From NCBI RefSeq assembly GCF_037038585.1, contig NC_092541.1, positions 5,707,445 to 5,771,444 of the forward strand: a stretch of DNA of 64,000 nucleotides, given 5' to 3'. The position numbers were made by a program, and so were the translations under genes. The notes beneath the pieces were generated by a model. It was given only the letters and a program-made list of their open reading frames with translations, was not told the DNA's origin and searched no databases. This DNA is from Patagioenas fasciata. Taxonomy: Eukaryota > Chordata > Aves > Columbiformes > Columbidae. Positions 1-64,000 of the stretch are shown here, piece by piece; the first letter of the stretch is position 1; each line of letters starts with the position of its first letter.

Positions 1-185
1 ATCTTCTGGTACCGTCTCCTCCCGGACCGAGGTCCCGAACTCCTCGTGTGGGGTATTAAAGGCTCCAAAGCGCTGTCGGATCCGCCGGGTTGGCTGTCGG
101 TGGCGGCAGACCGCCGGTCCAGCGCCCTGTGGCTCTCCCGGCCCCGGCGCGGGGACGCGGCGGTGTATTACTGCGCCGTGGGAGA
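1..185 (+). CDS. TCR alpha/delta V gene, subgroup A, copy 1 (5' cut by window edge)
   Basis: This is the 3' part of a V exon. It starts in framework 2 (WYRLLP) and runs through CDR2 and framework 3 to YYCAVGD, then stops at a recombination signal at 186. The leader and framework 1 lie outside the window. The product would be the variable domain of a T-cell receptor alpha or delta chain. Framework 3 ends in GDAAVYYC, the conserved second-cysteine region of Ig V domains. The protein is identical to the matching part of the copy at 48708-48999, and only silent changes were noticed. It is the first member of the duplicated block 1-14540. Alpha versus delta use cannot be told from sequence. Confidence 0.9.
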
Positions 186-224
186 CACGGGGAGAGGAGC
201 CGGGGCTGCGGCCGGGCACGAACC
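186..224 (+). promoter_or_regulatory. 23-bp-spacer recombination signal, A copy 1
   Basis: Heptamer CACGGGG at 186-192, 23-base spacer 193-215, nonamer GCACGAACC at 216-224. The CAC that RAG cleavage needs is present. The last four heptamer bases depart from CACAGTG, and the nonamer matches 6 of 9 consensus bases. Confidence 0.85.
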
Positions 225-2368
225 GCCGCGGGCGGGGCCGGGCGGGTGAGGCGGGGGCAGCGGGGACAGGGGGACAGCCCTGGTCGACCCGCCAGGGGGC
301 GCTGCCGCTCCGCCCGCAGTAGCCGCCTGGCCCCCTCCGCCCCCAGGGCGGCTCCCCCGCCCGAGCACCGGCAACGATATTGACATTACACCAACCGCAC
401 CCCCACATGGATTCAGACCACTGAGTCTACGTGCTGATTCTTCCTTCTGAGCCCTCCGAATGACAGGAGGAGTTGCCCATGGACAGTTGTCCCGTGCTGG
501 GGGCTGGTTGTGCTCCCCAGGAGGGGCAAAAAGCTGTAGTTGATCTCTCCACAGAGCCTCCTCATGGCAAAGATGGGCAGTTCCAAGCACACCTGATGGA
601 AAAGACTCTCCTCTTCATTCCCTCCTGTCAGCTATTTACACACATTGCCAGTGTCCCCCCTGAGCCGTCTCTTCCCCAGGCTGTACACTGTCAGCCCTCT
701 CAGCATATTCTCATAGGAAAGATGCTCCAATTCTCACACCATTTTGCTGGTCTCACTCCAGTATCTTTCTTGTATTGAGGAGTGCAAAAGTGGAGTGAGC
801 ACTCAACAGTACTGAGTAGAGAGGATCAGGTCCTTTGTCCTGCTGGTTGACTCTCTTCCTACTGCAGCCCAGGCTGCTGTTGGCCTTCCTTGCCATGAGG
901 GTCCGTTGCCACAGCAGACACAGGAACACCCCAGAACTGCTGAAACTGAGCGGGACACAGCAGCGAGTATTCAGGAGCAGTATCCCAGCTGCTTGTCCAG
1001 CTCTTCCTCTTCCCTCAGCATGCACCAGAGACCACTGTTGGAGAAGAAGACTCTTGGTATGAGACATGACTTCTGTGTTTTTACCTTGTTGAAAAAACAA
1101 CCAACCAAACAAACAAACAAAAAAACCCCAACAGGTTGGAATCTATGGGCACAGATTATCTCATTCCACACATTTCAAGTGACCCAGGTGCTTCTTTACA
1201 CCTACCATACATCTGAAAATGAGTGCTCCTTTGGCCAAGCTTTGCCTTTTCTTTCATGCTTGTAGTTTCTCAATCATTCTGAGAAGTGAATGCCACGACA
1301 GCATTGCTACAGGTCTTGCAGGGAGACATTTCAGAGACTGAACTCAACATGGAGTTTCTCCCCAGAGCCGACTCAAGAAACTCAATTTCCTCTGGGCACA
1401 GGAGACTTTCAGCTTCTTAAAGAACTTTCTTGCCTGAAGAACTCCAGCAAAGGCCACTGTAAGGACAAGTGGAAGGTGAGAGCCGCTGGTTCACTAAGGC
1501 TGGCAGATCAAATCCCTTTTCTTTTCAAAGGGAAGAGCAAAGAAAAGGGAAAGTGATAAACAATGCACACAATGACACCGATCTCTCAGTAGGTGATAAG
1601 GGAGACAAGGATGAAGACCAGAGCTCTGCAGCCTCTAATTGATGGGCCATTGGGAAACTGCAGGTGTAGCTTTGTAGTGGGACAGGCTGAGCTTTGTAAG
1701 TGACAGGAAGTGACAAGAAGAACAGGAGGATTTGCATGTTTGAGCAGAGTCCTGTGGGACTAGACAACACTTCTTAAGGCATGTGGAGGGGAAGAGTCAA
1801 AGGTGGGGGGAAAGAGGAGACTGGGGAGGATCAAGAGGAGACAATAGAGAGGGGGAAGAATAAAAGGTGGTACCTGAACCTAAGCAGGAGTTGGTCAGTG
1901 CAATTGTTGGGGTGGCCCCTGTGCCTGACCACTACAGTCCCCCTGCCTTCTTATTAAATCCTTTCTTAAGAAGGAAAGGGAAAGGTTATGTCAGCCTGGA
2001 GACCCTCCACATCTCTAGGAACCTCATTTGAGAACATGACGAGGTCCAGCACATCATCTATGAGGACAGGAGGTGAGGTCTCCACTGCAAGCAGACCAGG
2101 AACAGCCACTTCCCATCATGGCATTCCCTCAGTTACCAGGACATCTCATTTTGGAATTGTTGAGAATGCTGAGTGAGCCACACATGTTCTTGGTGGAGGA
2201 GGGAGAAACCCTGAATAAGACTTTCAGGCACAGGAAGTATAGATCTCTTCTCTTCCCCACTTCTACATTTGCTCCCCCCCAGAGTGGTTTCCGGCAGCTC
2301 TGGTATCTTGGGGCTGGGAGGTGCTTTTCTGACTCTCTCACTCAAGAAACAAGCAGGCTGTTCTCGGC
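225..2368. other. Intergenic, A copy 1 to B copy 1
   Basis: No gene is supported here. The first 150 bases are GC-rich continuation of the A flank. A weak CR1-like stretch (about 650-910) and a CAAA-rich microsatellite (1104-1128) follow. Bases 1620-1780 are repeated at about 34900-35060 and 50450-50600, upstream of other B genes. They may carry B promoter elements, but no specific site was identified. Confidence 0.6.
650..910 (-). mobile_element. Degenerate CR1-like fragment
   Basis: On the - strand it resembles the CR1 3' coding region, with phrases matching the 'CCTCATGGCAAGGAAGGCC...' part of old CR1 copies. It is strongly decayed. Equivalents lie at about 33925-34245 and 49465-49720, so it was present before the modules duplicated. 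Confidence 0.45.
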
Positions 2369-3734
2369 ATGCACCTTGGGTACCTGGTCCTCACTGCCTT
2401 CCTGGGGCAACTGCTGGGTAGGTCTTTGCTTTCTGTAAATTCATCCTCCTTCTTCTTCTCCCAAGGAAACTCCCACCAACCTCATCAGGATCATGCAGAG
2501 AACTACTCATGATTAAAGGGAAAACACAAGGTAATGTCACCTCACATTTGTGTTTTTGCACCAGTTCTCTAAAGATTCTCTTAGTGTTAGGAGGAGAGGA
2601 GAGGAGAGGAGAGGAGAGGAGAGGAGAGGAGAGGAGAGGAGAGGAGAGGAGAGGAGAGGAGAGGAGAGGAGAGGAGAGGAGAGGAGAGGAGAGGAGAGGA
2701 GAGGAGAGGAGAGGAGAGGAGAGGAGAGGAGAGGAGAGGAGAGGAGAGGAGAGGAGAGGAGAGGAGGAGATGCCTCTGATCACTTCTTTCCCTGTTCTCT
2801 CCTATTTGATCAATCTCTCTCTGCCTCTCTTTTCTGACCTACATGCTGTCACCTTAGGAGATCTCAGCTCTCTCTGCACTCCCACATTTCTCCCTTCACA
2901 ATCCCAATTATTAACAGCAGATCCTGTCAAAGCAGTTACATGGACTTTGAAGCTCTCATCCCATTGACATTACCAAGGTGTCCCATTCTACCTCTGGGCT
3001 GGTACATGTCTGTCATGACCTCCAGTTTCCTCCTAGTTATTGACACAGGCTGGATTCCTTCTTTCCAAAATTTAGCTCAGCTGTGTGTTGGCTCAGGAGC
3101 CCAAGAAATGACAGTGATTCGGAATCAGGATGAATCTTTTTTGTCTCTGCAGGCCTCTCAATCCGCTGGGGGGGTGCTGGTCCTAGCACATGAAGGTCAG
3201 GCGTGACAGGTTGTTCCCTGGTCCTCTGGGCAGTAGGAACAGGACCAGGGACACAGCACAGCTCTCCTCAGAGTCCAGCTCTAATCGCCTGCCCAGAACT
3301 ATTCTGCACCTTGTTGTCCCCACACATCAGGATTCTCCTGCAGGCCAAGGGACAAGGAGACTTCTCTAGCAGAGTTTGGCATTCATTCCTAGTTTGCTTT
3401 CCAGAGCCCTTCCCTGCAGAGTTCCTGAGCTTCACTTTCTTCCAGGTACCATGGGGCAGGTCACTGTCACCCAGCAAGAAGGACAAGTCACAGTGAAGCA
3501 GAGAGACACCTTCCAAACAACCTGCACATACCAGACACCCAACTTTCGAGGCTTGCTCTGGTACCAGCAGAGGAAAGGCCAAGCTCCCCAGCTGGTCTCA
3601 TATCACGCAGGATCTGGCCACAAGCGCAGCGACCGTTTCAGCACAACTCTGAACACCACGGGGAAATACAGCGTCCTGCAGGTGGAGGAAGTCGAGGTGT
3701 CTGACAGTGCCTTGTACCTCTGTGCTGTGCAAGA
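2369..3734 (+). CDS. TCR alpha/delta V gene, subgroup B, copy 1
   Basis: Two exons. The leader exon 2369-2417 ([16 protein letters not shown] plus one base) ends at donor GTAGGT. The V exon 3446-3734 follows TTCTTCCAG, and the split codon joins in phase to give GTMGQVTV. The V domain has the first cysteine in TTCTY, tryptophan in LLWYQQ, framework 3 with an NTT glycosylation site, and second cysteine in [14 protein letters not shown]1 is TPNFRG and CDR2 is around HAGSGHKRS. The hydrophobic leader targets the chain to the ER and the T-cell surface. The intron carries a long GGAGA tract (2590-2770). All exon and signal features are intact, so the gene looks functional. Its duplicate is at 51176-52698. 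Confidence 0.92.
2590..2770 (+). repeat. (GGAGA)n microsatellite in B copy 1 intron
   Basis: About 36 near-perfect GGAGA units lie between the leader and V exon. The pure purine/pyrimidine mirror tract can form triplex DNA. The same intron in the B copies at 51176 and 54497 carries tracts of different length and composition. Confidence 0.97.
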
Positions 3735-3773
3735 CACCCTGGTGCAGGGAGCTTCCTTGGCTGTGCAAGAACC
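3735..3773 (+). promoter_or_regulatory. 23-bp-spacer recombination signal, B copy 1
   Basis: Heptamer CACCCTG at 3735-3741, 23-base spacer 3742-3764, nonamer GCAAGAACC at 3765-3773 (7 of 9 consensus bases). The reading frame stays open through the signal to a TAA at about 3895. Confidence 0.87.
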
Positions 3774-4407
3774 CCGGGGAGGGAGGGGATGTGTCTGTGC
3801 AAGGCTGAGCTTGTGGGATGGGGCCCTGAGCTGTGCCCTGGCGGTGCTGCTTCCTCTGTGCCCCCAGGGATCTGCAGGGGAAGATCCTGTGATGTAACAT
3901 TTTCTGTCCATTCCAGACACCATTTATGCACACATCGTGTTCAATATTCTCATACTAAGCCAAGGTAGTTTCTTCTTCTTGCCAGTGCATGGAAAGCTCC
4001 ACTGCTTGGCAAAGTGCAAGCAGCACACACAAGAGCCATTGCATTGACATGCTAGTGATTTGTTCATCTTGATCACAAGTAGTACACCTGTCCTCCCTGG
4101 CAGTAATAGGGTTTGTCTTGTCTTGAGGGGACAGCTTATTACTACTTCCGTTTTGCTGTTTCCCTCTTATACTTCAGTCATGGCAGGTGTTTTTAAGAGG
4201 TGCTGGACCTTTTCTTTCTCCTATTGATATGCCAATAAACCGCCCCACATGCAGACCAAGAGAAGTGCACTTGAGGCAGCTCCCAGCATGGGGCATCCAT
4301 GGGCCCTCTATCCCCTGTTCTCCCTGGGGAGGCAGCAAAAGGCTCAGCCTCATTTCAGCAGGTGTCTCGTCTCTGCCACTGGAACAGGAGGTTGAGGGAA
4401 GGTTTCC
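3774..4407. other. Downstream flank of B copy 1
   Basis: No gene seen. This is conserved module sequence found again after the other B genes (17540-18140, 39051-39500, 52738-53371, 56017-56460). Confidence 0.6.
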
Positions 4408-4919
4408 TCCCCTTCTACTCTGCCCTGGTGAGGCCGCATCTGGAGTAATGTGTCCAGTTCTGGGTTCCCCAGTTTAAGAAAGACAAGGAGTTGCCAGAGA
4501 GAGTCCAGCAGAGGGACACAAAGTTGATGAGGGGTCCAGAGCTCTCTCTGTTCATTCTAGAGAAAAGAAGACTGAGTTTCTTATTTGTGCTTATAAATAT
4601 CTCAGGATGGTGTCAAGAGGATTGTCCAGACTCTTTTCAGTCGTGCTCAATGATAGGATGAGGGGCAGTGGGTACAGACTGAAACACAGGAGGTTCTATC
4701 TAAACATAAGGAGAAACTTCTTTACTTTGAGGGTGCCAGAGCCCTGGAATGGGCTGCCCAGAGAGGTTGTGAAGTCTCCGTCTCTGGAGACATTCAGAAC
4801 CTGTCTGAATGCAATCCTGTGTGATCTGTTCTAGGTGAAACTGCTTTAGTGGGAGGGTTGTACTAGATAATCTCCAGACATTCCTTCCAAACATATCCAT
4901 TCTGTGATTCTGCGAATCT
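4408..4919 (+). mobile_element. CR1 LINE 3' fragment
   Basis: The + strand encodes the C-terminal end of CR1 ORF2 ([20 protein letters not shown], then ETFRTCLNAILCDLF and a stop). The CR1 tail follows, ending in the 8-bp repeat region ATTCTGTG/ATTCTGCG at about 4900-4919. It is 5' truncated and abuts a second CR1. Its duplicate is at 53372-53887, with a shortened one at 56505-56755. Confidence 0.88.
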
Positions 4920-6245
4920 GTGTGCCTGGCAAAATTATGGAGAAGGTTATTCTGGGACTTATTGAAGAACATCTGAATGACAATGCAGTCACTGGTCAAA
5001 GCCAGCATGGGTTCCTGGGCGGAAAGTCCTGCTTGATCAACTCAATTTGTTTCTACAAGGTTTCCCACTTAGTTGACCAAGGGAAGCCTGTTAATGTGGT
5101 CTTTTGGGGTTACAGTAAAGCCTTTGATATTGTCTCTCACAGTATCCTCCTGTACAAGGTGTCCAACACACAGATGGAGAAGCACACAATGCATTGGGTG
5201 AGCAATTGCATGACGGGCTGGTCTCAAAAGGTTCTAGTAAATGTGGTTCTGCTGGGCTGGTGACCAGTCACTAGTGGAGTTCTGCAGGGATGCATCTTAG
5301 GGCCAGTCCTCTTTCATGTCTTTATAAATGACTTCGACTCAGGACTTGAGGGATTGCTTACTGAGTTTGTTGATGACACAAAATCAGGGGGAGCTGTTGA
5401 CACTCTTGAGGGCAGAGAGGCCCTGCAGAGTGATACAGACAAATTTGAGAACTGGACAATCACCAAGCACATGAAGTTCCACAAGAGCAAGTGCTGGATT
5501 TTGTACCCGGGACACAGCAACCCTGGCTGTACAGACAGACTGAAGGACAAGATGCTGGAGAGCAGCTCTGCAGAGATGGATCTGGAGGTTCTGGTTGACA
5601 GCAGGTTGAACATGAGACAACAGTGTCCCTGGCAGCCAAAGGGGACCCATGTCCTGGGTACATCCAGCACAGCATGGCCAGCTGGGCAGGGAGCGGATTG
5701 TCCCGCTCTGCTCTGCGCTGGGGCAGCCTCACCTGAGGCACTGGGGACAGTTCTGGGCACTACAGGATAAAAAGGTTTTAAAGCTACTGGAAAGTGTCCA
5801 GAAGAGAGCTACAAAGTTGGTGAAGGGTTTGGGGGTGAAGCCATATGAGAAACAGCTAAAGTCACTTGGTTTTGTTGGCCTGGAGAAGAGGAGACTGAAG
5901 GGAGAATTCATGGCGGTCTACAGCTTCCTTGTAAGGGGAAGACGAGGGACAGACGCTGTGTTCTTCTCTCTGGCAACCAATGGCAGGATCCATGGGAATG
6001 GCTGGAATATGGGTCAGGGGAGGTTTAGGTTGCATATTAGAAAAAGATTCTTCCCCCAGACAGTAGTGGAGCACTGGAACAGGCTCCCCAGGGAGGAACT
6101 CACAATACCAAGCCTGACAGTATTCGAGAAGAGACTAGATAATGGCCTCAGACAAAAGGTGTGAACTGTGGGGTTGCATACACAGGGACAGGAGTTTGGC
6201 TTGATGATCATTGTGGGTTCCTTCCAGCTCAGGATATACTATGAA
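4920..6245 (+). mobile_element. CR1 LINE fragment with broken reverse transcriptase
   Basis: Pieces of CR1 ORF2 run in order on the + strand: KIMEKVILGLIEEHL, SQHGFLGGKSCL, GYSKAFDIVSHSILL, a decayed FVDDTKSGG catalytic region, and the C-terminal [16 protein letters not shown] ending at a stop at 6164. Frameshifts and stops separate the pieces. The end (AGGATATACTATGA) resembles a CR1 3' terminus. The coding end differs from that of the neighbouring CR1, so it is another, probably older, subfamily. The copy at 56750-57990 lacks about 85 bases. Confidence 0.88.
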
Positions 6246-7609
6246 AGCAGAATCTCTGGGAAAAATGCCCTTAGTTCAAACCCTAAACCACACATGGATC
6301 GTTTTCCCTTTTATCTACTTTTCCAAGATCATTTTTGTTGGGCAGGCAAAGCAGGGATCACACCAAGAGCCAGTAGCAGCCCTCTGGCAGCTCTTTGGCC
6401 AAAGGCCTCACTCGCACGTCCGGAGAAATGCCATCCCTCCCTCTTCTACAAGGACAAATAGAGATGGTATCATCATTGCAAAGGACCTGAGGTACCTGGT
6501 GCTCGTTGCAAGGTTGAGTGCAGTAGGGTCAGGAAGTGGAACTCTCCTGCCATTGATGATAGTTATTAAAGTATGACTAAGGCAAAGACATTTGACATTC
6601 AGTTGAAATGTGCTTATGAAGCTTTTGGCATTCAGTCATTCTGAGATCTTCTTCATTTGGCATAATTCCCTGGTGGAGGACAGTGCTACGGGGTTTTCTG
6701 TCCTTACACTTCTACACCTTCGGGAGGACAACTGGTGGTTCATGCAGGAAACAGGATATGAGTCCGTAGTGACTGCCAAGAGACATTTCCACTGATCAAA
6801 AGGGATGAGATTTAAATGTAAAAGAAACCTTTTCCCCCAGAATGGCAGCCAATTCCTGAGCACAAACTCAGCCCATCTGCAGCTCTCTTGGCATGTGCAA
6901 CCAGTACTGCCATATCTGCTGATCTTCACATTCTCCTGTATGCTGTTGTCAGAGCAATTCGCTCTCCCTCAGAAATGCACCCTTTCAGTGTCCCCGTTTC
7001 TGTGCTGGATGTCCTCACCTCCCGCATGCTCAACTACCATTTCATCCTTGACACATTCAACAGTGGGTGTCAATTTTCCCTGCTACTCCCGCCCATGGCC
7101 ACGGGCTATAGCCTTGACGTTGGGTGATGGAGGGGACAGGAAGGTGCAGTAGCAGCTATGGGCCATCCCAAGGGCTGTTCCAAGCTTTACTGCTCTTGCC
7201 ATTCTGCAAAGCAAATCATCTTTCAGAGCCCCACACCCACTCCCTGCCACCCCAGCACAGCTCTGGCCACAGCAAGGGAACATCCTTACTCAAGAGCTCA
7301 GGGGGCTGCTGACCCCTCAGGGCCTCTTGCCTTACTGAGCATTTGTGGGCAGAGGCACAGCAAGGCAGGACCTGGTGGTCACTGACAGCAGAGTAGCCAG
7401 GGATGATTTCCTCAAGTCCAAGGGAAGGTGCCCAAAAGAGGAGCCACTGCAGACTGTCCCAACCTCTCATTCCTCTATCAATGGAGAAAGACCTTCTTGT
7501 GCCTTCACCCCCTTTCCACCCCAGAGTAACGCCCTTCTCCTTTGGCAGTCTGGGGAGAGTTCACAGAGGGAAGGACCACATGGAGAACAAGCTTCAGTGC
7601 AGCAGAACT
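6246..7609. other. Intergenic, CR1 to keratin 3' end
   Basis: No convincing gene. Bases 6320-6560 and 7400-7600 recur, diverged, at 43390-43910 in front of another keratin, so this is part of the amplified module. The copy at 57991-59282 has lost about 70 bases around 58660 relative to 6905-7010. Confidence 0.6.
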
Positions 7610-7615
7610 TTAATG
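7610..7615 (-). terminator. Polyadenylation signal of keratin copy 1
   Basis: ATTAAA on the - strand, followed by GTTCTGCTGCA. It is conserved at the same place behind keratin copies 3 and 4. It implies a 3' UTR of about 310 bases. Confidence 0.65.
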
Positions 7616-7929
7616 CATAAAAGAGGGAGACAATGTCACTGCAAGTAGAGGACAGCAGTGCAGGAATCCCCAGAGGAATCCACAAGTCTGCAGTCCATGG
7701 TCATTAAGAAGTTTGTGCATGATGTTCATCTGCCCACCCCATAGAGTGAGAGAAGACAGCTGATTCCCAACAGGTTGGACCTGGGGGAACCCTGTTGCCA
7801 AGGAGAACTGAAGCAATAAAAGAAAAAGGTAGAAAAGGTAAAGCCATTCAGCTATACTGAAAACACTTTGCCCAGCACCATGTTTTGAGTTCCTCAAGGT
7901 GTCTCCCTGGGCCCTTCCCAGATTCTTTA

Positions 7930-8232
7930 TCAGCGCAGGTACCTTCTGCCAAAGTAGCGGCCGGAAATGCCAGAGAGGTCACAGCAGCCAGAGTTGATGG
8001 GCACTCCATCACAGCTGAGGATTCTGCCAACAGCAGCAGAGGTGGAGGAGCCCACAACGGTGTTCTGTGGGAAGGAGCTGAGGATGGGGCCAGGCAGCGT
8101 CACCACCACAGGGGAGGGCTCGATGACAACTCTGGAGTCCTGGCACTGCCTGACACAGGGCTCATTGCAGCTGTTGGCCAGTGGGGTCGGACCACAGGGC
8201 TGGCAGGGCAGGCACTGGTTGTAGCAGGACAT
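7930..8232 (-). CDS. Feather beta-keratin, copy 1
   Basis: A complete 100-residue feather-type corneous beta-protein. It has a cysteine-rich head ([33 protein letters not shown]) and a central beta-sheet filament core around residues 34-65 ([20 protein letters not shown]). A Gly/Ser-rich tail ends in [10 protein letters not shown] and a TGA stop. Such proteins polymerise into the hard filaments of feathers. The gene shows the family's usual layout. Non-coding exon 1 (about 8616-8650) ends at donor GTGAGT, the intron is 8254-8615, and coding exon 2 starts at 8253 after CTCTCACAG. A TATA box lies at 8676-8682. It is antisense to the V genes around it. The tail lacks the cysteines common at the C-terminus of feather keratins. 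Confidence 0.95.
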
Positions 8233-8675
8233 TTCTTGAGGGTGGATATGAAGCTGTGAGAGAGGGCAGGGAGGAAGCAGAGCATAGAAGTGTGTGAGAA
8301 GCAGCCTGGTTACCCTGTCAGAAAGAAGCCAAGGCCACTACTGAGTGGGGAGCTGGAAGCTGTGCCAGGAGCCACACAGTCTTCATGACACTAAAAGGAG
8401 CAGCCTGGCACAGAGAGGCTCTCTCTCTCCTACTGAATACACCAAAAGCCACCTCTGCCACCTCCCAGCCTGTTCCTAAGCAGAACATTTTCCCACTTCC
8501 CTCTCCCTAGACAAGAAGAGGTGTATCACAGGAGAGATCATAGACAGTATCAGCTGAGATGTCCATTGATGAGAGAAATGCCAAATTGGAAGAGGAGAAG
8601 AGGTTTCAGACTCACCTGGTTCCTGGGAAGAAGGAGCCAAGAGAAGTGGATGAGAGAGCCAGACCCTGGGCTGCC

Positions 8676-8682
8676 TTTTATA
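8676..8682 (-). promoter_or_regulatory. TATA box, keratin copy 1
   Basis: TATAAAA on the - strand, about 30 bases upstream of the inferred start of exon 1. The core GGTATAAAAGGCAG is shared with the other three keratins. Confidence 0.8.
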
Positions 8683-9037
8683 CCTGCTCTTCATTGCTGC
8701 AGGACCAGAGAGAACCTTGGAAGAGGTAACAGTTTTCTGACAAACTCGTCTTGAATGCAAATCATCACAGCTAATGAGATGGGCTGTGCTTTAGTTTCCT
8801 GTACTGCTGCCTTTTCATTTTCAGGTTTGTTCCATACCCATTCCTCAGTGAAGGCTTCTTATGATCCCTGGGATGAAAGGCCCAAGCATTTCTCAGGCAG
8901 TAATGAAGCAATGCAGGCAGAAGATTCAACTGAAGAGTTTGATGGGTCTAGAGCAGACAAATGAGGTCATCCTGGGACACTCCCTTGGGTCTCTTTGTAC
9001 TGCCATTCTCAGGAAAATTTAATCCTCCTCAGCTGGA
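8683..9037. other. Upstream flank of keratin copy 1
   Basis: No gene. Keratin distal promoter region, shared with 28115-28480, 45007-45330 and 60357-60711. Confidence 0.6.
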
Positions 9038-11352
9038 TCACAGTATCACAGTATCACAGTATGTTTGGGATTGGAAGGGACCTCAAAAGATCATCTAGTC
9101 CAATCCCCCTGCTGGAGCAGGAACGCCTAGGTGAGGTCGCACAGGAATGTGTCCAGGCGGGCTTTGAATGTCTCCAGGGAAGGAGACTCCACAACCTCCC
9201 TGGGTAGCCTGTTCCAGTGCTCTGTTACCCTCACTGAGAAGAAGTTCTTTCTCAAATTTAAGTGGAACCTCTTGTGTTCCAGCTTGATCCCATTGCCCCG
9301 TGTCCTATCATTGTTTGCCACTGAGAAGAGCCTGACTCCATCCTCATGGCACTCACCCTTTATATATTTATAAACATTAATAAGGTCACCCCTCAGTCTC
9401 CTCTTCTCCAAACTAAAGAGCCCCAGCTCCCTCAGCCTTTCTTCATAAGGGAGGTGCTCCACTCCCTTAATCATCTTTGTTGCCCTACGCTGGACCCTCT
9501 CCAGCAGTTCCCTGTCCTTCTTGAACTGAGGGGCCCAGAACTGAACACAATATTCCAGATGGGGTCTCACCAGGGCAGAGTAGAGGGGAAGGAGGACCTC
9601 TCTCGATCTACTGACCACCCCCCTTGTAATACACCCAAGGATGCCATTAGCCTTCCTGGCCACAAGGGCACAGTGCTGGCTCATGGTCATCCTGTTGTCC
9701 ACCAGGACCCCCAGGTCCCTTTCCCCTACACTGCTCTCTAATAGGTCATGCCCCAACCTATACTGGAACTTGGGATTGTTCCTGCCCAGATGCAGGACTC
9801 TACACTTTCCCTTGTTAAATTCCATCAGATTATCCCCCGCCCAACTCTCCAGCCTGTCCAGGTCCCGCTGGATGGCGGCACAGCCTTCTGGCGTGTCAGC
9901 CACTCCTCCCAGCTTAGTGTCATCAGCAAACTTGCTGATAGTACACTCAATTCCCTCGTCTAAATCATTAATGAATATATTGAATAATATTGGCCCCAGT
10001 ACTGACCCCTGAGGCACTCCACTAGATACTGGCCTCCAACTGGACTCCGCACCATTGACCACCACTCTCTGGCTTCTCTCTTTAAGCCAGTTTGCAACCC
10101 ACCTCACTACTCTATTGTCGAGACCACACCTCCTCAATTTAGCTGTGAGGATGCTGTGAGGGACTGTGTCAAAGGCTTTACTGAAGTCAAGGTAGACCAC
10201 ATCCACCGCTCTGCCATCATCCATCCACCTTGTTACATTCTCATAAAAGGCTATGAGGTTGGTCAAGCATGACTTACCCTTGGTAAAGCCATGCTGACTG
10301 CCCCTAATGACCCTCTTATCCCTGATGTGCCTTGAGATGGCACCAAGGATAAGCGGTTCCATTACTTTCCCAGGGACAGAGGTGAGGCTGACCGGTCTAT
10401 AATTACCCGGGTCCTCCTTCTTGCCCTTTTTAAAGACTGGAGTGACATTTGCTTTCCTCCAATCCTCGGGCACCTCTCCCGTTTCCCAAGACTTGGCAAA
10501 AATGATGGATAGCGGTCTAGCAATGACTTCAGCCAGCTCCCTCAGCACCCGCGGATGCATCCCATCTGGACCCATGGATTTATGGACGTCCAGACTACTT
10601 AATTGTTCCCTAACCCAGTCCTCATCGACTAAAGCAAACTCCTCCATTAACCTGGCTTCATCCGGGGTCTCAGGGGTACAGGGTTCCCCAGGACATCCTC
10701 CAGCGGAGTAGACAGAGACAAAGGCGGCATTCAGCAATTCTGCCTTCTCTGTGTCTTCTGCCACCAGGGCACCCACCTCATTCATCAGTGGGCCTACATT
10801 GCCTCTGGTATTAGTTTTATCTGCTATGTATTTGAAAAAGTTCTTCTTGCTGTCCTTGACCCCTCTCGCCAGCTGTAATTCTAAGGAGGCCTTGGCTACC
10901 CTAGCTGCCTTCCTGCATCCTCTAACAGCAGCCTTATATTCCTCCCAAGTGGCCAGCCCCTGCTTCCATGACCTGTAAACTCGCCTCTTCTGCTTGAGCA
11001 TACCCAACAGATCCCTATTCAACCACGCAGGCCTTCTGGCTCCCTTCCTCGACTTCCTACGTGTGGGGATGCTCTGATCCTGAGCATGGAAGAAGCAATC
11101 TCTGAATGCAATCCAGCTCTCTTGGGCCCCTTTTCCTTCAAGCAGTCTTGCCCATGGGGTTTCCCTCAGCAGTTGCTTGAAAAGGCCGAAATTAGCCCTG
11201 CCAAAGTCCAGGGTTGCAATTCTACTTGCTATTCTGTTCCTGCCACACGAGATGCTGAACTCCACCATCTCTTGGTCACTGCAACCCAGGCAGCCCTCAA
11301 CCTTTACTGCTTCAACCAGACCCTCTTTGTTAGTGAGGATGAGATCCAGCAG
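9038..11352 (-). mobile_element. CR1 LINE, 5'-truncated, with long open ORF2 segment
   Basis: This is a young CR1 on the - strand. Its 3' end at 9038 carries three ATACTGTG repeats. One open frame of 767 codons (11430 to 9127) covers most of ORF2. Reverse transcriptase motifs are [10 protein letters not shown] (residues 412-421), [10 protein letters not shown] (471-480) and the catalytic FADDTK (501-506). The C-terminal region ends in [15 protein letters not shown]. About 25 N-terminal codons of that frame come from flanking host DNA. The endonuclease domain is missing, so it cannot be autonomous. The duplicate block has an intact empty site at 60711/60712, so the insertion is dated after the block duplication. 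No target-site duplication is visible, as is usual for CR1. Confidence 0.95.
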
Positions 11353-12534
11353 TGCCCATGGGTTCACATGCATGAGGACGTGCCAAGTCCTCATCTTTCC
11401 TGGCCTCCTCAGATCACCACTATGGTTCATTTTTTATACCATTCCAGGCCTGTGTGCTACGCTGTTCGGTTATGATCCCATCTTCTTAACACTGCCCAGT
11501 CCCTGGGGTCCTTAGCAGAGTCCACGACCTTCTCCAGTACCACAGTTCATGGTGTTGCTATGGGTGTTCTTTTCTTGTGTGTACTTGCAAGCTGCCAGGT
11601 TTGTGCAGATGCATGTGGGAGCACAGATTTATGTATAATTCCATGCTAATGAGCATAAACCTCTGTGTGTGTGTGTGTGTCCTTGGGTTTACACATCATG
11701 AGGGAACGCTCTGCTGGTGGCTGGGACATTCTCCACTACTCCCTTCATGAGCACCACAGAGCACCAGGGTCCCAGGGTCAGAAGGAGCCTGAGTGTAGCT
11801 GAGTGGTGATCGCACCTGCCTACTGGAGATCTGTCCAGGGAAGAGGCTCTGAAATGCAGTCCCCGTCTCCTGAGCCATCGTTTTCCTGCCACTCCAAAGT
11901 TCTTGCTCCTCTGCCACGTATTTCAAACCACAACAAGGATGGTTTCACTTGAGTTTGATTACTTGATTTAACTCAATGTAACAACATTGGGTGTGTCTCA
12001 ACATGGTTGGCAGTCTCCCCTCCCTGCATCTCCAGGCCAGGACACAGCTGCTCTCCCCAGTGCTAGAGAGTTCAAAAGGATGAGGTTTGCTTTATGGGAA
12101 AGAAGGAAAGCTGAGGAATCCTGCACAACCTTGTGCTGGCCATCCCTGAGTGAATCTGCTTCCAATGCATTCTTAAATGTGTCTGAGATGGAACACAATC
12201 TACCACACTTGATCTGGGAATGAATCCCCAAAGCCAGCCACAGTCCCTCTTTCTAACCAGGTTTGTGTCTCAGTGGGTGCATTTTCTAAGCCTCCGCTCA
12301 TGAATTTCCATCAGCTGGATCTCAGATATGACTTGTGGAAGGTGCAATTGTGAACTTTCCCCCTTACATTTATTGACCTCAGGAAGATCAGTGACAGGGA
12401 GCTCTATTGGGAGAACTCAGCCAGGGCTGATTCCCCTCTCCATGAAGCTGCTTCTGACCTGTGGCTCTAGTGATTCTGAGGGTGAACCTCGTTGCTGTCT
12501 CCTGGAGGATGTGGGGTTTTAAGGGAGACCCAGA
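11353..12534. other. Intergenic, CR1 to A copy 2 upstream
   Basis: No gene. It includes a short (TG)n at about 11661-11681. Bases 11680-12500 recur at 28900-29450, 45650-46650 and 61040-61860 as module sequence. Confidence 0.6.
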
Positions 12535-12780
12535 GGAGCATGAGACAGCAGTGCGCCCTTGCAGCAAAAAGGAGCAACTGCATCCTGTGCTGTATTAGTG
12601 AAAGTGTTGCCCTCAGGTGCAGGAACATGACCGTGTCTCATTTGAGGTCTCACGTGGAGTAGTGCGGCCAGTTTGGGATTGCCTGATCCACAAAGGGAAT
12701 GAGTTCATCAAATACAACCACGTATCTTCAGGGGCTGATGAACATGCATATCAAAGAGAACGAGAGAACTGGGTCTGTTC
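12535..12780 (+). mobile_element. CR1-derived fragment directly upstream of A copy 2
   Basis: Decayed CR1 ORF2 on the + strand (ancestral motif of the 'ALAAKRSNCILCCI' type, then a 'CSHLRSHVE'-like stretch). It runs straight into the purine-rich 5' region of the V gene. The same junction is found at 61885-62130. Confidence 0.6.
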
Positions 12781-12796
12781 TTCTTGGAGATGTTTC

Positions 12797-12862
12797 AGGG
12801 GAGGGAGAGGGAGAGGAAAAGGAGGAGACGGAGAAGGAGGAGGAAGAGGAGGAGCCGGAGGA
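12797..12862 (+). repeat. Purine-rich imperfect repeat in A copy 2 5' region
   Basis: A G/A tract of GGAGGA, GAAGGA and similar units ends about 70 bases before the leader ATG. The copy 6 equivalent (62150-62240) has one extra 27-base unit. Confidence 0.8.
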
Positions 12863-12930
12863 GGCGGCCGTGCCGAAGCAAGGAGCCGGGGCTGGCAGGG
12901 GCAGCGAGACGCGGGCGGCGGAGCGGCGGG

Positions 12931-13984
12931 ATGCGGCGGTGCCGGGGCGCAGGGCTGGCGGGACTGGCCGCGGTGTTCCTGGGTGCGCGGGGCTGGCGGG
13001 GCTGGGTGGGGGCCGGGTCTCAGCCTGGAGCGTTCCCAGGGGACCTCAGCACCAGCTCTTCCCTCTCCTTCAACGTGTCCTTTCCCTCTCCCTGCCTCTC
13101 TGACATCTTTTATGATCCTTTCCCACCCCTCCACGTCCCCCCTTCCTGTTCTCCCTCTCTACTCTTCCTCTCTTCTCCATTGACCTACTCATCTTTGGAC
13201 CCATCTCTCCATGCGTCTACTATCTCTTCATGATCCCCTCTTCACACTCTCTGAAACGCCTTTCTCATCTGTTCCCTCTGCTTTTTTTACATCTGTAGGC
13301 ATAAGTTTGCTTTCCTGCACTGCACCATACATCATGCTATTCCTCTGTTCATTTAGCAATTATTCTTCTTCTGAATTCAGCCCTCCATGTTTCACTGCAA
13401 CGCACCAAAATCTCCCATCGCCTTTCCCTGTCACCTTTCATTCATCTGTGCACATGACTGTCATTTGGTCTCTCAATGCATCAGTTTCAGATTCCATGCC
13501 AGCCTTCTGTCCTTGCTCAACAGACCCACACAAGTATAATCTGCCAACCATGTCAAGGAGTATATTTTCCCCAATTCTTCCGGTCTCGCTCTCTGTCACT
13601 GACACTGTTCCTAAAGATTTCTCAAGGGAAAGTGCCATCAGACCTGGGTGATCTTCGGTGATCTTTGGTCTTTCCTTCTCCTTTCTCTGCAGTGGCCGGA
13701 GCCAGAGCTCAGGTGCAACAGGACCTGTCAGCAGAGACCACCGAGGACACCGGCATCAGCATCAACTGCTCACACCCCAACATACAGTCAAACGAGGTCA
13801 TTTACTGGTACCGTCAGCTCCCAGGCCGAGGCCCCGCGTTCCTCGCACTCGGTCACAAAGGCTCCAAAGCGCTGTCGGACCCACCGGGTTGGCTCTCGGT
13901 GGCGGCAGACCGCCGGTCCAGCGCCCTGTGGCTCTCCCGGCCCCGGCGCGGGGACGCGGCGGTGTATTACTGCGCCGTGGGAGA
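12931..13984 (+). CDS. TCR alpha/delta V gene, subgroup A, copy 2
   Basis: The leader exon 12931-12982 encodes MRRCRGAGLAGLAAVFL plus one base, with donor GTGCGC. The V exon 13693-13984 follows CTCTGCAG, and the joined codon gives VAGARAQVQQD. V-domain landmarks are first cysteine in INCSHP (an N-C-S glycosylation site), YWYRQ, and second cysteine in DAAVYYCAVGD. CDR1 lies around IQSNEVI and CDR2 around GHKGSKA. Signal cleavage is expected near ARA/Q. The donor is GTGCGC rather than GTGCGT or GTAAGT, which is weak but shared by copies 5 and 6. The upstream block seen before A copies 3-5 is absent. Gene structure is otherwise intact. Confidence 0.9.
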
Positions 13985-14023
13985 CACGGGGAGAGGAGCC
14001 GGGGCTGCGGCCGGGCACGAACC
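13985..14023 (+). promoter_or_regulatory. 23-bp-spacer recombination signal, A copy 2
   Basis: CACGGGG at 13985-13991, 23-base spacer, GCACGAACC at 14015-14023. Confidence 0.85.
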
Positions 14024-14128
14024 GCCGCGGGCGGGGCCGGGCGGGTGTGGCGGGGCCGGGGGGACAGTCCCTTTCCGGGCCCGCCAGGGGGCGCTGCCGC
14101 TCTGCCCGCCGGCACCACCTCACCCCGC

Positions 14129-14915
14129 AAAATCACAGAATGGTCGGAGTTGGACGGAACCTCTGGAGATCACCTAGTCCAACCCATCTGCTAAAGCAGG
14201 TTCACCAGAGCAGATCACACAGGAATGCATCCAGGTGGGTCTTGAATATTTCTGGAGAAGGAGACTTCCCAACCTCTCTGGGCAGCCTGTTCCAGGGCTC
14301 TGGCACCCTCAAAGTAAAGATGTTTTTCCTTGTATTCAGATGGAGCCTCCTGTGCTTCAGCTTGTGCCCGTTGCCCCTCATCCTATCATTGGGCACCACG
14401 GAAAAGAGTCTGGTCTCATTCTCTTGACATCCACCCTTGAGATAGTTATAAACACTGATGAGATTCCCTCTCAGCCTTCTCCTCTCCAGGCTGAACACAC
14501 ACAGCTCCCTCAGTCTCTCGTCATAAGAAAGGTGCTCTAGGCCCCTAATCATCTTCGTAGTTGGCCGCTAGACTCCCTCCAGTAAATCCTTATCCTTCTT
14601 AAACTGGGGATCCCTGAACTGGACGCAGTAGTGCAGATGCAACCTCACCAGGGCAGAGGGGAGGGGGACGATAACCTCCCTTGACCTGTTGGTCACACTC
14701 TTTATGTACCCCAGGATACCGTTGGCTTCCTTGGCCACAAGGGCACATTGTTGACTCATGGTCAACCTGTTGTCAACCAGAACTCCCAAGTCCTTCTCTG
14801 CAATGGTGCTTTCCAGCAGGTCCACCTCTAAGCTGTACTGGTACCTGGGGTTATTCCTTCCCAGGGGCAGGACCCTACACTTGACCCCTGTTAAACCTCA
14901 TCAGTTGTCTGACTA
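14129..14915 (-). mobile_element. CR1 LINE 3' fragment behind A copy 2
   Basis: The 3' end is at 14129 (AATCACAGAATGGTCGGAG reads as the reverse of a CR1 tail). The - strand encodes [20 protein letters not shown] and, further 5', [20 protein letters not shown] with interruptions. It was present before duplication, because it recurs at 63508-63920, where a deletion cuts it short. Confidence 0.9.
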
Positions 14916-16304
14916 GCACCAGCATCAGAACTGCAGGGGTGTCACAGCTGCCTCTGCGCCCCGTAGGCCTTGGAGTCATCCACAGACACCTCTCCAGACT
15001 CTCACACTGGGCAAAAACATTCTCCCACCTCTCATCCCCCTCCCACTCCCACCAGGATACAGACAGAAATACCCCACCACAGGGGGGAGGAATTGTGACC
15101 AGAGCGGTGCCAGTGTCCTGTGGTGCCCAGGAAGGAGCAATTGCAGCTGCTGCACCACTGGCTCATGGCGAGGAGCAGCGAGTTTCTACTCTGCACAGGG
15201 AGGCGGGCAGCAGAGATCCTCCTGCCCATGGGCAGCCACACAGCCCTCGCTCCTGCCGCATCGACCGGCCACTGCTCCCATGGAACAGAAGGAGTCTGTT
15301 CTTGGACTTTTTTCTTTCCCCACCAGCACAGCCAAGCGATCCCTGAGCAGATGCTTTCCTCTGGTCTGCAAACAGAAGGACTCCAATGCTAAGATGCTAA
15401 TGCAAAATTTGACTTGGAAAACAACAACCAGAAGGGAGTTCACATTTTGTTACTTTGTTGGAGCTTGGATATGTAGTTTAAAACTGTGTCCTCCAGATAC
15501 AAGCTTTCAGCGAGATTTCAAAATGGTCCTGCTAGTGTTACAAAGTCACTGCATGCATGCGGTTCAGGAGTTCAAGCTCCACACCAACCAGGAACAGGGG
15601 ATGTCAAGGTCACAGGCACCTTCAAGCACTCCCAACTGTGGCTGAGTGTTGAGACCATGAGCTTGCGTGACGGAATTCAGAAGCTTTGTAGTTGAGGCCC
15701 AGGAGACAGGGTAAAAGCTTGGAATGGTCACACTGACCACAGCCCTAAGGGATGCCAGGTTCCTACTTGAAGAGTGAGACAGAAAGAGATTGGTTAAGCT
15801 ACCCTAAGGGGCTGGAGGTCTGAGGTGAGAGCTGGCACTGAAGCAGGGACTGGTCAGTGCACTTCTAGGGGTGAGCCCTGTGCCTGCCCACTACAGTCCT
15901 CCCTGCCTGCTTATTAAATCCTTTTTAAGCGAGAAAGGGAAAGGCTGTCTCAGCCTGGAGACTCTCCACACCTCTAGGAACCTTTCTCTAAGTTATGAGT
16001 AGGTCCAGCACATCCCTGAGTTGAGGACTTCACTGCGAGCAGACAAGGAGCAGCGCATTCTCATGATGGAGCACAGGACATCTCATTTTTGAAATGTCCA
16101 GAATGCTGAGGGAACCACAGGTGGTGCTGCTGGAGGAGGCAGAAGCCCAGAAGGAGCATTTCAGGCACAGGAACAACACATCACTTCCCTTCCCCACTTC
16201 TACATTTGCTCCCCCCCCAGAGTGGTTTCCCATAGCTCTGGTATCTCAGGGCTGGGAGGTGCTTTTCTGACTCTCACTTGATAAACAAGCAGGTTGGTCT
16301 CACC
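14916..16304. other. Intergenic, A copy 2 to B copy 2
   Basis: No gene. Bases 15050-15700 match 32520-33130 behind A copy 4, an old shared A-gene flank. Bases 15880-16300 are the B-gene upstream flank. Confidence 0.6.
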
Positions 16305-17500
16305 ATGCACCTCGGGTATCTCGTCCTCACTGTCTTCCTGGGACAACTCTTCGGTAAGTCCTGGTTTTCTATAAATGCATCATTCTTATTCTTCTCCCAA
16401 GGAAACCCCCATGAACCTTGTCAAGGTCATGCAGAGAACTACTCATGAATAACAGCAAAATGCTGGGAAATGTCACCTCATATTTCTGGTTTTTCACTGG
16501 TTCTCTCTATTCTCTTACTGCTGGAAATGAGAAGGGAAAGATACCTCAGATCCTTTCTCTGCTTTTTCTCTGCCCTTTAATCGATCTCTCTCTACCTCTC
16601 TCTTCTGACCTACATGCTGTCCCCACAGGCGATCCCGGATCTCTCTGTACTCCCACATTTCTCCCTTTACGATCCCAATTATTAACAGCCGATTCTGTCA
16701 AAGTCATTACACGGAATTTAAAGCTCTCATCCCATTGACATTAACAGGGTGTCCCATTCTACCTCTGGGCTATCATGACCTCCAGTTATCTCCTAGTTGT
16801 TGACACAGACAGGGCTCCCTCTTTCCAACATTCAACTCAGCTGTGCGTTGACTCAGGGAGCCAGGAACATATGAGATGACAAGGAATCGGGATGAATCTT
16901 TTTGTCATACCTCTGCAGGCTCCTCAACCTGCGGGAGGGCTGCAGGTCCCAGCACATGAAGGTCAGGCATGACAGGCTGTTCCCTGGTCCTCTGGGCAGT
17001 AGGAACAGGACCAGGGACACAGCACAGCTCTCCTCAGAGTCCAGCTCTTCTCTCCTGCCCAGAACTACTCTGCACCTTGCTGTCCCCATGCATCAGGATT
17101 CTCCTGCAGGGCAAGGGACAAGGAGACTTCTCCAGCAGAGTTTTGCGTTCATTCCTAGTTTGCTTTCCAGAGCCCTTCCCTGCAGAGTTCCTGACCTTCA
17201 CTTTCTTCCAGGCACCATGGGGCAGGTCACTGTCACCCAGCAAGAAGGACAAGTCACAGTGAAGCAGAGAGACACCTTCCAAACTACCTGCACATACCAG
17301 ACTTCGTACTTTCGAGGCTTGCTCTGGTACCAGCAGAGGAAAGGCCAAGCTCCCCAGCTGGTCTCATATCACGCAGGATCTGGACTCAAGCGCAGCGACC
17401 GTTTAAGCACAACTCTGAACACCACGGGGAAATACAGCGTCCTGCAGGTGGAGGAAGTCGAGGTGTCTGACAGTGCCTTGTACCTCTGTGCTGTGCAAGA
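16305..17500 (+). CDS. TCR alpha/delta V gene, subgroup B, copy 2
   Basis: Leader exon 16305-16353 ([16 protein letters not shown]) with a good donor GTAAGT. V exon 17212-17500 after TTCTTCCAG, joining to [11 protein letters not shown]1 is TSYFRG and CDR2 is HAGSGLKRS. The framework 3 start RFSTTL is changed to RLSTTL, unlike the other copies. Cysteines, tryptophan and frame are intact. Its intron lacks the long purine microsatellite of copies 1, 4 and 5. The duplicated block at the right end of the window has lost its counterpart by deletion. Confidence 0.92.
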
Positions 17501-17539
17501 CACCCTGGTGCAGGGAGCTTCCTTGGCTGTGCAAGAACC
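17501..17539 (+). promoter_or_regulatory. 23-bp-spacer recombination signal, B copy 2
   Basis: CACCCTG at 17501-17507, 23-base spacer, GCAAGAACC at 17531-17539. Confidence 0.87.
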
Positions 17540-18984
17540 CCGGGGAGGGAGGGGATGTGTCTGTGCAAGGCCAAGCTTGTGGGATTGGACCCTGAGCTGT
17601 GCCCTGGCAGTGCTGCTTCCTCTGTGCCTCCAGGGATCTGCAGAGAAAGATCCTGTGATGTAACATTTTCTGTCCATTCCAGACACCATTTATGCACACA
17701 TGGTCTTCAATATTCTCATACTATACTAAGTCAAGGCAGTATCTTCTTCCTACCAATACATGGGAAGCTCCACTCTTTGGCAAAGTGCAAGCAGCAAGCA
17801 CATGAGGCATTGCATTGACATATTAGTGATTTGTTCATCTTGACCGCTAGCAATAGCCACAGGCACATCTGTCCCCTGCAGCAGTATCTGGTTTTGTCTT
17901 ATCTCACGATGGAGACAACTGAAAACTGATTGCGTTATGTTCTTTCTCTCTTGAACTTCAGCCATGACAGTTGCATTTGAGGTGCTTTACCTTTACCTTC
18001 TGATCTTTCTTAGTATGACAATAAACCAAAATAAACACAAAGAAAAGCTCCTTCCAGGCAGCTCCCAGCTTGGGGCATCCATGGATCTTCATTCCCTTGT
18101 TCTCGCTGGGGAGGCAGCAAAAGCCTCAGCCACATATCAGCAGGTGTCCCATCTCTGGTCCCATGGTGTCTCTGGGGATATTAAAAATTCTCATGGGAGC
18201 TTGTCAGTCCCTTCTGCTCTTGTTGTATTATGAACTGGCACTTCTGGTAGCAAGTGTCCCGTATCTGCTGGATTAGGAATGATGTGCACTGCTCTCTTTC
18301 CTTAATGGGTTTTTCTGTCCTTTATTTTTTTTTTTTGGGGGGGGGCCCAGAGGTGGTTCCTCAAGAGAAACATCTCCATGAACAGTAGCGGTTGCAGAAA
18401 CTCCCAGTGCAGGACCAGGCACTGTCCCACACTCTGCTGGCTCAGGGGGACACATGCGGCACAGCCTCGGCTCTGCAGACAGCTCCTCTCCAAGCTTCAC
18501 GTTGTCATGTGTGACAACCCAATGCCTGTACCAGCCTGGGCCCCACACCCTGTCCCCTGGGCAAACACAAAGGCTACCCCAGGACAACAGCACAGCCCAG
18601 AGAAAGGCTGCATTGCCATTGACCAACAGGAGCAAATGTCACACCAGCTTTGAAAAGTGTCAAGATTGTCCAAAGCAGCTGTAACATTCTGTACCCTTAA
18701 TGTGCAACCATCCTCAGTTCCCTTGGGAGTTGCACACCCCCGTCTCCAGGAAGGAAACACCAGGCAGCCAGTGACCTGAACCTATAGCAGGAGCCCCTGA
18801 ATTTCTAAATTTCAGGTGCAACTGGTTAGGCTAGAGCAAGAAAGCAAGAGCAGCAGGCAGGAGTGAGGATGACCCCAGAGCACAGCCCAGGTCAGGCAGT
18901 GCCCACACTAGCAGGGTGCAAGGGTGCAGGTGCCCATGGCTGACTATGACTCTCTCTATCTCTGCTGCAGGACCAAAATGGATG
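17540..18984. other. Downstream flank of B copy 2
   Basis: No gene. It starts with the shared B flank. A T-then-G homopolymer run lies at about 18319-18347. Bases 18060-18140 are also found at 4270-4350 and 40800-40880. Confidence 0.6.
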
Positions 18985-21130
18985 GGCACAAGCAAACCAG
19001 GACATGGATGGGGTGTATTGAAGACAACTTTCTGATGCAGACATTCCATGAATGGACATGGGGAGAGGCTCTGTTGGACCTGCTACTCAAAAATGAAGAA
19101 GAACTATTGGATGATGTAGAGTTCAAGGGTAGCCTTGCCTGCAGTGACCAGGACACTGTGGAGCTCAAGATCTACAGAGGACTGAGCAAGTCAAATAGGA
19201 CTGCTACGTCCCCCACTCCAGGAGAGCACATCTCAGTATCATCAGGGCCCTACCTGCTTGGCAGGTTGCAATGGGAAACTGTCTTGGAGCTCAGAGGGTC
19301 CCAGCAGAGCTGGCTGCCCTTCAAGGACAGCCCTGTCAGAGCACAAAGATGGTCTTCTGCCATGTGGAGGAAAAAGCACAGCTGGAGGGGAAAGCTGCAA
19401 AGAGGGTGAAGGCAACCAAGAAAAGAATCTTGGAGCCTATTGGCAGCAAAAGGAAGGGTCAGCCAGTTAGAGTTCATTGCTTAGTACAGAAAGGGACCTG
19501 GTGAAAAATGGTAGGAGAAAGGCTGATGTACTCAGTGCCTTATTCTCCTCAGTTTTTTCTCATATGGCTTCTCCTCAGGCCTATCACACCCCTGAACCTC
19601 CCCACAGATGCTATGGGAATAAAGCAATACCCACAGTAGAAGAAGGAACAGGGAAGCTCTTACTACCATTTGGATATGCACATGTTCAAGGGCTCACTTC
19701 CAGACCCATCCAAGTGTGTTCAAGGAGCTGACTGGACTCAGTCCCTGAAAGGCAGATGCAGCAAATACTCTCAGAAATCTCGTCTATACTCATTAAGGGC
19801 CAGAAGGGAACTGGGAGCAGCTCACATGGGATTTCTGAGGGTAAATCGTGCCTCACCACCCTCAATACTTTCTATGAGGCGGTGACTGGCGCTATATGGA
19901 AGGGGAGGGACACTGGCTCTGGTGTACCTTGACTTTCACAAGACTTTGACATACCTTCATGGGTGCACACACACACACACCTATAAGCACACAGAGATCT
20001 GAACACTCACAGGCAAAAACACACTGAACGTCTGTTATTTGGAGCTCAGATCCAACTTGCAGGCAGTGCAGTTGAGGGCTTTCCCCCTTCCCTTTAGTGA
20101 CCTCAGTGAGATCAGTGCCAGGGAGCTCTGCCGGGAGAGCTCTGCCAGGGCTGATTCTCCTCTCCATGAAGCTGCTTTGAGCTGATCCCTAGTGCATCTG
20201 GGGGTGGCCAATCTCACTGCTCTCTCATGCGGTAACAGGCACTGTGGACACAGGAAGGAGAGCGGATGTGTGTATCTAGAGTACAACAAGACCTTTGGCA
20301 GCTTCTCTACTGTCATTACAAAATATGAGATGAATGGGTTCAGTGAAAGGAGGATAAGTAGGGTAAAAAATTGCCTGGACTACCAGGCTCAGAGAGTTGT
20401 GACCACAGTGCAAAGCCCAGCTGGCTGACACACATCAGTGAGGTCTAATATTAGGGATCAGTAGTGACACCAATACTGTTTGAGGTTTTCATGAATGCCA
20501 TGAGTGACAGGAAGTCTGTGGATAACAACCAGCAAGGGGAATGAGAAGTAACTGTGAGACACGGCTTTTGTTCAAAGAACCTGGACAGGCTGAAGAAATG
20601 GGCTGACTGGAACCTCATGAATGCCAAAAAGAGAAAGGGCAAGGTTTTGCATATGACAGAGAGATCAGTCCCTGCAGTCATGCAGGCTGGGGCTGGCTGC
20701 CGGGGAAACAGATCAAGAGAAAATGAGATGGGGTTTTAGGACACACTTAGCTGAACATAAGGCAGCAGTGTGCCCTTGCAGTAATTAGGACCAACTGTAT
20801 TCTGAGCTGTATTATTCAAATTGTTGACAGCAGGTGCTGGAAAATGATCCTGCCCCTCTGTCCCATCACAGACCACATCTGGGGTACTGCATCCAGGCTG
20901 GTGGTCTGTGCTCCAAGAGGAGTAGTGACATCCTGAAGGGAGTTCAACAAAGTCCACTGTATAAATTAGGGGTCATGAGAAGGTGAGAGAATTGGATCTG
21001 TTCACCTTAGTGATGTCTCAGGGGAGAATTTCCTGTTTTCCACAATGACTTGTTCAGAGGAAAACAAGAAGATGGACCTAATCCACGGAACTGCCCAGGA
21101 AACAGGGGAAATGTCCGGTAATGGGATCTC
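18985..21130 (+). mobile_element. Old, heavily decayed CR1 sequence
   Basis: Scattered + strand CR1 ORF2 pieces occur in order: GEALLDLLLKNEEELLDDVE (about 19060), LVKNGRRKADVLSALFSSVF (about 19500), VYLDFHKTFD (19922), VYLEYNKTFGSF (20270), NLDRLKKWADWNLMNAKKRK (20580). The RT motif appears twice, so at least two copies or a duplication are present. Stops and gaps are frequent. A short (CA)n lies at 19967-19982. Confidence 0.75.
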
Positions 21131-21224
21131 TTGTAGATGACCTCTGCAGGTCAATTCTCACATACATTCTGAATCTGGGTCCCCCCTCCCTGCCCTCCCT
21201 GACGTCTGCACAACCAAGGGCACA

Positions 21225-21545
21225 TCGGACCTCACACTCCCTCTGCCACAAACCAACTTTCAGTCATAGTGCTGGAAATACACAGAGGCAGCTGAAGGGA
21301 GGCTCTCAGCCTCCTCACTGCCAACCGCAGGAAAGCAGTGGCTGCTGTTTCCAGCCCCTGAGCTCGGAGACAGCTCTGGAAGCTGATCCATCTCCTGAGT
21401 CAAGGCTCTGCAGCTGCCCCAGGCTGCAGCTGATGCAGTGTGGGTTTCTTCTTGCTGGAGGACAGACAGAGTATTTTTCCCAGGAGCCAAAGTTGTGGCT
21501 GTGCAGAGCCGTGGAGTCCTGTGAGCGGGCGACACACCGAGCGGC
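21225..21545 (+). promoter_or_regulatory. Conserved block upstream of A copy 3 (promoter candidate)
   Basis: About 300 bases, repeated at 30925-31225 and 47800-48045 upstream of A copies 4 and 5, and missing before copies 2 and 6. Its place, 100-600 bases before the leader, fits a V promoter. No specific factor site is claimed. Confidence 0.45.
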
Positions 21546-21582
21546 GCCGGCGCAGGACTCAGGTCCGGGGCGGAGCTGGTGG

Positions 21583-21728
21583 AAAGGAGAGGAGAGGAGA
21601 GGAGAGGAGAGGAGAGGAGAGGAGAGGAGAGGAGAGGAGAGGAGAGGAGAGGAGAGGAGAGGAGAGGAGAGGAGAGGAGAGGAGAGGAGAGGAGAGGAGA
21701 GGAGAGGAGAGGAGAGGAGAGGAGAGGG
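21583..21728 (+). repeat. (GGAGA)n microsatellite before A copy 3 leader
   Basis: About 28 GGAGA units, then GGAAGAGGAAGACGA variants, ending about 75 bases before the ATG. The motif is the same as in B-gene introns, although the genes are otherwise unrelated at that point. Confidence 0.96.
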
Positions 21729-21842
21729 AAGAGGAAGACGAGAGGGAAGAGGAAGACGAGAGGGAGGAGAGGAGGAGGTGGTGGCGGAGCAGAGAGCCGT
21801 GGCTGGCGAGGGGCAGCGAGGCGCGGGTGGAGGAGCGGCGGG

Positions 21843-22679
21843 ATGCGGCGGTGCCGGGGCGCAGGGCTGCCGGGACTGGTCGCGGTGCTCCTGGGTGCGT
21901 CGGGCTGGCGGGGCTGGATGGGGCCGGGGCTGAGCCTGGGGTGGCTCCTGCAGGTCCCTCGATGCTGTCGTCCCCTCAGGTTTTTTCACGGATATCTGGC
22001 CGCAACCAGCCCCCTTTCCATTCCACATTCCCTCTAGAAAACGAATTGCTGTATTCTTTGTCCAGCACTCCCCGTTTCCCCTCTTTCCTCTGAGTCTTTC
22101 CTTATAACTCATGAAGTCATTTCTTCAGCATGATACTCTACTTTTATCATTCCTTTGCCCCCATTTTTTGCTTTTTTAATTATTCTACTCTTCCACCCAT
22201 CATTCACGCATTCATCTCTCCACCAACTATTAATGGACATTTCTGTTACAGCACATGTTGACAGCTTCTGTAAGCTTTTCTCCTTATCATCTCTCCATGT
22301 TCCTGACTTCTGTGGGATTTGTCCTGGGAAACAGCAGGCAGAGCTGTGCAGTTTATCAGGTGTATTTCTTATTTTTCTCCCCGGCAGTGGCTGTGGGCAA
22401 AGCGCAGGTGCAGCAGGACCCGTCGGCAGAGACCATCGAGGGCGCAGAAATCAGCATCAACTGCTCACATCCCAACATAAAGACAGGCGACTACATCTAC
22501 TGGTACCGTCAGCTCCTGGACCGAGCTCCCGAACTCCTCGTGTGGGGTGTTAAAGCATCCAAGGTGATGTCGGCCCCACCAGGACGGCTGTCGGTGGCGG
22601 CAGACCGCCGGTCCAGCGCCCTGTGGCTCTCCCGGCCCCGGCGCGGGGACGCGGCGGTGTATTACTGCGCCGTGGGAGA
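21843..22679 (+). CDS. TCR alpha/delta V gene, subgroup A, copy 3
   Basis: Leader exon 21843-21894 (MRRCRGAGLPGLVAVLL) with donor GTGCGT. V exon 22388-22679 after CCCCGGCAG, joining as VAVGKAQVQQD. The most divergent A copy in the CDRs: CDR1 region IKTGDYI, CDR2 region GVKASKV. MSAPPG replaces LSDPPG. Both cysteines, the YWYRQ tryptophan region and GDAAVYYC are kept, and the frame is intact. No B gene follows it. Instead an olfactory receptor remnant and keratin copy 2 come next, so a B gene was probably lost here. Confidence 0.91.
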
Positions 22680-22718
22680 CACGGGGAGAGGAGCCGGGGC
22701 TGCGGCCGAGCACGAACC
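22680..22718 (+). promoter_or_regulatory. 23-bp-spacer recombination signal, A copy 3
   Basis: CACGGGG at 22680-22686, 23-base spacer ending CCGA instead of CCGG, GCACGAACC at 22710-22718. Confidence 0.84.
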
Positions 22719-23984
22719 GCCGCGGGCGGGGCCGGGCGGGTGTGGGGAGAGAGGGGAGAGCCCCTGACCGGACCCGCCAGGGGGCGCCGCTGCTCTGCCC
22801 GCGGGGGCCGCCCGGCCCCGCCTGATCCCGGGGCGGTTCCCCGCCCCGACCGCTCCGGCTTCAGCATCTCTTGGTCCTCCTTGCAGTCGCTGCCTTGGTT
22901 CAGCACCTCTTCTCATCGATGGTTGCTGCGGGTCTGTGCTCCTGAAGGCAGCAAAGAGCTGTGCTTGTGCAGCGCTACATGTGGAGTCTGAGACGGTCTG
23001 TGCAAGGCAGGGAGGGGAGTAGGGTGCTTTCCACAAGGCTCTCTTGCTTCCTCAGAAACGACTCAGAGCTTTCTGGGAAACGTGGCATCCTCTGGCCTGT
23101 CTGTAAAGACCTGCAGCATTGTCTCAGAAATGCATCGCAGAGGTCACCGATTCCCCTCCAGCCCATGGAAGCCTGGTCCTCCTCTTGCCTCTGTCCTCCT
23201 CCCATCTAGAATGCTGAGCTCTTTTTGCCTTTTAGGAAGGCAAAGTGACAGCTGTAGGTCCTTCACACGGGGACATAGCACAGGGAGATCATGGTGTCAC
23301 AGCAAACTGACCCCAAGTTCTTCAAAGAGATGTTCAGCTTAGTGGGTGTCTCATCAGAGCTTATCTCCCTTGTGAAAACACACCAACAGATCCCACCCAG
23401 TGTTTTTTCCCTTCCCGAGGATACACACAAGGATCTCAAACCTACGTATGGAGAAACACTCATAGTATCCTTGGGCATTCACATGGTGCAATTAGGAATG
23501 ATGTGATGAAGAAACCAATGCCCTGAGGAGTTACTGGAGTTGCAATGAGAGTCAGCCCGTACATGGCAAAGGTCCATTCCAACAAACCAGAAATGTTTGT
23601 CAGAGCTCTGCCATGTTCTCTTTACTGTGGTTTGCCACCTGCTCCTCAGCCCTGGCAGGGCCAGGCTTTCATCTGCACTCAAGTGGTTACCTTGCCTTGC
23701 AGCTGTGATTGATTTTATTTCTCCAACACCAACAGACACAAGGGATTTATCCCAGGACATCTCTGGTTCCTCTCTCTAGGCTGGGTAGCTGATTCTTTCC
23801 GGACATGACAAAGCTGTTCCAAACAGAGCAGTACATTGCCCTGAATGAAGCACAAATATAGCAAAGCATGGTGAACCCAAAGTGGCATGTGACTTAGTCT
23901 TCTCCATGGGTCTCCTAACAGTGGTGGGAATGGGCTCATCCTTGTCACTGTGTGGAGTGAGCAGTCCCTGTAGTTCTAATCTAA
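22719..23984. other. Intergenic, A copy 3 to OR remnant
   Basis: No gene recognised. GC-rich A flank to about 22860, then sequence without features I can name. Confidence 0.55.
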
Positions 23985-24358
23985 TTCTTCCTTGGCAGAC
24001 TTTCCTTCCTGGAGATCTCCTGCACCACCACCCTTGTCCTCAAAATGCTGGAGAATTTTTCTGGCACCAGGCCTACCATTTCAGATTCCTGCTGTCATTT
24101 TTCCACGTCTTCATGAGCATGACTGAGTTTATGACCCTCTCAACCATGTTCTTTGATCGTTATATCACAATATGCAAATACTCTGTAAAACACTCTATCA
24201 TGACAAAGAAAGTCCACTTCCTGCTGGTGCTGGGAGCATGGGCAGTGGGCTTTGTGCTCATCTTCTCCCAGGTGGCTCTGCTTTTGAAGCCTCCTTTCTG
24301 TACCAAGAACATTGTTGACTATTTCTACCATGCTGTCGGGCCAGCATGGGCATGGTAA
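23985..24358 (+). pseudogene. Olfactory receptor pseudogene fragment
   Basis: The frame from 23985 reads FFLGRLSFLEISCTTTLVLK, the TM2 region of an olfactory receptor. After a frameshift near 24090 it continues as FHVFMSMTEFMTLSTMFFDRYITICK, the TM3 end with the family's DRY-type motif. TM4 (LVLGAWAVGFVLIFSQVALL) and PPFCTKNIVDYFY follow, before it degenerates at about 24358. TM1 and TM5-7 are not recognisable. Olfactory receptor genes border the TRA locus in mammals, so this may be an old neighbour. It is not expected to make a working receptor. Confidence 0.85.
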
Positions 24359-25470
24359 ATTGGGTCTGGGTCGACCTTGACTGGATGCCAGGTGCCCACC
24401 AAGCTGCTCTATCACTCCCCCACCATCAGCTGGACAGGGGGAGAAAATACAAAGAAACGCTCATGGATCAATATAAGGACATGGAGATCACTCATCAATT
24501 TCTATTACAGGCAGAACAGTCGACTCGGGGAAATCAGTTGAATTTATTACCAATGAAATGAGAGTAGGATAATAAGAAAGAAGAACCAATCTCAAACACC
24601 TTCCTCCCACCCCTCCCTTCTTCCAGTCATTTCCCTATGTGCACTGTGGGGAGTTCCTCTCCTCCCACAGAGTGTAGGGTTTTGTTTGGGCAGGACCAGA
24701 TCCTCTGGTGCCAGGGAGTCAAGTGGTTTCTGTCAACCCACCACACCTGTGCTGGGACAAGTGTTCCACAAGCAGAGCTGTAGCCTGGCCTGGCTCAGGG
24801 GTGCTGGAGTTGCTGGGCAGATGAGTGCCCGTGGGGGATGTCCCAGCGTGCACTCTGTGGTTGGGCTGGTGTCTGCAGGTTCCACTGTATCCCCAGGGCA
24901 GGATTGGTGCTGTGCCCTGGAGCTGCCTGTGAGGCAGGGAGAGAGCGGAGGACTCTGGGAGTCCCAAGCAGGGTGAGGAGCTGGATTGCCCAGATGCTGG
25001 CACTTCACCCCAGTGGTAGTGATGCAGGTCTGGTGTGGGAGGAGGGGAGGCCTTTGTCTCTGGACATAGCAAGAATATGTCCTGTGGCCAAAGAGATGGA
25101 GAGGGTCAGTGTCTCTGCCCCAGGTCTCAAGCAGGAGGAATGTGCATGGAACTTTGCCTAATCTGTTGGGTCCTCTGTGCCTGAACCCCTCTTTTGAGCT
25201 TCACAAGCTGTGGGACCCTGAAGAGCCAATTTTCTGTAGGGACACCGTCTGTAAGCTGTGGAAGGCTGCTGAAAATTGGGGATTTGCTTCAGGAATGCTC
25301 AAGGGACAGACGTTTTGTGTCACTGAGACCTGCAGAGCTTGGCTTACAGAGTCCTTATCAACCCTGTTTGCAAGGGAGATGACATCAATACCTGAAAACC
25401 TCTGTCACCCCACTTCATCATTAATCAGTGTGCTGTTTTGCCTCAAAGAGAATTAATTTTCTTCATGCCA
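24359..25470. other. Intergenic, no recognised feature
   Basis: Open frames here are short and match nothing I know. No gene or repeat can be supported. Confidence 0.5.
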
Positions 25471-25730
25471 TTAGAACACTTTCTTTTTCTGTAGCCAGCA
25501 TGGTCATGTGGATTTAGTTTGAGAACAAGAAGATAACACCCCAGGACAGAGTTAAAGTTTTTTAATTGTTATCTGGGAGCCAAGGACTTTCAGAGCACTC
25601 TTTCTCCTTTTGTGAGGCAGCTGGGAAGGGGGACATAGATGGGCCAGACCTTGACTGACACCCAGGCTGATCAGTAAGAATATTCCATGCCATTAACATT
25701 GTGCTTCATATTTAAGGATGGTTGGGATCT
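25470..25730 (-). mobile_element. Dispersed LTR-like repeat, inverted partner of 42210
   Basis: The reverse complement matches 42210-42510 over long stretches (for example GTCCTTGGCTC, AACTCTGT.CTGGGGT, TTGTTCTCAAA). The composition and phrases resemble avian endogenous retrovirus LTRs, from memory only. No internal retroviral genes are nearby. Confidence 0.45.
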
Positions 25731-25777
25731 TCCAGCTAGGTTTTGGGTTGGAGTCAGGATGGATGGGGATGAAGACC

Positions 25778-26179
25778 TGTTATGGTTCTGCTCTGTTTTA
25801 GTGGAGTGCTATTCATGAGTTCCTGTAGTTCAAACTTTGGCCATCCTGCCATTTTGCAGTAGCCTCTGGGCCTTTCTGCCTTTTTTTTCTCTTTCATCTC
25901 TGGGATCGGCTGTTTGGGACCAAAGTATTGCTTCCTGGGAATGGCTGTGCAGTGCAGAGTTTGTGAGGGATTACATTGAGTACCTTTATTTTCCATTTCC
26001 ATTTTATATATAGTACTATTAGTAGCAGTCTATTAAAGTTATTTTATTAAACTGTGTTTAAATCAGTCCGTGAGTTTCTCCCTTCTCTTTTGATTCTCTA
26101 CCCTGTTCGGGGCGGGAAGGTGGGGGAGTGAGCAAGTGGCTATTGTGGTTATATTGCTGGATTGGGTTAAATCGTGACA
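25778..26179 (+). mobile_element. Probable solo LTR of an avian endogenous retrovirus
   Basis: About 400 bases beginning TGTTATGGTT and ending AAATCGTGACA, giving imperfect inverted TG...CA ends. An AT-rich poly(A)-type region (TATTAAAGTTATTTTATTAAA) is at about 26030. No clear target duplication and no viral genes were seen. Confidence 0.5.
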
Positions 26180-27064
26180 GTCAGGCAAGAGCAGGTGATG
26201 TTGATGAAGGACTTTGGAAACTGTCCCTCCAGAAGAAAAGGATCTCTGCCAGTGTTTGAACTTACCAGTTGGGAAAAGGGCAATATCCACAGCCCGCTAT
26301 GTGGATGGGTGCATGGCTGGCTGGCTGACTGGGTGGATGGGTGGATGGACAGATGTGTTCTGCTCATCACACTGACCCTGGCTGAGGCCTCTGATGTGTT
26401 TTTGATCAAATCAGTGCCCAGTAGCATTGGTCAAACAAGAGGGATGGTTGTGAATGAACGTTGCCTGCCACAACCATCTCACGGGTGTTCCATTGCCACC
26501 TGCAATTCTCAAGGGGACTAGGATGATCAGCTCCTGCACAGAAGTTTTCAGGAGCAGAGCTGGTCCTGACATAGCAGTACCTCGGGGGTGCTGGTCTCGA
26601 GCAAAGCTGCTCCATCCACTCTCCTGCTGTCCCTTGGGGACACCTTTTGTCCTTTTCTCCTTCCCTAGCACAGCAGTGACCAGAGCAAGAGGTGTCCCAT
26701 GCCCAGGAGCCTGCAGGGTGTCTTGCCTCCATTGCCCCCCGCAGAGTCATAGCTTTGCACCTGAGGATAACAGAGGTTGTGTTTCTTGTTTGCAGGAACT
26801 CTGGGTGTATGTTTGGGCCAAGACACTGCAAGGTGAGTGCTGATTGCCACTTGCTCTGTGGTGACTGGGTTGTTTTCTATACTGTCACAGGAAAATGCCC
26901 CAAAAAGGTCCAGTGCACTGGGTCTCAGTAGCTTGTTTTCCCTGAGCAGCTTGGGAGGGTGCACATGGAGGAAAGTCCCACCCCTTTGCCATTTTAAAGT
27001 TCACACAGAGTATCTGACTGCATTTCACAAAGAGTGAAGGCTGGATTTGGAGAGCCTTGCAGCT
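26180..27064. other. Intergenic, no gene
   Basis: Contains a short GGATG-type tandem stretch at about 26300-26350. Nothing else recognised. Confidence 0.5.
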
Positions 27065-27279
27065 AGGGGAGCAGAAGAAAAGGAAGGAAGGGAAAAAGGA
27101 AGAGAGGAAGAAAGGAAGAGAAAGAAAGGAAGAAAGGAAGAGAAAGGAAGAAAGGAAGAGAAAGGAAGAAAGGAAGAGAAAGACAGGAAGGAAGGAAGGA
27201 AGGAAGGAAGGAAGGAAGGAAGGAAGGAAGGAAGGAAGGAAGGAAGGAAGGAAGGAAGGAAGGAAGGAAGGAAGGAAGA
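27065..27279 (+). repeat. Purine microsatellite, (GGAA)n core
   Basis: GAAAGGAAGA-type variants lead into about 24 perfect GGAA units (27183-27279). It replaces most of the 3' UTR expected for keratin copy 2. Confidence 0.97.
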
Positions 27280-27311
27280 AATGGATAAGGAAACATGATC
27301 CATGTTCATGT

Positions 27312-27692
27312 TCATGGATTCATTCTTTGTCCAGCACTATGTCTGTACTTCCTGGGGAGCCTTCCCAAGGGCCACGTCCAGTAGCTTTTCCAGGGGAGGC
27401 ACTTTCTGCCACAATAACAGCTGAAAATGCCAGAGAGGTCACAGATCCAAGAGTTGATGGGCACTCCATCACAGCTGAGGATGCTGCCAACAGCAGCAGA
27501 GGTGGAGGAGCCCACAACGGTGTTCTGTGGGAAGGAGCTGAGGATGGGACCAGGCAGGGTCACCACAACAGGGGAGGGCTCAATGACAACAGTGGAGTTC
27601 TGGCTCTGCCTGACATATGGCTCATTGCAGCTGTTGGCCAGTGGGATTGGGCTGCAGGGCTGGCAGGGCAGGCACTGGTCATAGCAGGACAT
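27312..27692 (-). CDS. Feather beta-keratin copy 2, stop codon lost, decaying
   Basis: Starts [19 protein letters not shown] and keeps the beta core [20 protein letters not shown]. Two head cysteines are changed ([11 protein letters not shown] instead of [11 protein letters not shown]). The tail reads [11 protein letters not shown] and runs on for about 26 foreign residues, because the usual end codons are replaced by TGG AAA. It thus has 126 codons against the normal 100. Its C-terminus nevertheless keeps the CGRKCLP cysteines that copies 1, 3 and 4 lack, so it may reflect an older tail. Exon 1 (about 28045-28085) has donor GTGGGT, and a TATA box is at 28108-28114. The acceptor is unclear and no poly(A) signal is seen. 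Probably a pseudogene in the making. Confidence 0.8.
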
Positions 27693-28107
27693 GCTCTAAG
27701 GCTCTGGATGTGCAGGGATGAAGCAGAGCACAAAGGTGGGTGAAGAGCAGCATGCTTACACTGTCACAAAGGAACCAAGGCCACTACTGAATGGGGACGT
27801 GGAAGCAGTGCCAGGGACACAGAGTCTTCATTGATTCAGCCTGCCAGGTCTCTACAAAGAGCAGGGAACCTCTCTTCCAGTGAATAAACCAGAAGACCCA
27901 GGTTCCTTGAGCAGACATTCTCTGCACTTGCCTCTCCCATGGCAAGGAGTTCCAGGACCAAGAAGTGAACAAAGCCAAGTTCAGCTAAGAGGTGTATTGA
28001 GGAAAGATCTGACTTTGGAAGAGGAGAAGAGACTTCAGACCCACCTGGCACCCAAACAGAAGGAGGCAAGAGAATTGGATGAGAGAGCAGGCAGGGCCTT
28101 GTCTGCC

Positions 28108-28114
28108 TTTTATA
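28108..28114 (-). promoter_or_regulatory. TATA box, keratin copy 2
   Basis: TATAAAA on the - strand, in the same context as the other keratins. The promoter has outlived the damage to the coding end. Confidence 0.7.
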
Positions 28115-29929
28115 CCTGCCCTACATTGCCGCAAGGCAAGAGGCACCCTTGGCAGGGGTAACAATTTTCTGACAAGCTCATCTTGAATGTAAACCATCAC
28201 AGGTAATGAGATGGGTGGTGCTTTGGTTTCTTGCACTGCTGCCTTTTCATATCCAGGTTTGTGTCATGCCCATTCCACAATGAAGGCTTCTTCTAATCCC
28301 TGGGATGAAAAGCCCCAGGATTTCTAGGGTAGTAATGAAGCGGTGCAGGCACAAGACTCAGCTCAAGTGCTGCATTTGTCTGAAGCAGACAAATGTTGTC
28401 ATTCTGGGACACCCTGTTATGACTGAAGTGTCGCTCTCTGGAAGAAGCTCCAGGGATCCTCAGCTGGATCCCCAGATGCTCCTGTGCATAAGGACACGCC
28501 ATATCCATCTCTTTCCCTCCCTCCTCAGCTCACCCCCAATGGTCACTTTTTTCCTCCCCAGGTGTGTGCATTATGCTGCTGGTTTTGACCCATCCTGCCC
28601 AGCACTGCCCTCAGGACAAATTATTGGACTGTTTTGACTGATCTCCTCTCTGTGCAGTCTGTGAGTACACAGACAATGCCATGGGCTTGCCTGGGGCCTT
28701 GTCCTTCCCCAGAATGCTCTAGCGTTGCTGTGGTTCCCCCCAGGTGTCCTCAATAGAATCTACAGTTTCTTGTGTTGTTACATGTATTCTTGTCTTGTGT
28801 GCTATTGTGAGCAGCTCTTTTTGTGTGAATTCACTTGAGAGCACAAATTTGTGTGTGATTCCACACCTGTGTGTATGAGCCTGTGTGCGTGTGTCCTTGT
28901 CACTCATCAGGAAGAAATGAGGCGCTCACAGCAGGGACACTCTCTATTGCTTTGTTCATGAGCAACATGTGTCCAGGGTCAAAAGGAGCCCAAGTGCACT
29001 TCAATGGCATGAAACTGCTAGAGATCTGACCATGCAAGAGGCGCTGAAATGCAGCACCTGTCTCCTGAGCCCTCCTTTTCCTGCCCCTCCAAACTTGCCC
29101 TCCTCTACTGTTGATTTCCAGCCACAACAATGATGGTTTCGCTCCAGTTTAGATCCTTCATTTAATTACAAGTAACAGTATTCGAAATGCCTCAGCACCG
29201 TGGGAAGTCCCCTCCACATCTCCCTCCATGTGAGGGCACAGCCACAAGACAGCTGAGGAGGGTGGGGATTGCTTTATGGGCAAGGACAAAGACTGAGAAA
29301 TCCTGCACAACCATGTGCTGGCCATCCCTGAGTGGATGTGCTTCCAATGCATTGCTGAATATGTCTGGCACGGCACAGAGCCCACGCTTGTGTCCAGGAC
29401 AATGTCAAAGGTACTTGTGCAGCCCATGGATTAGGTGTTGTGCCATGTAGGGACTATGACCTTGGATGAGACAGGTATTGAATGAAGAGAACATGGACTC
29501 TACTGTCGCTGTGCTGTGAGTGGAAGGAAAGACCCCGTGGCTTGCACAGGAAAGACAAAGAACTGATAACTGCTTTGGACTTCAGCACCCAGGACCACCA
29601 TGTCCCGCACTGGAATCTCAGTCTGAGTGCGCAGCAACTGTCCGTGGAAGGGAAGAGACTTTGGCTTTGAGGACACATCCTCCAAAGCCTGGTATTTTCC
29701 CACAGGGGTGAACAGAAGAGACCCTCTTTCCAAGAAGGGCTCTGCATAGTGAATAAAGTTCCTGAGCCCATCTCCCCTCCTGAATGTTTGTCTGCCTGAG
29801 CTAAGGTCCAACTTGGAGACAGCACAATCGAGAGCTTCCCTCCTTCCCTCCAGTGATCGCAGTGAGACCAGTGCCAGGGAGCTCTGCTGGCAAAGCCAGG
29901 GCTGATTCTCCTCTCTGTGGAGCTGCCTC
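28115..29929. other. Intergenic, keratin copy 2 to A copy 4
   Basis: No gene. Diverged version of 8683-9037 plus 11353-12500, without the young CR1. Confidence 0.6.
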
Positions 29930-30840
29930 TGAGATGAAGATTTAGTGTAGCCAAGGGCCAACCTCATCGATTTCTCATGGTGTAACCAACACTGTAGAGA
30001 AGAGAAGGGCAGGGGAGGTGTGTACCTGCAGTTTGAAAGGACCTTTGACACCCTCTTCTGTACATGTGGATCATGAATGTCTTCATTAAGGAGCCGGTAA
30101 GTTGTGTTAAAATGAAGAATGTGTCTGTCTGGCACCTCATGAAGCTCAAGAAGAGCAAGGGCAAGGTTTTTTTGCTGGGGTAGAAACCAGACCATGCAGT
30201 AACAGATGTTGGGGTGTCACTGCTAGGAAGCAGATCCACAGAAGACAATGTGTGTTTTTAGGAGACACTTAGCTGAACACAAGACAGCATGTGCCCTTGC
30301 AGCCAAGACCAACCACATCCTGAGCTCTGACAGCCCAAGTATTGGTAGCGAGTGCAGGAAAGTGTCCCTACCTCTCTGTCCATTTGAGAACCCACCTGGA
30401 GTACTGCTGCCAATCTGGGGCTTCCCCGTCCAAGAAGGTTATCGACATACAGAAAGGAGTCCAACAAAGGCCACCAAGGGGCATAGTGTGCTGCCAAACC
30501 TCACAACTGAGGACAGGCTGAGAGAACTGGGTCTGCCCATCTTGGAGATGTCTCATGTAAGACCTTCTTGCCCTCTACAACTTCTTCATCAGAAGATGGA
30601 GAGAAGATGGACCAAGACTCAGAAGTGCACATCAAGAAGAGTAGAGGCAATGGACCAGTAAATGAGATGTGAAGAAGTTTGCCTAAGCAATAGGCTGAAA
30701 GAAAAAAGAACTGGAACGGGATTCTCAGTGAGGTTGTGCAATCTCCCTCCTTAGAGGTGTTCAAGGCTGGAATGAATGTGGCCTTGAACAACTTGGTCTA
30801 AAGGAACCTGTTCCACCAGAGGGCCAACCTATATGACCCC
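29930..30840 (+). mobile_element. Decayed CR1 fragments upstream of A copy 4
   Basis: Pieces of + strand ORF2 (LMKLKKSKGKVF-like at about 30140; AAKTNHILS; a tail with 'LGLPILEMSHV' at about 30520). Equivalent to 46690-47735 and 20200-21000. Confidence 0.55.
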
Positions 30841-30924
30841 TGGAAGTCCATTATCACTTACATTCTCACTGTATAACTCCCACGTTACCCCTGTTCTCCC
30901 TGACTCCTGCACACCCACATTTCT

Positions 30925-31225
30925 CCTCACACTCCCTCTGCCACAACACAACTTTCAGGTATTGTACTGGGACTACACAAAGGCGGATGGAAGGAGACTC
31001 TCAGCCTCCTTGCTGCCAACCGCAAGAAACCAGTGGCTGCTATTTCCAGCTCCTGAGCTCAGAGACAGCTCTGGGAAGCTGGTCCATCTCCTGCGTCAGG
31101 GCCCTGCTGTTCCCCAGGCTGCAGCCGGCACTGTGTGGGATTCTTCTTGCTGGAGGAGGGGCAGAGTCCATTTCCCAGAAGCCAAAATTCTGGCCGTGCA
31201 GAGCCCCGGAGCCCGGAGAAGAGAA
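30925..31225 (+). promoter_or_regulatory. Conserved block upstream of A copy 4 (promoter candidate)
   Basis: Same block as at 21225-21545. A GA-rich tract (31215-31320) follows and leads into the leader. Confidence 0.45.
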
Positions 31226-31379
31226 GAGACAGGAGAGGCGAGGCGAGGAGAGGAGAGGAGGAGGAAGGGGAGGAGGACGGGGAGGAGGACGGGGAGGAGG
31301 GGGAGGAGGAGGCGGCGCGTCCGGAGCAGAGAGCCGGGGCTGGCGGGGGGCAGCCAGGCGCAGGCGGCGGAGCGGCGGG

Positions 31380-32277
31380 ATGCGGCGGTGCCGGGGCGCA
31401 GGGCTGGCGGGACTGACCGCGGTGCTCCTGGGTGCGTGGGGCTGGCGGGGCTGGGTGGCTGCGCAGACTTTGCCCGGTGTATTCCCTTGGGACCCACCGC
31501 AAACTCTTCCTTCTCCTTTTGTCTCTGTCCTCGCTCGTTCCCCTTCAACAGCTCTTTTGAGTCGCTTCTGGGTAGTCTCCCTCTTTTCCATTGTCTCTGT
31601 GATTACAAGACTGCTTGCAGGTACACCTATCTTTCCATACACGCACTAATCCCCTTATGCTTTCAACATATATTTTTTTCTGAATTCAGCCCTCCGTACT
31701 TCACTGCAACACACCCATTCTCATCCCCTCTTCATCCATCCATCCATTAATCTGACTTTCTTTCTGTGTCACAATACATCAGTTCCAAAATCCCCCCAAA
31801 CTTCTTCTCTCGCTCCACACACATCCAGCACATGACCACTCTCCATCCCTGTTCATGGGTACATCTTCCCATCCTTTCTTGTCCAACTCCTTCTCACTGC
31901 CAGTCTACCTAACAATTTCTTGTGGAAAATCCGAGTTGGGAGAATTTTGATGATCATTGGTCTTTATTTCCTTCTTTCTCTGCAGTGACTGTGGGCAGAG
32001 CCCAGGTGCAGCAGGAGCCCTCGGCAGAGACCACCGAGGGCACCGGTATCAGCATCAGCTGCTCACATCCCAACATACAATCGTACTACTACATCGCCTG
32101 GTACCGTCAGCTACCGGGCCGACGTCCCGAATTCCTCGTGAACAGTCTTAGAGGCTCCAAACCGCTGTCGGACCCGCCGGGCCGGCTGTCGGTGGCGGCA
32201 GACCGCCGGTCCAGCGCCCTGTGGCTCTCCCGGCCCCGGCGCGGGGACGCGGCGGTGTATTACTGCGCCTTGGATGA
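31380..32277 (+). CDS. TCR alpha/delta V gene, subgroup A, copy 4
   Basis: Leader exon 31380-31431 (MRRCRGAGLAGLTAVLL), donor GTGCGT. V exon 31986-32277 after CTCTGCAG, joining as VTVGRAQVQQE. CDR1 region IQSYYYI, CDR2 region SLRGSKP. The first-cysteine region is ISCSHP, so the N-C-S glycosylation site of the other A copies is absent. It ends YYCALDD where all other A copies end YYCAVGD, giving a different germline start to CDR3. Frame and splice phase are intact. B copy 3 follows about 5.5 kb downstream. Confidence 0.92.
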
Positions 32278-32316
32278 CACGGGGAGAGGAGCCGGGGCTG
32301 CGGCCGGGCACGAACC
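32278..32316 (+). promoter_or_regulatory. 23-bp-spacer recombination signal, A copy 4
   Basis: CACGGGG at 32278-32284, 23-base spacer, GCACGAACC at 32308-32316. Unchanged although the V end just before it differs. Confidence 0.85.
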
Positions 32317-33924
32317 GCCGCGGGCGGGGTCGGGTGGGTGGGGGGAGCGGGTGAACCACCCCGGTCGGATCCTCCAGGGGGCGCTGCCGCTCCGCCCGCC
32401 GGTGCCGCCTTCTCCCGCCCGGCCCCGGGACGGTTCCGTCGCCCGAGTGGCACCGGCACCGGCTTCAGCATCAACATCGGCATCGCCATTGACATTTCCG
32501 TTGCCACTCCCCGCGGGACGGAGACAGAAATACCCCGTCACAGCACGGTGGAATCGCGATCGAAGCAGTGGCGGTGGCCGGCGGTGGCCGGGAAACAGCG
32601 ACTGCACCCGCCGACTCCCGGCGAGGAACAGCGACTTTCTGCTCTGCACAGGGAGGCGGGCATCAGAGATCCTCCTGCCCACGGGCAGCTGCACAGCCCT
32701 CGCTCCTGCTGCACCGACCGTCCCATGGAACAGATGGGAGCTCTTCTTGGGATTTTGGTTTTCCCCACCAGCACAGCCAAGGGACCCCTGAGCAGGTGTT
32801 TTCCTCTGCCCTGTAAACACAGGGACTCCCCTGCTAAAGTGCTAATGCAAAATTCGACTTGGAAAAAAACAACCAGAAGGGGTTTAATTTTTGCTACTTT
32901 GTTAAAGCTCAGATATGCAATTTAAAACTGTGTCCTCCAGCTACCACACTTTCAGGGAGATTTCAAAAATTCCTGTTAGTGTTACAAAATCATTGCATGG
33001 AGTTAGGAGTTCAAACTCCACACCAACCAGGAACAGGGGATGTCAAGGTCACAGGCACCTCCAAACACTCTCCACAGTGGCTCATTATTGAGACCAGGAG
33101 CTTGTGTGTCAGGAGTCAGAAGTTTGGCAGTTGAGGCCCAGGAGACAGCACAAGGCTTGCACTGGTCCCACTGAACACAGCCCCAGGTGATGCCAGGTTT
33201 CTCCTTGAAGAGTGAGACAGAAAGACATCGGCTAAGTTGCCCTGAGCGGCTGGAGGTCTGAGGTGAGTGAGAGCTGGCAGGAAGCCTCTGGGAAGAGACT
33301 GTGGGCTCCAGCCAGTCCCCAGGGCCTCTGTGTGGCTCGAGTAGCTGACAGAGCTGTTCACAGCCCATAGGCAGAGCCTGCAGAGGCACAGAGTGAAGGA
33401 TCAGCCCTGCTCCCTGTCACAGTTGGACTCCCTAACTGTGTTTCCGGGACAAATAAGGCAGAGCAACAGACATGGTCAGTCCAGCACACAGATCTGTCAC
33501 ATGCTCACATGGTATTGACCCCTCTTCTCACTGCCTCCTTCTGTCTTCCCACACTTGCTCCAGGTCAAACTACCTTTCCTGGTCTCAGCTCCTTCCCTTA
33601 AACATCTCCAGGCTTGCAAAATCACCAAATGCTTTTCCACTGCATCCCATAATGAGGTCTGATACTGCTGTATTCAGAAACATTGATGCGTCTACAGGAT
33701 GGTATTCTCACCCTTCTGGATGGCAGGAGAAGTTCACCATGGACGGTTCTCCCTTGCTGGGGGGTGGTTGGACTTGGTGTGATCTCCAGGAGGAGCAAAA
33801 AGCTGTAGTTGATCTCTCCATAGGGCCTTTTCATGGCAGAAGCGGGAAGTCCCGAGGACGTCCAACTGGGAAGACTCTCTTGTTCATTCCCTCCCATCAG
33901 CTCTGTACACACATTCCAAGATCC
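32317..33924. other. Downstream flank of A copy 4
   Basis: No gene. Bases 32520-33130 match 15050-15700. Bases 33700-33920 are a diverged form of 460-650. Confidence 0.6.
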
Positions 33925-34245
33925 CCCCTGAACCCTCTCTTCCCCAAACTGAACACTGTCAGCCCTCTCAACGTATCCTCATAGTTAAGATGCTCCAGTC
34001 CCTGCACTATTTTGCTGGTCTTGCTCCAATATCTTTTTTCTATCAGGTGGCCCAGAACTGGAGCCAGAGCTCCAGAGTTGGCCTCACCAGTGCCGAGTAG
34101 AGAGGAAGGATCAGGTCCCTTGTTCCGCTGGAGATGCCCTTCCTACTGCAGCCCAGGCTGCTGTTGACCTTCCTTGCCATGAGGGTCCATTGCCACAGCA
34201 GACACAGGAACACCTCAGAGCTGCTGAAACTGAGCGGGACACAGC
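33925..34245 (-). mobile_element. Degenerate CR1-like fragment
   Basis: Same element as 650-910, but better preserved around GGTGGCCCAGAACTGGA and GCCTCACCAGTGCCGAGTAG, which are recognisable CR1 3'-region phrases in reverse. Confidence 0.6.
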
Positions 34246-35929
34246 AGTGAGTATTCAGGAGAAGCATCCCAGCTGCTTGTCCAGCTCTTCCCCTTCCCTC
34301 AGCATGCACCAGTGACCACTGTTGGAAAAGAGGACTCTAGGTAGGAGATGTGGTTTTACCTCCTTTCCAAAAAAAAATCCCTAAAGAGATAAAGTGACCT
34401 CCTAGCCCTGCATCTGGGGATCAGTGAAAGCCTCAACATGTGAGCAAGACCCGTCAGCCAGGCACTGGACAAGAGTTTCTGTTGAACGCCTTGAATTGTC
34501 TCCCTGCTCTTCACGTGTCTTCTCCAGCTTAGGGACTGACCAGTGCGTTCCTGGGGGCTGGGGTGGAGTCCCTGTGTCCCTGTGGGTTCCCTGCCCAACA
34601 GAAAACTGCTGGTGGCTGTACTTTCAGGATGTGTCTTTCTGGGATCTTATTTACTCCAGAAACAGGAAACTTTCAGCATTTTGAGGAACTCACTCACCTG
34701 AGCAAGTTCAGCAGAGGCCCCTGTAAGGGCGTGTGGAATGTGAGAGCAGCTGGTTAGTGAACCAGCCTTAGGGAAGGCTGGCTGATCAAGTCCCTTTTCC
34801 TTTCAAAGGGAAGAACAAGGAAAAGGGAAAGCGATTAACAAAGCCTACAATGACACCAGTTTCTCAGTAAGTGATAAGGGAGGCAAGGAAGGAGACCAGA
34901 GCTCTGCAGTCTCTAATTGATGGGCCATTGGGAAACTGCAGGTGTAGATTTCAAGTGGGACAGGCTGAGCTTTGTAAGTGACAGGAAGTGACAAGAGGAA
35001 CATGAGGATTCTGGATGTTTGAGGGGGTTGTGCAGGACTAGAGAACACTTCTGAAGGCATGTGTAGGGGAAGGGTCAAAGGAGGGGGGAAAGAGAAGACT
35101 GGGGAGGAGCAAGGGGACTGAATAGAAAGGAGGAAGAAAATAGAAGTCGGTACCTGCACGTGAGGCAGGACTGCTCAGTGCATTTGTTGGGATGATCCCT
35201 ATGCCTGACCACTACAGCTCCCCCGCTTTCTTATTAAATCCTTTCTTAACCATCCTTCTGTGTAACGTCCCCTGTTTGAGTGCCAGTAGTTTGGGAGAGT
35301 GGTGTGAAAGAGAGAACTGGGTGCCAGTAACTGGATGGACTGTGCTGTGTCCAGCAAGGCCTCCAGCCAGCAGCTGGAGAAGAGACCTCTGCTCACAGGG
35401 TCTGTCAGTCTCTGTGTCAGCAACTGGAGGGACAACATCACACATGATGTGTGAGAAGTCATTGGAGGGATCTCAGTGTTTTTTGGTGTTCTTTCTGAAT
35501 TTAAGTTGATGCTCATGTGTGTTTGTGGAATTTTTTGCCATATTGCAAACTTGCTTGCCCAGTGAGCAGGAGGAAAAGTTGTATCTAAAGCCAAAGCCAG
35601 CGGTGGGTAAGGTGGCCCAAGGCCAGCACATGACTGCTCAACAGACTGATGCTACCAAGCTGTGGTAATGATTGAGGGATCCAAGAGTGTGGAAATAACT
35701 GTGAGACGAGTGGGTGATTGTGTGCATCTCTTTGTCAGTGAACATCAGACTGGCCATGCCAGGGAGAAGGAGGAGCCCCAGGTGCTGGGTCAGAGGGCCC
35801 TGGCTCCGGGCAGGGCTATGAGATGGGCTGAGGGCCCATGGCGATATTTGAGGGGTGCAGGAATGCGGCTGTGCTGGTGACTCCAGAGGGTGAGGGGGTG
35901 TGTGTTTGCGCTATGGAAATGTATGAGCC
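34246..35929. other. Intergenic, no gene
   Basis: Bases 34320-35260 are a diverged form of 1030-1970. The rest is unrecognised. Confidence 0.55.
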
Positions 35930-36345
35930 AGGCATCATGGAGACAGTCCAATAAAGGGACACTGAAATGATGAAGAGACTGAAGCATCCCTGACATGGTG
36001 ATAGACCGAGAAGCCTGGGACTGCTCAGCACAGAGAAATCTCACGGAGATCTCATCAGTGTCTACAAATATCTGAAGGGAGGTTGTGAAGAACACAAAGC
36101 CAGGGTCTTCCCCATGGTGTCCAGTGACAGGACAAGAGGCACCTGGCACAAAGGGAAACAGTGGAGACTCTGTCTGGACACCAGGAAACACTGTTTCACT
36201 GTGAGGGTGAGTGAGCTCTGGCACAGGATGTCCAGAGTGGTTGTGGAGTCTCCATCCTTGGAGAGCTTGCCTTCTTCAGTATCCCAAAGAGAAGCTGAGA
36301 AGAGAAAGATTTTTGGTGCTTCTAACACTTGACTGCAGGATGAGG
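35930..36345 (+). mobile_element. CR1 3' fragment
   Basis: + strand phrases of the CR1 ORF2 end: 'STEKSHGDLISVYKYLKGGC' with interruptions, then a decayed RKHCFTVRVSELWHRM and ESPSLESL. 5' truncated and mutated. Confidence 0.75.
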
Positions 36346-37825
36346 AGCCAGATGGAGCCAAACTCTGCTTGAGCACATTGCAAAAGGCAATGGACCTGGT
36401 TGGGAACAGGGAAAACTCCTCCTAGAAACTTGGAACTGTGATTTTTTAATGATAAAGGTGGAGCATGGGTGGAGATGGATCTCAGTTAGAATGAAACTCT
36501 GACTCCACAGAATGTTAATTACAATATTGGAGACAAAATAAGAGTGTAAAAGAGGATGGCACAGGTGATGTGATGCCCTTTCAATCATGGGATCCCTGAG
36601 TTATGGAGCATGATGTGGCGCTCAAATTGGGTTTTAGCACATAGTGCAAATCCCAGCCATGCAGAGATTTGCTGGTACTGTCATCTTTTCAGTTTTCATG
36701 GGACATTCTTAGAAATACACCACTCCTAATTTCTAGTGTTGAGTGAAAGGACATTTATATGAAAGACCAGTGCATCAATCCCAGATCAACACAAGGATGT
36801 GTTTGTGGCAACATTGCCAAATTCGTCAGGTGATCTATACAGCTCAGCACAACACAGGCCTATGCCTGCTCAGGTCAGGTTAACTTAACGATAATGAGCA
36901 GTTTGTTAGCTCTGCCATTACTGGTGCCTGGGATCATTTGGAAAGTGAATGGAAAGTGAATGGAAAGGGGTCCCCACCTGCAGTACCCCCACCCCTTCAC
37001 ATACCCTTTCAGCTCTGGGGTGCAAGGCTACCCCATCCCCAGCCCTCACAGTGCAGCACTCCAATGGGTGCCCCATGTGCTCCCTGGGAATCGGGGGTGA
37101 CCTACTGGTCCCTCACCCTGTTCCCTGGTGACCCCTCACCCTTTTCCCTAGACTAGGAGTACATTGTCCTTGTCACCTCTGGGTTGTGGAACCCAGCAAC
37201 CCCACTAGAGCCAGGTTCCTCTCTCACACTGTGGATTTTCCCAGCAGAAACAGGACATGGCCAGAACCCCTGGGCAGCTCCACACCAAAATAATCTCCTG
37301 GTTTTGAGGATTTGGGGGAGAGGTGTTGTTCCCAGGTAGCTGAGGAAAGAAAGGGGAGAGAAGAGAGAAACAGAAGAGACTTCTGTTCCCAAAGGAAATA
37401 ACAGTGTTGCCAGACAGCTGAGGATCCCAGAGGAAGATGTGAAACCTCCATGGGGAAAGAAACCTCTGATCTCCTAAATGACTCAGAAGTGTTTGTGCAG
37501 AATTGCAGGCGATTCCAGTTGGGGCTTTGAGAATTCCGCTGTGAGCTGACTGGGAACAGCCCCTTCCCAGGACTGGGGCTCTCAGAGTGCCCAGGACCCC
37601 TCATTGTGGAAATGCTGACAAAGCCTTTGGCTGAGGGAGCCACAGGTGGTGCTGCTGGAAGAGGGAGAAACCCAGAAGGAGCATTTGAGGCACAGGAAGA
37701 ACAGATCAGTCGTCTTCCCCACTTCTACATTTGCTCCCCCACCAGAGTGGTTTCCGGTAGCTCTGGTATCTCGGGGCTGGGAGGTGCTTTTCTGACTCTC
37801 ACTCAACAGGCAGGCTGCTCTCAGT
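36346..37825. other. Intergenic, upstream of B copy 3
   Basis: No gene up to about 37600. Bases 37620-37825 are the conserved B leader-proximal flank (CTTCCCCACTTCTACATTTG element), shared with 2240-2368, 16180-16304 and 51060-51175. Confidence 0.6.
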
Positions 37826-39011
37826 ATGCACCTTGGGTATCTCGTCCTCACTGCCTTTCTGGGGCAACTGCTGGGTAAGTCCTGGATTTTCCTCAACACA
37901 TTCTTTCTTCTCCTGTGGAAACCCTCACCAGCCTTATCAGGTCCATATGGGAAAATAATCTTGAATTATAGGAAAACATTGGGACGCATTAGCTCACATT
38001 TGTGTTTTTACATTGGCTCTCTCAAGGTGTTTTTACTGTTCAAAAGCGGAGAGATCTCAGACCTCTTCTCCTGCTTTTCTGTTGCCTTCAATGCATCTCT
38101 CTTTGTCTCTCTTCTCTGATCCACAGGCAGTCTTCATGGGAGATCTCAGCTGTCTCTACACTCTCACATTTCTCCATTTTCAACAGAAATTAGCAGATCT
38201 TGTCAAAGCTGCCCCAAGGACTATAAAGCTCTCATGCGATTGACATTAATAGGGCGTCCCATTCTGCCTCCTGGCTGGCACATCAGCCATGGCTCCCAGT
38301 TTTCTCCTTTTTGTTGTTGTCACAGCCAGGGTTCCCTTATTTCAGGCTCAGCATTCTATACACTCAGGGAGCCAGGAGCCCTCTAAGAGAAGTATGGGGA
38401 AGAAAGATGATGTTTTTTTTCTACAGCTCCATGGATGGCTCTGCCTGCTGGGGGGGTGCTGGTCCCCAGACATGAAGGTCAGGCATGACAGGCTGTTCCC
38501 TCGTCCTCTGGGCAGTGGGAGCAGGGACACAGAACAGCTCTCCTCAGAATCCACACTTGCCTGTGAGCTCCAACCTCCTGCCCAGAACTACTGTCCACCT
38601 CCCTTTCCCCAGGCATAAGGATTTTCCTGTAGGGTAAGGGACAAGGACTCTTCGCCAGCAGGGTTTGGCACCCATTCTTGATTTTCTTCCCTGCAGAGTT
38701 CCTGACCTTCACTTTCTTCCAGGCACCATGGGGCAGGTCACTGTCACCCAGCAAGAAGGACAAGTCACAGTGAAGCAGAGAGACACCTTCCAAACAACCT
38801 GCACATACCAGACACCCAACTTTGATGGCTTGCTCTGGTACCAGCAGAGGAAAGGCCAAGCTCCCCAGCTGATCTCATATCACGCAAGATCTGGCCTCAA
38901 GCGCAGCGACCGTTTCAGCACAACTCTGAACACCACGGGGAAATACAGCGTCCTGCAGGTGGAGGAAGTCGAGGTGTCTGACAGTGCCTTGTACCTCTGT
39001 GCTGTGCAAGA
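37826..39011 (+). CDS. TCR alpha/delta V gene, subgroup B, copy 3
   Basis: Leader exon 37826-37874 ([16 protein letters not shown]), donor GTAAGT. V exon 38723-39011 after TTCTTCCAG, joining to [11 protein letters not shown]1 is TPNFDG, the only copy with an acidic residue there. CDR2 is HARSGLKRS, and LISY replaces LVSY in framework 2. Cysteines, tryptophan and frame are intact. The intron is shorter and lacks the purine microsatellite. It belongs to the older central module. Confidence 0.92.
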
Positions 39012-39050
39012 CACCCTGGTGCAGGGAGCTTCCTTGGCTGTGCAAGAACC
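39012..39050 (+). promoter_or_regulatory. 23-bp-spacer recombination signal, B copy 3
   Basis: CACCCTG at 39012-39018, 23-base spacer, GCAAGAACC at 39042-39050. Confidence 0.87.
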
Positions 39051-40435
39051 CCAGGCAGGGAGGGGATGTGTCTGTGCAAGACTGAGCTTGTGGGATGGGG
39101 CCCTGAGCCGTGCCCTGGCAGCGCTGCTTCCCCTGTGCCCCCAGGGATCTGCAGGGGAAGATCCTCTAATATAATGTTTTCTGTCCATTCCAGACATCAT
39201 TTATGCACACATGGTATTCAATATTCTCATACCACAGTAGGTGAAGGCAGTATCCTCTCCTTGTCAATGTGTGGGAAACTCCAGTTTCTGGTAAAGTGCA
39301 AGCAGCACACACATGAACATTTGTATTGACATATTAACAATTTGTTCATCTTGAGCACTGCTCATAACCACAGGAACATCTGTCCTCTTCAGCAATACCT
39401 GGTTTAGTCTTGTCTTGAGATGGAGAAACCTTAAAACTGGTTCCATTGTAATATTCCCCTCTCGATCTTCAGCCATTGCAGTTGATGGTAAGAGGTGCTG
39501 TAACTTTTCTTTCCCCTCTTGTTACAGATTCACTCCAGCCCCCCACCCAGCCAAACCAGCAGCATTTTGGCCCAGGCTCCAGAGGAGGTAGAGGCCTGAG
39601 CTGCAGCCAGGCCAATAACTCCTTTTAGGAAACCCACAAGGAAGCAGAATAGCAAACGAACACTGACAAATGGTGGGTGCATGAACCTCATACAGACCTT
39701 TCCCACTGTCTGCAATTTGACTACAAGTCAACCACTTTATTCTATAAATACGACAGCATGTGTGAGTCCACTTTGAGCTCTCTTTCCTAAATAAGTTGGT
39801 TTTACTGCTCACAGGTCAGGGGATGATCACAATTTAAATTTCTGAATAATCATTTACCTGAAGTAAATGCACACTAAATATAATGAATCATCTAGAAGTA
39901 TACACTTGTGTTATTTTTTTATACACTCCCTGTTTCATGTTACTTAGTAAGCTGAATTTGTTGCAGTTCTTAAGCTGTAAAGTTCTGCTTATATTTACCA
40001 ACAGCAACTACAAGCTACACTGAACACCTACAAGGTAAGGTCTAGTTCACACTTTGCTGGAAAGAACAAAATTGACTGAGGAAAAAATAATGATCCCAAG
40101 GCTAACACCAAGACATTACAGACATCTGCAAAACAGGGCCTGTTTTGCACTCCACTGAGAAGAAAAGTATTTATTCAAACGAAAGAGTGCCTGCAAGGCT
40201 ATGGATCATAAGCAATATTTATAGCTAAACAAAACAAAGGCACATGTGAGATCAGTGAAAAAGATCCAATGAGAAGAAAGAAGACAAACTAAAATATTGC
40301 TCTTGGGCAGAAACATGATATGAATGGTCTGTAAAGATATGAAAGTCTATGGTTTTCTATGTTCCGGTTGGAAGTCGACAAAGGTACCCAGATTGAGTCA
40401 GCCCTCCTGCTATTCTACTGCTTTTCTTAAATTAA
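39051..40435. other. Intergenic, AT-rich
   Basis: Shared B flank to about 39530, then AT-rich DNA not seen elsewhere in the window. No gene supported. Confidence 0.55.
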
Positions 40436-40492
40436 AAAAAAAAAAAAATACACATATATATATATATATATATATATTTATTTATTTATTTA
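40436..40492. repeat. A/T microsatellite
   Basis: An A run, then (TA)n, then (TTTA)n. Confidence 0.95.
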
Positions 40493-40939
40493 TGAGAATT
40501 TGGTTTCCTGAAAAGTTTCCTCCATGAAATGACATCAGGCCTCCCCTGAAAGTCTGGCTCCGGATGTCTAAAACACAAATGGGTATCAGGCTCCTAGAAA
40601 GAAGGGAAGCAGCATTCAGCTTGGCATATTTCCTCCATGCGGTAAATAATACAGTGAACCTGCCACCAAAATCTTTTAAAACGCACTTTTCTGTGAGAAA
40701 TCTGAACATTGCTCTGCAGTAAGCAGAGCCCTAAATCACTCCCCCACGACATCTATCTGTTGGTATGATAATAAACCAAAACAACTACAGACAAAGAAAA
40801 GTGCAGCTCCCAGCATGAGACATCCATGGGTCTTCATTCCCCTGTTCTCCCTGGGGAGGCAGCAAAAGGCTCAGCCTCATTTCAGCAGGTGTCTCGTCTG
40901 TGCCACTGGAACAGGAGGTTGAGGGAAGGTTTCCTCTCT

Positions 40940-41250
40940 GTTGATGCAGGCAATTCATGAATGGAACAGGGGAGAGGCTGTGTTGGACATGGTACTCACA
41001 AATGAAGAACAGTTGGATGATGTAGAGCTCAAGGGCAGCCTTGCCTGCACTGGTCAAAAGGCTGTGGAGTTCAAGATCCTGAGAGCACTGACCAAGACAA
41101 ACAGGACGACTACTGCCCTGGACTGCAGAAGAGCCCATCAGTCTTGTCTGGGACCTACCTGCTTGGCAGGGTGCAATGGGAAATGGTCCTGTAGCGCAGA
41201 GGGCACCAGGAGAGCTGGATGCTCCTCAAGAACATCCTCCTCAGAGCACA
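40940..41250 (+). mobile_element. Decayed CR1 ORF2 fragment
   Basis: Reads MVLTNEEQLDDVELKGSLAC on the + strand. Clearly related to the fragment at about 19050-19350, so both come from one old module. Confidence 0.75.
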
Positions 41251-42209
41251 AGGATGGTCCTCTGCAATGTGGCAGCAGGGTGACACTGTGGGGTGCAGCC
41301 ACAGCCCCATGGGGACACACATCCCCAAAACCCAGAAACCTACAGGCACAATCCTCCCCACTGCAAGCTGAGCAGATATGAAAGGAATATTTTCCCCAAC
41401 TGGATATTAAATCTTTCCTGCCAATGGATCGTGGCCTGTGACATATCAGAGTGTTCTTGGAGCCCATCCCAAGCTGTAAGCAGCTGGTACCTTCCTGGCT
41501 GCAAGGTTAGAAAGACTTTTTGAGACAATTTTTTCACCTTTCCCTCACCCTGACTTTGTAGATACTCATCATTTTATTCTTGGGGTAATGGGGCAGATTT
41601 CCATGAATTAGGGTTACTTCTGCCCTGGTACGCAGCAGAGCCATAACTTGTTGTTTATGGTGCTGGGCCCACAGGGTTACAAGCAGAACATAAGGATCAT
41701 GTTTATTTCCACCTGTGCCTGTACCTGTCCCCTTCCCCACGCTGAAGAGGGGACAACCCTTCCCTGGGCTTGTTTGCAGGGAAGGGAGGATGCCACTCTG
41801 TGCACCCCCTGCCCCATGGCTCCTCCTCACCATTTTGTGCCCAGACCCCTCTGAGGTGCTGAGTCTGCATCTCACACAGGGCTGCTGCTTCAGCTCCAAA
41901 CATCCCCATGTTCACTATAAACACAATTGTAACAGCATTAACATAGCATGAGTTTTCCTTATTTTTTCTTTGTTCTACTCTGTGTTTCCTGAAATAAGTT
42001 CATTCTTCAGGTGGGCTGGGACATTCAGCTAATTCCTCCTCACTTTCTCAATTCACCAGGAAAACCCCCTGGCCAAGTGTCCTATGACAGCCCTCCATGC
42101 CTGTGTGTGGGGCCAGCCAGGCATTTGGTCTCTTCTTCACTATCCTTTCTCTACAAAGGCATTTCCCACTGGGACCTGCTGACTACACCAAGTGTTTTGC
42201 ACCAGGAGC
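41251..42209. other. Intergenic, no recognised feature
   Basis: No gene or repeat could be supported. Confidence 0.5.
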
Positions 42210-42510
42210 TGCTGCTTTGTTTAGATTCCCTGACTCTCCTTCAATATGAAGCATGATGTTAATGGGATGGAATACTCTTATTGATCAGTTTGGATGTCAG
42301 TCAAGCTCTGTCCCATCTATGCCCGCCTTCCTCGATGCCTCACACCTGTGGGCAGAGCACACAGAATGTCCTTGGCTCTCAGACAAGAGCAATTAAAAAT
42401 GTTAACTCTGTGCTGGGGTTGTTATCTCTTGTTCTCAAATCAAGTTCAAATAATGACTGTACTAACTATGAAAAAGAAAGGTTTCTAACTGCATGGAGAA
42501 AATTAACGTA
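42210..42510 (+). mobile_element. Dispersed LTR-like repeat
   Basis: Inverted relative to 25470-25730. Ends with a phrase like AGAAAATTAAC seen near the 3' end of some avian ERV LTRs (from memory). Confidence 0.45.
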
Positions 42511-43069
42511 TTTTCAGTCAAATCAGCACAGCTATGAAGAAAGAGAAGGCAGTAGAGACGATTCTATATCCTTCAGATGCCAGGAGTCCCAAGCTATAAT
42601 ATGTGCTGTCAAACAGGCAGCTCCAATCAGGGCACACCACAACACATGGATCCTGCTCATGGAAGTGTGATTTTTGGTCCATCAAGCCTTTGGAAGATTT
42701 TTATAAAATAAAATATCTCTATTCATAATTTCTGCTATGAAACAGGAAAAGTGTTCGCATGAGAACTTCTTACTACATTTTAGACACAGGCAAGGACACC
42801 CAGAGAATGTAACCACAGGCACGGAGCAGGAGGTGCCTCCAGGCTCATCAGTTACAATGGACTGGATCAATTTTGCCTCTGGTCGAGGGATATGTGCAGT
42901 GCAACATTGCCCTGAAGGGCAAACTCTGCATATAGCACAGCACAGCAGAGGACAAAGCCTCCTCAGTAATCTGTCATATGGATCATAAACTCGTTGATGT
43001 ACGGGGATCTCTGGCTGAGGGTGATGGCACCCTGACAGTTGTTTTCATCATGAGGACAAATATCAGCTC
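42511..43069. other. Intergenic, no recognised feature
   Basis: Nothing supported before the OR remnant. Confidence 0.5.
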
Positions 43070-43230
43070 TCGGACCTGCTCAGAGCAGCTTTCACATCCT
43101 TGTTTCTTGGGGTCTACATCAAGGGGTTGGGCAGGGGATTAAGAACCCTGTAAAGAATGGCCACTGCTCTGCCTGGTTCGAGGCAGCTTCCATGTAGGTG
43201 AACAAATATGGGCCATAGAAACAGGCCACA
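43070..43230 (-). pseudogene. Olfactory receptor pseudogene, TM6-TM7 remnant
   Basis: The - strand reads FYGPYLFTYMEA, then shifts frame near 43185 to EPGRAVAILYRVLNPLPNPL and M, then a TAG stop (43114-43116), then TPRNKDVKAALSRS. This is the conserved end of an olfactory receptor (NPLIYTLRNK-type motif), with the tyrosine codon turned into the stop. One frameshift and one nonsense change make it a pseudogene. It has the opposite strand to the remnant at 23985 and is a different part of the protein. Confidence 0.9.
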
Positions 43231-43389
43231 GCAATGAAATGAGAAGCACAGGGTGAGACAGCTCAGTGCCTGCATTCTGCAAAGCAGAGCCACAGGGTAA
43301 TTTAAATCACCATTAAATAAAACAACCTCAGGCAACAAGGACCACAACTTGAAGTGGAAAACCTGCATGGATCCTGTATTCCTTTCCCA

Positions 43390-43910
43390 CCGTTTCAAGA
43401 TCTCCTCAGTTGCGCAGTCAAGCCGGGGGTCATGCTAAGAGCCAGTGGCAGCACTCTAGCAGTGCTTTGCAGAAGGGCTTACTCGTCTGTCAGGATACTG
43501 TCATTCCTCCCTCTTCATCAAGGACAATTACAGATGGTACCATCAATGTGAAGGACTTGAAGTACCTTGCAGTTGTTGCAAGATTTAGTGCAATAAGGTT
43601 AGGAAGTGCAATTCTTCTGCTTTTAAAGACAGATATTAAGAGAACAACTAGGGGGGAAAGATTTCAGACATGCAAGTGAAATGCCCTTGTGAAGCTTTTG
43701 GCATCAGAGATATGCTTCATGAGCCTTAATTCCCTTTTGCATGAAGGACATGAGTGTACAGATTTCCATCTTTCAACCTGTACGGTAGAAAAAAATAGAG
43801 AAGGATCCCCTTGTGCCCTCACCCCCTTCCACTCCAGAGTATCACGCTGCTTCTTTGGCAGATTGGGGAGTTTCCACACAGGGAAGGACCACATAGAGGC
43901 CAGAATTCAA
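43390..43910. other. Module flank before keratin copy 3
   Basis: Diverged copy of parts of 6320-7600. No gene. Confidence 0.6.
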
Positions 43911-43921
43911 TGTAGCAGAAC

Positions 43922-43927
43922 TTTAAT
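43922..43927 (-). terminator. Polyadenylation signal of keratin copy 3
   Basis: ATTAAA on the - strand followed by GTTCTGCT, as in copies 1 and 4. Confidence 0.65.
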
Positions 43928-44259
43928 GCATAAAAGAGAGAAACAAAGTCACTGCAAGTGGAGGACAGCAGTGCAGGAATCCCCAGAGGAATCCACAAGT
44001 CTGCAGTCCATGGTCATTAAGAAGTTTGTGCATGATGTTCATCTGCCTGCCCCATAGAGGGAGAGAAGACAGCTGATCCCCACCAGGCTGGACCTGGGGG
44101 AACCTTGTGGCCAAGAGGAACCAAAGGAAACAAAGAAAAAGGTAAAAAAGGTAAAGCCATTCAGCTCTACTGAAAACACAGCCAGTATCTCAGTCCTTTG
44201 TCCAGCACCATGTTTTTAGTTCCTTAAGGTGTCTCCCTGGGCCCTTCCCAGATTCTTTA

Positions 44260-44562
44260 TCAGCGCAGGTACCTTCTGCCAAAGTAGCGGCCGGAAATGC
44301 CAGAGAGGTCACAGCAGCCAGAGTTGATGGGCACTCCATCACAGCTGAGGATTCTGCCAACAGCAGCAGAGGTGGAGGAGCCCACAACGGTGTTCTGTGG
44401 GAAGGAGCTGAGGATGGGGCCGGGCAGGGTCACCACCACAGGGGAGGGCTCGATGACAACTCTGGAGTCCTGGCACTGCCTGACACAGGGCTCATTGCAG
44501 CTGTTGGCCAGCGGGGTCGGGCCACAGGGCTGGCAGGGCAGGCACTGGTCATAGCAGGACAT
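44260..44562 (-). CDS. Feather beta-keratin, copy 3
   Basis: 100 residues, beginning [10 protein letters not shown] and ending [10 protein letters not shown]. It differs from copy 1 by Asp for Asn at residue 5 in what I compared. I use the ATG at 44562. The in-frame GTG at 44583 is only the first base triplet of exon 2. Exon 2 begins at 44583 after CTCTCCCAG, the intron is 44584-44941, donor GTAAGT, and exon 1 is about 44942-44975. The TATA box is at 45000-45006. It sits in the older central module, yet its protein is nearly identical to copies 1 and 4. That points to constraint or gene conversion. Confidence 0.95.
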
Positions 44563-44999
44563 GTCTTGAGACCGGAGGTTCACCTGGGAGAGAAGGCAGG
44601 GAGAAAGCAGAGCATAAAAGTAGATAAGAAGTAGCCTGGTTACCCTCTCAAAAAGCAGCCAAGGCCACTACTGAGTGGGGAGCTGGAAGACATGCCAGGC
44701 GGTGCACAACCTTCACTGCCCTACAAGGAGCCTCACAGCACAGGGCAGCTCTCTCTTAGTGAAAAACCAAAACGCCCCTCTGCCACCTCCCAGCCTCTCT
44801 CTAAGCAGAACTTCTCACCCCTTCCATCTCCCATGATAAGGAGATGCAAAGCTGAGGAAAGGACACAGCCAATATGAGCAGAGATGTCCATCAGTAACAG
44901 ATGTCAAGTTGGAAGAGAATCAGAAGGGACTTCATACTTACCTGGTTCCCAAGAGGAAGAAGGCAAGAGAAATGGATGAGAGCAGGGACTCGGGCTGCC

Positions 45000-45006
45000 T
45001 TTTATA
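45000..45006 (-). promoter_or_regulatory. TATA box, keratin copy 3
   Basis: TATAAAA on the - strand in the GGTATAAAAGGCAG context. Confidence 0.8.
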
Positions 45007-46689
45007 CCTGCCCTTCATTGCCACAGGACCAGAGGTACCCTTGGTAGAGGTAACAATTTTTGGACAAGCTCATCTTGAATGCAAACATGTGGGCTGTGCT
45101 TTAGCTTCCAACACTGCTGCCTTTTCATTTCCAGGTTTGTGCCATGCTCATCCTCCAATGAAGGCTTTGTTTGATCTCTGGGATTAAAGGTCCCTGGATT
45201 TCTCAGGCAGGAATGCAGCAGTGCAGACAGAAGACTCAGTTCAGGTGCTGCATGGGTCTAAGAGAAGGCAAATGATGTCATTCTGGGTCACTCTCTGTTC
45301 TTTGATGTACCAGTCTCAGGAAGAAGCTGAAGCCATAATCGACTGCATGCCCTTGTGCTCCCACGCATGAGGATGTCACAAGTCCTCATCTTTCCTTAAC
45401 TTCTCAGCTCACCCTGATGGTTTTTGTGAGCATTGTGTTGCTTGAATTTGACACCATCCTGCCTAACGCTGCCCCAGGAGTCATCAGCAGAGTACACGAA
45501 CTTCTCTTAATGTGATGGTTCATGGTGTTGCTATCTGTGTTCTTTTCCTGTGTATACTTGCAAGCAGCCAAGTTTGTGCAGATGGACATTTGTGTATAAT
45601 TGCACACTGGTGTGCATGAGTCTAAGTATGGATGTCCTTGTCTGTCAGTCATCACAACAAAACGTGCGGTTCACTGCAGAGACACTCTCTACTGCTCTGT
45701 CCATGAGCACCACAGAGCAGGAGGTTCCCAGGGCCTAAAGGAGCCCCAGTGCAGCTGAGTGATGTTTGCAGCAGCCTGCCAGAGATCTGCCCAGGGAAGA
45801 GAAATGCAGCCCCTGTCTCCTGAGCCCTCCTTCTCCTGCCCGTCCAAACCTCTTGCTTCCCTGCTGTTGTTTTCAGCTCACAACAAGGATGATTTCAGTC
45901 CAGTTTGAATCCTTGGTTTCATTCAGTGTAACAACACTGGATTTGTCTCAGCATGGCTGGCAGTCTCCCCTCCCTGCATCTCCAGGCCAGGAAACAGCTG
46001 CTCTCCCCAGCACTAGAGAGTTCAATACGAGGGGTTTGCTTTGTGGGCAAGGAGGAAGGCTGAGGAATCCTGTCGACCGTGTGCTGGCCATCCCTGAGGG
46101 GACCTCCTTCCAATGCACTCTAGAATGTGTCTGAGATGGCATAGAGCCCAATTTCATGCACAAGTCAATGCCAATGTGCAGTAGATTGATCAGGTCCTAT
46201 GTCAGACAAGAATTATGGCCTTCAATCAGAGAGCTACTGACTGAAGGGAACATGGAGTCTGATGCTGCTGTGCTGTGAGTAGAAAGACAGACTGTGTAGC
46301 TTCCACTGGGAAAGCCAAAGAACAGGTGGATGCTTTGGACTTCAGATCACACTGACCATTACATCTTGCATTACAGTTTCAGTCTTAGTGTCCAGGAACT
46401 GCACATGGAAGGGAAGGAACATGAAATTCAAGAAAACATCCCCAAAACACAGTTGTTGTCCCTCTTTCTAACAAGGTCTGTTCCCAGCAAGCACTTTTCT
46501 GAAGCCTCCACTCCTGACTGTTTGTCAGCTGCAGCTCAGTTGAGGGCTTTCTGCCTTCCCTGCAGTGACCTCAGTGAAATCAATGCCAGGAGCTCTGCTG
46601 GGAGAGCTCAGCCAGGGCTGATTTGCCCTCTCCATGAAGCTGCTTTGAGCTGAGGACAATGGGCCAAACCCATTGCTTTCTCATGAGGT
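45007..46689. other. Intergenic, keratin copy 3 to A copy 5
   Basis: No gene. Diverged form of 8683-9037 joined to 11353-12500, with no CR1 insertion at the joint. Confidence 0.6.
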
Positions 46690-47735
46690 AACAGGCACTG
46701 TGGACATGGAAAGGGCAGGGATATCTGTACCTGGAGCTTAGCAAGACCTTTGGCAGTTTCTCTCTTACTTCTTTCATGACCAAGTATGAGATGAATGGGT
46801 GCAGTGAAAGGATGATAAGGTGTGGAGAAAATTGCCTGGACTAACAGGCTCAGATGGTTATGACCACAGTGCAAAGCTCAGCTGCCCAACACTTACTGGT
46901 GGGGTGTAATAGTAGGGATCCAGTAGTAGAACCAATACTGTTTGATGTTTTAATGAATCCCATGAGTCATGGGAAGCGGGGAACTCCCAGAGACTCTGTG
47001 GATAACACCCAGCAAGGGGAATGGGTCATAACGGTTGGACATGGCTCCTGGTCAAAGGACCTGAACAGTCTGAAGAAGTAGGCTGACTGGAAACTCATGG
47101 ATGCCAAAAACAGCAAGGGCAAGGTTTTGCATGTGGGGGAGTAACCAGCTAGTTCATGGAGTCATGTAGGCTAGAACTGGCTGCCTGGGAAGCAGATCCA
47201 CAGGAAACGATGTGAGGTTTCAAGGCTGATCCATCTGACTATCAGACAGCAGTGTGCCCTAGCAGCAAAAGGACCAGCTGCGTCCTGAGCTGTGTTAATG
47301 TTTTGCCAGCAGGTACAAGAACACGACCCTTTCCATCTGGCCCATATGAGATCATATGTGGAGTACTGCTGCCAGACTGGGGCTCCCTGGTCAAGGAAGG
47401 GTATCAACGTATGGAAGTGAGTTCAACAAGGCCACTATACATGTTAGGCAGCTGATGAACATGACATGCAAGGAGACACTGAGAGAAATGGGTGTCTTCA
47501 TCTTGGACAAGAGATGTCTAGAATAATTTCTTGCCTTCTGTAACTGCTTGTACAGAGGAACACAAGAAGATGCACATGGCCCGTGTAAGTGCCCAGGAGA
47601 CAGACTTGGTGCAATTTCCATCCTCTGAGGTGCTAAAGAATGGACTGAATGTGACCTTGAGCAACAGGATCTAATGGGATCTGTGCTGAGCAGAGGAGTG
47701 ACCTAGATGACTTCTGAAGGTCCCTTCTTACCTAC
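46690..47735 (+). mobile_element. Decayed CR1 sequence upstream of A copy 5
   Basis: + strand ORF2 remnants such as KDLNSLKK and 'DWKLMDAKNSKGKVLHVG' (about 47070-47140). Counterpart of 20200-21000. Confidence 0.65.
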
Positions 47736-47799
47736 ATTCTGACTCCATAATTCTCCTCCTCAACTACTCACACTGACACCTGCACGGCCATGAGCACAT

Positions 47800-48045
47800 G
47801 TGTCCACACACCCCTCTACCACAAACCAACTTTCAGTCATTGTGCTGGGACTACACAGAGGCAGCTGAAGGGAGGCTCTCAGCCCCCTCACTGCCAACCG
47901 CAGGAAATCAGTGGCTGCTGTTTCCAGCCCCTGAGCTCGGAGACAGCTCTGGGAAGCTGGTCCAGGAGCCGAAGTTGTGGCCGTGCAGAGCCCCGGAGCC
48001 CTGTGAACTCGGGCGAGATCCCGAGCGGCGCAGGCGCAGGACTCA
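47800..48045 (+). promoter_or_regulatory. Conserved block upstream of A copy 5 (promoter candidate)
   Basis: Same block as at 21225-21545, slightly shortened. It leads into the leader region with only a short GA-rich stretch. Confidence 0.45.
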
Positions 48046-48148
48046 GCCCCAAGGCGGAGCTTGCGGTGGAGAGGAGAAGAGGAGGAGGGTCGGAGCAGAG
48101 AACCGGAGCTGCGGGGGGGCAGCGAGGCGCGGGCGGCGGAGCGGCGGG

Positions 48149-48999
48149 ATGCGGCGGTGCCGGGGCGCAGGGCTGGCGGGACTGGCCGCGGTGCTCCTGG
48201 GTGCGCGGGGCTGGCGGGGCTGGGTGGGGGACGGGCCTGAGCCTGGGGTGGCCCCCGCAGGTCCCTCGAAGCTGTCGTCCCCTCTGGCTTCTTCACAGAC
48301 TTTTGCCCCCAAACCACCCTCCCCTACGTCCCACATTCCTTCTAGAAAACTCATCGCTCTATTTTTTTTCTAGTTCTCCCTGTTTCCTTTCTTGCCTCTG
48401 TGTCTTTCCCTATAACTCATGCAGTCATTCTTTCCCCTTGCTACTTTGTGTTTATCAGTCTTTTATCCCACTTCTTTTCTAAATGATTCCACCCTTCCAC
48501 CTATCGTTCATGCATTCTTATCTCCACCAAATACTATGGACACTTCCATTACTCATGTGTGCACATCTTCTAGAACCCCTTCTCATCATCTCTGTTTGTT
48601 CCTCAGTGCTCCTGTGGGATTTGTTCCCGGAAGCAGCAACCAGGGCTTTGAGGTTTTGAGGAATTTTGAGGATTTGAGGATGTTTTCCTTCTTTTTCTCC
48701 TCGGCAGTGGCTTCGGGAAGAGCCCAGGTGCAGCAGGAGCCGTCGGCAGAGACCTCCGAGGACACCGAAATCAGCATCAACTGCTCACACCCCAACATAC
48801 AGAGCAATGATTACATCTTCTGGTACCGTCTCCTCCCGGACCGAGGTCCCGAACTCCTCGTGTGGGGTATTAAAGGCTCCAAAGCGCTGTCGGACCCGCC
48901 GGGTTGGCTGTCGGTGGCGGCAGACCGCCGGTCCAGCGCCCTGTGGCTCTCCCGGCCCCGGCGCGGGGACGCGGCGGTGTATTACTGCGCCGTGGGAGA
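48149..48999 (+). CDS. TCR alpha/delta V gene, subgroup A, copy 5
   Basis: Leader exon 48149-48200 (MRRCRGAGLAGLAAVLL), donor GTGCGC. V exon 48708-48999 after CTCGGCAG, joining as VASGRAQVQQE. CDR1 region IQSNDYI, CDR2 region GIKGSKA. FWYRLLP replaces YWYRQLP, so the usual framework-2 glutamine is a leucine, as in copy 1. Both cysteines and the frame are intact. It shows what the missing 5' part of copy 1 probably looks like. The high-similarity duplicated block can be followed from 48815 because the window starts at the matching base. Confidence 0.92.
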
Positions 49000-49038
49000 C
49001 ACGGGGAGAGGAGCCGGGGCTGCGGCCGGGCACGAACC
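49000..49038 (+). promoter_or_regulatory. 23-bp-spacer recombination signal, A copy 5
   Basis: CACGGGG at 49000-49006, 23-base spacer, GCACGAACC at 49030-49038. Confidence 0.85.
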
Positions 49039-51175
49039 GCCGCGGGCGGGGCCGGGCGGGTGAGGCGGGGGCGGGGACAGGGGGACAGCCCTGGTCGACC
49101 CGCCAGGGGGCGCTGCCGCTCCGCCCGCAGGAGCCGCCTGGCCCCCTCCGCCCCCAGGGCGGCTCCCCCGCCCGAGCACCGGCAACGATATTGACATTAC
49201 ACCAACCGCACCCCCACATGGATTCAGACCACTGAGTCTACGTGCTGATCCTTCCTCCTGAGCCTTCCGAATGACAGGAGGAGTTGCCCATGGACAGTTG
49301 TCCCGTGCTGGGGGCTGGTTGTGCTCCCCAGGAGGGGCAAAAAGCTGTAGTTGATCTCTCCACAGAGCCTCCTCATGGCAAAGATGGGCAGTTCCAAGCA
49401 CACCTGATGGAAAAGACTCTCCTCTTCATTCCCTCCTGTCAGCTATTTACACACATTGCCAGTGTCCCCCCTGAGCCCTCTCTTCCCCAGGCTGTACACT
49501 GTCAGCCCTCTCAGCATATTCTCATAGGAAAGATGCTCCAATTCTCACACCGTTTTGCTGGTCTCACTCCAGTATCTTTCTTGTATTAAGGAGTGCAAAA
49601 GTGGAGTGAGCACTTAACAGTACTGAGTAGAGAGGATCAGGTCCTTTGTCCTGCTGGTTGACTCTCTTCCTACTGTAGCCCAGGCTGCTGTTGGCCTTCC
49701 TTGCCATGAGGGTCCATTGCCACAGCAGACACAGGAACACCCCAGAACTGCTGAAACTGAGCGGGACACAGCAGCGAGTATTCAGGAGCAGTATCCCAGC
49801 TGCTTGTCCAGCTCTTCCTCTTCCCTCAGCATGCACCAGAGACCACTGTTGGAGAAGAAGACTCTTGGTATGAGACATGACTTCTCCTGTGTTTTTACCT
49901 TGTTGAAAAAACAACCAACCAACCAACCAACCAAACAAACAAACAAAAAAACCCCAACAGGTTGGAATCTATGGGCACAGATTATCTCATTCCACACATT
50001 TCAAGTGACCCAGGTGCTTCTTTACACCTACCATACATCTGAAAATGAGTGCTCCTTTGGCCAAGCTTTGCCTTTTCTTTTATGCTTGTAGTTTCTCAAT
50101 CATTCTGAGAAGTGAATGCCACAACAGCATTGCTACAGGTCTTGCAGGGAGACATTTCAGAGACTGAACTCAACATGGAGTTTCTCCCCAGAGCCGACTC
50201 AGGAGAATCAATTTCCTCTGGGCACAGGAGACTTTCAGCTTCTTAAAGAACTTTCTTGCCTGAAGAACTCCAGCAAAGGCCACTGTAAGGACAAGTGGAA
50301 GGCGAGAGCTGCTGGTTCACTAAGGCTGGCAGATCAAATCCCTTTTCTTTTCAAAGGGAAGAGCAAAGAAAAGGGAAAGTGATAAACAAAGCACAAAATG
50401 ACACTGATCTCTCAGTAGGTGATAAGGGAGACAAGGAGGGAGACCAGAGCTCTGCAGCCTCTAATTGATGGGCCATTGGGAAACTGCAGGTGTAGCTTTG
50501 TAGTGGGACAGGCTGAGCTTTGGAAGTGACAGGAAGTGACAGGAAGAACAGGAGGATTTGCATGTTTGAGCAGAGTCCTGTGGGACTAGACAACACTTCT
50601 TAAGGCATGTGGGGGGAAAGAGGAGACTGGGGAGGATCAAGGGGAGACAATAGAGAGGGGGAAGAATAAAAGGTGGTACCTGCACCTAAGCAGGAGTTGG
50701 TCAGTGCAATTGTTGGGGTGGCCCCTGTGCCTGACCACTACAGCCCCCCCACCTTCTTATTAAATCCTTTCTTAAGAAGGAAAGGGAAAGGTTATGTCAG
50801 CCTGGAGACCCTCCACATCTCTAGGAACCTCATTTGAGAACATGACGAGGTCCAGCACATCATCTATGAGGACAGGAGATGAGGACTTCACTGCAAGCAG
50901 ACCAGGAACAGCCCCTTCCCATCATGGCATTCCCTCAGTTACCAGGACATCTCCTTTTGGAATTGTTGAGAAATGCTGAATGAGCCACAGATGTTCTTGG
51001 TGGAGGAGGGAGAAACCATGAATGAGACTTTCAGGCAGAGGAAGTATAGATCTCTTCCCTTCCCCACTTCTACATTTGCTCCCCCCCAGAGTGGTTTCCG
51101 GCAGCTCTGGTATCTTGGGGCTGGGAGGTGCTTTTCTGACTCTCTCACTCAAGAAACAAGCAGGCTGTTCTCGGC
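49039..51175. other. Intergenic, A copy 5 to B copy 4
   Basis: Near-identical to 225-2368, including the CR1-like piece (about 49465-49720, - strand). The CAAC/CAAA microsatellite at 49913-49950 is longer here. No gene. Confidence 0.7.
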
Positions 51176-52698
51176 ATGCACCTTGGGTACCTGGTCCTCA
51201 CTGCCTTCCTGGGGCAACTGCTGGGTAGGTCTTTGCTTTCTGTAAATTCATCCTTCTTCTTCTTCTCCCAAGGAAACTCCCACCAACCTCATCAGGATCA
51301 TGCAGAGAACTACTCACGATTAAAGGGAAAACACAAGGTAATGTCACCTCACATTTGTGTTTTTGCACCAGTTCTCTAAAGATTCTCTTAGTGTTAGGAG
51401 GAGAGGAGAGGAGAGGAGAGGAGAGGAGAGGAGAGGAGAGGAGAGGAGAGGAGAGGAGAGGAGAGGAGAGGAGAGGAGAGGAGAGGAGAGGAGAGGAGGA
51501 GGAGGAAGAGGAGGAGGCGGTGACGGAGCAGAGAGCTGGGGCTGTCGGGGGGAGCAGGAAAGGAAAGGAAAGGAAAGGAAAGGAAAGGAAAGGAAAGGAA
51601 AGGAAAGGAAAGGAAAGGAAAGGAAAGGAAAGGAAAGGAAAGGAAAGGAAAGGAAAGGAAAGGAAAGGAAAGGAAAGGAAAGGAAAGGAAAGGAAAGGAA
51701 AGGAAAGGAAAGGAAAGGAAAGGAAAGGGGGAGATGCCTCTGATCACTTCTTTCCCTCTTCTCTCCTATTTTATCAATCACTCTCTGCCTCTCTTTTCTG
51801 ACCTACGTGCTGTCACCATAGGAGATCTCAGCTTTCTCTGCACTCCCACATTTCTCCCTTCGCAATCCCAATTATTAACAGCAGATCCTGTCAAAGCAGT
51901 TACATGGACTTTAAAGCTCTCATCCCATTGACATTACCAAGGTGTCCCATTCTACCTCTGGGCTGGTACATGTCTGTCATGACCTCCAGTTTCCTCCTAG
52001 TTATTGACACAGGCGGGATTCCTTCTTTCCAAAATTTAGCTCAGCTGTGTGTTGGCTCAGGAGCCCAAGAAATGACAGTGATTCGGAATCAGGATGAATC
52101 TTTTTTGTCTCTGCAGGCCTCTCAATCCGCTGGGGGGGTGCTGGTCCTAGCACATGAAGGTCAGGCGTGACAGGTTGTTCCCTGGTCCTCTGGGCAGTAG
52201 GAACAGGACCAGGGACACAGCACAGCTCTCCTCAGAGTCCAGCTCTAATTGCCTGCCCAGAACTACTCTGCACCTTGCTGTCCCCACACATCAGGATTCT
52301 CCTGCAGGCCAAGGGACAAGGAGACTTCTCTAGCAGAGTTTGGCATTCATTCCTAGTTTGCTTTCCAGAGCCCTTCCCTGCAGAGTTCCTGACCTTCACA
52401 TTCTTCCAGGTACCATGGGGCAGGTCACTGTCACCCAGCAAGAAGGACAAGTCACAGTGAAGCAGAGAGACACCTTCCAAACTACTTGCACATACCAGAC
52501 CTCCAACTTTCGAGGCTTGCTCTGGTACCAGCAGAGGAAAGGCCAAGCTCCCCAGCTGGTCTCATATCACACAGGATCTGGCCGCAAGCGCAGCGACCGT
52601 TTCAGCACAACTCTGAACACCACGGGGAAATACAGCGTCCTGCAGGTGGAGGAAGTCGAGGTGTCTGACAGTGCCTTGTACCTCTGTGCTGTGCAAGA
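51176..52698 (+). CDS. TCR alpha/delta V gene, subgroup B, copy 4
   Basis: Leader exon 51176-51224 ([16 protein letters not shown]), donor GTAGGT. V exon 52410-52698 after TTCTTCCAG, joining to [11 protein letters not shown]1 is TSNFRG and CDR2 is HTGSGRKRS. All V-domain landmarks are intact. It is the duplicate of copy 1 and differs from it mainly in the CDRs. The intron is unusual. It holds a GGAGA tract, a 59-base piece resembling the 5' region of A genes, and a GGAAA tract. The leader may also serve the leaderless copy 5 downstream. Confidence 0.92.
51396..51500 (+). repeat. (GGAGA)n tract in B copy 4 intron
   Basis: Shorter than in copy 1. Ends in GGAGGAGGAAGAGGAGGAGG, the start of the A-like insert. 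Confidence 0.95.
51497..51555 (+). other. Piece of A-gene 5' region inside a B-gene intron
   Basis: The stretch containing GAGGCGGTGACGGAGCAG and GAGCTGGGGCTGTCGGGGGG closely matches the pre-leader DNA of A copies (for example 31300-31350). It is absent from the introns of the other B genes. Confidence 0.75.
51556..51728 (+). repeat. (GGAAA)n tract in B copy 4 intron
   Basis: About 34 GGAAA units. Not present in copy 1. Confidence 0.96.
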
Positions 52699-52737
52699 CA
52701 CCCTGGTGCAGGGAGCTTCCTTGGCTGTGCAAGAACC
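52699..52737 (+). promoter_or_regulatory. 23-bp-spacer recombination signal, B copy 4
   Basis: CACCCTG at 52699-52705, 23-base spacer, GCAAGAACC at 52729-52737. Confidence 0.87.
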
Positions 52738-53371
52738 CCGGGGAGGGAGGGGATGTGTCTGTGCAAGGCTGAGCTTGTGGGATGGGGCCCTGAGCTGTGC
52801 CCTGGCAGCGCTGCTTCCCCTGTGTCCTCAGGGATCTGCAGGGGAAGATCCTGTGATGTAACATTTTCTGTCCATTCCAGACACCATTTATGCACACATG
52901 GTCTTCAATATTCTCATACTAAGCCAAGGTAGTTTCTTCTTCTTGCCAGTGCATGGAAAGCTCCACTATTTGGCAAAGTGCAAGCAGCACACACAAGAGC
53001 CATTGCATTGACATGCTAGTGATTTGTTCATCTTGATCACAAGTAGTACACCTGTCCTCCCTGGCAGTAATAGGGTTTGTCTTGTCTTGAGGGGACAGCT
53101 TATTACTACTTCCGTTTTGCTGTTTCCCTCTTATACCTCAGTCATGGCAGGTGTTTTTAAGAGGTGCTGGACCTTTTCTTTCTCCTATTGATATGCCAAT
53201 AAACCGCCCCACATGCAGACCAAGAGAAGTGCACTTGAGGCAGCTCCCAGCATGGGGCATCCATGGGCCCTCTATCCCCTGTTCTCCCTGGGGAGGCAGC
53301 AAAAGGCTCAGCCTCATTTCAGCAGGTGTCTCGTCTCTGCCACTGGAACAGGAGGTTGAGGGAATGTTTCC
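52738..53371. other. Downstream flank of B copy 4
   Basis: No gene. Near-identical to 3774-4407. Confidence 0.65.
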
Positions 53372-54496
53372 TCCCCTTCTACTCTGCCCTGGTGAGGCCG
53401 CATCTGGAGTAATGTGTCCAGTTCTGGGTTCCCCAGTTTAAGAAAGACAAGGAGTTGCCAGAGAGAGTCCAGCAGAGGGACACAAAGTTGATGAGGGGTC
53501 CAGAGCTCTCTCTGTTCATTCTAGAGAGAAGACGACTGAGTTTCTTATTTGTGCTTATAAATATCTCAGGATGGTGTCAAGAGGATTGTCCAGACTCTTT
53601 TCAGTCGTGCTCAATGATAGGATGAGGGGCAGTGGGTACAGACTGAAACACAGGAGGTTCTATCTAAACATAAGGAGAAACTTCTTTACTTTGAGGGTGC
53701 CAGAGCCCTGGAATGGGCTGCCCAGAGAGGTTGTGAAGTCTCCGTCTCTGGAGACATTCAGAACCTGTCTGGATGCAATCCTGTGTGATCTGTTCTAGGT
53801 GAAACTGCTTTAGTGGGAGGGTTGTACTAGATAATCTCCAGACATTCCTTGCAAACATATCCATTCTGTGATTCTGCGAATCTGTGTGCCTGGCAAAATT
53901 ATGGAGAAGGTTATTCTGGGACTTATTGAAGAACATCTGAATGACAATGCAGTCACTGGTCACAGCCAACATGGGTTCCTGGGTGGAAAGTCCTGCTTGA
54001 CCGACTTAATTTGTTTCTACAAGGTTTCCCACTTAGTTGACCAAGGGAAGCCTGTTAATGTGGTCTTTTGGGGTTACAGTAAAGCCTTTGATACTGTCTC
54101 TCACAGTATCCTCCTGTACAAGGTGTCCAACACACAGATGGAGAAGCACACAATGCATTGGGTGAGCAATTGGATGATGGGCCGGGCTCAAAAGGTTCTA
54201 GTAAATGTGGTTCTGCTGGGCTGGTGACCAGTCACTAGTGGAGTTCTGCAGGGATCCATCTTAGGGCCAGTCCTCTTTCATGTCTTTATAAATGACTTCA
54301 ACTCAGGACTTGAGGGACTGCGTAGCAAGTTTCCTGATGACTCAAAATCAGGGGGAGCTTTCGACACTCTTGAGGGCAGAGAGGCCCTGCAGAGTGATCT
54401 GGACAAATTGGAGAACTGGACAGTCACCAACCACATGAAGTTCCACAAGAGCAAGTGCTGGATTTTGTACCTGGGACACAGCAACCCTGGCTGTAC
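53372..54496 (+). mobile_element. Two abutting CR1 fragments, second cut by duplication junction
   Basis: Counterpart of 4408-5534. The first CR1 ends at about 53887. The second stops abruptly at about 54496, in the middle of its ORF2, where B-gene intron sequence begins. Confidence 0.88.
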
Positions 54497-55688
54497 AGGT
54501 CTTTGCTTTCTATAAATTCATCCTTCTTCTTCTTCTCCCAAGGAAACTCCCACCAACCTTATCAGGATCATGCAGAGAACTACTCATGATTAAAGGGAAA
54601 ACACAAGGTAATGCCACCTCACATTTGTGTTTTTGCACCAGTTCTCTAAAGATTCTCTTAGTGTTAGAAGGAGAGGAGAGGAGAGGAGAGGAGAGGAGAG
54701 GAGAGGAGAGGAGAGGAGAGGAGAGGAGAGGAGAGGAGAGGAGAGGAGAGGAGAGGAGAGGAGAGGAGAGGAGAGGAGAGGAGAGGAGAGGAGAGGAGAG
54801 GAGAGGAGAGGAGAGGAGAGGAAAGGAAAGGAAAGGAAAGGAAAGGAAAGGAAAGGAAAGGAAAGGAAAGGAAAGGAAAGGAAAGGAAAGGAAAGGAAAG
54901 GAAAGGAAAGGAAAGGAAAGGAAAGGAAAGGAAAGGAAAGGAAAGGAAAGGAAAGGAAAGGAAAGGAAAGGAAAGGAAAGGAAAGGAAAGGAAAGGAAAG
55001 GATGCTTCTGATCTCTTCTTTCCCTGTTCTCTCCTGTTTGATCAATCTCTCTCTGCCTCTCTCTTCTGACCTACATGCTGTCACCATAGGAGCTCTCAGC
55101 TCTCTCTGCACTCCCACATTTCTCCCTTCACAATCCCAATCATTAACAGCAGATCCTGTCAAAGCAGTTACACGGACTTTAAAGCTCTCATCCCATTGAC
55201 ATTACCAAGGTGTCCCATTCTACCTCTGGGCTGGTACATGTCTGTCATGACCTCCAGTTTCCTCCTAGTTATTGACACAGACAGGACTCCCTCTTTCGAA
55301 TATTCAGCTCAGTTGTATGTTGACTCAGGAGCCCAATAAATGACAGTGATTGGGAATCAGGATGAATCTTTTTGTCATAACTCTGCAGGCTTCTCAATCT
55401 GCTGGGGGTGTGCTGGTCCTAGCACATGAAGGTCAGGCATGACAGGCTGTTCCCTGGTCCTCTGGGCAGTGGGAGCAGGGAGGAGGACCAGGGACACAGC
55501 ACAGCTCTCCTCAGAGTCCAGCTCTAATCTCCTGCCCAGAACTACTCTGCACCTTGTTGTCCCCACACATTAGGATTCTCCTGCGGGGCAAGGGACAAGG
55601 AGACTTCTCCAGCAGAGTTTGGCATTCATTCCTGGTTTGCTTCCCAGAGCCCTTCCCTGCAGAGTTCCTGACCTTCACTTTCTTCCAG
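54497..55688 (+). other. Duplicated B intron without its leader exon
   Basis: From 54497 (GGTCTTTGCTTTC) the sequence equals B copy 4 intron starting 3 bases after its exon/intron boundary (51228). The leader exon is missing. The next 1.2 kb is ordinary B intron with purine tracts, up to the acceptor at 55688. Confidence 0.88.
54669..55002 (+). repeat. (GGAGA)n joined to (GGAAA)n in B copy 5 upstream intron
   Basis: About 30 GGAGA units (54669-54821) switch directly to about 36 GGAAA units (54822-55002). The A-like insert seen at 51497 is absent here. Confidence 0.97.
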
Positions 55689-55977
55689 GCACCATGGGGC
55701 AGGTCACCGTCACCCAGCAAGAAGGACAAGTCACAGTGAAGCAGAGAGACACCTTCCAAACTACCTGCACATACCAGACACCCACCTTTCAAGGCTTGCT
55801 CTGGTACCAGCAGAGGAAAGGCCAAGCTCCCCAGCTGGTCTCATATCATGCAGGATCTGGACTCAAGCGCAGCGACCGTTTCAGCACAACTCTGAACACC
55901 ACGGGGAAATACAGCGTCCTGCAGGTGGAGGAAGTCGAGGTGTCTGACAGTGCCTTGTACCTCTGTGCTGTGCAAGA
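55689..55977 (+). CDS. TCR alpha/delta V gene, subgroup B, copy 5 (no leader exon of its own)
   Basis: V exon with intact acceptor (TTCTTCCAG), GTMGQVTV start, first cysteine, [17 protein letters not shown] and recombination signal. CDR1 is TPTFQG and CDR2 is HAGSGLKRS. No leader exon or B-type promoter lies between it and CR1 sequence at 54496. It arose by tandem duplication with a breakpoint in the leader intron. Either it is a pseudogene, or the leader of copy 4 at 51176 splices over the copy 4 V exon, which has no donor, to this acceptor. The V exon shows no decay. Confidence 0.85.
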
Positions 55978-56016
55978 CACCCTGGTGCAGGGAGCTTCCT
56001 TGGCTGTGCAAGAACC
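55978..56016 (+). promoter_or_regulatory. 23-bp-spacer recombination signal, B copy 5
   Basis: CACCCTG at 55978-55984, 23-base spacer, GCAAGAACC at 56008-56016. A TGA at 56033 ends the frame that stays open longer in the other B copies. Confidence 0.87.
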
Positions 56017-56504
56017 CCAGGGAGGGAAGGGATGAGTCTGTGCAAGACTGAGCTTGTGGGGTGGGGCCCTGAGCTGTGCCCTGGCAGTGCTGCTTCCCCT
56101 GTGCCCCCAGGGATCTGCAGGGGAAGATCCTGTGATGTAACATTTTCTGTCCATTCCAGACACCATTTATGCACACATGGTCTTCAATATTCTCATACTA
56201 AGTCAATGTAGTTTCTTTTTCTTGCCAATGCATGGAAAGCTCCGCTGTTTGGCAAAGTGCAAGCAGCACACACAAGAGCCATTGCATTGACATGCTAGTG
56301 ATTTGTTCATCTTGACCACAAGTAATAACCACAGGCACACCCGTCCTCCCTGGCAGTAATAGGGTTTGTCTTGTCTTGAGGGGACACCTTATTACTATTT
56401 CCATTCTGCTGTTTCCCTCTTGAACTTCAGTCATCGCAGGTGTTTTTAAGATGTGCTGGACCGTTTCTTTCTCCTATTGATATGCGAATATATCGATATG
56501 CAAT
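56017..56504. other. Downstream flank of B copy 5
   Basis: Shared B flank. About 450 bases, including the start of the first CR1, are deleted at about 56490 relative to 53190-53635. No gene. Confidence 0.6.
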
Positions 56505-57990
56505 GGGTACAGACTGAAACACAGGGGGTTCTATCTAAACATAAGGAGAAACTTCTTAATTTTGAGGTGCCAGAGCCCTGGAAATGGCTGCCCAGAGAGG
56601 TTGTGAAGTCTCCGCCTCTGGAGACATTCAGAACCTGTCTGGATGCAATCCTGTGTGATCTGTTCTAGGTGAAACTCCTTTAGTGGGAGGGTTGTACTAG
56701 ATAATCTCCAGACATTCCTTCCAAACGTAACCATTTTGTGATTCTGCGAATCTATGTGCCCGGCAAAAATATGAAGAAGGTTATTCTGGGACTTATTGAA
56801 GAACATCTGAATGACAATGCAGTCACTGGTCACAGCCAACATGGGTTCCTGGGTGGAAAGTCCTGCTTGACCAACTTAATTTGTTTCTACAAGGTTTCCC
56901 ACTTAGTTGACCAAGGGAAGCCTGTTAATGTGGTCTTTTGGGGTTACAGTAAAGCCTTTGATACTGTCTCTCACAGTATCCTCCTGTACAAGGTGTCCAA
57001 CACACAGATGGAGAAGCACACAATGCAGTGGGTGAGCAATTGGATGATGGGCCGGGCTCAAAAGGTTCTAGTAAATGCGGTTCTGCTGGGCTGGTGACCA
57101 GTCACTAGTGGAGTTCTGCAGGGACCCATCTTAGGGCCAGTCCTCTTTCATGTCTTTATAAATGACTTCAACTCAGGACTTGAGGGACTGCGTAGCAAGT
57201 TTGCTGATGACTCAAAATCAGGGCGAGCTGTTGACACTCTTGAGGGCAGAGAGGCCCTGCAGAGTGACCTGGACAAATTGGAGAACTGGACAGTCACCAA
57301 CCACAAGATGCTGGAGAGCAGCTCTGCAGAGATGGATCTGGAGGTTCTGGTCGACAGCAGGTTGAACATGAGAAAACAGTGTCCCTGGCAGCCCAAGGGG
57401 ACCCATGTCCTGGGTACATCCAGCACAGCATGGCCAGCTGGGCAGGGAGTGGATTGTCCCGCTCTGCTCTGCGCTGGGGCAGCCTCACCTGAGGCACTGG
57501 GGACAGTTCTGGGCACTACAGGATAAAAAGGTTTTAAAGCTACTGGAAAGTGTCCAGAAGAGAGCTACAAAGTTGGTGAAGGTTTTGGGGGTGAAGCCAT
57601 ATGAGAAACAGCTAAAGTCACTTGGTTTGTTTGGCCTGGAGAAGAGGAGACTGAAGGGAGAATTCATGGCGGTCTACAGCTTCCTTGTAAGGGGAAGACG
57701 AGGGACAGACGCTGTGTTCTTCTCTCTGGCAACCAATGGCAGGATCCATGGGAATGGCTGGAAGATGGGTCAGGGGAGGTTTCGGTTGCATATTAGAAAA
57801 AGATTCTTCCCCCAGACAGTAGTGGAGCACTGGAACAGGCTCCCCAGGGAGGAACTCACAGTACCAAGCCTGACAGTATTCGAGAAGAGACTAAATAATG
57901 GCCTCAGACAAAAGGTGTGAACTGTGGGGTTGCATACACAGGGACAGGAGTTTGGCTTGATGATCACTGTGGGTTCCTTCCAGCTCAGGA
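56505..57990 (+). mobile_element. Two CR1 fragments, duplicate of 4670-6245
   Basis: The first is the shortened CR1 tail (to about 56755). The second runs from GLIEEHL, SQHGFLGGKSCL and GYSKAFDTVSH to the C-terminal [16 protein letters not shown]. It has an 85-base internal deletion at about 57303. Confidence 0.88.
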
Positions 57991-59282
57991 TATACTATGA
58001 AAGCAGAATCTCTGGGAAAAATGCCCTTAGTTCAAACCCTAAAACACACATGGATCCTTTTCCTTTTATCTACTTTTCCAAGATCATTTTTGTTGGGCAG
58101 GCAAAGCAGGGATCACACCAAGAGCCAGTAGCAGCCCTCTGGCAGCGCTTTGGCCAAAGGCCTCACTCGCACGTCCGGAGAAATGCCATCCCTCCCTCTT
58201 CTACAAGGACAAATACAGATGGTATCATCATTGCAAAGGACCTGAGGTACCTGGTGCTCGTTGCAAGGTTGAGTGCAGTAGGGTCAGGAAGTGGAACTCT
58301 CCTGCCATTGATGATAGTTATTAAAGTATGACTAAGGCAAAGACATTTGACATTCAGTTGAAATGTGCTTATGAAGCTTTTGGCATTCAGTCATTCTGAG
58401 ATCTTCTTCATTTGGCATAATTCCCTGGTGGAGGACAGTGCTACGGGGTTTTCTGTCCTTACACTTCTACACCTTCGGGAGGACAACTGGTGGTTCATGC
58501 AGGAAACAGGATATGAGTCCGTAGTGACTGCCAAGAGACATTTCCACTGATCAAAAGGGATGAGATTTAAATGTAAAAGAAACCCTTTCCCCCAGATTGG
58601 CAGCCAATTCCTGAGCACAAACTCAGCCCATCTGCAGCTCTCTTGGCATCTGCAAGCAGTACTGTCCCCGCTTCTGTGCTGAATGTCCTCACCTCCCGCA
58701 TGCTTAATTACCATTTCATCCTTGACACATTCAACAGTGGGTGTCAATTTTCCCCACTACTCCCGCCCATGACCACGGTCCATAACCCTGACATTGGGTG
58801 ATGGAGGGGAGAGGAAGGTGCAGTAGCAGCTATGGGCCATCCCAAGGGCTGTTCCGAGCTTTACTGCTCTTGCCATTCTGCAAAGCAAATCATCTTCCAG
58901 AGCCCCACACCCACTCCCTGCCACCCCAGCACAGCTCTGGCCACAGCAAGGGAACATCCTTACTCAAGAGCTCAGGGGGCTGCTGACCCCTCAGGGCCTC
59001 TTGCCTTACTGGGCATTCGTGGGCAGAGGCACAGCAAGGCAAGACCTGGTGGTCACTGACAGCAGAGTAGCCAGGGACGATTTCCTCAGGTCCAAGGGAA
59101 GGTGCCCAAAAGAGGAGCCACTGCAGACTGTCCCAACCTCTCATTCCTCTATCAATGGAGAAAGACCTTCTTGTGCTTTCACCCCCTTTCCACCCCAGAG
59201 TAACGCCCTTCTCCTTTGGCAGTCTGGGGAGAGTTCACAGAGGGAAGGACCACATGGAGGCCAGGCTTGAATGCAGCAGAAC
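57991..59282. other. Intergenic, CR1 to keratin copy 4
   Basis: Near-identical to 6246-7609. No gene. Confidence 0.65.
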
Positions 59283-59288
59283 TTTAAT
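59283..59288 (-). terminator. Polyadenylation signal of keratin copy 4
   Basis: ATTAAA on the - strand followed by GTTCTGCTGCA. Confidence 0.65.
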
Positions 59289-59603
59289 GCATAAAAGAGA
59301 GAAACAAAGTCACTGCAAGTAGAGGACAGCAGTGCAGGAATCCCCAGAGGAATCCACAAGTCTGCAGTCCATGGTCATTAAGAAGTTTGTGCATGATGTT
59401 CATCTGCCCACCCCATAGAGTGAGAGAAGACAGCTGATCCCCAGCAGGCTGGACCTGGGGGAACCTTGTGGCCAAGGGGAACTGAAGCAATAAAAGAAAA
59501 AGGTAGGAAAGGTAAAGCCATTCAGCTATACTGAAAACACTTTGCCCAGCACCATGTTTTGAGTTCCTCAAGGTGTCTCCCTGGGCCCTTCCCAGATTCT
59601 TTA

Positions 59604-59906
59604 TCAGCGCAGGTACCTTCTGCCAAAGTAGCGGGCGGAAATGCCAGAGAGGTCACAGCAGCCAGAGTTGATGGGCACTCCATCACAGCTGAGGATTCTA
59701 CCAACAGCAGCAGAGGTGGAGGAGCCCACAACGGTGTTCTGTGGGAAGGAGCTGAGGATGGGGCCGGGCAGGGTCACCACCACAGGGGAGGGCTCGATGA
59801 CAACGGTGGAGTCCTGACACTGCCTGACACAGGGCTCATTGCAGCTGTTGGCCAGTGGGGTCGGACCACAGGGCTGGCAGGGCAGGCACTGGTTGTAGCA
59901 GGACAT
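59604..59906 (-). CDS. Feather beta-keratin, copy 4
   Basis: 100 residues, the duplicate of copy 1. Differences seen are Thr for Arg at residue 34 ([10 protein letters not shown]) and Ala for Gly near the tail ([10 protein letters not shown]). Exon 2 begins at 59927, intron 59928-60289, donor GTGAGT, exon 1 about 60290-60325, TATA box 60350-60356. The reading frame, splice sites and poly(A) signal are all kept after duplication, so both copies are probably active. Confidence 0.95.
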
Positions 59907-60349
59907 TTCTTGAGGGTGGATATGAAGCTGTGAGAGAGGGCAGGGAGGAAGCAGAGCATAGAAGTGTGTGAGAAGCAGCCTGGTTACCCTGTCAGAAAGA
60001 AGCCAAGGCCACTACTGAGTGGGGAGCTGGAAGCTGTGCCAGGAGCCACACAGTCTTCATGACACTAAAAGGAGCAGCCTGGTACAGGGAGGCTCTCTCT
60101 CTCCTAGTGACTACACCAAAAGCCACCTCTGCCACCTCCCAGCCTGTTCCTAAGCAGAACATTTTCCCACTTCCCTCTCCCTAGACAAGAAGAGGTGTAT
60201 CACAGGAGAGATCATAGACAGTATCAGCTGAGATGTCCATTGATGAGAGAAATGCCAAATTGGAAGAGGAGAAGAGGTTTCAGACTCACCTGGTTCCTGG
60301 GAAGAAGGAGCCAAGAGAAGTGGATGAGAGAGCAAGACCCTGGGCTGCC

Positions 60350-60356
60350 TTTTATA
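60350..60356 (-). promoter_or_regulatory. TATA box, keratin copy 4
   Basis: TATAAAA on the - strand in the GGTATAAAAGGCAG context. Confidence 0.8.
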
Positions 60357-61884
60357 CCTGCCCTTCATTGCTGCAGGACCAGAGAGAACCTTGGAAGAGG
60401 TAACAGTTTTCTGACAAACTCGTCTTGAATGCAAATCATCACAGCTAATGAGATGGGCTGTGCTTTAGTTTCCTGTACTGCTGCCTTTTCATTTTCAGGT
60501 TTGTTCCATGCCCATTCCTCAGTGAAGGCTTCTTATGATCCCTGGGATGAAAGGCCCAAGCATTTCTCAGGCAGTAATGAAGCAGTGCAGGCAGAAGATT
60601 CAACTGAAGAGTTTGATGGGTCTAGAGCAGACAAATGAGGTCAACCTGGGACACTCTCTTGGGTCTCTTTGAACTGCCATTCTCAGGAAAATTTAATCCT
60701 CCTCAGCTGGATGCCCATGGGTTCACATGCATGAGGACGTGCCAAGTCCTCGTCTTTCCTGACCTCCTCAGATCACCACTATGGTTCATTTTTTATACCA
60801 TTCCAGGTATGTGTGCTACGCTGTTCGGTTATGATCCCATCTTCCTTAACACTGCCCAGTCCCTGGGGTCCTTAGCAGAGTCCATGAACTTCTCCAGTAC
60901 CACAGTTCATGGTGTTGCTATGGGTGTTTTTTTCCTGTGCGTACTTGCAAGCTGCCAGGTTTGTGCAGATGCATGTGGGAGCACAGATTTATGTATAATT
61001 CCATGCTAATGAGCATAAACCTCTGTGTGTGTGTGTGTGTCCTTGGGTTTACACATCATGAGGGAACGCTCTGCTGGTGGCTGGGACATTCTCCACTACT
61101 CCCTTCATGAGCACCACAGAGCACCAGGGTCCCAGGGTCAGAAGGAGCTGAGTGTAGCTGAGTGGTGATGGCACCCGCCTGCTGGAGATCTGTCCAGGGA
61201 AGAGGCTCTGAAATGCAGTCCCCGTCTCCTGAGCCATCGTTTTCCTGCCACTCCAAAGTTCTTGTTCCTCTGCCACGTATTTCAAACCACAACAAGGATG
61301 GTTTCACTTGAGTTTGATTACTTGATTTAACTCAATGTAACAACATTGGGTGTGTCTCAACATGGCTGTCAGTCTGCCCCCCTGCATCTCCAGGCCAGGA
61401 CACAGCTGCTCTCCCCAGTGCTAGAGAGTTCAAAAGGATGAGATTTGCTTTATGGGAAAGAAGGAAAGCTGAGGAATCCTGCACAACCTTGTGCTGGCCA
61501 TCCCTGAGTGAATCTGCTTCCAGTGCATTCTTAAATGTGTCTGAGATGGAACAAAACCCACCACACTTGATTTGGGAATGAATCCCCAAAGCCAGCCACA
61601 GTCCCTCTTTCTAACCAGGTTTGTGTCTCAATGAGTGCATTTTCTAAGCCTCCGCTCATGAGTTTCCATCAGCTGGATCTCAGATGCGACTTGTGGAAGG
61701 TGCAATTGTGAACTTTCCCTATTCCATTTATTGACCTCAGGAAGATCAGTGACAGGGAGCTCTATTGGGAGAACTCAGCCAGGGCTGATTCCCCTCTCCA
61801 TGAAGCTGCTTCTGACCTGTGGCTCTAGTGATTCTGAGGGTGAACCCCGTTGCTGTCTCCTGGAGGATGTGGGGTTTTAAGAGA
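60357..61884. other. Intergenic with empty CR1 site, keratin copy 4 to A copy 6
   Basis: Matches 8683-9037 joined directly to 11353-12534. The uninterrupted join AGCTGGA/TGCCCATGGG at 60711/60712 is the pre-insertion state of the CR1 at 9038. No gene. Confidence 0.75.
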
Positions 61885-62130
61885 GAGCCAGAGGAGCATG
61901 AGACAGCAGTGCGCCCTTGCAGCAAAAAGGAGCAACTGCATCCTGTGCTGTATTAGTGAAAGCCATCAGGTGCAGGAATATGACCCTGTCTCATTTGAGA
62001 TCTCATCTGGAGTACTGCAGCCAGTTTGGGATTGCCTGATCCACGAAGGGAATGAGTTCATCAAATACAACCATGTATCTTCAGGGGCTGATGAACATGC
62101 ATATCAAAGAGAACGAGAGAACTGGGTCTG
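61885..62130 (+). mobile_element. CR1-derived fragment directly upstream of A copy 6
   Basis: Same as 12535-12780. Joined to the purine tract with the promoter-candidate block missing. Confidence 0.6.
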
Positions 62131-62149
62131 TTCTTCTTGGAGATGTTTC

Positions 62150-62240
62150 AGGGGAGGGAGAGGGAGAGGAAGAGGAGGAGACGGAGAAGGAGGAGGAAGA
62201 GGAGGAGACGGAGAAGGAGGAGGAAGAGGAGGAGCCGGAG
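62150..62240 (+). repeat. Purine-rich repeat in A copy 6 5' region
   Basis: Equivalent of 12797-12862 with one extra 27-base unit (ACGGAGAAGGAGGAGG...). Confidence 0.85.
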
Positions 62241-62310
62241 GAGGCGGCCGTGCCGAAGCAAGGAGCCGGGGCTGGCAGGGGCAGCGAGGCGCGGGCGGCG
62301 GAGCGGCGGG

Positions 62311-63363
62311 ATGCGGCGGTGCCGGGGCGCAGGGCTGGCGGGACTGGCCGCGGTGCTCCTGGGTGCGCGGGGCTGGCGGGGCTGGGTGGGGGCCGGGTCT
62401 CAGCCTGGAGCGTTCCCAGGGGACCTCAGCACCAGCTCTTCCCTCTCCTTCAACGTGTCCTTTCCCTCTCCCTGCCTCTCTGACATCTTTTATGATCCTT
62501 TCCCACCCCTCCACGTCCCCCCTTCCTGTTCTCCCTCTCTACTCTTCTCCTCTTCTCCATTGACCTACTCATCTTTGGACCCATCTCTCCATGCGTCTAC
62601 TATCTCTTCATGATCCCCTCTTCACACTCTCTGAAACGCCTTTCTCATCTGTTCCTCTGCTTTTTTTACATCTGTAGGCATAAGTTTGCTTTCCTGCACT
62701 GCACCATACATCATGCTATTCCTCTGTTCATTTAGCAATTATTCTTCTTCTGAATTCAGCCCTCCATGTTTCACTGCAATGCACCAAAATCTCCCATCGC
62801 CTTTCCCTGTCACCTTTCATTCATCTGTGCACATGACTGTCATTTGGTCTCTCAATGCATCAGTTTCAGATTCCATGCCAACCTTCCGTTCTTGCTCAAC
62901 AGACCCACACAAGTATAATCTGCCAACCATGTCAAGGAGTATATTTTCCCCAATTCTTCCAGTCTCGCTCTCTGTCACTGACACTGTTCCTAAAGATTTC
63001 TCAAGGGAAAGTGCCATCAGACCTGGGTGATCTTCGGTGATCTTTGGTCTTTCCTTCTCCTTTCTCTGCAGTGGCCGGAGCCAGAGCTCAGGTGCAACAG
63101 GACCTGTCAGCAGAGACCACCGAGGACACCGGCATCAGCATCAACTGCTCACACCCCAACATACAGTCAAACGAGGTCATTTACTGGTACCGTCAGCTCC
63201 CAGGCCGAGGCCCCGCGTTCCTCGCACTCGGTCACAAAGGCTCCAAAGCGCTGTCGGACCCACCGGGCCGGCTGTCGGTGGCGGCAGACCGCCGGTCCAG
63301 CGCCCTGTGGCTCTCCCGGCCCCGGCGCGGGGACGCGGCGGTGTATTACTGCGCCGTGGGAGA
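62311..63363 (+). CDS. TCR alpha/delta V gene, subgroup A, copy 6
   Basis: Leader exon 62311-62362 (MRRCRGAGLAGLAAVLL), donor GTGCGC. V exon 63072-63363 after CTCTGCAG, joining as VAGARAQVQQD. Duplicate of copy 2: CDR1 region IQSNEVI and CDR2 region GHKGSKA are the same, but it has GRLSV where copy 2 has GWLSV. Frame and V landmarks are intact. It shares copy 2's missing upstream block, so both may depend on CR1-derived upstream DNA. Confidence 0.91.
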
Positions 63364-63402
63364 CACGGGGAGAGGAGCCGGGGCTGCGGCCGGGCACGAA
63401 CC
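63364..63402 (+). promoter_or_regulatory. 23-bp-spacer recombination signal, A copy 6
   Basis: CACGGGG at 63364-63370, 23-base spacer, GCACGAACC at 63394-63402. Confidence 0.85.
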
Positions 63403-63507
63403 GCCGCGGGCGGGGCCGGGCGGGTGAGGCGGGGGGCGGGGGGACAGTCCCTTTCCGGGCCCGCCAGGGGGCGCTGCCGCTCTGCCCGCCGGCACCACCT
63501 CACCCCG

Positions 63508-63920
63508 CGAAATCACAGAATGGTCGGAGTTGGACGGAACCTCTGGAGATCACCTAGTCCAACCCATCTGCTAAAGCAGGTTCACCAGAGCAGATCACAC
63601 AGGAATGCATCCAGGTGGGTCTTGAATGTCTCTGGAGGAGGAGACTTCCCAGCCTCTCTGGGCAGCCTGTTCCAGGGCTCTGGCACCCTCAAAGTAAAGA
63701 AGTTTTTCTTTGTATTCAGATGGAGCCTCCTGTGCTTCAGCCTGTGCCCGTTGCCCCTCCTCCTATCGCTGGGCACCACTGAAAAGAGTCTGGTCTCATC
63801 CTCTTGACATCCACCCTTGAGATAGTTATAAACACTGATGAGATGCCCTCTCAGCCTTCTCCTCTCCAGGCTGAACACACACAGCTCCCTCAGTCTCTCT
63901 TCATAAGAAAGATGCTCTAG
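63508..63920 (-). mobile_element. CR1 3' fragment cut by deletion
   Basis: Counterpart of 14129-14540. It stops at CTCTAG, where sequence from behind B copy 2 begins. Confidence 0.88.
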
Positions 63921-64000
63921 CAATAGCCACAGGCACATCTGTCCCCTGCAGCAGTATCTGGTCTTGTCTTATCTCGAGATGGAGACAACTTAAAACTGAT
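63921..64000 (+). other. Sequence from the downstream flank of a B gene
   Basis: Matches 17851-17930 almost base for base. Its position next to CR1 shows that about 3.3 kb (14541-17850 in the other copy), with a whole B gene, has been removed here. Confidence 0.85.

Follow-up and report, generated by a model that had tools for sequence, protein, structure and literature searches.

The analysed stretch of Patagioenas fasciata DNA (64 kb, hereafter the window) contains 11 V genes, all on the plus strand, and four feather keratin genes dispersed among them, all on the minus strand, and has no N letters (Table 1). The V genes form two groups, i.e. B (six genes) and A (five genes), and the order of V genes and keratins (K) along the plus strand is B A K B A B K B A K B A A K B. 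Regularity is imperfect: between successive B genes lie A K, A, K, A K and A A K, respectively, and in three of these five intervals the keratin comes after an A gene. The A exon lies 3.2–6.5 kb downstream of the B exon, keratin-to-keratin distances are 15–19 kb, and all four keratins are antisense and lie ahead of a B gene. An earlier note on this DNA had described eleven V genes with three intact keratins and one decaying keratin placed antisense to them, which was borne out by inspection of reading frames and sequence; the order A, B, keratin given there has to be replaced by B-A-K on the plus strand, with irregular intervals. In the window, the Rfam scan returned no match at the gathering threshold, and the tRNA scan returned none.

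Table 1. Genes and other features of the 64-kb window; leader exons and keratin introns are predicted, and the position of the leader exon refers to its coding part.
Feature	Position	Strand	Remarks
V gene B (TRAV4-like), 3′ part of V exon	1..180	+	clipped by window edge; 23-RSS next
V gene A (TRAV1-like), V exon	3460..3729	+	leader 2369-2417; 23-RSS next
Feather keratin, intact 100-codon coding exon	7933..8232	-	intron 362 bp, donor 8615; TATA box 8682
LINE-type insertion with reverse transcriptase domain	9039..11353	-	
V gene B, V exon	13707..13979	+	leader 12931-12982; 23-RSS next
V gene A, V exon	17226..17495	+	leader 16305-16353; 23-RSS next
Keratin-less interval	17496..22387	none	A-side and keratin-to-B flanks retained
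V gene B, V exon	22402..22674	+	leader 21843-21894; 23-RSS next
Feather keratin, decaying	27396..27692	-	TATA box retained at 28114
V gene B, V exon	32000..32272	+	leader 31380-31431; 23-RSS next
V gene A, V exon	38737..39006	+	leader 37826-37874; 23-RSS next
Feather keratin, intact coding exon	44263..44562	-	intron 358 bp, donor 44941; TATA box 45006
V gene B, V exon	48722..48994	+	leader 48149-48200; 23-RSS next
V gene A, V exon	52424..52693	+	leader 51176-51224; 23-RSS next
V gene A, V exon, extra tandem copy	55703..55972	+	leader not found
Feather keratin, intact coding exon	59607..59906	-	intron 362 bp, donor 60289; TATA box 60356
V gene B, V exon	63086..63358	+	leader 62311-62362; 23-RSS next

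The V-set domain (PF07686) was identified by Pfam above the curated cut-off in all five V genes submitted, out of the 11 in the window. The best solved relative of one B gene was 6lir_A, annotated as TCR alpha chain (4.6e-35), and one A gene was the most similar to TCR alpha chains (ca. 5e-18), many of them named TRAV1-2 or MAIT. Directly 3′ of the V exon, each of the 11 genes carries a recombination signal composed of CACCCTG or CACGGGG, a 23-bp spacer, and then GCAAGAACC or GCACGAACC. Both heptamers depart from the consensus past CAC, and the signals are designated here as putative 23-RSS with non-consensus heptamers. Split leader exons were predicted for five of five testable B genes, with a weak GTGCG donor, and for four of five A genes. 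The remaining A gene is the extra tandem copy, in which a leader exon was searched for and not found: the region 54497-56490 is 93% like 51227-53201, and the duplicate starts just past the leader exon, so this gene is probably unusable on its own. On the basis of V similarity, the window is assigned to part of the TRAV region of the TCR alpha(/delta) locus.

The keratin domain PF02422 was detected by Pfam in all four keratins (E-values 1.7e-34 to 1.7e-39), and for the one copy used as query the best named relatives were the feather keratin Cos2-3-like proteins of Columba livia and Caloenas nicobarica (98%). Feather keratin genes consist of a non-coding exon 1, a single intron, and an exon 2 that carries the entire coding sequence. 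In agreement with this plan, TATAAAA and an exon 1 donor GT were predicted for all four copies, and an AG acceptor 21 bp upstream of the ATG for three, the acceptor being unclear in the decaying copy; an ATTAAA signal was found in three of the four. The reading frames of three copies are intact. In the fourth the frame is still open, and the stop codon is gone, three cysteines are lost (C26Y, C30S, C83I) with three others gained near the end, the splice acceptor region is deleted, and a CTTC/AAGG microsatellite occupies the place of the 3′ end. Calling this copy decaying is fair, because the stop, three cysteines and a clear splice acceptor have been lost.

The keratins at 8 and 44 kb differ by five synonymous changes in about 72 coding sites, versus 89 differences at 369 intron-region sites (P = 0.00014), i.e. 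coding sequences are near-identical in units with an intron difference of 24%. This homogenisation partly spoils a search for parallel branching of keratin and V trees as a test of common duplication. The keratin protein tree, with 38 rows (34 chosen from the best 120 matches listed, plus the four window copies), was poorly resolved, with seven of 34 inner branches starred and a bootstrap that had not settled. The three keratins of the window with intact frames grouped with other pigeon keratins (93/89). No single group was formed by the four window copies, or by the six keratins matched to V-gene contigs by equal length, so one origin of these keratins is not supported by the tree. Keratin scans of viral and of bacterial and archaeal contigs confirmed no relative.

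The spacers between genes carry the main evidence. Spacers of the same kind aligned with each other in 15 of 15 pairs, over 36–100% of the shorter spacer, including all six K-to-B and all three A-to-K pairs, whereas 37 of 40 pairs of mixed kind gave no alignment and three aligned over 2, 3 and 24%, the last at the site of a shared piece of LINE-type insertion (9053-9828 with 14132-14904). The likeness among keratin flanks and among V-gene flanks, as put forward in the earlier note, is thus real, and each position within the unit has its own. Keratin-to-V spacer homology is of several ages, with identities of 70–97%, and two B-A-K-B copies are collinear at 94–98% identity per aligned block. The A-K junction is seen in full in one recent pair of units only, because homology of the A-to-K spacer to the older unit (39–44 kb) covers only 36–38%. 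It is quite improbable that two neighbouring families, each amplified by itself, came to alternate by chance: tandem amplification is known for both, the accessible texts place both on chicken chromosome 27 (PMC10972964, PMC2894828), and the additional A gene at 55.7 kb was amplified alone, but independent amplification leaves the copying of the DNA between keratin and V genes unaccounted for.

Single members have been lost or gained within the units. In the interval from 17.5 to 22.4 kb both the A-side and the keratin-to-B flanks are present without a keratin, and it is read as a unit minus its former keratin. Since same-kind spacers align, mixed ones hardly do, and the flanks of a lost keratin persist, the sequence supports an amplified unit that held both families, a V pair and a feather keratin, in line with the proposal that an immune gene and a skin-appendage gene were multiplied together. 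The LINE-type insertion, which we take to be CR1, is present only in the unit of the keratin at 8 kb, and the sister unit has an empty site at about 60712. Among the five B-to-B intervals, one lacks the keratin, one lacks A, and one has an extra A alone. As units lose or gain single members, keratin and V copy numbers are coupled only loosely across these five intervals: the expectation that the copy number of one family would drag the other is not strictly supported, members having been lost or gained singly in three intervals.

The constant arrangement might also mean that the pairing itself was selected, the antisense keratin and V gene sharing regulation or the keratin acting as a spacer or boundary that aids V accessibility. 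The identical orientation and place of all four keratins, and the seeming retention of the pairing in several bird orders (among the matches listed), fit such a role, which is nevertheless unlikely: the unit without keratin and the unit without A persist, one keratin is decaying, tandem duplication suffices to preserve orientation and place, and a regulatory function is purely hypothetical.

Among the matches listed, six of the 11 bird species open to this test had a keratin match and a V-gene match on contigs of identical length, and the remaining five showed no such coincidence; pairs from different species, used as control, gave none in 8084. These listings comprised the best 120 of 1403, 364 and 384 matches, and co-location was judged from equal contig size, not from contig DNA. 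The coincidence argues indirectly against misassembly and against a trait confined to the pigeon. Both families are difficult to assemble, and the accessible texts report that chromosome 27 keratins are difficult to place (PMC4202321) and that TCR sequences were seemingly misdistributed between haplotypes in one chicken assembly (PMC10972964); keratin contigs could accordingly have been misjoined into the TRA locus, or haplotypes stacked as false duplicates. Either artefact, the former of which the earlier note named as what would refute its reading, is very unlikely, given an N-free window, spacer homology of several ages, units told apart by the LINE-type insertion and by differing losses, and the equal-length contigs in six other assemblies.

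Comparable arrangements were sought in the accessible parts of the literature. In mammals, chicken and newt, the TRB locus harbours trypsinogen genes, which are long conserved there (PMC2685407, PMC2275272, PMC12698447), likewise a family other than immune receptors multiplied among TCR V genes; however, trypsinogens occupy locus ends or the space between gene clusters, and in cattle TRB the numbers of V units and trypsinogens changed separately, whereas the pigeon keratin alternates with V genes as part of the unit. At the 5′ end of mammalian TRA/TRD, olfactory receptor genes are interspersed with TRAV1, with one or two TRAV among the OR loci (PMC2275272). Foreign genes stand between TRAV genes of the same locus, and pigeon group A is TRAV1-like, but no shared unit is repeated, and such synteny is described as absent in chicken (PMC2275272). 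The chicken TRA locus on chromosome 27 has repeated TRAV1/TRAV2 pairs multiplied with non-coding DNA (PMC10972964), as in the pigeon, but with about 2 kb within the pair, unlike the wider B-to-A spacing and the intervening keratins of the window; the word keratin is absent from the main text of that paper. The chicken chromosome 27 feather keratin array spans 577.6 kb with 47 genes, ca. one per 12 kb (PMC4202321), a density of the same order as in the window, and a table row places a chicken keratin cluster at chr27:30000-930000 (PMC2375447). The chromosome 27 keratins of chicken and zebra finch are likewise arrayed in tandem over a long distance with loose spacing, and chicken TRA is on this chromosome (PMC2894828, PMC4202321), and in the main texts of these two papers "T cell" or "T-cell" occurs 0 times. 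An open literature search, with subscription work on chicken TRA/TRD mostly outside its scope, found no description of a keratin-TRAV unit, and in the accessible text "feather keratin" and "t cell receptor" met only in one table, on different chromosomes.

The window is therefore very probably a TRAV region where the homology unit multiplied by the locus has come to include a complete feather keratin (corneous beta-protein) gene. The unit comprises V gene B, V gene A, the antisense keratin and the next B; inter-gene DNA was duplicated together with the genes, and individual members have been lost from some units and gained in others. Multiplication may have proceeded by unequal crossing-over between homologous spacers, and gene conversion or strong constraint could hold keratin and A exons near-identical as spacers drift. 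The V genes would be used via V(D)J joining in thymocytes, and each keratin would be expressed in feather cells from a TATA promoter of its own. Given the position of the keratins among the V genes, deletional V-to-J joining would also excise those between the chosen V and J from that T cell, a loss that should carry no cost there.

Feather keratins are usually counted as a plumage adaptation and TRAV genes as an immune adaptation, separately. The window points to a partly common history of gain and loss in the two families. If the unit is shared, copy number in either family may hitch-hike on that of its neighbour, and studies relating keratin number to lifestyle or domestication may have to be corrected. 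Tentatively, and with the balance tilting slightly against it, in most birds the chromosome 27 keratin array and the TRAV array could be one array; both repertoires would then have grown by the same duplications, selection on one would produce part of the variation in the other as a side effect, and keratins would be deleted in every alpha-beta T cell upon TRA rearrangement. With the keratin-TRAV unit one could test cleanly how far an unrelated neighbour is shaped by selection acting on a gene family.

The window sequence, which contained no N, carried in total four minus-strand feather keratin genes and 11 plus-strand TCR V exons when its own V and keratin sequences were matched back to it. 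On the plus strand, the TRAV4-like (B) and TRAV1-like (A) V genes and the keratins (K) were ordered B (1), A (3.5k), K (7.9k), B (13.7k), A (17.2k), B (22.4k), K (27.4k), B (32.0k), A (38.7k), K (44.3k), B (48.7k), A (52.4k), A (55.7k), K (59.6k), B (63.1k), and a keratin preceded a B gene in 4/4 cases. The alternation with antisense keratins described in an earlier note was recovered; the order A, B, keratin given there is to be replaced by B, A, K.

Positions 1-14540 were collinear with 48815-63920 from one B through A and K to the following B (94-98% per aligned block), except for an insertion in the first and an extra A in the second. With gene bodies excluded, spacers of the same kind, named by their flanking genes, aligned in all pairs: K-to-B in 6/6 (51-99% of the shorter spacer, 70-97% identity), A-to-K in 3/3 (36-100%, 80-96%) and B-to-A in 6/6 (43-79%, 77-96%). 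Mixed spacer pairs gave no alignment in 37/40, and the other three covered 2, 3 and 24%, the last including the first K-to-B spacer, carrier of a LINE-type insertion of which a piece recurs at 14132-14904. The claim that V genes and keratin multiplied within one unit, with keratin flanks alike between copies, is borne out by the collinear units and aligning spacers, and a shared amplification unit is well supported.

The keratin-less interval at 17.5-22.4 kb showed matches to both kinds of spacer that flank a keratin, A-to-K over 14-20% and K-to-B over 9-49%, and its sequence can be read as a once-full unit after internal loss. The interval 22.7-27.4 kb was without A, and it matched B-to-A spacers over only 4-6% of their length. 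From these matches, the ancestral unit was probably B-A-K, from which members were lost afterwards and one A was gained.

Pfam assigned PF02422 to 4/4 keratins, and the top named matches (best 120 of 1403) were pigeon proteins of Columba livia and Caloenas nicobarica (98%). A TATAAAA box, a short predicted exon 1 and a GT donor preceded 4/4 keratins; a predicted 358-362 bp intron, a predicted acceptor 21 bp 5′ of the ATG and a 3′ ATTAAA signal were each found in 3/4. Since this anatomy is kept, the keratins were copied as DNA rather than as retro-copies. In the 27.4-kb keratin the stop codon, a clear acceptor and three cysteines (C26Y, C30S, C83I) are gone, and a microsatellite replaces the 3′ end; the frame is nonetheless open.

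V-set scored above cut-off in 5/5 V genes submitted to Pfam (of 11). Among solved structures, one B query best matched TCR alpha chains, TRAV4-type included, and one A query alpha chains, many named TRAV1-2 or MAIT. Pigeons and doves led the protein listings for B (best 120 of 364: Caloenas 88%) and A (best 120 of 384: Alopecoenas 92%, Caloenas 89-90%). Downstream of 11/11 V exons, CACCCTG or CACGGGG was followed by 23 bp and then GCAAGAACC or GCACGAACC. Leader exons with a GT donor were predicted in 5/5 testable B genes (MRRCRGAGLAGLAAVLL or close variants) and 4/5 A genes (16 protein letters, or a close variant), the exception being the A gene at 55.7 kb, where no leader exon was recovered. 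The duplicated block behind this extra A starts at 51227, right past a leader exon end at 51224. The sequence at its expected leader site may by eye resemble a LINE reverse-transcriptase tail; a frame in the spacer alongside (5616-6161) had no Pfam match. The A-to-K spacer segment 53629-54438 matches 4665-5474. Purine microsatellites precede A V exons or a B leader exon in several units, with lengths varying strongly between units.

Other features located in the window.
Feature	Position	Strand	Remarks
LINE-type insertion	9039-11353	-	RVT_1, 1.7e-33; first unit only
Broken olfactory-receptor-like frame	23849-24355	+	7tm_1, E 3.7e-9; 7tm_4, E 2e-6; in interval without A gene
Expected leader site of extra A	54378-54496		unrelated sequence, partly A-to-K spacer
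Long GAGGA/GGAGA/AAGGA microsatellites	2591-2766, 21581-21774, 51398-51728, 54668-55002

The LINE-type insertion, from its end sequence presumably a CR1, looks young, and its empty site is present in the sister unit. A 768-codon stop-to-stop frame that includes RVT_1 runs along its strand (9130-11433), and the insertion lies ~0.8 kb upstream of a keratin ATG. Between the keratins of units 8 and 44, coding dS was 0.07 and dN 0.005, when 89/369 intron-region sites differed; at the intron-region rate, five synonymous changes in ~72 sites have P = 0.00014. A exons showed dS 0.01-0.08 with spacers 77-82% alike, except for a recent pair. A simple reading of these sequences is that gene conversion accounts for the likeness of keratin and A exons despite diverged introns and spacers; strong constraint may instead keep them alike. 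B exons were more diverse (dS 0.03-0.31, dN up to 0.16).

In mammals OR genes adjoin TRAV1, a synteny that a 2008 study (PMC2275272) did not find in chicken; the olfactory-receptor-like frame may be left over from an ancient linkage of OR genes with TRAV1.

Co-location in other birds was compared among the best 120 each of 1403 keratin, 364 B and 384 A matches, a contig being listed for 110 keratin and 209 V matches. Among these, 67 same-source keratin-V pairs (59 from named species) had a keratin contig <1 Mb, and eight of them shared species and exact contig size; 0/8084 different-species pairs were of equal size. Coincidences involved 6/11 named species with both kinds of match listed: Caloenas nicobarica (86191), Pterocles burchelli (56082), Spizaetus tyrannus (20456), Glareola pratincola (21064), Pedionomus torquatus (21557) and Rostratula benghalensis (11016), which we take to cover pigeons, sandgrouse, hawks and shorebirds; among the matches listed, none was found in Bambusicola, Corythaixoides, Phaetusa, Tauraco or Turnix. 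A and B matches, compared likewise as a control, coincided in 12 same-species contigs and twice between different species; equal sizes can thus arise by chance, though rarely. Equal contig sizes thus indicate, indirectly, that keratin and V genes share contigs in six other species. In a poorly resolved tree, the keratin on the V-bearing Caloenas contig (P0096) grouped with a turaco sequence (100/80), apart from the window copies, and therefore more than one keratin subfamily may lie among TRAV genes.

According to the accessible portions of the literature, chicken TRA/TRD spans ~970 kb of chromosome 27, with reverse-strand V genes and repeated TRAV1/TRAV2 pairs ~2 kb apart (PMC10972964, whose main text lacks the word "keratin"). 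The same chromosome is credited with 61 feather keratins (PMC2894828), or 47 in a 577.6-kb array and 63 counting unplaced (PMC4202321), and a table row places the cluster at chr27:30000-930000 (PMC2375447); pigeon has 81 beta-keratins vs a bird mean of ~34 (PMC4264316). The accessible parts of these five papers draw no link between the keratin and TRAV families; overlap of the two chicken arrays is plausible because of their spacing. Foreign gene families in antigen-receptor loci are already known, trypsinogens likewise lying within TRB in the sections available (PMC2685407, PMC2275272). New relative to the accessible literature are the position of the foreign gene, within the very homology unit of the V genes, and the identity of its family, the feather keratins.

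V genes, keratin and spacers were duplicated jointly, and units differ by loss or gain with gene anatomy kept. From established knowledge, units would multiply through unequal crossing-over, V genes would be expressed in thymus and keratins in the feather follicle independently, and V-J joining by deletion would excise keratins from T cells.
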